Of a DNA stretch of 38,147 nt, positions 1 through 38,147 are shown one piece after another. Location: the NCBI GenBank assembly GCA_025929585.1, contig JAICPY010000033.1:1-38147 (forward strand), given 5' to 3'. Numbering within the stretch: position 1 is the first letter of the stretch; each line of letters begins with the position of its first letter. The notes beneath the pieces were generated by a model. The model worked only from the letters and a program-made list of their open reading frames with translations, searched no databases and was not told the DNA's origin. The DNA comes from Steroidobacter sp. (lineage in GTDB: Bacteria; Pseudomonadota; Gammaproteobacteria; Steroidobacterales; Steroidobacteraceae). A program made the position numbers and the translations under genes.

Positions 1-1554
1 ATCGATGCCGCTCACATGTTCGTCCAACGACACTCGCGCCGCTTGTCCCGTCGCATCGATCGAGATGTCGCCGCGATACTGACCGCCGTACATCGAAGCC
101 TCCGAAGGATGAAAACGAACCTTGCCGTCACGTGCATTGACCCCGAGCCGCAGCTTGCTGAACTTCATTCCAGCGAAGATCGCTTCGCCGATCGCAAGTT
201 GTCCGCGCGCATTCAACGCCCGCAGCGCATCGACGGGGATCTCGGTCGGTGGTTCTTCTCCTTCACTCTTGGCAGGTTCCGTCGGAGGGGGTAAGTAACG
301 ATCGGCATTGATGCGATCGACGTTCAAATCGAAACGCAACGCTTTCGCATCAAAGTCAGCGACGCCGAACATCCCCTTAGCGGTCGTATCGTCCAGCTTC
401 AATTCGATGTCGTTCAGCTCGGCCGAAGTCTTCGTGAGGGCGACGCGACTGGAGAAGCTGAGACTCTTTAGCACCTGTGCATCTTGAGTTTCGGGAACTT
501 CAACCCCGAGCTTGGGCAGCCATTCGCGCAGTGAAATCGGATCGAGCTTCAGGGGACCTGCAAGCTTGGGTGCATCGAGAATCTCCGCGCCCGTCAGAGC
601 ACCGGTGATGTGGGCGCCCGCGACATTCGCATCCAAGCCGGCGAGCTCCATCGTTTGCTTGGCGAGATTCGCATCGAAGTTAGCAGCTTGCAGCGAAATA
701 GGAATGCCTTCGGCAGGGTAGCCCTCCCCTTTCCAAGTCGTCTTCACGGTCAGCCCTTCCAACCGATAGAGATCCTGGCCTACATCGGCTTGTAATGCGT
801 TCGCTCGCACCTCGATCGAAATGCCGTCGGCCGGAAACCCCTGTCCGGAAAGTTTCAGATCGATTTGGGGCTTGGCGAGTTGATGGGTGTTGCGCTCCAG
901 ATCCGCCGTGACGTTTGCATTCAACTGCACCGCAAGCGACATCGAAGGTTCTTGATCGAAGACGAAGCTCGTATCCAAATCGAATGGCTCACCCGATGCG
1001 AGCCGGCCGGTCTTGAGATTGAAATCGCGAATTGTTTGACGAGTTTTCTCTTGGCGGTTTTCGATCATCACCGCGGCGTCTTCGATGACGAGTCCGGCAA
1101 CCGTCGGCAACTCGCCTGAACGCTGCGAATCCTCCGTGGTCGCGGCCTCGTCCTCGCCACCGAGGTCGGCCCAATTGTTTCTACCCTGCTCATCGGTGAT
1201 CAAACGAATGCGCGCTCCCGCTAAGCGGACGTCGCCCGCTTCCACTTTGCCGCGCAACAGCGGCCACAGCCGCGCCCCGACGCGCGCTTCTTGAATCGTG
1301 ACGAACGGCTCGTCACCGAAGCCCGGCGCATCGCCGAGTGTCGCCGCGCCCATCTTGAGCGCGATCCAAGGAAATACCGAAAGCTCCAGATCGCCCGAGA
1401 GCGTGAGCTCGCGTCCCGTCTCCCGCTCGACCAATTGCTCGATGTCATTGCGATAGTCATTCGGATCGACGAACAGCAGGATTGCAATCAAAGCCACGAC
1501 GATGAGCGCGACCAAGCCGCCAACGACATAACCTACTATTTTCAAAGCACGCAT
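1..1554 (-). CDS. AsmA family protein (3' end beyond window)
   Basis: The minus-strand frame stays open for 518 codons, from an ATG at 1554 to the window edge, so the C-terminus is missing. It begins MRALKIVGYVVGGLVALIVV, a single N-terminal membrane anchor at about residues 5-27. The typical AsmA N-terminal pattern follows: FVDPNDYRNDIEQLVERETG, then a GDLELSVFPWIALKMG segment and RLWPLLRGKVEAGDVRLAGA. AsmA-like proteins are inner-membrane-anchored, have a long periplasmic beta-rich part, and are linked to outer-membrane assembly or lipid transport. The start is supported by an AGAGGA ribosome-binding site about 7 bases upstream. The family assignment is firm. The exact role is not known, and the downstream neighbour is outside the window. 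Confidence 0.88.
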   Translation of the reverse strand, partial: MRALKIVGYVVGGLVALIVVALIAILLFVDPNDYRNDIEQLVERETGRELTLSGDLELSVFPWIALKMGAATLGDAPGFGDEPFVTIQEARVGARLWPLLRGKVEAGDVRLAGARIRLITDEQGRNNWADLGGEDEAATTEDSQRSGELPTVAGLVIEDAAVMIENRQEKTRQTIRDFNLKTGRLASGEPFDLDTSFVFDQEPSMSLAVQLNANVTADLERNTHQLAKPQIDLKLSGQGFPADGISIEVRANALQADVGQDLYRLEGLTVKTTWKGEGYPAEGIPISLQAANFDANLAKQTMELAGLDANVAGAHITGALTGAEILDAPKLAGPLKLDPISLREWLPKLGVEVPETQDAQVLKSLSFSSRVALTKTSAELNDIELKLDDTTAKGMFGVADFDAKALRFDLNVDRINADRYLPPPTEPAKSEGEEPPTEIPVDALRALNARGQLAIGEAIFAGMKFSKLRLGVNARDGKVRFHPSEASMYGGQYRGDISIDATGQAARVSLDEHVSGID

Positions 1555-1873
1555 CGGGATTCCTCTGAAGTCCAAATTCGGAAGTTTTCGCTACCGAAAG
1601 CTGATCCTTTCGCCGAGTGTAGCAGGCCGACCCAGGCGCTCCGGCAGCCCGCATTCACCGCAGTGGATCAGACGAACCCTGAATCTATTGCACCCCGAAG
1701 CGGCTTCCTTGCCGCTGGACACAGCCAATGGTGTCCTGCATCGCGGCGCGGGGCTCTGCACGGACCGCAACCATTGAATTCTGACGGACGACGACGTTCA
1801 GCGATCAACGCATGAAATGCCTTTCCATTTCTGAAGCCCGCACGGCGAACCTCGAGGCGCACCGACCCTTTCT
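1555..1873. other. 319-bp intergenic region without a recognised gene
   Basis: This gap separates the divergent AsmA gene and the large hybrid kinase, so promoters for both should lie here. I could not identify convincing -35/-10 boxes. Open frames crossing it on either strand have low-complexity Arg/Pro-rich translations typical of shadow frames. The heptamer repeats common elsewhere in the window are absent. Confidence 0.5.
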
Positions 1874-4800
1874 GTGGACAACGGCGTGATTCATTCGCTC
1901 CTAACCCATTTGCTGTGCGCAGCGCTCGGTGCAGGTGCCATCTGGTATCTGTATAGGAGTCGCGACGCTCAGCGTAAGCAGATCGTGACGCAGGCTGCCT
2001 CGAGCGCAGCTCACAAAGATATAGACGATACGCTCGGTGCAGGTAGCGCGACGATGGAGTTGCCCAATCCTCTGCGCCAGCTACAAGAGCTCGTCGATCG
2101 TTTTCACCTGGCGGCCGAAGCGGCCGGAATCGCCGTATGGGAATGGGACATCGCACGCAATGAAATCGTGGCCGATGCTCGGATGACCAACACGACTGTC
2201 TATGGCCACATCGGCGACCGACTCGATGTGCGCACCTTCTTGAATCAGGTCGTGCTACCCGAGGATCGCGAAGATTTCCTGACTCAGATGCGAACCGCGT
2301 TCGACGCCGGTGAATACCTATCGCATCGCTTTCGCATCCGCGGCGCGAACGGCGGGACGATGCATGTGCAATTCAACGCACGCGTGATCCGAAAACGCGA
2401 TGGAAGTCCGCGGCGCGTGCTGGGCATAGCGCTGGATGTCACCGAGCAGGCCAATGCTTCGCGTCGCTTGGAACAACGTGCCGAAGAAGAGCGAACGCTC
2501 CGTGATCGTTTGAATCTGGCCACCCAAACCGCGGGCATTGGGATCTGGGATGCTCATCTGGAAAGCGACACAACGCACACGGACGCGAATATCCGCAGAA
2601 TTCTCGGCGTTGCGGGCGATGAAGTGCGCAAGCCGTGGCGCTACGTGCATCCGCAAGACTATCGGCGCGTCAGAGTCATGATCGCCGCCACGATCGAAGG
2701 CACCGCCGGCGATATCGTTTCGCTTCGGTATCGCATCATTCGCCCCGATGGCGCGAGCCGGCACGTCCAAACGTACATGCGATTGATTCGCGGGCTCGAC
2801 AATCGTGCCGAACGGTTGCTCGGCGTCACTTGGGATGTGACCGATGAGGTCGAGCATGCCGAGCAGCTTCAGCAGCAGGCGACGAATGTTCGCAGCTTGC
2901 TGGACCGCCTCAGTGTCGCGACCCAGGCCGCTGGTGTTTCGCCGTGGGAGTTCGACCTGAAGTCGAATCAATTCATCTGGATCGAGAATCGCAGCAAGGC
3001 GATGGCAGCGGACGACACACCGATCGAGGAGGTCGGCAACCTGCTGCAGAAAGTCATGCATGCGGATGATTACGCGAAGATGCAGCTGGATCTGGGTGCC
3101 GCAATTCGCGATGGCGCGAACAATTTCTCGCATCGCTTCCGTATCTTTCGCGCCGATGGCATCGCCAGGCACATGCAAACCTATGCGCGCATCGTTCGCG
3201 ATGAGAACGGCAAGCCGCGGCGCTTGCTCGGCGCAACCACCGATGTCACGAACGAAGTGCAGACGAACGAAATGCTGGTTCGTCAAGCGGCACAGGAACG
3301 TGCGCTGTTGGATCGTTTGAGTATCGCGACGAAGGCCGCGGGTATTAGCACGTGGGAAATCGATCTGAATCGTGCTGCTTTCCTGTGGATCGAGAATCCA
3401 TTGAGCGGTTTCGAAGACAGCGCGGCGCAGGGCGAGCTGTCTCTGCAGCAGTTCGCTCAACGCGTTCATCCCGCCGATCGAGATTTGTTCAGGCAAGCGC
3501 TGCGAGCCGCATTGGCAGAGAAGCGCGATCATCTCTCGTATCGTTATCGGCTGTATTCCCCGGCCGGACAGCTCGTGCACCTGCAGGTGCATGCGCGATT
3601 GTTGCCGGGTGAGGATGGCCGTAACACACGCGTACTCGGCGTTTCGTGGGACGTAACCGAAGAGATCATGGCGGCGAAGCGATTCGAGCGCGCCGTGAAC
3701 GGTACGCAAGATGGCTTGTGGGAGCTGGAAGCGGATGGGACGGCTTGGTGCTCACCTCGCGTTGCCGAACTGCTGGGTTACGAGCCAGATGCACTGCCGA
3801 GCGATACGAATTTCTTGCGGGACTTTTTGCATCCCGAGGATGCCACGCAGATATCGAGCGCGCTGCAGCTGCACTTTCAGAATGGCGCGCCCTATGACGT
3901 CGAGCTTCGTCTGCGCTTACAGAGCGGCGAGTACCGCTGGTATCGCGCTCGTGCGAGTGCGGAACGCGATGAAAACGGCCGGTCCATGCGCCTCTCCGGA
4001 TCCCTCCAGGACGTCACCGATGCGCACACTGCTCGCAGCGCTCTGCTTCAGGCGACCGAAGCGGCGGAGGCCGCGAATCGAGCCAAGAGTGAATTCCTCG
4101 CGAACGTCAGTCACGAAATTCGCACGCCGATGAACGGCATCATCGGCATGACCGGCCTGCTCCTGGATACGACCATGGATCGCACGCAACGCGACTACGC
4201 CGAGACGATTCGCACCAGTGCCGACTCGCTGCTGAACGTCATCAACGACATCTTGGACTTCTCCAAGATCGAAGCCGGCAAGCTCGATATCGAAGCCGTC
4301 GATCTGGACCTGCGCAGCACCGTTGAAGACGTCGGCGCGATGATGGCGCTGCAAGCGTCGGCCAAGCACCTCGAGTTGATCGTTCACATCCATCCGGACG
4401 TCCCACGGCGGGTGTTGAGCGATCCGCAGCGCTTACGCCAATGCTTGATCAATCTGGTAGGCAATGCCGTCAAGTTCACCCGTGCGGGCGAGATCGTCAT
4501 CGAGGTGCAAAATGCTGGGGACCGCGATGGACGTACGCTCACGCGCTTCGAAGTTAGGGACACTGGCATCGGCATCGCACCCGCGACGCTCGAGACGTTG
4601 TTTCGACCGTTCGTGCAAGCGGACTCCTCGACCACTCGTCACTTCGGCGGAACGGGATTGGGATTGTCGATCGTACGCCGCTTGATCGAGATGATGGGCG
4701 GGGACGTCGGTGCACGCAGCGAGATCGACAGCGGATCATGCTTCTGGTTTACGTTGCCATTGGAATCCACTTGCGGCTCGGCGATGAGCGAGGAGCCGGA

Positions 4801-6040
4801 CCTCACTCGTCTAGGCAAGCGATTACTGGTCGTCGATGACAATGAAACCAACCGCCGTGTGCTCGCGGGTCAGTTGATGCATGCAGGATACGAAGTGAGC
4901 TTGGCAAGTAGCGGCACCGAAGCGCTGGCACTGCTGCGCCAAGCCTTGGTCGATGAGCATCCCTTCGAGGTCGTGCTCGTCGACTACCGCATGGACGATA
5001 TGGATGGCGCGATGCTCGGCGAGCGGATCAATGCGGATCCGCAAACCGCGCGCGCACGCGTTGTCATGTTGACCTCTGTGGATCAATGGGGTGACGCGCG
5101 TCGCTTTGCATCGCTGGGCTTTGCTGCGTACTTGACGAAGCCGGCGCGTGCCAAAGAACTGCTCGAATGTTTGGATCGCGTCCTATCGTGCGAGGCGAAG
5201 CAGTGGCACCTGCAAAGCCAACCGATTGTGACGCGGGGTACTCTCTCGAGCGGCGATCTGTCACGTCGCTATCGCGGACGAGTACTGCTGGTCGAAGACA
5301 ACCCGGTAAATCAGAAAGTGGCCGTGCGCTTGCTCGAGCGAATGGGCTGCAGCGTGCGTGTCGCGGACAATGGAGCCGAAGGCGTCAAAGCGTTTGCCGA
5401 AGGGTCGTTCGATCTGGTTCTGATGGACCTGCAAATGCCGGTCATGGATGGTTTGACGGCGACTCGTCAGATTCGCGAACGCAGAGGCGCCGGCTCGACG
5501 ACTCCTATCGTCGCGCTGACTGCGAATGCCATGACAGGTCAGCTCGAGCGCTGCCTGGAGGCGGGCATGAATGCCTTTCTGACCAAGCCAATCGACGTTG
5601 CACGTTTACGCGAAACCTTGGAACGTCATGGACTCGGCTTGCAAGACAACTCTTCCACATCGGCAGTACAGAACTCGCACACAGGTGTTCCCATCGATCT
5701 TGGTCGGTTGAACGAGCTCACCGCCGGAGATGCCGAGTTCGCCTACGAGCTCGCCTCGACATTCGTCGCAAGCGGCGAGCAAGTGCTGGGAGAGATCGAC
5801 AGCGCGGTCGCGGCGTTCGACAGGCCGGCCTTGAGCCGCGCGGCACATAAGCTCAAGGGCGCAAGCGCAAATATTCATGCGGATCCCTTGTGTGCTCTCG
5901 CTCTGGCGCTCGAGACTCAAGCACCTCGTTTGGATCAGCCTCGACTGAAGGAGTTGATTGAAGAGCTGCGCGAGGAATTCGAGCGCGCAGCGGAATTTCT
6001 ACAGCAGCAAGCACCGCAACCCGCGGCGAAGGCGGGATAG
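1874..6040 (+). CDS. Hybrid sensor histidine kinase: TM, 5 PAS, HisKA, HATPase, 2 receivers, Hpt
   Basis: This 1388-residue phosphorelay protein has one N-terminal membrane helix at about residues 8-26. Four closely similar PAS/PAC units begin near residues 75, 211, 344 and 480. Each opens with a DRxxxAxxAAGxxxW-like block and closes with a G(V/I/A)xxDVTxE-like block. A fifth, different PAS starts near 602. The HisKA H-box reads NVSHEIRTPMNG (His747). The ATPase shows NLVGNAVKF (about 860), DTGIGI (896) and GGTGLGLSIV (about 925). Receiver 1 has Asp1037 (LVDYRMDDMDG), receiver 2 has Asp1185 (LMDLQMPVMDG), and the C-terminal Hpt has His1325 (AAHKLKGA). All phosphoacceptors of a BarA/ArcB-type relay are present. 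The GTG start at 1874 has only a weak, distant GAGG, so the start is less certain. No cognate output regulator is adjacent. The REC-GGDEF gene downstream is a possible partner. Confidence 0.93.
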   Translation: MDNGVIHSLLTHLLCAALGAGAIWYLYRSRDAQRKQIVTQAASSAAHKDIDDTLGAGSATMELPNPLRQLQELVDRFHLAAEAAGIAVWEWDIARNEIVADARMTNTTVYGHIGDRLDVRTFLNQVVLPEDREDFLTQMRTAFDAGEYLSHRFRIRGANGGTMHVQFNARVIRKRDGSPRRVLGIALDVTEQANASRRLEQRAEEERTLRDRLNLATQTAGIGIWDAHLESDTTHTDANIRRILGVAGDEVRKPWRYVHPQDYRRVRVMIAATIEGTAGDIVSLRYRIIRPDGASRHVQTYMRLIRGLDNRAERLLGVTWDVTDEVEHAEQLQQQATNVRSLLDRLSVATQAAGVSPWEFDLKSNQFIWIENRSKAMAADDTPIEEVGNLLQKVMHADDYAKMQLDLGAAIRDGANNFSHRFRIFRADGIARHMQTYARIVRDENGKPRRLLGATTDVTNEVQTNEMLVRQAAQERALLDRLSIATKAAGISTWEIDLNRAAFLWIENPLSGFEDSAAQGELSLQQFAQRVHPADRDLFRQALRAALAEKRDHLSYRYRLYSPAGQLVHLQVHARLLPGEDGRNTRVLGVSWDVTEEIMAAKRFERAVNGTQDGLWELEADGTAWCSPRVAELLGYEPDALPSDTNFLRDFLHPEDATQISSALQLHFQNGAPYDVELRLRLQSGEYRWYRARASAERDENGRSMRLSGSLQDVTDAHTARSALLQATEAAEAANRAKSEFLANVSHEIRTPMNGIIGMTGLLLDTTMDRTQRDYAETIRTSADSLLNVINDILDFSKIEAGKLDIEAVDLDLRSTVEDVGAMMALQASAKHLELIVHIHPDVPRRVLSDPQRLRQCLINLVGNAVKFTRAGEIVIEVQNAGDRDGRTLTRFEVRDTGIGIAPATLETLFRPFVQADSSTTRHFGGTGLGLSIVRRLIEMMGGDVGARSEIDSGSCFWFTLPLESTCGSAMSEEPDLTRLGKRLLVVDDNETNRRVLAGQLMHAGYEVSLASSGTEALALLRQALVDEHPFEVVLVDYRMDDMDGAMLGERINADPQTARARVVMLTSVDQWGDARRFASLGFAAYLTKPARAKELLECLDRVLSCEAKQWHLQSQPIVTRGTLSSGDLSRRYRGRVLLVEDNPVNQKVAVRLLERMGCSVRVADNGAEGVKAFAEGSFDLVLMDLQMPVMDGLTATRQIRERRGAGSTTPIVALTANAMTGQLERCLEAGMNAFLTKPIDVARLRETLERHGLGLQDNSSTSAVQNSHTGVPIDLGRLNELTAGDAEFAYELASTFVASGEQVLGEIDSAVAAFDRPALSRAAHKLKGASANIHADPLCALALALETQAPRLDQPRLKELIEELREEFERAAEFLQQQAPQPAAKAG

Positions 6041-6051
6041 TCTGAGGCGAG

Positions 6052-6168
6052 GAGTCTTCAGTCCGCAGTCCCTGGTCCGCAGGCAAGAACAAGTTCCCGG
6101 CTCCACGCGGCTTTCGAGAGGGCTTCGTCTTCTGGCCTACGGACTGCGGACTGGAGACTGCGGACTTC
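6052..6168. repeat. Inverted heptamer element 1 (AGTCCGC / GCGGACT)
   Basis: The left arm (6052-6082) repeats AGTCCGC-type heptamers and starts 12 bp after the kinase stop codon. The right arm (6138-6168) repeats the complement, GGACTGC. The arms pair imperfectly over about 22 bp around a loop of about 55 bases. The segment before the right arm (GCTTCGTCTTCTGGCCT) resembles the same position in the element at 15799-16087. It fills most of the gap between the kinase and the diguanylate cyclase gene. Function is unknown; a 3'-end RNA hairpin is plausible. Confidence 0.75.
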
Positions 6169-6240
6169 CCCTTCTTTCATGCCATTTCTGCGCACCGCGC
6201 ACTTTGCGAACCGGAGCGTTGCGGGTACGATCCCGGTGGC

Positions 6241-7188
6241 ATGACAGACCTACAAATCCCGGCCCCGGATTGGCGCATTCTGCTGGTTGATGACGAGCCT
6301 ACACAGCGGCTCATCATGGCCCGTTTGCTCAAACGGGCGGGTTACGAAGTCGAAACCGCCAGCAACGGCAAAGAGGCCCTGCAGAAGATCGAGGCAGGCG
6401 ACTTCCATTTGATGATCACCGATTGGGAAATGCCCGAAATGGATGGCATTGCGCTCTGCAGCGCGCTTCGGTCATCTCAAACGAAGGGTTACGTCTATAC
6501 GATCTTGCTGACCGCGCGAGATGCGATCGAGCACGTGGTCACAGGGTTGCAATCCGGTGCCGATGACTATCTGACGAAGCCGGTGATCGAACCTGAGCTC
6601 ATTGCTCGCTTGAGCACGGGCAAGCGCATCGTCACGCTGGAGCGCTCGCTGCGTCACGCGAATGAGGAAAACCGACGCCTGTCGATCACGGATCCTCTCA
6701 CGGGTGCCTACAATCGGCGTTACCTAATGGAGCAGCTTCCTCGTGAGATCGAGCGCGCCGCACGATACGAGCGCCAGCTTTCCGTGATCATGTGTGACGT
6801 CGATCACTTCAAGAAGATCAACGACACTCACGGCCACCTCGCTGGCGACGACGTGTTGCGGTGGTTCGTGACACACCTGCAGAAGGGCGTTCGCGCCTGC
6901 GATTGGGTAGCGCGATACGGCGGAGAAGAATTCGTGATCGTGCTTCCGGAAACGACGGTCGCGAATGCGGGCACTGCCGCTGAGCATCTTCGACGCGAGG
7001 TCAGCGTCGGACAGTTCAATTCAGGCGCGCTGCAATTCGATGTCACCGCAAGTTTCGGCGTCTCAGGCTGGCGCGCTATCGTGCCGCCAGGCGCCACGTT
7101 GGATGCATTGATGACCAAGTGCGATGCAGGCGTGTACGCGAGCAAGGCTGCTGGGAGAAATCGCGTAACGGTAGAGGGGATGGATTGA
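6241..7188 (+). CDS. Response regulator with GGDEF output (diguanylate cyclase)
   Basis: The 315-residue protein has a receiver at about residues 12-125, with acidic pocket DD, phosphoacceptor Asp61 (MITDWEMPEMDG) and Lys113 (LTKP). A GGDEF domain follows at about 148-312. The active-site loop reads RYGGEEF (residues 225-231), an active-type variant. RACD at 218-221 lies five residues before it, matching the RxxD inhibitory I-site. SITDPLTGAYNRR marks the domain start. It should make c-di-GMP from two GTP when phosphorylated and be restrained by product. The multi-PAS relay kinase lies 200 bp upstream on the same strand, a likely but unproven input. The architecture is PleD/WspR-like. The two receiver-EAL proteins in this window would degrade its product. 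Confidence 0.94.
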   Translation: MTDLQIPAPDWRILLVDDEPTQRLIMARLLKRAGYEVETASNGKEALQKIEAGDFHLMITDWEMPEMDGIALCSALRSSQTKGYVYTILLTARDAIEHVVTGLQSGADDYLTKPVIEPELIARLSTGKRIVTLERSLRHANEENRRLSITDPLTGAYNRRYLMEQLPREIERAARYERQLSVIMCDVDHFKKINDTHGHLAGDDVLRWFVTHLQKGVRACDWVARYGGEEFVIVLPETTVANAGTAAEHLRREVSVGQFNSGALQFDVTASFGVSGWRAIVPPGATLDALMTKCDAGVYASKAAGRNRVTVEGMD

Positions 7189-7286
7189 GAGCTGCGATGG
7201 GTGATGAGGAGAGGCCGTTTCGTCTCTTCTTCATCATCTGAACGAGGCCCTCTTGGATATCTCCTCGGAGAGACCCGTCGGAGGCC

Positions 7287-7321
7287 CCCTCCCTAACCCT
7301 TCCCCGCAAGCAGGGGAGGGA
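7287..7321. repeat. CCCTCCC...GGGGAGGG hairpin repeat
   Basis: A C-rich left side (CCCTCCCTAACCCTTCCCC) and a G-rich right side (AGGGGAGGG) are separated by GCAAGC. They can fold into a stem of about 8 bp with one G-T pair. The form matches the CCCTAACCCT...CTCCC-loop-GGGAG class of dispersed intergenic hairpins that I know from many proteobacterial genomes. A related copy lies at 33000-33070. It is probably a REP-like element, with no assigned function. Confidence 0.6.
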
Positions 7322-7425
7322 ATCAGAAGCGAGGCATTGGCCTCTTTCGCCTCCGGGAATCACATGCAAAAGCATTGCGTCTTTCGTCGCCACGCTGCGC
7401 CTCCGAATACCTATCCAACTTACCT

Positions 7426-7511
7426 CCCTATTTCCTATTTCCTATTTCCTATTCCCTATCCCCTAGTCCCTAGTCCCAACTCTCTCTGCCCTATCCGCTA
7501 TCCGCTTCCCT
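7426..7511. repeat. Drifting heptamer array (CTATTTC to CTAGTCC to CTATCCG)
   Basis: Tandem 7-mers change stepwise: CTATTTC three times, then CTATTCC, CTATCCC, CTAGTCC twice, a short break, then CTATCCG units. The array ends about 6 bp from the stop codon of the DUF4097 gene. The last words match the array at 33083-33134. CTAGTCC is close to the TAGTCCG units of the inverted elements elsewhere, which suggests one family with local divergence. Confidence 0.8.
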
Positions 7512-7516
7512 CCTAC

Positions 7517-8389
7517 TCACTTCTTACACACCTCGATCGCACCGTTCAGCGTCTTGATGCGAACGCGGGCGTCGCCATCGCCTTCTTCGAAGCGCAGCGC
7601 GGTGCCGGGGCCATATTGACTCGTTCGCCTAGCCTTCGGGCCGAAGCAGTTCTTGATCTCGCCATTGAAGCTTTCGATGTCGAACTCGGCATCGACTTTG
7701 CCGCGCAGGTTCAGGCGGATCGCACCGTTGATGGCTTCTGCTGCCACGCGTCCATCTTCGGCCAGCTCGCCCTCGATGCGAATCTCACCATTCGTGGTAT
7801 TGAAGCGCGCCTCCTCGATCTGCGCTGAACGCAGCTCGATCGTGCCGTTCACGGTTGTGAGCTCGAACTGTCCGCCCATCTGCTCCAGATCGATGGCACC
7901 GCTCACTGTACTGACACGACTCGATGAGGATTTTCCGCTGCCCTTGACGCGGATCTCGCCGCTCACGGTTTTCGCGTCCAGATCCTCTGATCCGACACTG
8001 GTGCGAATTTCACCGCTGACTGATTGCAGCCGTTGCTCACCTGATACGTTCTCGATCGTTTGTGAAGCGCTCACGGTCTTGATTTGCAGCGTGCTTTCGC
8101 GAGGTACGTGAATGGTTAGATCGGTCGCGCCGGCTTCCTTTTCACGCGGCCATTTCACTCGGATACGCGTGAGATCCGCATCGCGTTCGAACTCGACTTC
8201 TTCCACGCCGCGACCGAGATCCGCCTGCATGCGAACCTTGGGCTGATCCCAGCCGATCACGCGCACATCACCGGAGAGATTGACGATTTGTACTTCGCCC
8301 CGCGGTGAAGCCGCGGTTTCACGCTCAACCTGTTCGGCATGAACAGCGTGCGCGAACAGTAACGCACCCAGGACAACGAACGTTCTCAT
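7517..8389 (-). CDS. DUF4097 family beta-repeat protein, secreted
   Basis: This 290-residue protein starts with a signal peptide (MRTFVVLGALLFAHAVHA, probable cleavage after Ala18). The rest is a repetitive beta-strand domain with recurring VSGEI, VSGAI, VNGTI, TNGEI and FNGEI turns between about residues 105 and 285. This is typical of DUF4097/GIN-type putative adhesin domains, which form a single-stranded beta-helix-like stack. It should be periplasmic or surface-associated. Its ATG overlaps the stop of the anti-sigma-like gene as ATGA, so it is translationally coupled and is the third gene of an ECF-sigma operon. DUF4097 proteins are often found in such operons, but their biochemical function is not established. 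Confidence 0.85.
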   Translation of the reverse strand: MRTFVVLGALLFAHAVHAEQVERETAASPRGEVQIVNLSGDVRVIGWDQPKVRMQADLGRGVEEVEFERDADLTRIRVKWPREKEAGATDLTIHVPRESTLQIKTVSASQTIENVSGEQRLQSVSGEIRTSVGSEDLDAKTVSGEIRVKGSGKSSSSRVSTVSGAIDLEQMGGQFELTTVNGTIELRSAQIEEARFNTTNGEIRIEGELAEDGRVAAEAINGAIRLNLRGKVDAEFDIESFNGEIKNCFGPKARRTSQYGPGTALRFEEGDGDARVRIKTLNGAIEVCKK

Positions 8390-8970
8390 AAGTCGACCCT
8401 CGTAACGGGTGCCGGCGTCATCTGTGCGACATCGGCCAGCAACCGCAATTCACTCTGATATGTGGATAGCAATAATTCCTGCAGCAAAGGATCGTTGGGA
8501 TGCTGTGCCAACGTGTCTGCAATTTCGTGCGCTGCCTTGCGGATATCCGCAAGATTGCGCTGCACCTTCTCGCGAGCAGGCCCTGGCAACGAAGCCAATC
8601 GAGCCTCGAATTGTTGATCGAGCGAGGCGCGCGCCTGAGCGTAGTCTTGACCTAAACCTTGGCCCGCAAAGCTCGCAGGCATCACCGTCAGCGCGGGTCG
8701 GCTCGGTTCCTGATCCGCTAAAGCAGGTTCCTGAACATTCGACTCGCGCATCAGGACGTAGGTCGTGAGCGAAGAGGCGATCACGAGCAATACGGCAGCG
8801 GCCATCTGATACCAGCGCATTCCAGAGCTTCGACTCGGTCGCGATTCCAGTGTTTGCGCAGAGCCGAGCTCGCTGCGAATGCCTTGCCACAGATCACGAC
8901 GTGGTTGCACATCGCGCGGCAGCTTCGCGAGTGCTTGATCCAGCGAATCTTGATGGGGTGCGTTCATCAT
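8386..8970 (-). CDS. Membrane anti-sigma-factor-like protein
   Basis: This 194-residue protein has a cytoplasmic N-terminus of about 50 residues (LDQALAKLPRDVQPRRDLWQ). One membrane helix follows at about 54-74 (MAAAVLLVIASSLTTYVLM), then a helical, charged periplasmic part (about 100-185) likely to form a coiled coil. No HxxxCxxC zinc-binding anti-sigma motif is present. The call rests on topology and position: it lies between an ECF sigma gene and a DUF4097 gene, overlapping the former as ATGATGA and the latter as ATGA. The expected role is to hold the sigma factor at the membrane until an envelope signal arrives. Direct sequence evidence for sigma binding is lacking. Confidence 0.72.
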   Translation of the reverse strand: MMNAPHQDSLDQALAKLPRDVQPRRDLWQGIRSELGSAQTLESRPSRSSGMRWYQMAAAVLLVIASSLTTYVLMRESNVQEPALADQEPSRPALTVMPASFAGQGLGQDYAQARASLDQQFEARLASLPGPAREKVQRNLADIRKAAHEIADTLAQHPNDPLLQELLLSTYQSELRLLADVAQMTPAPVTRVDL

Positions 8971-9557
8971 TCGACCTCAGCCATTCCGAGTCGCTGTCTC
9001 AATAGACGACGTCCTCGATGTACCTGGGCCTTGCAGGTACCTACTGCAACGCCCAACATATCCGCCACTTCTTCGTGGCTGTATCCATACACCGCCTGCA
9101 ACACCATCGCGTGACGTGCGCCCTCGGGAAGTGATTCCAACGCACGCTCGACGTCCGTGACATCCATCGCATCGAACTGGCTCGGCGCTTGCTCGATCTC
9201 CACGTGCTCGGCGATGGCCTCTTCATCGGATTCCTCTCTCGTACCGTGATTGCGCTGGTGCGAGAGCACCTCATTCACGGCAATTCGATGCAGCCAAGTG
9301 CCAAATGCGCTGCGACCCTCGAACGCTTGCAGATTGCGCCAAGCCCGAACGAAAGCGAGTTGGACGCAGTCTTCGGCAATGTCAGGATTCCGAGTCATCC
9401 GCAAACACAATCCATACACCCGTGCGCTATGCACGCGATACAAACGCTCGAACGCGTGCATATCCCCACCCCGCGCCGCCGCGACGAGATGCGCATCCGT
9501 CATGGACTCTCGTTCGACGTTCACGACCGAATCGTTCCTAGGCACACGTAAGAGCAT
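8967..9557 (-). CDS. ECF-type RNA polymerase sigma factor
   Basis: The 196-residue protein has sigma region 2 at about residues 22-95 (AFERLYRVHSARVYGLCLRM, then DIAEDCVQLAFVRAWRNLQAF). Region 4 is at about 130-190 (LPEGARHAMVLQAVYGYSHE, then EVADMLGVAVGTCKAQVHRG). It belongs to the sigma-70/ECF group and should direct RNA polymerase to a small regulon, probably including its own operon. It is the first gene of a three-gene overlapping operon. The start is ambiguous: the ATG at 9557 has GAGG close by, while an internal ATG at 9503 (MTDAHLVAAARGG) matches the usual ECF N-terminus better. A GGAAC box near 9536-9540 with GTCGAA about 15 bases on would place a sigma-E-like promoter within the longer frame. 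Confidence 0.93.
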   Translation of the reverse strand: MLLRVPRNDSVVNVERESMTDAHLVAAARGGDMHAFERLYRVHSARVYGLCLRMTRNPDIAEDCVQLAFVRAWRNLQAFEGRSAFGTWLHRIAVNEVLSHQRNHGTREESDEEAIAEHVEIEQAPSQFDAMDVTDVERALESLPEGARHAMVLQAVYGYSHEEVADMLGVAVGTCKAQVHRGRRLLRQRLGMAEVE

Positions 9558-9627
9558 CCGCCTCGAAGCAAAGGCTCCAATCAGCCTGTGTATGGATTGG
9601 ATGCGCGCCAGAAGGCTTAGGTTTAAA

Positions 9628-9771
9628 GGAGTCTGCAGTCTGTAGTCCGCAGTCTACAGGGAGAAATGGGCAGACTCGCGAGGGCTGCGCAGGCAGCATC
9701 GAGGAGGACTAAATCGGATATCGGATGCAATCCCGGCCAAGATCCGGCTGCAAACTGCAGACTACGGACTC
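9628..9771. repeat. Inverted heptamer element 2
   Basis: The left arm (9628-9660) consists of AGTCTGC/AGTCTGT/AGTCCGC/AGTCTAC heptamers. The right arm (9748-9771) consists of complementary ACTGCAG/ACTACGG words and runs into the stop codon of the receiver-EAL gene. The arms are about 87 bp apart. This occupies most of the gap between that gene and the sigma-factor gene. The structure matches the elements at 6052, 15799, 18431 and 22615. Confidence 0.72.
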
Positions 9772-10955
9772 TAAGCAGGAGCAACCTGCTTCCCGTTCCA
9801 TTCCTTGACCGCGCACTCCAAGACATTGCCGGGCATCGGGCGGCCGATGAAGTAGCCTTGCGCGCGGTCGCAGCCGACATTGTCGAGGAAGTCGAGGATT
9901 TCTTGGGTTTCTACGCCTTCGGCACACGCGGTCAGGCGCAGCTTGTGCGCGAGCAGCACCATGGTTTCGACCATCGTGCGCGCGTCTTCGTGAGCAAAGA
10001 TGTCGCGCACAAAAGAGGTGTCTATCTTCAGTTCGCTAAAAGGCATCAGATAAAGCTGCTTCAGGGAAGAATACCCGGTGCCGAAATCATCGATCGACAG
10101 GCCGAAGTTCTTCACTCGCATCCGAGTGAGCACATCCATAGTCGTGCCCGGATCGAACATCGCCGCACTCTCTGTCACCTCGAAGATGATGCGGCGCGCC
10201 TCCGCGCCCACCTGAGCGGCCATCCGAGCGACTTGATCGGGAAACGCCAGATCGTTGAGCAGTTGCGGCGATAAGTTGATCGCCACTGACAACTGCAAAC
10301 CTGCCGCATCCCACACACGGCATTGGCTGAGCGCGGTTTCGATGACTTGTTCGGTCAAGCGACGAATCAGTCCATGCTTTTCGGCGACGGCGATGAATCG
10401 CAGCGGCGAGATCGGACCCAGCGCGGGATGATTCCAGCGCGCCAGCGCTTCGACCCCTTCTACGATCCAGCGGCCCGGAGCGACACGTGTTGCTTTCGGT
10501 TGATAGTGAACCTGGATCTCCCGCTTCTCGAGTGCAGCAGTGAGCGATTCGGGCGTGAGCGGCGCATCGCAACGCAAGCATTGACGCAGCGTCGCTTCGA
10601 GGTCCGCGAGCAGAATCGGCTTTTGCAACGCACCGAGCATGTTGAGACCTTGCGATTTGCCGAGTTGCTGCGCAGTGGCAAGCACGCGTTGATCCATGCC
10701 GCTTGCGACCAACACCTGCGCTTTGCTGCCACGCTCGCCTAGATAGCGCAGCAGCTCGATGCCGTCGGCCCCAGGCATCTGCAAATCCAACACGACGACT
10801 GTCGGTTGAAATTCTTGCACGGCGCGACGAAACGCATCGGGCTCAGTCACCGCCAATGATTCGAATCCCATGCCGCGCGCGGCCTCGGAGATGAACTCGC
10901 AAAGGTCGGGCTGATCGTCGATGACCAGCAGTTTGTTTTCGAGATCAGGCAACAC
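9771..10955 (-). CDS. Receiver-EAL response regulator (c-di-GMP phosphodiesterase), copy A
   Basis: A receiver domain (about residues 8-125) has phosphoacceptor Asp57 (VVLDLQMPGADG) and Lys112 (ALQKP). An EAL domain (about 140-385) follows. Catalytic signatures are intact: E169-A170-L171 (VEALARW), INLSPQ, IIFEVTES, DDFGTGYSS, ELKID and CAEGVET. It should hydrolyse c-di-GMP to pGpG under control of phosphorylation. The frame extends upstream to 11057, but GGGAGG lies just before a GTG at 10955 and a TTG at 10952, inside the last codons of the hybrid kinase. I therefore place the start there, with an 11-bp overlap of the kinase stop. The overlap implies translational coupling, and the kinase is its likely phosphodonor. 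It is a close paralogue of the protein at 18569-19765. Confidence 0.92.
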   Translation of the reverse strand: MLPDLENKLLVIDDQPDLCEFISEAARGMGFESLAVTEPDAFRRAVQEFQPTVVVLDLQMPGADGIELLRYLGERGSKAQVLVASGMDQRVLATAQQLGKSQGLNMLGALQKPILLADLEATLRQCLRCDAPLTPESLTAALEKREIQVHYQPKATRVAPGRWIVEGVEALARWNHPALGPISPLRFIAVAEKHGLIRRLTEQVIETALSQCRVWDAAGLQLSVAINLSPQLLNDLAFPDQVARMAAQVGAEARRIIFEVTESAAMFDPGTTMDVLTRMRVKNFGLSIDDFGTGYSSLKQLYLMPFSELKIDTSFVRDIFAHEDARTMVETMVLLAHKLRLTACAEGVETQEILDFLDNVGCDRAQGYFIGRPMPGNVLECAVKEWNGKQVAPA

Positions 10956-13326
10956 GAGCCTCCCGGTCCAGCACGTAGCGGATTCGCATCGCGAGGTCTT
11001 CATTGCGATACGGCTTGTTGATGACTTCGCTGGAAGACAAACCGGCCGTGCTGGCAAGGACGTTCGTCTCTGCGTAGCCGGTCGTGAACAACACCTCGAT
11101 GGTCGGACGCATTTCGCGCGCCCGTTTCGCGAGAGCTGGCCCGAGCATGCCTCCAGGCATCATCACATCCGTGAATAACAATTCGATCTTCTCTGGACCG
11201 GCCAAAACACGCAGGGCGGCCGCCGCATTCGGCGCTGCGAGGGCACGATAGCCAAGCTGAGAGAGTGCGGTGACGACTGTTTCGCGCAAATCCGCATCGT
11301 CTTCGACGACTAGAATCGTTTCGGTACCCCCGGGCGCCACCTTCGAAACGATCGTGTCTTCGCGTTCGTCTTTGGCTTCTCGCGAGCGCGGCAGCAGAAT
11401 CTGCACCGTTGTGCCGCGAGTGGGTTTGCTTTCGATGGTCGCCGCACCGCCAGCTTGTTCTGCGAAGCCATGCACCATCGCGAGTCCGAGACCGCTCCCC
11501 TTGCCGGATTCTTTAGTCGTGAAAAAAGGTTCGAAGACCCGCTTGAGCACATCCGGTTCGATACCGCATCCGGTATCCGTGACACTCACAGAAACATACT
11601 CACCCGGCTCGAGCTGCGGATGATCTGCACAGAACGCGCTGTCGAGCACGACGTTCTGCGTACGAACGGTAAGCCGTCCGCCTTGGACCATCGCATCGCG
11701 CGCGTTGATCGCCAGATTCAAAATTGCATTCTCGAATTGTCCGGCATCCACACGCGTATGCCAGAGATCGTGCGCTTGCACCATGCGCACTTCAATCGAG
11801 TCGCCAAGACTGCGCTGCAGAAGATCGGTGAGCCCTGCGAGCTGGCGGTTCAAATCGACGACCGTGGGGTCCAGAATTTGCCGTCGTGCGAACGCCAGCA
11901 GCCGCTTCGTCAAGTCAGCGCCGCGCGCCGCCGCTCGCATCGCGGTGTGAACCTTGCGTGCCAAGCCTGGATTCTCGGCGACGCTGCGCTCGATCAGCTG
12001 CAAGTTGCCAATGACCACACCCAACAGGTTGTTGAAATCATGTGCGATGCCGCCGGTGAGCTGGCCGATCGCTTCCATCTTTTGTGCCTGCAGAAGACGG
12101 GATTCCAAACGCTTGATCTCGGTAAGGTCGTACAGAATGGAGAAGAATCCCATCACTTCTCGATTCGGCCCGATCTGTGGGACCAGATGGGTCTGCCACT
12201 CACGGGTCCGTCCATTGCGAATGCCCGACTGCGTCGCCAGCACCGCCTCACCACGCATCGCTGCTGCAATTTGCGGACCCAGTGTAATCAAGGATTCGGA
12301 AGTCAGAACCTCTCGCAAGTGCTGGCCGACGATTTGCTCATGAGCTCGATCGAGCCATTCTTCCATCGCTCGATTGGCGTACGTCACTTCCATTTTCGTG
12401 TCGACGAAAATGACCGGGGTCGGTACGGCATTGAGCGTGAGCTCGAAGAAGTCGCGCGTCTCGCGTAGCTGCCTTTCCGCCATGACGAGGTCGGTGATGT
12501 CTTGCATCGTTCCGTGCAAGCGCACTGTGCGCCCTTCGCGCCGCTCGGCTTGCAGAATGATGCGAACATGCAGATGCCGTCCGCGCGCGTTGGTCAATCG
12601 CGCTTGAAAATCGGCGGCAACACCGGAATCAAGCGCCTTTTGAACCGCGGCCTTCATCTTGATTTGATCCTCGGGATGCAGCATCGCGATGAGATCGCGA
12701 TCTCCGAGAGAAGCAGTCAGCGGCAGCTCATGCATTGCGTACAGTGCTTCGGTCCAATGCACTGTCTTCGCATCGATGTCGTATTCCCAGCCGCCGATCT
12801 TCGCTGTCGCCTGCATGTCCTTCAGCAGGTTGTCCAGACGGACGCGTTCGGTCACGTCGCGAAATACTAAGACCGTGCCGACCGTGACGCCCTGCTCGGT
12901 GACCGGCATGATCTTGTACTGCACCGGCCGATACTGGCCATCCTTACGACGCAGCAGAGCACCCACGCCGCGCATGATGTCCGTCGTATAACGCACACGG
13001 CGAACGGCATCGCCTTCGATCTGATCGTTGATCAAGATGCGATAGTCGAGACCCACCAACTCGTCGCCTTCGTAGCCGAGCATCTTGGCGGCCGCAGGAT
13101 TCGCATACCTCACGTTGCCGACGTGATCGAGCTCCAGCACGCCTTCGCCGGAACCTTCGACGACAGCGTGATTGCGCCGGTTCTCGGCATGGAGCGATCG
13201 CTGTGCTCTCTCGCTGCTATCGCGCGCCCGTTTCAAAAAGAAAAAGGCGCCTATGCTTGCGAGCAACGCGCCCAGGAGCAAGCCGCCCAGCAATGGCATC
13301 CCGAGCACTCCGTGCATCAGGTTCAT
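10945..13326 (-). CDS. Hybrid histidine kinase with 3 PAS domains and C-terminal receiver, copy A
   Basis: The 793-residue protein has one N-terminal membrane helix (about 9-30). PAS domains lie at about 50-160, 165-290 and 293-410. The HisKA region has GGIAHDFNNLLGVVIGN (His429). The ATPase region has NLAINARDAM, DTGCGIEPDV and GKGSGLGLAM. A receiver follows at about 668-785 with Asp720 (LLFTDVMMPGG). The AHDFNNLL kinase plus MMPGG receiver is a common FixL-like hybrid class whose phosphoryl group usually passes to a separate regulator. The gene lies 21 bp downstream of a NarL-type regulator and overlaps the receiver-EAL gene, so the EAL protein is the best candidate target. The short N-terminal anchor leaves no periplasmic sensor, so sensing is probably through the cytoplasmic PAS domains. 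Confidence 0.93.
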   Translation of the reverse strand: MNLMHGVLGMPLLGGLLLGALLASIGAFFFLKRARDSSERAQRSLHAENRRNHAVVEGSGEGVLELDHVGNVRYANPAAAKMLGYEGDELVGLDYRILINDQIEGDAVRRVRYTTDIMRGVGALLRRKDGQYRPVQYKIMPVTEQGVTVGTVLVFRDVTERVRLDNLLKDMQATAKIGGWEYDIDAKTVHWTEALYAMHELPLTASLGDRDLIAMLHPEDQIKMKAAVQKALDSGVAADFQARLTNARGRHLHVRIILQAERREGRTVRLHGTMQDITDLVMAERQLRETRDFFELTLNAVPTPVIFVDTKMEVTYANRAMEEWLDRAHEQIVGQHLREVLTSESLITLGPQIAAAMRGEAVLATQSGIRNGRTREWQTHLVPQIGPNREVMGFFSILYDLTEIKRLESRLLQAQKMEAIGQLTGGIAHDFNNLLGVVIGNLQLIERSVAENPGLARKVHTAMRAAARGADLTKRLLAFARRQILDPTVVDLNRQLAGLTDLLQRSLGDSIEVRMVQAHDLWHTRVDAGQFENAILNLAINARDAMVQGGRLTVRTQNVVLDSAFCADHPQLEPGEYVSVSVTDTGCGIEPDVLKRVFEPFFTTKESGKGSGLGLAMVHGFAEQAGGAATIESKPTRGTTVQILLPRSREAKDEREDTIVSKVAPGGTETILVVEDDADLRETVVTALSQLGYRALAAPNAAAALRVLAGPEKIELLFTDVMMPGGMLGPALAKRAREMRPTIEVLFTTGYAETNVLASTAGLSSSEVINKPYRNEDLAMRIRYVLDREARVA

Positions 13327-13347
13327 GCGTCCATTCCCGCCCGCGCG

Positions 13348-14073
13348 TTATGCCTTCGGGCCAGGCTCGCGACCGGCGTACCAATTAACGGCGTATTGCA
13401 TGAGCTGAGCAGAGGTGCGCAAGGACAACTTACGCTTGATGCGCTGTCGATGAGATTCAACCGTTTTCACGCTCAAGTTGAGCGCCTCGGCAGTCTGCCT
13501 TGTCGACAAGCCCTTGCCAATCATGTGCAGTACTTGAAGCTCCCGGTTCGTCAAACTATCGACCGGGTTCGACGAGATATACGCGCCGCCCGAGGCGAAT
13601 TTCTCGATCATGCTGTTGCCGACGGCTTCGGAAACGTAGATGCCGCCTTCCAAGACGCGGCGCAGCGCCACGAGGAACTGGTCCGATGCCGCCTGCTTCA
13701 TGATGTAGCCATTCGCGCCGGCTGACAGCATCCGCTCGGCATAGATGGCCTCGTCATGCATAGACAAGACGAGCAAAGGCAGTGAGGGATAGTGAGCGCG
13801 AGCGTCCTTCACCAACTCCAACCCATCGCCCTGCTTCAGGGAAACATCGACGATGACCGCATCGGGCTCCAACTCACGGATCAAGGACTTCGCTTCTCGC
13901 GCCGTCTCGGCTTCGCCGCAGACTTCCAGATCCGATTCCGCTTCGATCAAGCGGCGCAGCCCCTGCCGGACGATCGGATGATCGTCGACGATCAGGACGC
14001 GGCGCTTGCGATCCTTCGGCACGCCGGTCGGCGGCTTGTGCATCGTCTTGAACAGAGAAGTCCCAACAGTCAT
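13348..14073 (-). CDS. NarL/FixJ-type response regulator, copy A
   Basis: The 241-residue protein has a receiver at about residues 25-140, with DD in VLIVDDHP, phosphoacceptor Asp76 (VIVDVSLKQGDG) and Lys125 (YIMKQ). A LuxR-type helix-turn-helix at about 170-230 (LTNRELQVLHMIGKGLSTRQ, then TVESHRQRIKRKL) follows. GGAG stands 7 bases before the ATG. It lies 28 bp after the NarX-type kinase gene on the same strand, an arrangement that makes the two a cognate pair, and 21 bp before the hybrid kinase gene. It is a DNA-binding transcription factor. Its likely paralogue is at 16099-16767. Confidence 0.94.
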   Translation of the reverse strand: MTVGTSLFKTMHKPPTGVPKDRKRRVLIVDDHPIVRQGLRRLIEAESDLEVCGEAETAREAKSLIRELEPDAVIVDVSLKQGDGLELVKDARAHYPSLPLLVLSMHDEAIYAERMLSAGANGYIMKQAASDQFLVALRRVLEGGIYVSEAVGNSMIEKFASGGAYISSNPVDSLTNRELQVLHMIGKGLSTRQTAEALNLSVKTVESHRQRIKRKLSLRTSAQLMQYAVNWYAGREPGPKA

Positions 14074-14101
14074 TTCTTAACTCCTTCCAAAGATCTCACT
14101 A

Positions 14102-15646
14102 TCAACTTTGCGTACCGAGCTTTTTGCGGCTCGGCTTCGCGGGCTTTCGCTCACGTGTAGCCTTCGGCGCGCCCAGCTCGATCGGACACTCGCAAACGAT
14201 GCGCGTGCCGGTGGGCGTGGAACGCTCGAATCGCACTTCCCCGCCCAGAATCCGGGCGCGATAGCGCATGATCTTCAATCCCATTCCCGGCGCACTTTCC
14301 GCCTGCGGAGGCATCCCGGTTCCATCGTCGGTAATGGTTAGACGAACCTTAGCGCGCGCTACGTGCAAATGCAGTCGTATAGACCGCGCTTCACCATGCC
14401 GAACCGCATTGCGTACAGCTTCCTGCGCTATGCGATATAAGTGATTAGCTAACTCCGCGCTCAAGGGGCGAGCCGCCCCGAGCCGATGCGTGCAAGCGAT
14501 TTGTACGTTGTAAATTTCAGCCGCATGCATCGCGAGCCCCTCGAGTGCATCTTGCAACCCGCCGCGCTCCAAGTTCACCGGCGACAAGCCACGCGCCAGT
14601 GCGCGCGTGCTCTCGATGGCATTGCTGACTAGTCGAGTGATCCCCTCGATTTCGGGCAGGATGGGTGCGTACTCGGTCGTGACGCGTCCGGCCAGGCCAC
14701 GCAACATGAGGGCGATGCCCGTGAGCTCTTGGCCCAAGCCATCGTGCAAATCATTTCCGATTCGATACTGCTCGCGATTGACTGCCTCGAGGATTGCTCG
14801 CTCCAATTGCTTGCGTTCGCTCACATCCTGCAACACCACCAGGCTGTGATTTCGGCCGACGACTTCGAATCTTGAGAGCACACCGGCAGCGGCGAAGTGA
14901 CCACCATTGGATTGACGGCCGTCGAACTCCACACGCTGCGAACGGCTTTGCTCAGCGCCGGCCCGCTGCCATCGTTCGGGCTGTTCGAACGGCCAGCCCG
15001 CCAGGCTCGCCATTTCCCGGCCGATCAACTCACCGCGGCTGTAGCCGAACATCGTGTCGAACGCGGGGTTGGTAATCTCGATCACGCCGCGCTCGTTGAT
15101 GACCGCGACACCTTCCAGCATCGATTCGATCATGCGCGCCTGAGTTGCGATCGCTCGCTCAGCGCGCACTTGCTCGGTGATTTCGGTGGCGATGAGCGTC
15201 AACCAAGATGTCCGCTCCTCCGGCTGAAAGGGCGTCACGCGAACATCGAAATGACGCTGCTGCCCATCGAATCCTTCGATCTCTGCGGAAAATCCATCGA
15301 TCTGACCGTTCGCCAAAACCCGATGCAGGGTCGCCAACGCCACGGCATGTAAGTGGGGCGGGAACACATCGACGATCGGCTTGCCTTCCAATTCCTGCGG
15401 CGTGCGCTGGCCGACACTGCGGCTCGCAACCAATATATTCAGCTGTCGGTCCAGCACGAACAGGAACTCGGGTAACGCGCCCAATAATCCGCGCACGAGC
15501 GTCGTACGAAGCTCGGGGCAAAGCGTTCCCGACGGCGATGCGATGGCATCGGTCGTCGACAACTCGAGTGTTTTAGTAGCGGCGTTCACGCAGCGCGAAA
15601 TCCATAAAAAATGAGCATGCTCAAACGACGCCGGAAAGGCTTCCAT
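14102..15646 (-). CDS. NarX-type sensor kinase with two PAS domains (HisKA_3), copy A
   Basis: From the ATG at 15646 this is a 514-residue protein. A PAS domain lies at about 55-165 (LPEFLFVLDRQLNILVASRS) and a second at about 170-285 (MLEGVAVINERGVIEITNPA). A HisKA_3 dimerisation domain carries NDLHDGLGQELTG (His301). The HATPase domain includes HLYRIAQEAVRNAVRHG, ITDDGTGMPP and GMGLKIMRYRA. No membrane segment is evident, so it is probably a soluble cytosolic sensor. The open frame extends to 15937, but the extra codons cover heptamer repeats and translate to a low-complexity tail, so I reject the longer start. A GTG at about 15588 is an alternative start. It should phosphorylate the NarL-type regulator immediately downstream. 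Confidence 0.9.
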   Translation of the reverse strand: MEAFPASFEHAHFLWISRCVNAATKTLELSTTDAIASPSGTLCPELRTTLVRGLLGALPEFLFVLDRQLNILVASRSVGQRTPQELEGKPIVDVFPPHLHAVALATLHRVLANGQIDGFSAEIEGFDGQQRHFDVRVTPFQPEERTSWLTLIATEITEQVRAERAIATQARMIESMLEGVAVINERGVIEITNPAFDTMFGYSRGELIGREMASLAGWPFEQPERWQRAGAEQSRSQRVEFDGRQSNGGHFAAAGVLSRFEVVGRNHSLVVLQDVSERKQLERAILEAVNREQYRIGNDLHDGLGQELTGIALMLRGLAGRVTTEYAPILPEIEGITRLVSNAIESTRALARGLSPVNLERGGLQDALEGLAMHAAEIYNVQIACTHRLGAARPLSAELANHLYRIAQEAVRNAVRHGEARSIRLHLHVARAKVRLTITDDGTGMPPQAESAPGMGLKIMRYRARILGGEVRFERSTPTGTRIVCECPIELGAPKATRERKPAKPSRKKLGTQS

Positions 15647-15687
15647 GGCGCCGAAATCACGAACACGATGGTCATTGAGGGCCGCTG

Positions 15688-15711
15688 TAGGGGATATCAG
15701 TCGATCCCCTA
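15688..15711. promoter_or_regulatory. Inverted repeat upstream of the NarX-type kinase, possible operator
   Basis: TAGGGGAT and ATCCCCTA form a perfect 8-bp inverted repeat around an 8-bp spacer, 42 bp upstream of the kinase start. A third related half-site, CAGGGGTG, follows at 15716-15723. Symmetric spacing in the promoter region suits a dimeric regulator. The NarL-type regulator of the same operon is a candidate for autoregulation. The binding protein is inferred, not shown. Confidence 0.45.
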
Positions 15712-15798
15712 ATGTCAGGGGTGGTGGCGGAGACTTCGGAGAGGAATGCGGCGGAAGGCGGAGCCGGTGACATAAGCGGGCGGAAGGGAGGAAGGTAG

Positions 15799-16087
15799 GA
15801 AGTCCGCAATCCGTAGTCCGTAGTCCGTGGCCAGAGGGGAGCAAGACAAAGAAACAATGCCCCATGCGCAGGGGTAGCAAACGAAGCGCTGGGCGAAAAG
15901 CTCTTCTCCGGCCTGCGGACTGCGGACTCGGGTCCACCCTCCCCCTCTACGTCCCCACTCCGTAGTCGTGGGAGGAGAGGAAGCACACACCGAATAGGCC
16001 TTGTCGACGGCAGGGGGTGTCGCCCGCGAAACAGCGAGCGAAGCTCTTCTCCGGCCTGCAGACTACGGACTGCGGACTACAGACTCT
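15799..16087. repeat. Inverted heptamer element 3, with duplicated right arm
   Basis: The left arm (15799-15833) carries AGTCCGC/AATCCGT/AGTCCGT/AGTCCGT. A right arm at 15911-15930 has CTGCGGACTGCGGACT. A second right arm at 16056-16087 has GACTACGGACTGCGGACTAC and stops 12 bp from the regulator stop codon. Both right arms are preceded by the same 16-base string, CTCTTCTCCGGCCTGC, so about 150 bp including the arm has been duplicated. Confidence 0.72.
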
Positions 16088-16098
16088 TCTCCCTCCCT

Positions 16099-16767
16099 CT
16101 ACGTCCCCGTCCCTTCCCGATCCGATACCCATTGGGTGGCGTAGCGGATGAGCTCGCTGGTGGAGCGCAGGTTGAGTTTCTCTCGCATGTGGCGACGATG
16201 GGCGTCGACGGTCTTCATGGACAGTGACAGGCGCTGAGAGATCTCGCGCGTGCTGATGCCTTCGCCGATCAGTCGAAAGACTTCGAGCTCTCGATCAGTC
16301 AAGGACGATACGGGATCTTCATCTTGTCCCGGGGCACGGCCGCGAGCCACCTGGGTCAACAAGCGCTCGCCCATTGCCGCACTGAGATGGCGCTGCCCCC
16401 GCGCGACTTTGCGCAGTGCACCCAAAAAATCGGTACCGGCGACATTTTTCATGACATAGCCGCTCACGCCGAGTCGTAATAGACGCTCGGCGTACAGCGC
16501 TTCGTCCTGCATCGAGAGCACGAGCACGCGCACATCGGGATGTTCAGAGCGAATCCAGCGCACCAACTCGATACCGTCGTCCGCACCCAGCGCTAAGTCC
16601 ACAACAGCCACATCGGGCTCGGATCCATCGATGGCAGCTTGTGCGTCTTGTACGGAGGACGCCTCTGCGGAAAGTACGAAGTCGCCTTGGCCGGCGAGTA
16701 ACTGCTTCAACCCCTCTCTGACGAATGGATGGTCATCGACGATCACGATCCGTGTTTGTTCTGGCAT
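16099..16767 (-). CDS. NarL/FixJ-type response regulator, copy B
   Basis: From the ATG at 16767 this is a 222-residue protein. The receiver (about 5-120) has IVIVDDHPFVREGL, phosphoacceptor Asp57 (VVDLALGADDG) and the MKN lysine. A LuxR-type helix-turn-helix (LTDRELEVFRLIGEGISTRE, then MKTVDAHRRHMREKLNLRS) occupies about 150-215. The frame is open to 16869, but receivers of this family normally begin only a few residues before VDDHP, as MPEQTRIVIVDDHP does. An ATG at 16818 is another option. It is the likely partner of the divergent NarX-type kinase starting at 16915 and resembles the regulator at 13348-14073. Confidence 0.92.
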   Translation of the reverse strand: MPEQTRIVIVDDHPFVREGLKQLLAGQGDFVLSAEASSVQDAQAAIDGSEPDVAVVDLALGADDGIELVRWIRSEHPDVRVLVLSMQDEALYAERLLRLGVSGYVMKNVAGTDFLGALRKVARGQRHLSAAMGERLLTQVARGRAPGQDEDPVSSLTDRELEVFRLIGEGISTREISQRLSLSMKTVDAHRRHMREKLNLRSTSELIRYATQWVSDREGTGT

Positions 16768-16914
16768 GGTGTCATCAAACCTCGCGAGCAACTTTACCGA
16801 CGCCTGTAGTTCTAGCATCCCATTTTGCGGTCGCACAAGCTCACAGCAATCCACATTTTCCACAGTCACCCGTTAAGTGTTAGCGTGTAGCACGGGGAAC
16901 GGCGTGCAAAGCTG

Positions 16915-18420
16915 ATGGAAAGCACGCCGAATTGGCATGGGAGCTCGTTACGGCATGTCCGCATGAACCATGATTCGGTGAGATCGCTGCGGTTTGTTCT
17001 CCTCGAGGACGACCCAAACGACGCTGAGCTGGTACAGCTCGAACTGGCGAGAAACGGCTTCGACGTTTCCTGGTGCCACGTCGCTTCGGAAAAACAGTTT
17101 CGCGAGGCCCTGGGCAACGGCGAGATCGATCTCGTTCTCGCGGACTACACCCTTCCCGGCTTCGATGGCCGCAAGGCGCTCACGATCACGCAGAAAACCT
17201 TGCCGGGTGTTCCTTTCATTTTCGTGTCCGGTTCACTCGGCGAAGAACGCGCGATCGAAGCGCTAAAAAGCGGTGCGACCGACTACGTTCTGAAAGATCG
17301 GCTGCAACGCTTGCCGACGGTCGTAAATCGAGCGCTCCAGGAATCGCGTGAGCGGCGCGAGCGACGTCAAGCGGAAGCAGCGCTCGATGAACAACGCGTG
17401 CTGCTCAGCACGGTGATGGATAGCCTGCCGGAGATTATCTACACCGTTGACACGCAAAATCGGATGACAGCCGTCAATCGCGCGATGATCGAAGCAACCG
17501 GGAAAACGCGCGAGCAGCTTCTTGGCCGCCAGGTTTCCGAGATCTGGACTGACGAGACCTCTTTGGATGTTGAAGCGCAAGCTGCAACAGTCATGCGAAA
17601 CGGACGCGCGATTGCCGATCAAGAACGGGCCTGGATTAGCGCGGACGGCTCAGTGCGCTGGTTCACACTGACGCATGCCCCCTTGCGCGACCACGGCAAG
17701 ATCACCGGCCTGGTGTGTGCGGTTCAAGAAGTCACCGACCGCAAAGCGCTCGAGCAAGAGATCCTGGAAATTTCTAATCGCGAACAACGTCGGCTCGGGA
17801 GCGATCTGCACGATGGACTAGGTCAGGAGCTCACAGGCTTGTCTCTGCTGCTCAAAGGACTGGAGGTCCAGCTTTCACGAGAGGCGCCACAATATTTATC
17901 GCAGATAACGAAGATCAGCGATCTATTGGCACGCGCAATTCAGAGCACTCGATCGCTTGCGCGCGGACTCGCCCCAGTGAATTTAGAACGCGGTGGGCTG
18001 CCGGAAGCACTCAAGCATTTGGCCGCGCGTTGTACGGATATGTACAACCTGCAGTGCACGTTCTCGCTCAACGGTCAGAAGGTCCCGGAGTTGGAAGAAG
18101 TCGCGGCAACTCATCTATATCGCGTCGCTCAAGAAGCGACGACAAACGCAGCCAGATACGCACGCGCAAAGTCGATTTCGATCGAGCTGCGAACCGTCGC
18201 CCGCAAACTTCAGCTATCGATCGCCGATGACGGGATCGGTTTGACCGCCGGTCTCGCACACGGCAAACCGGGCATGGGCTTGAAAATCATGGAATATCGC
18301 GCGCGCATGCTGGGCGGCAGCGTTGCCTTCGAAGAACCCGATCGCGGCACGAAGATCGTGTTGGTCGCACCATTGCATATGCTGAGGCCATCGAAGGAGA
18401 AGCGAGCGGCGGCGGGGTAA
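16915..18420 (+). CDS. Receiver-PAS-HisKA_3 sensor kinase (NarX-type), copy B
   Basis: The 501-residue protein begins with a receiver (about residues 24-140; FVLLEDDPNDAELVQLEL, acceptor in LVLADYTLPGFDG, then LKDRLQRL). A PAS domain follows at about 165-280 (LPEIIYTVDTQNRMTAVNRA). HisKA_3 carries GSDLHDGLGQELTG (His299). The HATPase has HLYRVAQEATTNAARYA, IADDGIGL and GMGLKIMEYRARML. An ATG at 16963 (MNHDSVRSLRF) is an alternative start. Neither start has a strong ribosome-binding site. Compared with copy A, an N-terminal receiver replaces a PAS domain, so it can itself receive a phosphoryl group, possibly from the hybrid kinase at 19752. It is divergent from its likely regulator partner at 16099. 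Confidence 0.9.
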   Translation: MESTPNWHGSSLRHVRMNHDSVRSLRFVLLEDDPNDAELVQLELARNGFDVSWCHVASEKQFREALGNGEIDLVLADYTLPGFDGRKALTITQKTLPGVPFIFVSGSLGEERAIEALKSGATDYVLKDRLQRLPTVVNRALQESRERRERRQAEAALDEQRVLLSTVMDSLPEIIYTVDTQNRMTAVNRAMIEATGKTREQLLGRQVSEIWTDETSLDVEAQAATVMRNGRAIADQERAWISADGSVRWFTLTHAPLRDHGKITGLVCAVQEVTDRKALEQEILEISNREQRRLGSDLHDGLGQELTGLSLLLKGLEVQLSREAPQYLSQITKISDLLARAIQSTRSLARGLAPVNLERGGLPEALKHLAARCTDMYNLQCTFSLNGQKVPELEEVAATHLYRVAQEATTNAARYARAKSISIELRTVARKLQLSIADDGIGLTAGLAHGKPGMGLKIMEYRARMLGGSVAFEEPDRGTKIVLVAPLHMLRPSKEKRAAAG

Positions 18421-18430
18421 GCCGGCGTAC

Positions 18431-18560
18431 CTGAGTCCGCAGTCTGCAGTCCTGAGTCCTCAGGTAAGACTGAACGTCTAACTCACTGCCGCTTCGCTCA
18501 AACCACCGGAGAACCGCTCTTGTCTCGCTGCAGACTACAGACTGCGGACTGCGGACTCGC
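18431..18560. repeat. Inverted heptamer element 4 (convergent gap)
   Basis: The left arm (about 18431-18463) reads GAGTCCGCAGTCTGCAGTCC and onward. The right arm (18528-18560) is CTGCAGACTACAGACTGCGG and onward. About 26 of 31 positions can pair, around a loop of about 65 bases. The left arm begins 11 bp after the plus-strand kinase stop and the right arm ends 9 bp before the minus-strand EAL-gene stop, so one element lies at the 3' ends of both genes. Confidence 0.8.
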
Positions 18561-18568
18561 CCTTCCCT

Positions 18569-19765
18569 CTATTTCCTCACCACCGGCACCCACGTGTGAT
18601 CCGCTCCATTCCAAACATGGATGAAGTTCTCCATCTCCGAGGCTGGCATGGCCGAGGCGATGAAGTCGCCTTGAAGGGCATCGCAGCCGATCTGATCTAG
18701 GAATTCGAACTGCGCTGCTGTCTCGACGCCTTCGGCGCACGCGCTCAAGGAAAGGTTGTGGGCGAGCTCGACGATGGCACGCACGACGGTTGCTGCTGCT
18801 TTGCTGGTGCCGACATCGGCGATCAAGCTGCCGTCGATTTTCACTTCGCTGAAGGGCATTTTGTACAGCTGCGTCAGCGACGACATGCCAGTGCCGAAAT
18901 CATCGAGCGACAGTCCGACGCCTTTCACGCGCAGACGCGTGAAGATGTCCATCACCAGCTCCGGGTCGTCGAGCGATGCGGCTTCGGTGACTTCCAGTAT
19001 CAATTGCTCGGGGGCAGTCTCGAATTCTTTGAAGACGCGATTCAGGCGATCGGGAAACTCCAGATCCTGAACCAGGCGAGGCGAAAGATTCACTGCGACC
19101 GAGAGATCCAAGCCGCGCTGTCGCCAGTGGCCCACTTGCCTGATCGCATCGGTCATCACAAAGTCAGTGATACCGACGATGAGGCCGGACTGCTCGGCGA
19201 GTGCCAGGAATTCGCCCGGATACAACAAACCTAAACGGGGATGGCGCCAACGCACGAGTGCCTCGGCACTGCGCACCTGCCAATCGTTGGGCGCTCGAGC
19301 CACCTTTGGTTGATAGTGGACGAGGAGTTCGTGCTCCTCGACTGCTTGGCGCAGGTCTTCAGCCGAAATACGCGCCCCTGGATCTAAATGTTTCATAAGT
19401 AAGTTCTCGATGTCTTCGAGCATGGCCGGCTTCTGCAGCGTACCCAACATGCGAAGGCCCAGCGAATCGCCCAACTGACGTGCGCTCGCAAGGACGCGTT
19501 GATCCATGCCGCTCGCAAGCAAAACACCGGATGTGATGCCTTGGCGCGCGAGATAGCGCAGCGCCTCGATGCCATCCATGCCGGGCATCTGCAGGTCCAG
19601 AAGAATCAAGCAGGGTTGGCGCGAGCTCAGTTGCTCGCGGAAACGCGCAGCACTGTCCGCGGTGATGACCTCGCAGCCGACCCCTTCGCCGATCTGCTCG
19701 ATCAACTCCAAAAAGTCGACCTCATCGTCGACGACAAGCAATAAATTCCTTTCAGGCCGGAACAC
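18569..19765 (-). CDS. Receiver-EAL response regulator (c-di-GMP phosphodiesterase), copy B
   Basis: The 398-residue protein starts at a GTG (19765) preceded by AGGAG at 7 bases. The ribosome-binding site and start lie inside the last codons of the hybrid kinase, overlapping its stop by 14 bp. The receiver has Asp57 (LILLDLQMPGMDG) and Lys112 (TLQKP). The EAL domain has E168-A169-L170 (AEALVRW), VNLSPR, LILEVTEA, DDFGTGMSS, EVKID and CAEGVET, all needed for metal-dependent c-di-GMP hydrolysis. The LLASGMDQRVLASARQLG block is nearly identical to that of copy A. The receiver acceptor and EAL motif fall at the same residue numbers in both, which shows paralogy. The longer open frame to 19867 is out of register with any homology. 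Confidence 0.92.
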   Translation of the reverse strand: MFRPERNLLLVVDDEVDFLELIEQIGEGVGCEVITADSAARFREQLSSRQPCLILLDLQMPGMDGIEALRYLARQGITSGVLLASGMDQRVLASARQLGDSLGLRMLGTLQKPAMLEDIENLLMKHLDPGARISAEDLRQAVEEHELLVHYQPKVARAPNDWQVRSAEALVRWRHPRLGLLYPGEFLALAEQSGLIVGITDFVMTDAIRQVGHWRQRGLDLSVAVNLSPRLVQDLEFPDRLNRVFKEFETAPEQLILEVTEAASLDDPELVMDIFTRLRVKGVGLSLDDFGTGMSSLTQLYKMPFSEVKIDGSLIADVGTSKAAATVVRAIVELAHNLSLSACAEGVETAAQFEFLDQIGCDALQGDFIASAMPASEMENFIHVWNGADHTWVPVVRK

Positions 19766-22517
19766 GATGGGTCTCCTCTTTGCCGTCCAACAAGGCGCGT
19801 ACCCGCCGCGCCAGTTCGTCCACTTTGTACGGCTTCTGCAATAAATCGATACTGCCGTCCAGCACACCGCGGTTCATGATGCCGCTTTCGCTGAAGCCGG
19901 AGGTCATCAGTATCCGCAATCCGGGGCGCCGTTCACGCAATTTGTGCACTAGCTGAGTTCCCAACAGCCCCCCAGGCAGCATGACATCCGAGAACACCAG
20001 TGCAATTTCCGGGTGACGCATGAATTGCTCGAGAGCTTGGTGGCCGTTCGATGCTTCGAGCAACCGATAACCCAGGCTGCCGAGAATATCGACAGCGGTG
20101 CTGCGAACTTCAATGTTGTCTTCCACCACGAGGATCAACTCCTCGCCTCGTGGCAGCTCCGCCTGGCCTACTGCTTCCAGATTTGCGCCGGTCAGCGCCG
20201 CATGTATACGCGGGAAATACAGATGAACGGTCGTACCTTGATTCGGCGTGCTCGAGATTCGCACATGGCCACCAGACTGCTTCACGAAACCATACACCAT
20301 CGACAGCCCGAGCCCACTGCCCTTGCCGACGTCTTTGGTCGTGAAGAATGGCTCGAACACTCGTTTCAGTACAGCGGCAGACATACCCGAGCCGGTGTCT
20401 TTCACTTCCAACACTGCATAGTCGCCGGGGCTCAAGCCGTCATCGCTCAAGTCGTGTTGATCGCTGATGGTGAGATTGTACGTGCGAATCGTAATTACAC
20501 CGCCCGAGGGCATTGCATCGCGCGCGTTGATGACTAGATTGAGCACGCTATTTTCTAACTGACCTGGATCGGCGCGCGTAGCCCAAAGATCCGAATCCAA
20601 GTGCTGCTGGATTTCGATCTCACCAGTTAGCGTGCGGCGCAGAAGCTCATACATTCCGCCGATCATCGTGTTCAGGTCCACAACCTTCGGCTCGAGCACT
20701 TGCTGGCGCGCAAACGCGAGCAGCCGCTGGGTCAACGCGGCGCCTCTCATAGCGGCACTCAGCGCGGTCTCGGCTTGTCGCAACAAGCGGGGGCTCTCGC
20801 GTAAGGAACGCGCCAACAGCTGCATATTGCCGACGATGACGGAAAGCAGGTTATTGAAGTCGTGTGCGATGCCGCCCGTCAGTCGCCCGACGGCTTCCAT
20901 CTTTTGACTTTGACGCAGCTCTGCTTCGAGTTGCCGCTTATCGGTCATGTCGCGGGCAGCGACGATGCATCCTTGCAGCTCACCAAACTCATCGTAATGA
21001 GGCAGAAACAACGCATCCATGTCCAGCACCTTGCCCGCGTGAGTCTTGAATCGGCCTTGACCTTCGGCGGCTTTGCCCTGCAATGCCTGACGCACATAGG
21101 GACCGATGGCTCCATAGCGACGATCGCCGATCACATCGTTGATCACCCTGCCACGGCTGCTTGCGAGCGGCACGGAGAAGAATTCTTGGAAGGCGCGGTT
21201 TGCATACACGATGCGCTCATCTCGATCCGCGTAAGCAATGAACAACGGCAATGAGTCGAGGATCGTGCCGTAAAAATCTTGGCTTCGGTGCAGCGCTTCC
21301 TCTGCATCCACCTGCCCGCTGATATCGCTGATGGATCCGGAAAGCCGCACCGGCCGTCCTGCAGCATCGCGCACTGCCTCGCCTCGCAAACGGCACCAGA
21401 TCGAACCTTCTTTACGCGATTGCACGCGGCATCGAACGTCCAACTTGGAGTGGTTCTCCAAGTGGCTGCGAATCTTCGCGAGCACGATAGCTCGATCGTC
21501 AGCGTGCAAGACGCTCTGGAAGGAGACGAATGCGTCCTTGAAGTCATCTTCATCGTGTCCGACGATCTCGCGAAATCGATTGGCGTACCACACGTGCCCG
21601 GTCAACAAGTCCCAGTCGTACAACCCGTCTGATGTGCCTCGTACTGCTCGCTCCCAACGCTGTTGCGTAGCGTGCGCTTCCTGCACGGCATCGCGGCGCG
21701 CAGAGATGTCGTGCAGCACACCGATAACCCGAAGGGGCTTGCCGTCCGCATCGCGCCGCACGACCTTCGCATAGGCTTCGAACCACTTAGGTGTTCCAGC
21801 GCTAGTCTGCAGCGCGTATTCCGCACTGAAGGAAGAGGTGCGGCCATGATAGTGATCTTCGAACTGCTGCAGAATGTCCGGGCGCTCTTCGGGCAGCAAT
21901 AAACGCCCGCTTAGCTCTTCGCGATTGAGCAAGCTCTGAGGATCGATGTTCAACGAGTCGAGCCAGCGCTCGTTGTAATAAATTTCGTCTTGCGAAACGT
22001 TCCAATCCCACATGGAAAGCGAGTTCGCGGCAATCGCAACTTCCAGCCGCCCTTCACTTGCACGCAACGATTCACGAGCGCGCTTGTGCTCGGAAATATC
22101 CTCGATCATCAGAAGTAGATGCTGTGCGTCGGTTTGTGAGTTCGAGATTGGGCGCGTCGATATCCTCACCCACACGCCAATGCCATCGCGTCGATAGATG
22201 AGCCATTCCAGCGAGACGACTTGCCCGCCAGTCAGAGCGGTCCGTAGCTGCTGCTGCACTAGCGGATCGCTATCGCGCCCCGCGAGAAGCTGCCAGATCG
22301 GTCCGCGCGACAGCGCTTCGGTACCAAAACCGGTGAGCAGGGTGAACGCCTTGTTGATGCGCACAACGGCGCGATCCGGCATGTTTGCATCGAACACGAC
22401 GATGCCGTGAGGCACGCTCTCGAGAACGTCACCCATGTCTAAACCAGAAATGGAAGCTGCGCTCGCGCCCATACCGATCAACTGCGAGTTCGGATCAATG
22501 ACATATTCCAGGCCCAC
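19752..22517 (-). CDS. Hybrid histidine kinase with 4 PAS domains and C-terminal receiver, copy B
   Basis: The 921-residue protein has no clear membrane helix. PAS domains lie at about residues 30-145, 155-275, 280-405 and 410-530; the second and third have PAC-type ends (GVLHDISARRD, GSISDISGQVD). HisKA carries GGIAHDFNNLLSVIVGN (His552). The HATPase has NLVINARDAM, DTGSGMSAAV and GKGSGLGLSM. The receiver (about 790-910) has Asp844 (LVFSDVMLPGG) and LLQKPYK. The C-terminal half resembles the kinase at 10945-13326 closely, but the sensory half has one more PAS and no membrane anchor. The overlapping receiver-EAL gene makes c-di-GMP turnover its likely output. It is the first gene of its transcription unit, and its promoter should lie in 22518-22614. 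Confidence 0.92.
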   Translation of the reverse strand: MGLEYVIDPNSQLIGMGASAASISGLDMGDVLESVPHGIVVFDANMPDRAVVRINKAFTLLTGFGTEALSRGPIWQLLAGRDSDPLVQQQLRTALTGGQVVSLEWLIYRRDGIGVWVRISTRPISNSQTDAQHLLLMIEDISEHKRARESLRASEGRLEVAIAANSLSMWDWNVSQDEIYYNERWLDSLNIDPQSLLNREELSGRLLLPEERPDILQQFEDHYHGRTSSFSAEYALQTSAGTPKWFEAYAKVVRRDADGKPLRVIGVLHDISARRDAVQEAHATQQRWERAVRGTSDGLYDWDLLTGHVWYANRFREIVGHDEDDFKDAFVSFQSVLHADDRAIVLAKIRSHLENHSKLDVRCRVQSRKEGSIWCRLRGEAVRDAAGRPVRLSGSISDISGQVDAEEALHRSQDFYGTILDSLPLFIAYADRDERIVYANRAFQEFFSVPLASSRGRVINDVIGDRRYGAIGPYVRQALQGKAAEGQGRFKTHAGKVLDMDALFLPHYDEFGELQGCIVAARDMTDKRQLEAELRQSQKMEAVGRLTGGIAHDFNNLLSVIVGNMQLLARSLRESPRLLRQAETALSAAMRGAALTQRLLAFARQQVLEPKVVDLNTMIGGMYELLRRTLTGEIEIQQHLDSDLWATRADPGQLENSVLNLVINARDAMPSGGVITIRTYNLTISDQHDLSDDGLSPGDYAVLEVKDTGSGMSAAVLKRVFEPFFTTKDVGKGSGLGLSMVYGFVKQSGGHVRISSTPNQGTTVHLYFPRIHAALTGANLEAVGQAELPRGEELILVVEDNIEVRSTAVDILGSLGYRLLEASNGHQALEQFMRHPEIALVFSDVMLPGGLLGTQLVHKLRERRPGLRILMTSGFSESGIMNRGVLDGSIDLLQKPYKVDELARRVRALLDGKEETHRVPA

Positions 22518-22614
22518 GACGCCGGACCCGCAGCTTGGATCAAGAACCGCGCCCCAAACTGTGTTGCGGCGCGCGGGGAGAGCGGTTTAGGGAAATGCCT
22601 GAGGGCGGGAGGAT

Positions 22615-22757
22615 GGAGAGTCCGCAGTCCCCAGTCCCCAGTCTGCAGCTAGAACGAGCAAGGCGACCTTCTCGACACGCGTCCTAAGGCAGGCGGGGCC
22701 GCCAATGCGCAAGCTTCTTTTTCTTGCTAAAGACAACAGACTGCGGACTGTGGACTC
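22615..22757. repeat. Inverted heptamer element 5
   Basis: The left arm (22615-22650) carries AGTCCGC/AGTCCCC/AGTCCCC/AGTCTGC. The right arm (22736-22757) carries ACAGACTGCGGACTGTGGACT and stops 12 bp from the kduD stop codon. The loop is about 85 bases. It lies between copy B of the signalling set and the pectin locus. Confidence 0.75.
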
Positions 22758-22768
22758 CTCGCCTCGCC

Positions 22769-23533
22769 TTACCTCGCCAGCCATCCTCCATCCACCGGCA
22801 ATATCGTGCCGTGAACGTAGTCCGAAGCATCGGAGGCTAGGAAGATCGCGGCGCCGGCGAGGTCGGCTGGGAGGCCCCAGCGACCAGCGGGGATGCGGGC
22901 GAGAATGTCGCGATTGCGTCCTTCGTCGGCGCGTAAGGCGGAGGTGTTGTTCGTCTCGAAGTAGCCCGGAGCGATCGCGTTGACGTTGATGCGATGTGCC
23001 GCCCACTCGTTCGCGAGCAGACGTGTAAGACCCGCAAGACCGCTTTTGCTTGCTGTGTAGGAGGCGGTACGAATACCTCCCTGGAAAGAAAGCATCGATG
23101 CGATGTTGATGATCTTGCCAGGCCGCGATTGACGCACCATCGCCTGAGCACAGGCCTGCGCAAGGAAGAACGGCGTTTTCAAATTCACATTGAGTGCTGA
23201 ATCCCATTCTTCTTCCGTGAATGTCAGCGCGTCATTGCGGCGGATGACACCGGCGTTGTTGATCAAGATATCGACATGCCCCGCTAGCTCGATCGCGTTT
23301 GCGACGATCGCGGCTGCCTCGGTGCTGCGCTCCAAATCCGCCTTAACGCCATAAAACTTGCGGCCGAGACTGCGCACCACATCCTCGGTTTGCGCGGCGT
23401 TGGATCTGCCCACCGCGACGATGTCTGCGCCTGCTTGCGCAAGCGCGATCGCAATTCCTTGGCCGAGTCCGGTATTCGCACCGGTAACCAGTGCAACTCT
23501 ATTCGCTAACGAGAAGAGGCCTTGATGCGTCAT
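22769..23533 (-). CDS. kduD: 2-dehydro-3-deoxy-D-gluconate 5-dehydrogenase
   Basis: This 254-residue short-chain dehydrogenase has the NAD(P)-binding motif TGANTGLGQG (residues 17-26), NNAG at 92-95 and the catalytic Ser146, Tyr159 and Lys163 (SYTASKSG). The C-terminus is typical of KduD (YVHGTILPVDGGWL). It interconverts 2,5-diketo-3-deoxygluconate and 2-keto-3-deoxygluconate, the second step after KduI in catabolism of unsaturated galacturonate released by pectate lyases. The frame is open to 23653, but MTHQGLFSLANRVALVTGA at 23533 fits the family length (about 253). Its start lies 5 bp after the kduI stop, so the two form an operon. The neighbouring kduI makes a generic SDR call less likely. 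Confidence 0.93.
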   Translation of the reverse strand: MTHQGLFSLANRVALVTGANTGLGQGIAIALAQAGADIVAVGRSNAAQTEDVVRSLGRKFYGVKADLERSTEAAAIVANAIELAGHVDILINNAGVIRRNDALTFTEEEWDSALNVNLKTPFFLAQACAQAMVRQSRPGKIINIASMLSFQGGIRTASYTASKSGLAGLTRLLANEWAAHRINVNAIAPGYFETNNTSALRADEGRNRDILARIPAGRWGLPADLAGAAIFLASDASDYVHGTILPVDGGWLAR

Positions 23534-23538
23534 GGACG

Positions 23539-24384
23539 TCACTTGAGCTGGCAAATGTCGAGCACGTTCATGTCCGTGTAGTCGAGGTTTTCGCCGCCCA
23601 TCGCCCAGATGAACGCGTAGTTGCGCGTCCCAGCACCCATATGAATGGACCAAGGCGGCGACATCACTGCTTCGTCGTTGCGCAACACGAGGCTTCGCAT
23701 GTCATCGGGCTCGCCCATGAAATGCATGACGCGTTGGTCCTCGGCGAGATCGAAATAGAAGTACACCTCGGAACGGCGATCATGCAGGTGCGGCGGCATC
23801 GTATTCCAGACGCTGCCTGGCTTGAGCACGGTCAAGCCGAGCAACAACTGCGCGGATTTGCAGGTTGCGGGCACGATGTATTGATAGATGATTCTCTCAT
23901 TGGAGGTTTCGGATGCGCCGCGCTCGAGCGGCACCGCTTTCGCAATCGAGATGTGCACCGGTTCGAAGCGCGCGTGTGCCGGCGTCGATACTAGATAGAA
24001 CTTCGTGCCTTCGGCGCTTGCGGACTCGAAGGAAACGTCCTTGGAACCCATGGGCACGTAAAGTCCATCTTTGGGCGCAAGCTCAAACGCCTGGCCGTCC
24101 ACTTTCACGCGACCCGCGGCTCCGCCAACGTTGATCACACCCAGCTCGCGACGCTCGAGAAATGGCTTACCTGCAGCCGACGCGGGTTCCTTCTGCTCCG
24201 GCAAGCGCAGCGCGCTCGTTTTCGCAAACGCCCCGCCAATCACGAAGCGCTCGTAATGCGCGTAATTCAGAGTAAGCGCATCGGGCGTGAACAGCCCCTC
24301 TACTAAATAGCGATCGCGCAATTGTTCGTTGCTCGCTCCCACCATCATGTCGGGATGCGTTGCGTGATAGGTCTTCTTAAACAC
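23539..24384 (-). CDS. kduI: 5-keto-4-deoxyuronate isomerase (DKI isomerase)
   Basis: From a GTG at 24384 this is a 281-residue protein, close to the usual 278. The cupin-type zinc site is visible: His199 and His201 with Glu206 ([17 protein letters not shown]) and His248 (WSIHMGAG). N-terminal [11 protein letters not shown] and ERFVIGGAF match KduI. It isomerises 4-deoxy-L-threo-5-hexosulose uronate, formed from unsaturated digalacturonate, to 2,5-diketo-3-deoxygluconate, which KduD then reduces. The longer ATG frame to 24507 would run back over the candidate operator and into the LacI gene, so I reject it. A GGGGG tract precedes the chosen GTG. A 13-bp candidate operator lies 63 bp upstream. 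Confidence 0.93.
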
Positions 24385-24446
24385 AGTACCCCCAGCTAAA
24401 AGCCAAGTATGGCGCCGCTTGCGGCGGTCCAGAATAGCCGCATGGT

Positions 24447-24459
24447 AACCGGTGTCATC
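24447..24459. promoter_or_regulatory. Candidate LacI-family operator upstream of kduI
   Basis: AACCGGTGTCATC (complement GATGACACCGGTT) has a central CCGG and partial dyad symmetry, as LacI-family sites do. The identical 13 bp occurs at 29876-29888, between the FAH hydratase and pectate lyase genes. Both copies are intergenic and upstream of pathway genes. The LacI-type regulator ends 45 bp away. Binding is inferred. Confidence 0.55.
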
Positions 24460-24503
24460 CTGCCCGCCAAGCCCGAAAATGCACCGAGACGTCAGCCGGG
24501 CAG

Positions 24504-25616
24504 TCAATCCTTGGGGCGCCCGGAGGATTCACGCACGACCAAATGAGGAAACATCATCGAGGCGACCGGGGGCGGCCCTTCAGCTCGCGCGATCTTGGCC
24601 ATCAGCTTTTCCGCCGCGAGCCGACCCATGTCACGGATGGGCTGGCGCATGGTCGTGAGCGAAGGACAGAGCCTGGACGCGAGCGGACTGTCATCGAAGC
24701 CGATGACAGTAAGGTCGTCGGGAATTTTCAGCCCACGCAAATAGGCGGTGCGATACACGCCCGCAGCCGTTTCATCGTTGCCCGCAAAGATGGCGGTAGG
24801 CTTCGGTGAGCGCGATAGCAGCAACTCAGCGCACGCTGCGCCCGATTCGAACGTGTACTGACCTTCCACTACGTACTGCGGCGAGAGCGCCAGGTTCCTC
24901 TCGGCAAGCGCATTGGAAAAGCCTACGAGCCGCTCATGTGCGGATCGATACGTGGCCGGCCCTACGATCATCGCGATCCGCGTATGGCCGAGCTTGGCCA
25001 GGTGCTCTGCCACCTCGGCCGCGGATTCGCGATCCATCGACAGAACGACGTTTTCCAAGTCATCCAGTGCGGCGGAGAGTACGCGCACGTAGGGGCAACC
25101 CAGCGATTTCAACAGGGTAGCGAGCGCTGGGTTTTCCGACACGGGCGGCAACAGAACCACGCCATCCAGCTTCTGGCGGCTGACGAGATGACGAATGTCT
25201 CCTAAAAAGTCGGGGCTAGTGCGATCGCACGGATGCACGACGAGCTCATAGCCCTTTTTGCGCAATGCACTGAGCGCGCCTTCCTGAATGTTGATCACAT
25301 AGGGTGCATTCGGATTGTCATAGATCAACCCCATGAGAAACGAGCGTCTAAAGGCCAACCCGCGCGCTTGAGGGTCAGGCGAGAATCCCAGCTTTTCGAT
25401 GATTTCGGCCACACGTTTGCGCGTTTCTTCGCGGACGAACGGCGACTCGTTGATGACGCGCGAGACGGTTTTCTTGGAAACGTTGGCCAAGCGCGCCACG
25501 TCATTGATCGTCGGCTTCTTATCGAGCAGAGTGATGCCTGCAGGACTGTGCGGACGCGAACGCGGCGCCTGTTGTACGGGGCGACGAGAGGTTTTCTTGG
25601 CCGGTTTTTTGGCCAT
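24504..25616 (-). CDS. LacI-family transcriptional regulator, probably of hexuronate/pectin genes
   Basis: The 370-residue protein has a basic leader, then the LacI helix-turn-helix at about 35-56 ([20 protein letters not shown]) and a hinge. A periplasmic-binding-protein-like effector domain occupies about 90-365 ([53 protein letters not shown]). It should repress target genes and be released by a pathway intermediate. Its position between kduID and uxaA, with a repeated CCGG-centred motif at two pathway promoters, suggests local control of uronate catabolism; the effector is unknown. AGGA lies 4 bases before the ATG. The gene is divergent from uxaA. Confidence 0.92.
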
Positions 25617-25805
25617 TCGATCCTGCCAGTTAGGCGCCAGTGCGCCGTCACGATGTTATTGTGCGGATGCCGTTCGTGCAGCATACAGCGTGCATCGACG
25701 CTTGAATCCCCAGGCAATGAGCCAAGTATCCAGTCTTGAGCGTCTGCGACGCCACACAGCTTATCATTGACTGTCCTGAACTTAAGCCGAGCCGCCGGTC
25801 CATCC

Positions 25806-27320
25806 ATGTCATCTGTCAGCCCTCCTTCCGCCTTACGCATTGCCTCGAATGACGACGTGGCCATCGCGCTGCGTGATTTGCAAGCTTCGGAGCGGATACT
25901 GATCGGTGAACTTTCTATCGATCTGCTGGATCCGATTGGCCGCGGCCACAAATTCGCGCTGCGCGATCTCACAGCCGGCCAGCCCATATTGAAGTACGGA
26001 TTTCCGATCGGACGCGCCACGAAGGCGATCGCGGTGGGTGCGCACGTACACACGCATAACGTTCAAACCATGTTGGCTGGACTCGATAGCTATCGCTTCG
26101 ATCCGAAAGCAGCCCCTGTTGCTCCGGTGAGCACCGCTCGCAAAACATTCCCCAAAACGTTCATGGGGTATAGGCGAGCAAACGGCCGGGTGGGTACGCG
26201 CAACGAGATCTGGATTCTGTGCACGGTTGGTTGTGTCGGCCGAACCGCGGAGCGCATCGCTCGCCTGGCAAGTTCTCGCTTCGAAGGTCGCGTCGATGGG
26301 GTTTATGCGTTTCCGCATCAGTTCGGTTGCTCACAACTCGGCGGTGACTTGGATCGCACGCGCCAGTTGATCGCGGGACTGGCGCAGCATCCGAACGCAG
26401 GTGGCGTGCTGATTTTGGGGTTGGGATGCGAATCCAATCAGCTCAGCGAGCTGATGAAAGGATTATCCGATCTCGATGGCTCTCGCGTGCGCGCATTCGC
26501 TGCGCAAGCGACCGGTGATGAAACCGAGGCTGGCTTGCAGGCCGTAGCAGAGCTCGTGGAAATCGCGGCCCAAGACAAGCGTCAGGAATGCGGCATCAAT
26601 GAACTATGCATTGGCGTCAAATGCGGCGGGTCGGATGGTTTCAGCGGCATCAGCGCCAATCCTCTCGTAGGTCGCGCGACGGATTGGGTCACGGCGAACG
26701 GAGGCACCGCGATTCTCACGGAGATTCCAGAGATTTTCGGAGCCGAACGTTTACTGATGGAACGCGCGGCGAATCAGAAAGTATTCGATGGCATCGTTTC
26801 GGTCGTAAACGATTTCAAGCAATATTTCCTGCGCAACGGCGAGCCACTGCACGAGAATCCTTCACCAGGCAATATCGCCGGCGGTATCACGACGCTCGAA
26901 GAAAAATCTTTGGGTGCGGTTCAAAAGGGCGGCCACGCAGTCCTCACCGATGTGCTCCGGTACGGCGAGCGCGTGCAGGAACCAGGGCTCGCGCTGCTCG
27001 AGGCGCCGGGCAATGATGGCGTGTCCTCGACGGCGCTCGTCGCGGCCGGAGCGACGATCGTATTGTTTACGACCGGTCGCGGCACGCCGCTCGGCTTTCC
27101 TGCGCCTACATTGAAGATCAGCTCGAACTCGGCACTCGCGCAAACCAAATCTCATTGGATAGACTTCGACGCCGGCCAGATTCTCGCGGGCAAAGACGCT
27201 GATGAGCTCGCTTTGGATTTCATCGATTTGATCGTCGAAACCGCTTCCGGTCATCGCGCAAAAAATGAATTGAACGAAGAACGCGAGATCGCAATCTGGA
27301 AGAATGGCGTCACGCTCTGA
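25806..27320 (+). CDS. uxaA: Altronate dehydratase
   Basis: From the ATG at 25806 this is a 504-residue protein, close to the usual 495. An N-terminal SAF-like domain (about 10-90; HKFALRDL, GAHVHTHN) is followed by the large catalytic part with GRVGTRNEIWIL, FPHQFGCSQLGGD, GLGCESNQ and KCGGSDGFSGISANPLVGR, all typical of UxaA. It dehydrates D-altronate to 2-keto-3-deoxygluconate in the saturated galacturonate branch. The frame extends to a TTG at 25767, but the added residues are not conserved-looking. A mannitol-dehydrogenase-family oxidoreductase follows on the same strand. The GarD-type galactarate dehydratase is a related family, but the neighbours favour altronate. Confidence 0.92.
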   Translation: MSSVSPPSALRIASNDDVAIALRDLQASERILIGELSIDLLDPIGRGHKFALRDLTAGQPILKYGFPIGRATKAIAVGAHVHTHNVQTMLAGLDSYRFDPKAAPVAPVSTARKTFPKTFMGYRRANGRVGTRNEIWILCTVGCVGRTAERIARLASSRFEGRVDGVYAFPHQFGCSQLGGDLDRTRQLIAGLAQHPNAGGVLILGLGCESNQLSELMKGLSDLDGSRVRAFAAQATGDETEAGLQAVAELVEIAAQDKRQECGINELCIGVKCGGSDGFSGISANPLVGRATDWVTANGGTAILTEIPEIFGAERLLMERAANQKVFDGIVSVVNDFKQYFLRNGEPLHENPSPGNIAGGITTLEEKSLGAVQKGGHAVLTDVLRYGERVQEPGLALLEAPGNDGVSSTALVAAGATIVLFTTGRGTPLGFPAPTLKISSNSALAQTKSHWIDFDAGQILAGKDADELALDFIDLIVETASGHRAKNELNEEREIAIWKNGVTL

Positions 27321-27322
27321 GC

Positions 27323-27348
27323 CGATGCCGCTTGGCTAAGCGGCATCG
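27323..27348 (+). terminator. Hairpin just after uxaA (no T-tract)
   Basis: An 11-bp perfect stem (CGATGCCGCTT / AAGCGGCATCG) closes a GGCT tetraloop, two bases after the uxaA stop codon. No T-run follows; instead GTTGACG-type heptamers begin at once. It could stabilise the 3' end or attenuate readthrough into the next gene rather than act as a full intrinsic terminator. Confidence 0.5.
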
Positions 27349-27349
27349 C

Positions 27350-27422
27350 AGTTGTCGGTTGGCAGTTGACGGTTGACAGCCGGAGTAGGAACCTTCTGAC
27401 CGTCAACTGCCAACCGTCAACT
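27350..27422. repeat. GTTGACG heptamer inverted repeat before the mannitol-dehydrogenase-family gene
   Basis: The arms 27350-27372 and 27400-27422 are complementary at 22 of 23 positions and are built of GTTGACG/GTTGGCA heptamers, around a 27-base loop. The right arm ends five bases before the ATG at 27428. The start codon has no Shine-Dalgarno sequence of its own, so the hairpin occupies the place where a ribosome-binding site should be. Confidence 0.85.
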
Positions 27423-27427
27423 ATTCA

Positions 27428-28900
27428 ATGACTCACCTCACATCCGGAAACCTCGCCTCACTCGCTGCTCGCGGCATTCAGCTTCCAGCGTATGACCGCA
27501 GCCAGATCCAAACTGGCGTCGTGCATTTTGGGCCGGGAGCCTTTCATCGCGTCCATCAGGCTTTTTATCTCGATGAAGCGTTGCCAAGCGATCCACGTTG
27601 GGGCATTTGCGAGGTGGCGCTGCAGAGCACCGGTGTGCGAGATGCGCTCGCGCCGCAACAGGGTCTTTACACGATCGCGATCCTCGATCAGCAACCGAGT
27701 TACCGCATTATCGGCGCGGTCAAAGAGTTGCTCGTCGCGAAGGAGTCGCCGCGAGCCGTGCTCGATCGATTGATCGATCCGGCAACGAAGCTCGTCACCG
27801 CGACGATTACCGAGAAGGGCTATTGCTTGCGCTCGGATGGCGGCCTGGACACGACTCATCCCGATATCCAACACGATCTCAGCAATCCTCAATCGCCTAG
27901 GACGCTCATTGCCTATCTCGCGCACGCATTGAAGCAGCGCCGACAAGAACGTACGGCGCCGCCGAACATCGTGAGCTGCGACAATCTCGCGGACAATGGC
28001 AAACGTTTACGGCGAGCGGTCGTCGAATTTGCTGCTCAGTCCGATGCCGATCTCTCGAAATGGATCGAAGCGGAAGTCCCGTTTCCTTCCACGATGGTCG
28101 ACAGCATCACTCCAGCCACCGACGATGCATTGCGTGCACGAGTCGCCGACGCACTCGGCTTCGAGGATCGCTGGCCCGTGCAGCGCGAAGCATTCTGCCA
28201 GTGGGTCATCGAAGACAGCATGCGCGGTCCCACGCCGGATTTCGGCGCGGTTGGCGTGACGGTAACGAACGACGTGGCAGGCTTCGAGCGAGCGAAATTG
28301 CGCTTGCTGAATGGTGCGCATTCGACGCTCGCGTACGTCGGCTCGCTCGCGGGGTTGCAAACGGTGTTCGATGCAATCAGCGATCCGCATCTCGCTGCTT
28401 TCGTGCGGCGTTTAATGCTCGAGGATTTTCGACCGAGCCTCATTGCTCCACGCGGGCTGAATCTCGATGCCTACATCGAGGCTGTCTTGCAACGCTTCGG
28501 CAATCCTGCGATCAGACATTTATTGGCGCAGATCGCGTGGGATGGTTCGCAAAAGCTGCCGTTCCGAGTCCTGAATACGATGAGTGAAGCTCTGATCGCG
28601 GGCAGACCGATCGAGCGCTTGTGCGTGCCGCTCGCTGCCTGGTTTCACTTCGTGCGCCGTAAAGCCAATAAGGATGAAGCGATCACAGATCCAATGGCCG
28701 ACACGCTCGCACAACTCGGCCGGCGTTGCACCGGCGAGGCACATCATGACGTTGCGCTGTTTCTTTCGCTCGAGCGCTTCTGGAGCGGTGAGCTCGCGAA
28801 AGATGCGCGCGTCCGTAACGCTCTGATCGCGGCGTACGAGCGCTTGGCTGCCGTCGACAGCGCAGCGAAGTTGAAAGAGGCGCTGGGGCCGCTTCGTTAA
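27428..28900 (+). CDS. Mannitol dehydrogenase family oxidoreductase (hexuronate reductase)
   Basis: The 490-residue protein of the long-chain mannitol dehydrogenase family has an N-terminal nucleotide-binding half (TGVVHFGPGAFHRVHQAFYL, then ATITEKGYCL). The C-terminal half has the catalytic block KLRLLNGAHSTLAY (Lys290, Asn295, His298). Length and motifs fit fructuronate reductase (UxuB, about 486 residues). In this locus the expected enzyme is tagaturonate reductase (UxaB), because it follows altronate dehydratase. Both convert a ketohexuronate and NADH to a hexonate. Sequence alone favours the UxuB-like subgroup, while context favours altronate formation, so I leave the symbol blank. No clear ribosome-binding site is present; see the adjacent hairpin. 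Confidence 0.85.
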   Translation: MTHLTSGNLASLAARGIQLPAYDRSQIQTGVVHFGPGAFHRVHQAFYLDEALPSDPRWGICEVALQSTGVRDALAPQQGLYTIAILDQQPSYRIIGAVKELLVAKESPRAVLDRLIDPATKLVTATITEKGYCLRSDGGLDTTHPDIQHDLSNPQSPRTLIAYLAHALKQRRQERTAPPNIVSCDNLADNGKRLRRAVVEFAAQSDADLSKWIEAEVPFPSTMVDSITPATDDALRARVADALGFEDRWPVQREAFCQWVIEDSMRGPTPDFGAVGVTVTNDVAGFERAKLRLLNGAHSTLAYVGSLAGLQTVFDAISDPHLAAFVRRLMLEDFRPSLIAPRGLNLDAYIEAVLQRFGNPAIRHLLAQIAWDGSQKLPFRVLNTMSEALIAGRPIERLCVPLAAWFHFVRRKANKDEAITDPMADTLAQLGRRCTGEAHHDVALFLSLERFWSGELAKDARVRNALIAAYERLAAVDSAAKLKEALGPLR

Positions 28901-28906
28901 GCGGCC
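28887..28906 (+). terminator. Hairpin overlapping the stop codon of the mannitol-dehydrogenase-family gene
   Basis: GGCCGCTT and AAGCGGCC form a perfect 8-bp stem with loop CGTT, and the TAA stop codon is inside the structure. Three GGTTGAC heptamers follow. The arrangement repeats that after uxaA (AAGCGGC stem, then GTTGAC repeats). No T-run is present, so intrinsic termination is uncertain. Confidence 0.45.
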
Positions 28907-28928
28907 GGTTGACGGTTGACGGTTGACA
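28907..28928. repeat. GGTTGAC tandem heptamers
   Basis: Three consecutive GGTTGAC units end in AGCC, the same word and ending as the left arm at 27350-27380. The convergent FAH gene ends at 29005. No complementary arm is present here. Confidence 0.7.
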
Positions 28929-29004
28929 GCCCGAGGAGAAGTCTTCTCTGGACATCAATCTCTGGGCACGGGCTGAACTAGATGCAGTCGGCCTACTGAG
29001 CTTG

Positions 29005-29823
29005 TCAGGCGATTGAGGCCACCGCCTCGACAATCTTGCATTGAACTTCGCCATAGTTCTCGAACACGCATCGCGACGTTTGACCGACGCGAACGTCGTG
29101 CACGCCCGTAATCATGCCGGTGGAGATCACATCTCCTTCATGGAGACGACGGCCTCGTTGAGCGCATTTGCCCAATGTGAAGGCAAGCGCGCCTAGTGCG
29201 CCGTCGCGGATCGATGCCGTGCCCTGCCCTACGTGAGAGCCGTCGATGAAAGTCTGCGCCGCGACCTGCGAAAGCGAACGCCAGTCCTTGATCTCCTCGC
29301 CGACAATCACGCCCCAGTTGTTGCCGAAATCGGAAATCACCGCGCCTGGACCCAAGTGATTCAACGTAGCGAGAGGACTGCTCGCCATCTCGACGCCGAT
29401 GTGAACCGATCCCACGTATCCTTCCGCTTCATCAAGCGTCCATGTGCGCTCGTCTGCAGGCGAGGTTCGCGCGACACGAATGACGATCTCCGCCTCGACC
29501 GCAGCGAAGCCACCTCGAAACACCGGGCACTCGACGACGGTATCGGAGGACGCATAATGAATGTTGCGCGAGAAAGCGGGACCGATCAGTCGTTCCTCCG
29601 GATATTGCTCGCGAGCGTGGGGCGCGATCCGAGCGACCTTCCAACCGCCGATGCGATCAGGCCAACGTTCGATCGCCATTTCCTGGCAGCGATAAGCAGT
29701 CGCCAAATCAGCGGGCACGACACCTGGGTAGTCTCGCAGCGCGCGAGCCTCGCGTCTCGCGGTGACGAAATTCTCGACGATTGCCGCGACGTCGTCGCGA
29801 CTTTGAAGTGCGCTTCCTGCCAT
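29005..29823 (-). CDS. FAH-superfamily 2-keto-4-pentenoate hydratase-like protein
   Basis: The 272-residue protein resembles the MhpD/hydratase branch of the fumarylacetoacetate hydrolase fold: DLATAYRCQEMAIER, IGGWKVARI, FAAVEAEIVIRVAR (acidic metal ligands), HIGVEMASS and GDVISTGMITGVHDVRVGQ. Enzymes of this fold act on 2-keto acids with hydration, dehydration or C-C cleavage. A role on a 2-keto-3-deoxy sugar acid is plausible in this locus, but the substrate cannot be read from sequence. The start at 29823 is chosen because AGGAA lies 7 bases upstream; an ATG at 29841 is unsupported. It is divergent from the pectate lyase gene and shares with it the candidate operator at 29876-29888. Confidence 0.8.
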   Translation of the reverse strand: MAGSALQSRDDVAAIVENFVTARREARALRDYPGVVPADLATAYRCQEMAIERWPDRIGGWKVARIAPHAREQYPEERLIGPAFSRNIHYASSDTVVECPVFRGGFAAVEAEIVIRVARTSPADERTWTLDEAEGYVGSVHIGVEMASSPLATLNHLGPGAVISDFGNNWGVIVGEEIKDWRSLSQVAAQTFIDGSHVGQGTASIRDGALGALAFTLGKCAQRGRRLHEGDVISTGMITGVHDVRVGQTSRCVFENYGEVQCKIVEAVASIA

Positions 29824-29875
29824 AAAAAGATTCCTGAACAATTGAGCCGATGAAGGTCGGAAAAGTGTATTAGGA

Positions 29876-29888
29876 AACCGGTGTCATC
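29876..29888. promoter_or_regulatory. Candidate LacI-family operator in the divergent FAH / pectate lyase promoter
   Basis: This is an exact 13-bp copy of the motif upstream of kduI (AACCGGTGTCATC). On the plus strand a -10-like TACAAT (29889-29894) begins at the very next base, so a bound repressor would occupy the promoter. The site is 53 bp from the FAH start and 98 bp from the pectate lyase start. No good -35 hexamer is visible. Confidence 0.55.
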
Positions 29889-29986
29889 TACAATAGAGTG
29901 AGGGTGATGTGTAGGTGATGGAAGTGATGAAGGCGATGGAGAAGCGAGCTCCGTCCACCTTTGTGCTCACGAATGGGGGAAGTCGA

Positions 29987-31303
29987 ATGCAGCACAACTT
30001 GCGTGTATTTGGAATGGCGTTGTTTGCGGCTCTTGTCAGCGCAACGCTCAGTGCGGCTGAGAAACCGATGGCCTTTCCTGGCGCACAAGGCGCAGCGGCG
30101 TATACGCCGGGCGGTCGCGGCGGCAACATCTTGAAAGTTACAACGTTATCGGCGAGCGGGCCGGGCTCACTGTTGGAAGCACTCGATCACGATGGACCGC
30201 GCATCATCGTGTTCGAAGTGGGCGGAGTGATCGATCTTGCGCAGCACGAGATCAAAATCACCAAGCCGTTTCTAACCATTGCAGGACAGACGGCGCCCTC
30301 GCCCGGCATCACATTGATTCGCACCGGAATCGATTTGCTGACGCACGATGTCATCATGCGGCACATTCGCATTCGCACCGGCAGTGCTGGCGCGGACAAG
30401 ACAAGCGGCTGGGCGCCGGATGCGATCTCGATGGTTAACGCGCACAACATCATCATCGATCATTGTTCGTTGACGTGGGCCGTCGATGAGAATCTCTCCG
30501 CATCGGGACCGCGGTTCACGGGCGAGACTCCCGAAGAGTGGCGCAATGCTGTTTCGCGGCGAGTCACGTTCAGTAGCAACATCATCGCCGAAGGTCTCGC
30601 GCACTCGACCCATCCGAAAGGCGAGCACTCGAAAGGCTCGCTGATTCACGACAACGTCAATGACATTCTGATCGTCGGCAATCTGTACGCGCACAACTAC
30701 GAACGCAATCCGTTGTTCAAGGGCGGCGCACGCGGGATGGTGATCAACAATCTCATCTACAATCCCGGCCCGCGAGCGGTTCACTACAACCTCATTCCGG
30801 AAGAGTGGTACGGACGCGCGTATCAGAACGGACAGATGACGCTGATCGGCAACGTGCTGCGCGCAGGTCCTTCGACGCCCGAGAATATTGCGTTCTTCAT
30901 GCTCGGCGGCTCGGGCGATGTGGAAATCTTCGCGGCAGACAACATCGCCGTCGATAGACTCGGCAATCCCTTGCCGCAGACGGGTCGCTATACGACGTCC
31001 AAAGCAAAGATCATCTCCATGCCAAAGCCTCCGTTGCCGCTTGGCGTGGAGGTACTGAGTGCAGTTGATGTCGAGGAATCCGTCATCGCAAACGCAGGCG
31101 CGCGGCCCTGGGACCGCGACTCCATCGACGCACGTATCGTTGCTGACACGATCGAAGGCCGCGGCGAGATCATCGATAGCGAGGAACAGGTGGGTGGCTA
31201 TCCTAAGTATCAGCCGACGCGCCAGCCGTTCAACGAAAAAGACTGGGATCTCAGTACGATGACTCCGCGAGTGGCGCCGACCAAAGGCAATATTCCCCGA
31301 TAA
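29987..31303 (+). CDS. Secreted pectate lyase family protein (PL1-like beta-helix)
   Basis: From the ATG at 29987, with GGGGGAA about 5 bases before it, this is a 438-residue protein. The signal peptide is about residues 1-24 (LRVFGMALFAALVSATLSAA). The mature part has the pectate-lyase-like opening FPGAQGAAAYTPGGRGGNIL, the pattern VFEVGGVIDL and beta-helix rungs with stacked Asn/Ile (NIIIDHCSLTWAVDENL, NDILIVGNLYAHNYERNPLF, GMVINNLIYNPGPRAVHY). It should cleave polygalacturonate or a related pectic backbone by beta-elimination outside the cytoplasm. The longer start at 29915 lacks support. The stop is immediately followed by the GH43 ATG, so the two are co-transcribed. Confidence 0.85.
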   Translation: MQHNLRVFGMALFAALVSATLSAAEKPMAFPGAQGAAAYTPGGRGGNILKVTTLSASGPGSLLEALDHDGPRIIVFEVGGVIDLAQHEIKITKPFLTIAGQTAPSPGITLIRTGIDLLTHDVIMRHIRIRTGSAGADKTSGWAPDAISMVNAHNIIIDHCSLTWAVDENLSASGPRFTGETPEEWRNAVSRRVTFSSNIIAEGLAHSTHPKGEHSKGSLIHDNVNDILIVGNLYAHNYERNPLFKGGARGMVINNLIYNPGPRAVHYNLIPEEWYGRAYQNGQMTLIGNVLRAGPSTPENIAFFMLGGSGDVEIFAADNIAVDRLGNPLPQTGRYTTSKAKIISMPKPPLPLGVEVLSAVDVEESVIANAGARPWDRDSIDARIVADTIEGRGEIIDSEEQVGGYPKYQPTRQPFNEKDWDLSTMTPRVAPTKGNIPR

Positions 31304-32953
31304 ATGCGACGTCGAACGACTGTGACGACGCGTCGCGAAACACTGAAGTCGATATTGCTTGGCGCCGCAGCGGCAACCACACCTGTTGTGCACGCCGCAG
31401 AGACCTCGCGCCGCGATCAGCGTGTGCCGAATTGTCTGCCTGACGCATCGACGCTGCATTGGGCGCGTGGCGTGGAGGGTCAGCGAAAAGCCGATCTAGG
31501 CGATGGGACGTTCCTGAACCCGATCATGCCCGGCGATCGGCCTGATCCCACCATCCTCAAGGATGGTGCGGACTACTACATGACGTTCTCATCGTTCGAT
31601 GCTTATCCCGGCGTCGTGATCTGGCATTCGCGCGATCTGGTGAACTGGCGAGCACTCACTGCCGCGCTCGAGACGCCGATCGGCTCGGTGTGGGCGTGCG
31701 ATCTCGTCAAACACAAACGCCGCTACTACATCTACATTCCCGCGCGGAAGCCGGGTTATCGATCCACGTACGTCATCTATGCGGACAACATCGAAGGACC
31801 GTGGAGCGAGCCGATCGATTTGAAGCTACTTAATCACATCGATCCCGGGCACATCGTCGGCGAGGACGGACGACGTTATCTATTCTTAAGCGGCGGAGAT
31901 CGAGTGCGACTCACCGACGATGGTCTCGCAACCGATGGACCGGTTGAGCATGTCTACGATCCGTGGCGCTATCCGTCCGAATGGGATGTGGAATCGTTTT
32001 CGCCCGAGGGACCGAAACTTCTGCGACATGGCGATTACTTCTACATGGTGCTCGCTGTCGGCGGCACGGCTGGTCCGCCGACCGGACACATGGTAATCGC
32101 CGCTCGCTCGCGCTCGATCCACGGCCCCTGGGAAAACGCGCCTAACAATCCGCTTGTGCGCACGCAATCGCGGGATGAGAAATGGTGGTCTCGTGGTCAC
32201 GCATCGCTCGTCGAAGGCCCGGACGGACAATGGTGGATGGTTTATCACGGCTACGAGAACGGCTTCTGGACGCTAGGTCGTCAAACGTTACTCGATCCGA
32301 TTGAATGGACTGCGGATGGATGGTTTCGAGCGACGGGCGGGGATTTGTCGAAGCCGATTCATAAACCGCAGCGAGGATCGGCCGTCGCCCACGGATTGGC
32401 GCTTTCCGATGACTTCAAGACGAACAAGTTTGGCATTCAGTGGGGCTTCTATGATCCCGCGCCGGACGAACTCCAACGCGTGCGCTACGAGGACGGCGCA
32501 CTAGTGCTCAAAGCCAAAGGCACTGAGCCGCGTGACTGCTCTCCGCTCAGCTTCATCGTCGGCGATCCCTCCTATCGCGTCGAGGCCGACATCGAAGTCG
32601 ATGCAAGCACACGCGCCGGCCTGCTCTTGTTCTACAACCGCCGGCTGTATTGCGGCCTTGGCTTCGATGCCAACAAGTTCGTGATGCATCGCTACGGACT
32701 GGAGCGCGACGCACGCAAACCCCTCGCCGGCCGCCGCATAAGATTGCGAATCACGAACGACCGCCACATCGCGACGATTCACTACAGCGCCAACGGCCGC
32801 GAATGGACGAAGTTCGACGTGCAAATGGAAGTCTCCGGATATCACCACAACGTCGCGGGCGACTTCTTGAGCTTGCGGCCCGCCATCTACGTTGCGGGAA
32901 GCGGTGAGGCGAGGATTCGCGAGGTGAGCTATGAGGCGCTGAGAAACGAGTGA
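31304..32953 (+). CDS. GH43 family glycoside hydrolase, Tat-exported
   Basis: The 549-residue protein starts directly after the upstream stop codon. The Tat signal is TTRRETLKSILLGAAAA (twin Arg10-Arg11). The five-bladed propeller of GH43 spans about residues 68-345, with catalytic base Asp81 (GDRPDPTIL), pKa modulator Asp180 (HIDPGHI) and general acid Glu235 (SFSPEGPKL). A C-terminal beta-sandwich (about 365-545) resembles the accessory domain of xylosidase/arabinofuranosidase members. Probable activity is arabinofuranosidase or xylosidase on pectin side chains; an exo-galactosidase is also possible. Translation is probably coupled to the pectate lyase gene because there is no separate strong ribosome-binding site. 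Confidence 0.88.
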   Translation: MRRRTTVTTRRETLKSILLGAAAATTPVVHAAETSRRDQRVPNCLPDASTLHWARGVEGQRKADLGDGTFLNPIMPGDRPDPTILKDGADYYMTFSSFDAYPGVVIWHSRDLVNWRALTAALETPIGSVWACDLVKHKRRYYIYIPARKPGYRSTYVIYADNIEGPWSEPIDLKLLNHIDPGHIVGEDGRRYLFLSGGDRVRLTDDGLATDGPVEHVYDPWRYPSEWDVESFSPEGPKLLRHGDYFYMVLAVGGTAGPPTGHMVIAARSRSIHGPWENAPNNPLVRTQSRDEKWWSRGHASLVEGPDGQWWMVYHGYENGFWTLGRQTLLDPIEWTADGWFRATGGDLSKPIHKPQRGSAVAHGLALSDDFKTNKFGIQWGFYDPAPDELQRVRYEDGALVLKAKGTEPRDCSPLSFIVGDPSYRVEADIEVDASTRAGLLLFYNRRLYCGLGFDANKFVMHRYGLERDARKPLAGRRIRLRITNDRHIATIHYSANGREWTKFDVQMEVSGYHHNVAGDFLSLRPAIYVAGSGEARIREVSYEALRNE

Positions 32954-32989
32954 CGAGGTGACGGGGTGACGGGGTGACGGAGTGACGAC
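32950..32989. repeat. 8-bp tandem repeat GTGACGGG over the GH43 stop codon
   Basis: Five octamers (GTGACGAG, GTGACGGG twice, GTGACGGA, GTGACGAC) begin at the GH43 stop codon. This is the only clear 8-bp period in the window; the other arrays have a period of 7. Gain or loss of a unit would not change the protein, since the stop lies in the first unit. Confidence 0.8.
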
Positions 32990-32999
32990 GTCAGAGACC

Positions 33000-33070
33000 C
33001 TCATCCTAACCTTCTCCCTAAAGGGAGAAGGGACCTGAAAAGGAGAAGAACCTTAAAGGGAGAAGGGACC
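33000..33070. repeat. CTTCTCCC...GGGAGAAG hairpin repeat with extra right arm
   Basis: TCATCCTAACCTTCTCCCT is followed by AGGGAGAAGGGACC, a 10-bp stem (33010-33019 with 33022-33031) around two bases. A second AAAGGGAGAAGGGACCTG follows at about 33055-33072. It is the same class as the repeat at 7287-7321. Lying between convergent genes, it may help end transcription on both strands. Confidence 0.65.
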
Positions 33071-33082
33071 TGCGCTGTCTAG

Positions 33083-33134
33083 ACTATCCGCTATCCGCTC
33101 CGCCATCCGCTATCCCGCTATCCGCTATCCGCTT
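33083..33134. repeat. CTATCCG heptamer array
   Basis: Repeated CTATCCG, with some CCATCCG and an 8-base CTATCCCG unit, runs to within about 7 bp of the stop codon of the carboxylesterase gene. The same word ends the array at 7426-7511, also beside the stop codon of a minus-strand gene. Confidence 0.8.
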
Positions 33135-33140
33135 CTCTTC

Positions 33141-34751
33141 CTAGTACGTCCCCCTCTGTATATACGGCACGCTCGCGAACAAACGTCGTTCGGCACCGCG
33201 AGGATCATTCTGCAGCTTCGACTCGGCGTCGAAGACCATCGTGGCACGATCGGCCAGAGTGTACGGACGCCACTCGGGGACCTCGGGATGATTCGGGGTG
33301 CCGGTCCGTGCAAATGCGATCAACGCATTGCTCATCGCATCAGCGGCGCGTTGTGCTTCATCACTCGTACCGATGCGCGATCCCGGCTGTGCAATGTTGT
33401 CGAAGACCAGCGGAATATCCATGCCGTGCATCGCGCCGTATCGGCCGCCTTCGAGCGGTGAGCGATAGTTGAGTTGATAGGCGAACGTTCGTGTGCCTTG
33501 CGCAGCGCGCAGCTCGGCCTCGATCACCGCACCTCGCCAGGATCTGCCGGCGGTCGTTGCCGCAAAAAACACCTCGCTCGCCGTATAGTGCGGATACAGC
33601 TTGCGATACTCGGCAACGACATATTCCGGTTCGATGTCCACGTGCAAGGCCGAGAGCAATCTTTCGGACAACTCCTCCCATCTCAGCTGGTGGATCCCCG
33701 GATCGTTTCCATGGAATGCTCGCGTTTCATCGCGAGTGTTGCCGATCACCATCGGAATGTCGGCCGACTGCGGCGGCGCATCGGGATAGAACGGATGCCG
33801 CTGCAATGCGTCCTGATCGAGCACGGGTCCGAAGTACACATTGCGACCAATCATGGTTGGATCTGCAGCGGCGGTCGCCGCCACGAGCTCGCTGGTGTCC
33901 GCTTTCGACAACGCATCGATCCCGCTCACTTTCATTAGATCCAGACATGCGCGTGCACGTAGCGTCGCGCTGCGTGGACCCGCAGCCGTTATCTGTTGTC
34001 CGCTCATCGTCCATGCGCGATGGAACAGTCCACGCGCTGCGGGCATCGCCATCAGCGTCGCGATCTTCGCGCCGCCACCGGATTGACCGAACACCGTCAC
34101 GTTCTTGGCATTTCCACCGAACTCTTCCGCGTGATCGCGCACCCAAGTTAATGCTTGTACGAGATCGAGAACCCCTACATTGCCCGAAGTCGCATACGCG
34201 GAGCCGCCGATACGATCGAGATACAAGTGGCCGAAGATGTTGAGCCGATGATTCACCGTGACCACGACGACATCGCCGCGGTGACAGAGCCGAGTCCCGT
34301 CGTATAAATCGCTGGAGCCAGAGCCGCTGCTGAACTCACCGCCGTGAAAGTACACGAGCACGGGGCGTTCGCGTCCGTCGCGCAGCGCAGGCGTCCAAAC
34401 ATTCAAGCAAAGGCAATCCTCGCTCATCGCCTCCTTGATATTCGGCTGGGGGCACGCCGGGCCGTACTCCAACGCGTTGCGAGTTCGCTTCCATGCTTCA
34501 GGCTCAATCGGCGCTTTGAAGCGAAACTGACGAGTATCCGCGCCGTAGGGGATGCCTTTGAAAACATGCACGCCGTCGATGCGCATGCCTGCGACCTTGC
34601 CGCTGCGGGTCTTCGCAATGCTGTGCGATGAACTGGCCGCATAGGCAGCTTTGTCGGCGGGCAGTGCGCCAAACGCCAACGCTCCTGCGCCCGCGAGCGC
34701 GCCTTGCAGCAGGCGGCGTCGTTCCGGCGATTCAGGTGCTGTTTTATTCAT
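33141..34751 (-). CDS. Type B carboxylesterase, Tat-type leader
   Basis: From the ATG at 34751 this is a 536-residue protein. Its leader has a twin-arginine pattern (ERRRLLQGALAGAGALAFGA). The carboxylesterase B fold is clear: KGIPYG, EDCLCLNVWTP (109-121), oxyanion YFHGGEF (134-140), nucleophile Ser224 in FGQSGGGA, an acidic residue in NTRDETRAF and a catalytic His in GAMHGMDIPLVF. It should remove ester groups; feruloyl or acetyl esters on pectin are likely given the neighbours. The ATG overlaps the stop of the upstream hydrolase gene (ATGA), which fixes the start and indicates coupled translation. An upstream ATG at 34793 would extend it 14 residues without support. Confidence 0.88.
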   Translation of the reverse strand: MNKTAPESPERRRLLQGALAGAGALAFGALPADKAAYAASSSHSIAKTRSGKVAGMRIDGVHVFKGIPYGADTRQFRFKAPIEPEAWKRTRNALEYGPACPQPNIKEAMSEDCLCLNVWTPALRDGRERPVLVYFHGGEFSSGSGSSDLYDGTRLCHRGDVVVVTVNHRLNIFGHLYLDRIGGSAYATSGNVGVLDLVQALTWVRDHAEEFGGNAKNVTVFGQSGGGAKIATLMAMPAARGLFHRAWTMSGQQITAAGPRSATLRARACLDLMKVSGIDALSKADTSELVAATAAADPTMIGRNVYFGPVLDQDALQRHPFYPDAPPQSADIPMVIGNTRDETRAFHGNDPGIHQLRWEELSERLLSALHVDIEPEYVVAEYRKLYPHYTASEVFFAATTAGRSWRGAVIEAELRAAQGTRTFAYQLNYRSPLEGGRYGAMHGMDIPLVFDNIAQPGSRIGTSDEAQRAADAMSNALIAFARTGTPNHPEVPEWRPYTLADRATMVFDAESKLQNDPRGAERRLFASVPYIQRGTY

Positions 34752-35725
34752 GCGGGACTCGAAGCTGTGATCCAACCCTCGCTCAACATCCACATCTGCA
34801 CGCGATCGATCCAGCGATCTGGTGTGGTGGGATTGATTAGACCAAAGCCGTGCCCGCCGCGTGGGTAAGCGAGCAGCTGTGCCGAGATCTTTCGTGCGAC
34901 GAGGGCTTCGAAATAGCGCACGCTGTTGCCGACGAGCACTGAGGAATCATCGGCCGCGTGGATGAGGAAAGCGGGCGGTGTTGCATCCGTGACTGCCCGT
35001 TCGGTCGAGAACTGTTCGATGCGCTCCGCGGACGGCGAAGCACCAAGCAATTGCTCGCGAGACACCGCGTGCGTGAGATCGTTCTGCATACTAATCACGG
35101 GATAGACCAGCACCGAGAACGCCGGCCGCACGTGCTCACGCTCATGCCGAGAGAGCACGGGCTTCGCGAACAGTGTGGAGGCGCTTGCGGCGAGGTGGCC
35201 TCCGGCCGAGAAGCCGACGATCCCGATGCGAGCTGTGTCGATACTCCACTCGCGTGCCCGCTCACGCACGACAGACATCGCCTGCTGCGCGTCCTGCAGC
35301 GGACCTGTCGATGCATTCTTCATGTGCCGAGGACTCGGCGTTCGATACTTCAGCACGATGGCCGCGACGCCGAATCGATTGAATGCGTGAGCGACGCTAT
35401 ACCCTTCCTTATCGATCGAAACGCCGCGATAACTGCCGCCTGGACAGACTACGACGGCCGGCGCAGCGGCACGCGCTTGTGCTGGCAGAAAAACGGTCAG
35501 CGTCGGTCTGGAAATATTCTGGCGATAAACCCACGCTTCGTTGGGATCGCGCGTCTCCTCTTCATCCGGCGCCTCGATGGCGCCGGGAATCGAGCCTGGA
35601 TACAAGGGTATTATGGTTTCAGCGGTGGCTAGGGCTTCGCCTGGAGCCGCTGCGGATTCAATCGAGCTCGCAGCGGCCCCAGCGAGAACCGCCGCGACCA
35701 TTTCGCGTCGTGTGAGCTTCGGCAT
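34748..35725 (-). CDS. Alpha/beta hydrolase, acetylesterase-like, Tat-type leader
   Basis: The 325-residue protein begins MPKLTRREMVAAVLAGAAAS, a twin-arginine leader. It has an esterase/lipase core with oxyanion region VVVCPGGSYRG (91-101), nucleophile Ser173 (GIVGFSAGGHLAAS), acid Asp260 or Asp261 (HAADDSSV) and His293 (RGGHGFG). This matches the acetyl-xylan/pectin-acetylesterase-like hydrolases of polysaccharide loci. It precedes and overlaps the carboxylesterase gene. Its start is only 3 bp after the stop of a truncated TonB-receptor remnant, so it was probably once downstream of a full receptor gene. I see no ribosome-binding site before the ATG, consistent with lost translational coupling. 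Confidence 0.86.
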   Translation of the reverse strand: MPKLTRREMVAAVLAGAAASSIESAAAPGEALATAETIIPLYPGSIPGAIEAPDEEETRDPNEAWVYRQNISRPTLTVFLPAQARAAAPAVVVCPGGSYRGVSIDKEGYSVAHAFNRFGVAAIVLKYRTPSPRHMKNASTGPLQDAQQAMSVVRERAREWSIDTARIGIVGFSAGGHLAASASTLFAKPVLSRHEREHVRPAFSVLVYPVISMQNDLTHAVSREQLLGASPSAERIEQFSTERAVTDATPPAFLIHAADDSSVLVGNSVRYFEALVARKISAQLLAYPRGGHGFGLINPTTPDRWIDRVQMWMLSEGWITASSPA

Positions 35726-35728
35726 CAG

Positions 35729-35872
35729 TTAGTAAGAGTCTTGCAATCCCAAATAGTACTGCCGTCCGGTGCCGAAGTAGTTGTCGATCCGCCGCGCTTG
35801 CGTGTCCATGAGGTCGGTGCGGAACTCTTCGGTCAGGTTCAGCACATCGTTGCCCCCTGCTAAAGAGGTTCC
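35729..35872 (-). pseudogene. 3' remnant of a TonB-dependent receptor gene
   Basis: About 47 codons are read before an upstream in-frame stop at 35885. The end reads VLNLTEEFRTDLMDTQARRI, then DNYFGTGRQYYLGLQDSY and TAA. This aligns with the C-terminus of the receptor at 37422 (ALNLTDEFEDQWVDSIGN, then TGRQYFLGGRYKF), the last two strands of a receptor barrel. No start, plug or further barrel sequence is present; the pectate lyase gene ends 27 bp beyond. I read this as the stump left by deletion of a paralogous receptor gene. Confidence 0.8.
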
Positions 35873-35898
35873 ATAATCCTTGTCTTAGGATGAGGCGA

Positions 35899-37248
35899 TT
35901 ACTTCGCCTGCGGCCCTGCGAGTAACGGAACCAGAATCGGAGTGGTCCATGCCGGCAACAGCTCGTGATCGAGCGTCGGCACCCACCCGGCGTCGAAGCC
36001 GAGATCGGGATCGTTCACCGCATTCCAGGCACCGAGGACATCGACCGGATTGCGCACACGCGGACCGATGACCAGCGTGTCCGAGACAGATAATGCCGTG
36101 CCATTGAAGCGCGCGATGATTCGATCGACGGTGAAGTTGCGGTTCGCGATGAAGACGTTCTCTTCGGCATAGATCGCCGATTCGATGCCGACGCCCCAAC
36201 TGTAGTTGTAGCTCGGTGTGTCGCGCAGGTCGTACAAGTTGTTGTACACGTGCACTTGACCAAAACGCACGCGGGGCGCTCGCTGTCCGATGCCGTCGAA
36301 CAGATTGTGGTGCAGGGTCACGCGCAACTTACCGCGATCGGCGACCGCGCTGTCGGAGGAGCCGATCAACATCATCTTGTCGTGATTGCGGAACTCGTTC
36401 CATGACACGGTGACGAGATCGGATGCATTGGTGATATCGAGCAGACCGTCGTGCACTTGATAGAGCACGCCGAAGTGCTGCGGCAATGTCGAATCGCGGG
36501 TCTCGCGATCCTCGAACGTGTTGTGATCGATCCAAACGTTGCTCGTGTCGCGCAGCGAGACTGAATCGTATAGTGCATTCCAGCTTCCGAGATCGCCGTC
36601 GGTCGGATCCCATTCCGGGAAACAATCGTAGGTATCGCGAAACGTCAGATTCCGAATGATGATGTTGCTGCGACTGTTCGGTACGTTCGCGGTACCGCGA
36701 ATATCGAACCAGGCACCTTTGATGGTCGCACCCTTTCCGATACCCACAATCGTCGTGTTCGAGCCGATCCGAATGCGAACGCGCGCTTGCTGTGCGTTGC
36801 GTGAAGCGAGGCGCGCGTCTTCCAACTCACCGCTCGGCTCATCCTCGCGGCCCCACACTGCAGGATCGTACGTGGCGAGGAAGGCCTCCAGCGTGTAGCC
36901 GTCCTGATAGTAGTCAGTGCAGGTAAGCGGATTGTTGGCATCATCGACGTTCGCATCGATGGTGCCTTTGACATAGATGATCTTTGGCTCATTCGATGGG
37001 TTCGAAGGTGACGTCGAGGAGACGACGCCATTGTTCAGAGCAGCGATGAGCTCGCTTCGATTTCTAACGATATAGACTTGTTCGGCAACTGCGGCAGAAC
37101 CTCCAGCGACACCGGTTCCGCTCGCGGCCCAACCGTTCTGCGGGTGAAGTGTTTCGCGACCGATATTCTGTTTACTGTGGGCGCTTGCAGTAGTCGTTAT
37201 CGAAGCTAGCAGTAGATAGGCCAACAAAGACGTTCTCGTGGCGAACAT
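35899..37248 (-). CDS. Secreted pectate lyase (PL1)
   Basis: The 449-residue protein has a signal peptide of about 23 residues (SLLAYLLLASITTTASA). The PL1 beta-helix carries the signature NVWIDHNTFED (WIDH at 239-242), LVTVSWNEFRNHDKMMLIG (279-296) and catalytic-region GQRAPRVRFG (321-330), with Asp residues nearby suited to Ca2+ binding. It cleaves polygalacturonate by Ca2+-dependent beta-elimination, giving the unsaturated products handled by KduI and KduD. An AAGGGGG ribosome-binding site lies 5 bases before the ATG. It lies directly beside the receptor gene on the same strand but after a strong terminator, so it probably has its own promoter in 37249-37374. Confidence 0.93.
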   Translation of the reverse strand: MFATRTSLLAYLLLASITTTASAHSKQNIGRETLHPQNGWAASGTGVAGGSAAVAEQVYIVRNRSELIAALNNGVVSSTSPSNPSNEPKIIYVKGTIDANVDDANNPLTCTDYYQDGYTLEAFLATYDPAVWGREDEPSGELEDARLASRNAQQARVRIRIGSNTTIVGIGKGATIKGAWFDIRGTANVPNSRSNIIIRNLTFRDTYDCFPEWDPTDGDLGSWNALYDSVSLRDTSNVWIDHNTFEDRETRDSTLPQHFGVLYQVHDGLLDITNASDLVTVSWNEFRNHDKMMLIGSSDSAVADRGKLRVTLHHNLFDGIGQRAPRVRFGQVHVYNNLYDLRDTPSYNYSWGVGIESAIYAEENVFIANRNFTVDRIIARFNGTALSVSDTLVIGPRVRNPVDVLGAWNAVNDPDLGFDAGWVPTLDHELLPAWTTPILVPLLAGPQAK

Positions 37249-37374
37249 GCGAACCCCCTTCGATATTCAGCGATCCGCAAATCAGGGCACCACAGTTGAG
37301 CTAGGGGCACCGGCCCGCGGTCTCGCGTAAGTCGTGTATGAAAAAAGATAATCAGCGATCAAGAACACCTTCAT

Positions 37375-37401
37375 AAAAAGGCGCTGGACAATCCCAGCGC
37401 C
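37375..37401 (-). terminator. Rho-independent terminator of the TonB-dependent receptor gene
   Basis: On the minus strand a perfect 8-bp GC-rich stem (GGCGCTGG / CCAGCGCC) with a 6-base loop is followed by TTTTT. It starts 20 bp after the receptor stop codon. This is the only textbook intrinsic terminator I found in the window. Confidence 0.9.
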
Positions 37402-37421
37402 GAGCTGAGGAACGCGTATCT

Positions 37422-38147
37422 TCAGAACTTGTAGCGGCCACCCAAGAAATACTGTCGACCAGTGTGGTGGTAGTACGAAGAGCGGTTGCCGATGGAATCG
37501 ACCCATTGATCTTCGAACTCATCCGTTAGGTTGAGCGCTTCAAAGGAAAGCTCGAGACTGTCGGTGAGCGACCAGCTACTGGAGAAATCGACATTCAACG
37601 TCTCCGCCGTGCCTTCCACGTCGTTGTCATTGCGTCCAGGCACAGTCGTTAGATACTCGTCACGATAGGCGGCCGAAACGCGCGCGCTGAACGTGCCGTT
37701 ATCGAAGTAGAGCGTTGCGTTCGCAGATCGCTTCGACAGACCCGCGAGCGTTTCCTTCGCCGCAAGCTCGCCTTGCGCATTCAAGTACTCCACTTCCGAA
37801 TCCACATAGGTGTAATTGAGCAGCATGCCGAAGTTGCTGAACACGCCCGGAAGGAACGTGAACGGCTGTTGATAGCTGATCTCCACACCTTGCAGATCAC
37901 CGCCAGGAGTATTGGTGGGAAGGTTGAAGCCCCATCCCGCCAGACACTCAGCTACATCGGCCGCATCACCTGGATCGAACGTGCCGGTGGTATCGCTCGA
38001 AGCGCATTGAGCGACAGCATCGCTGTCGGGCAGGCCGAACGGATTGTCGGAGAAGTCGCCGGTGGCGCGGATTGTCTGTACGAAAGAGCCGATATCCTTG
38101 TAGAAGAAGGCCAGCGACAACAGCGATTCTTCGGCGAAATACCACTC
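37422..38147 (-). CDS. TonB-dependent receptor, C-terminal part (5' end beyond window)
   Basis: The frame is open to the right edge, giving 241 residues that begin EWYFAEESLLSLAFFYKDIG. The pattern is the C-terminal barrel of an outer-membrane TonB-dependent receptor: GVEISYQQPFTFLPGVFSNF, LLNYTYVDSEVEY, LSKRSANATLYFDNGTFSAR, ALNLTDEFEDQW and the terminal TGRQYFLGGRYKF ending in Phe. Receptors of this kind in polysaccharide loci import oligosaccharides; here, unsaturated oligogalacturonides from the adjacent pectate lyase are the likely ligand (inference). Plug, TonB box and promoter lie outside the window. Confidence 0.93.
   Translation of the reverse strand, partial: EWYFAEESLLSLAFFYKDIGSFVQTIRATGDFSDNPFGLPDSDAVAQCASSDTTGTFDPGDAADVAECLAGWGFNLPTNTPGGDLQGVEISYQQPFTFLPGVFSNFGMLLNYTYVDSEVEYLNAQGELAAKETLAGLSKRSANATLYFDNGTFSARVSAAYRDEYLTTVPGRNDNDVEGTAETLNVDFSSSWSLTDSLELSFEALNLTDEFEDQWVDSIGNRSSYYHHTGRQYFLGGRYKF

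Follow-up and report, generated by a model that had tools for sequence, protein, structure and literature searches.

The DNA analysed here, referred to as the window, is a 38,147-nt stretch that constitutes contig C91 of a Steroidobacter sp. genome of 5.13 Mb in 297 contigs. A preliminary description of the window had claimed inverted arrays of an AGTCYGC-type heptamer in five gaps, and scripted searches confirmed a stem in all five (6053-6159, 9637-9770, 15801-15928, 18433-18558 and 22618-22757; the paired elements are unstranded). Element 1 (6053-6166) pairs arms 6053-6078 and 6134-6159, has a right array that runs out to 6166, and lies 12 nt from the stop codon at 6040. Element 2 (9630-9770; arms 9637-9659 and 9748-9770, left array from 9630) directly abuts the stop codon (9771) of the minus-strand gene 9771-10955, with 0 nt between them. 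Element 3 (15801-15928; arms 15801-15823 and 15906-15928) shares gap 15799-16087 with a second right arm (16045-16085, minus strand). Relative to the stop at 16099, this second arm lies 13 nt away and the first right arm ends 170 nt away. The two right arms are direct repeats whose starts are 143 bp apart; CCCTCTACGTCCCC comes after both and is repeated as well, its second copy being the gene's own 3' end. Element 4 (18433-18558; arms 18433-18463 and 18528-18558) sits between convergent stops, 12 nt from the one at 18420 and 10 nt from the one at 18569, and element 5 (22618-22757; arms 22618-22654 and 22721-22757) is 11 nt off the stop at 22769.

The window also holds arrays of other units. 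A GTTGACG-family element (27350-27422; arms 27350-27373 and 27399-27422) lies between a uxaA-like, that is altronate-dehydratase-like, gene ending at 27320 and a mannitol-dehydrogenase-family gene starting at 27428, and a lone GTTGACG array with no partner arm seen (28906-28927, plus strand) follows right behind the stop at 28900. Unpaired TTTCCTA/TCCCTAT and CTATCCG heptamer arrays (7424-7506, minus strand) adjoin the stop of the minus-strand gene 7517-8389, a CTATCCG array in right-arm orientation (33084-33133, minus strand) adjoins that of the minus-strand gene 33141-34751, and an 8-bp array of GTGACGAG type (32946-32988, plus strand) overlaps the stop (32953) of the plus-strand gene 31322-32953. 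The window gave no Rfam match at the gathering threshold. The mannitol-dehydrogenase-family protein (27428-28900) is 65-66% identical to Steroidobacter and Peristeroidobacter homologues and 75-76% identical to those of two MAGs.

The heptamer is not a product of chance: AGTCYGYAGTCYGYAGTC with at most one mismatch gave 298 matches in the 5.13-Mb genome (155 forward and 143 reverse), and its reversed control gave 0 + 0. AGTCYGC is one of about a dozen units, mostly of 7 but also of 8 or 9 bp, that share one architecture. The heptamers include AGTCYGC, GTGACGG, GATAGSG, GTTGACR, GGTTAGC, GTGATTC, GGACGGC and GGTCTGC; the others are 8-mers such as GTGACGAG, the 9-mer GTGATGGAG, and longer GTGTAGACGT and GGGGGTAATGATTAG types. 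Tandem arrays in 433 kb of the genome numbered 83 at lag 7, compared with 0-16 at lags not divisible by 7, and their mean overlap with called genes was 4.5%. A kinship of the units by single steps, which appeared among 17 hand-picked units (p 0.003), is not claimed, as the effect disappeared (p 0.31) in a set of 12 with near-duplicates and some others taken out.

A scan of 81 stretches (1.42 Mb; gaps of 60-1200 bp, inverted-repeat score of at least 14) found a strong inverted repeat in 185 of 672 gaps, and none of the first 497 gaps reached that score after one letter shuffle each. We assigned 154 of the repeats to unit families, using hand-written patterns that have probably misplaced a few members, and 9 to a CGCAGCGGCG group whose partly shared loops make it look like a separate element; 22 were left unclassified. 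Many of these stretches were drawn from contigs known to carry AGTCYGC matches, and the density was 104 per Mb in contigs C1-C20, which were taken by number (24 elements in 231 kb), and 135 per Mb in the remainder.

Each element consists of a forward array as its left arm, an unconserved loop, and the reverse complement as its right arm. The arms have a median length of 29 nt and, true to their description as complementary pairs, a mean identity of 0.88 over the 185 elements, a likeness to the terminal inverted repeats of MITEs; the loop has a median length of 54 nt (5-95% range 9-122). Polarity is fixed. The forward word falls in left and right arms 28 and 0 times for AGTCYG, 27 and 0 for GATAGSG, 18 and 0 for GTTGAC, and 29 and 1 for GTGACG, that one GTGACG being the sole forward word in a right arm among twelve words tested; by symmetry, the forward unit comes first on either strand. 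Many unit families have in common an inner motif beside the loop, GYMAGA on the left and TCTKRC on the right, and it is the complement of this motif that the look-alike segments noticed inside the window's right arms contain. Within about 40 nt, GYMAGA occurs on the left in 81 of 154 elements, its complement on the right in 77 of 154, and both in 49 of 154, versus 4.9% per side after shuffling. The loops themselves are not shared: among 142 compared, 153 pair matches had E below 1 and 3 had E below 1e-3, all of these between CGCAGCGGCG-type loops (one listed as unclassified), and no likeness was found between elements of the unit families. Recent copying of whole elements is therefore not seen. 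Compared with swapped arms, the two arms of one element pair better in three of eight families (GATAGSG, p 5e-5; P8, 1e-4; GTTGACR, 3.5e-4), and no better in AGTCYGC (p 0.30, 28 elements), GTGACGG, P9, GGGGGTAATGATTAG and GTGATTC; a smaller first sample was null for GGTTAGC and gave p 0.04 for CGCAGCGGCG. Where seen, such element-specific matching may reflect subfamilies lumped together by our patterns.

Elements occupy 123 of 409 tandem, 40 of 115 convergent and 22 of 148 divergent gaps, that is 163/524 for tandem and convergent gaps together versus 22/148 (Fisher p 7e-5), and 15% of divergent gaps still carry one. Errors of gene calling may account for some of the divergent cases; in 9 of the 22, an ORF with 80 or more codons ends close by, versus 62 of 333 random points. 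Genes were called by a home-made script, based on ORFs and hexamers, that prefers ATG and a Shine-Dalgarno (SD) sequence. The stems of the 123 tandem elements overlap the stop codon in 27 cases and start 0-5 nt after it in 34, 6-12 nt in 26, 13-25 nt in 16 and more than 25 nt in 20. The view that the element is dispersed and bound to the 3' ends of genes is thus upheld, with 103 of 123 overlapping the stop or beginning at most 25 nt from it; of the strikingly constant stop distances first reported, the window values agree with ours to 1 nt, but genome-wide there is no constant spacing of about 12 bp. In the tandem gaps that offer 250 nt or more of free space (28 gaps; the 150 nt before the start excluded), positions are non-uniform (KS p 6e-6), 17 elements lying in the first 15% and 5 at the far end. 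Unpaired arrays in tandem gaps mostly end 11-16 nt before the start when in right-arm orientation (16 arrays), and about half are nearer the stop when in left-arm orientation (10 arrays).

The arms also differ in the stop codons that they carry. Read in the sense direction, the average 5' arm closes 1.90 reading frames, versus 1.08 when shuffled, and all three frames are closed in 39 of 123 versus 5 of 123, while 3' arms close 0.41 (shuffled, 0.54). The next start lies at most 25 nt after the 3' arm in 45 of the 123 tandem elements; ATG is the start codon in all 45, and an SD-like tetramer accompanies 4 of them. An SD is found in 214 of 530 tandem pairs without a detected element versus 4 of 45 close-start cases (p 9e-6), and SD-less starts are ATG in 41 of 41 cases with an element versus 257 of 316 without (p 6e-4), start statistics that are to be confirmed with a standard caller because the one used favours ATG and SD. 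A bridge in which an SD before the stem would serve the ATG behind it was considered and rejected, since a close start does not raise the frequency of SD-like tetramers ahead of the 5' arm (14/41, versus 14/31, 14/31 and, for convergent ends, 22/45; the background at gene ends is 28% of 990).

In the comparison of our genome (G000) with relatives, G150 (the MAG behind L112) and G141, of the same genus, are treated as one, as their match coordinates are identical. The AGTCYGC pattern matched in 6 of 150 family genomes, namely our own and five others with one or two matches each. Across 200 family genomes, GTTGACR arrays number 227 in G000 (reversed control 21), 157 in G141 (control 16), 21 in G044 and one in G003, with none in the other ten genus members and single matches in three genomes from other genera. 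Among 14 genus genomes, GTGACGR arrays number 540 in G000, 56 in G044, 11 in G141 and none in the other 11 (control 0), and GATAGSG arrays 212 in G000, 74 in G044, 9 in G141, one each in two others and none in nine, the reversed control for this last unit being uninformative as it is cyclically the same kind of word and equally frequent in G000. In 148 kb of G150, from contigs chosen in part for carrying GTTGAC matches, 24 of 53 non-divergent and 0 of 18 divergent gaps hold an inverted repeat scoring at least 14, and 17 of the 24 read as repeat-unit elements (GTTGACR, GGGGCKT, GGACAGC and similar). G044 (280 kb) has three GAGCKAY-unit elements with the GYMAGA inner motif among 11 inverted repeats scoring at least 12; the remaining genus members showed no such element in stretches of 6-40 kb each, a weak negative.

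Two gene junctions are shorter in the relatives compared. The gap between the uxaA-like and mannitol-dehydrogenase-family genes measures 107 bp in our genome and 125 bp between hits in G150, with GTTGAC elements in both, and 0-6 bp between hits in six Steroidobacter and Peristeroidobacter loci; no such gene pair was obtained from a further locus (L111). Likewise, in our genome the 139 bp between pheS and pheT are filled by a GGTTAGC element, and 41 bp separate the hits in G115, the only relative compared there. Among 26 syntenic non-divergent gaps (score of at least 12), 7 are occupied in both our genome and G150, 7 in ours only, 3 in G150 only and 9 in neither. Part of these inverted repeats fall outside the repeat-unit class, and by eye a few of the gaps that scored as empty show decayed arrays. 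Given this split, occupancy is not clearly correlated; independence predicts 5.4 gaps occupied in both versus the 7 observed, and we do not claim conserved occupancy. Four of the seven doubly occupied gaps carry different units, two carry the same GTTGAC unit and one has a non-heptamer repeat. At L088:2565-2690, for example, a GATAGSG element has a GGGGCCT element as its counterpart between the corresponding stop and the same start.

A stem-loop soon behind a stop codon resembles an intrinsic (Rho-independent) terminator, and the preliminary description had suggested a bidirectional terminator or an mRNA stabiliser. Such an RNA-level function, with selection keeping the arms paired, would fit the stop-proximal placement and the depletion in divergent gaps, the element-specific arm matching in three of eight families, and the strong folds predicted for RNA of six window elements (z -2.7 to -7.7), although folds of this strength are expected of such inverted repeats. 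Other results argue against it. Unlike terminators, the elements have no U-tract, a run of four T occurring within the first 12 nt after the 3' arm in only 3 of 81 tandem elements (those at most 25 nt from a stop among 94 in a first sample), and their median loop is 54 nt. A simple terminator scan was positive near control level, in 10 of 119 tandem gaps with an element, 19 of 227 without and 9 of 118 divergent controls (convergent ends, 8/62 and 8/100). Selection for RNA pairing should favour G.U over A.C mismatches, but the sense-strand stems of the 123 tandem elements have 115 G.U and 142 A.C (p 0.10; by subset 29 v 50, 41 v 29 and 27 v 38), which weakens the RNA-level reading; convergent and divergent elements, on the plus strand, have 74 and 65. 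Elements also sit inside the pheS-pheT and uxaA-like/mannitol-dehydrogenase-family pairs, and the close next starts leave little promoter room outside the element. Termination or mRNA stabilisation as the maintaining function is thus not supported, and an RNA-level role in general seems to us unlikely. A different role at the junction would make architecture, and not sequence, the selected feature: the 5' arm would shut the frames after the gene, the stem would bridge the stop and the next start, and translation would restart at an SD-less ATG soon behind the 3' arm, so that any unit with inward stops and a clean 3' flank would work. If true, translational junction modules of this kind would explain the fixed polarity, the ATG-only starts (45/45) and the free turnover of units within the same gap; the missing G.U preference counts against them as well, and we regard them as quite improbable.

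That the elements are non-autonomous mobile DNA, as had also been proposed, would explain the same units at many loci, their common motif and polarity, and the orthologous junctions that are shorter in relatives. A MITE- or REPIN-like element of this kind would be moved by a trans-acting transposase reading GYMAGA or the arrays, its loops later being replaced or decaying. Against this, the loops are not common within unit families, where a MITE would share internal sequence, and no target-site duplication could be established across eight orthologous gaps, whose flanks are too diverged to define one. A RAYT as mobiliser was rejected, as Y1 transposases of this type occur in 6 of 14 genus members and do not track the elements. 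The single Y1 locus of our own genome (3.3 kb) contains an ordinary inverted repeat (L051:143-218) and no heptamer array. Among five long-range arm pairs listed, the one enclosed gene that was looked up is a DUF3750 gene and not a transposase. Mobility in this form is a doubtful explanation, if one that still deserves some weight. The inverted layout could alternatively be a two-sided site for a protein, or the arrays could form structures of G-quadruplex (G4) type; several units are G-rich on the left arm, and GGGAATC oligonucleotides form G4s in vitro (PMC4692102, in the part of that paper used here). Arrays of AGTCYGC, GATAGCG and GTTGACG have no runs of three G, and so many different units speak against one sequence-specific protein; we regard this explanation as highly improbable.

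REP and REPIN sequences have one short conserved palindrome with a conserved foot, and a RAYT gene is flanked by its repeat. Our elements are like REPs, BIMEs and REPINs in their hundreds of copies, extragenic location, hairpins and partial closeness to stops, and unlike them in that the arms are tandem repeats of many units, with unconserved loops in place of a conserved palindrome and foot, no RAYT gene flanked by the repeat and no RAYT association found. The closest precedent is the GGGAATC pairs of Xanthomonas, which are the same kind of object with one unit. The parts of the Xanthomonas study (Rehm et al. 2015, PMC4692102) on which we draw describe 70 (Xcc) and 75 (Xac) convergent pairs of this heptamer, one per strand; most downstream repeats are on the coding strand at most 50 bp from the stop, and they are mostly transcribed and under-represented between divergent ORFs. 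GGGNATC repeats occur in Xanthomonas and Nostoc, and 83% of sites retain the G-rich repeat between two species (PMC4692102). As in Xanthomonas, the 7-bp arrays here are mostly intergenic and form stop-proximal inverted pairs of fixed polarity. Unlike in the parts of that study used, where there is one unit type per genome and no shared inner motif is described, there are about a dozen units here (7, 8, 9 or more bp), and four of seven shared gaps differ in unit. Nearly all elements have units other than GGGNATC, the Xanthomonas unit with G4 potential; one has a GAATCGG unit (L084:15404). When 30 Xanthomonas loci were put through our own analysis (15 after removal of same-stem repeats, several still from one array), a clear GGGAATC-type inverted pair was found only at L268.

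Other heptamers are more distant. The text drawn on from MacGregor (2015, PMC4679880) reports intergenic heptamers of patchy distribution in Beggiatoaceae, Cyanobacteria and Bacteroidetes, among them TAACTGA, which contains stop codons and in BOGUAY precedes starts mostly without a Shine-Dalgarno sequence. BOGUAY has one favoured unit, and 169 sets are direct and one is indirect; a range of heptamers in Microcystis and some heptamer sets between stop codons are also noted (PMC4679880, same text). In contrast to the mostly direct arrays before starts described there for Beggiatoaceae, our elements are inverted pairs after stops. We found no report, in open-licence PMC text, of many units with one inverted architecture; about a dozen units on one design is a more varied version of the one-word repeat of Xanthomonas.

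We tentatively favour the reading, to which we give slightly less than an even chance, that the elements are selfish, REP-like DNA hairpins that occupy the space behind stop codons and evolve as DNA. What favours a DNA-level repeat is that both arms have the same unit, whichever unit it is, and that the stem shows no RNA-strand bias. Each element would be two inverted arrays of a unit of 7 (also 8 or 9) bp, typically in 3-5 copies, often with the inner motif GYMAGA/TCTKRC and around an unconstrained loop. Replication slippage would change the number of unit copies, and copying between the arms of a DNA hairpin would keep them complementary, such that both arms change unit together. Their survival would be largely confined to the space that separates a stop codon from the following start or stop, where insertion costs least; the inward stop codons of the 5' arm would make landing at a gene's 3' end tolerable, most of all for units rich in such stops. 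Translation is probably affected as a side effect by a strong stem 0-15 nt behind a stop and by an SD-less ATG shortly behind the 3' arm; according to the portion of the RepRanger paper used (PMC12306157, citing earlier work), E. coli REPs can reduce translation when they lie less than 16 nt from a stop. Several observations tell against selfish hairpins of this kind. The GYMAGA motif and the fixed polarity could equally mark a functional structure, and 22 occupied gaps among 148 divergent ones are more than a purely stop-bound element should show. Moreover, arm matching is not element-specific in five of eight families, the loops are unshared and no mobilising enzyme was found. As a whole, the interpretation given in the preliminary description is partly supported, and its observation of inverted heptamer elements at stop codons stands.

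With several hundred hairpins of one design built from about a dozen units, this genome is a natural experiment on the origin, symmetry and tolerance of repeat hairpins. With it, one can test whether repeats close to stops are selfish DNA or a part of translation, a question that also applies to the heptamers of Xanthomonas and Beggiatoa.

Long, near-perfect GTGACGG arrays in the genome from which the window derives lie at or near the ends of contigs (C12:57650-57768, C35:77231-77307 and C38:6-89). Arrays of this kind therefore probably interrupt the assembly, which would leave them under-counted. At L083:640-1922, in another of the stretches analysed, inverted AGTCYGC arms lie 1.25 kb apart with a DUF3750 gene between them, and this pair may represent either a single element with a long loop or two decayed elements.

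Within the window, the right arm and the 14 bp that follow it (CCCTCTACGTCCCC) are present in two copies at 15902-16103, spaced about 143-152 bp apart, and the second copy of CCCTCTACGTCCCC forms the 3' end of a gene. In the region 1874-24384 the elements are surrounded by signalling genes, which encode a PAS hybrid kinase, a GGDEF protein, a LuxR-type regulator and a pair of EAL response regulators; the genes of this pair, at 9771-10955 and 18569-19765, resemble each other in DNA sequence. Three copies of a 17-18-bp repeat, AAAGGGAGAAGGGACCTG, lie at 33020-33072, between the 8-mer array and the CTATCCG array.

Each of two adjacent genes has a small hairpin of the type CCGCTT-N3-TAAGCGG at its end, the uxaA-like gene at 27325-27349 and the mannitol-dehydrogenase-family gene, whose TAA stop falls inside the hairpin, at 28887-28905. 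The CGCAGCGGCG hairpins (L037:4995, L044:15850, L070:9456 and L086:15138) form a group distinct from the unit families. Comparison of their loops showed a sequence common to the copies, with 77-85% identity over 34-48 bp, and this group looks like an ordinary MITE-like repeat.
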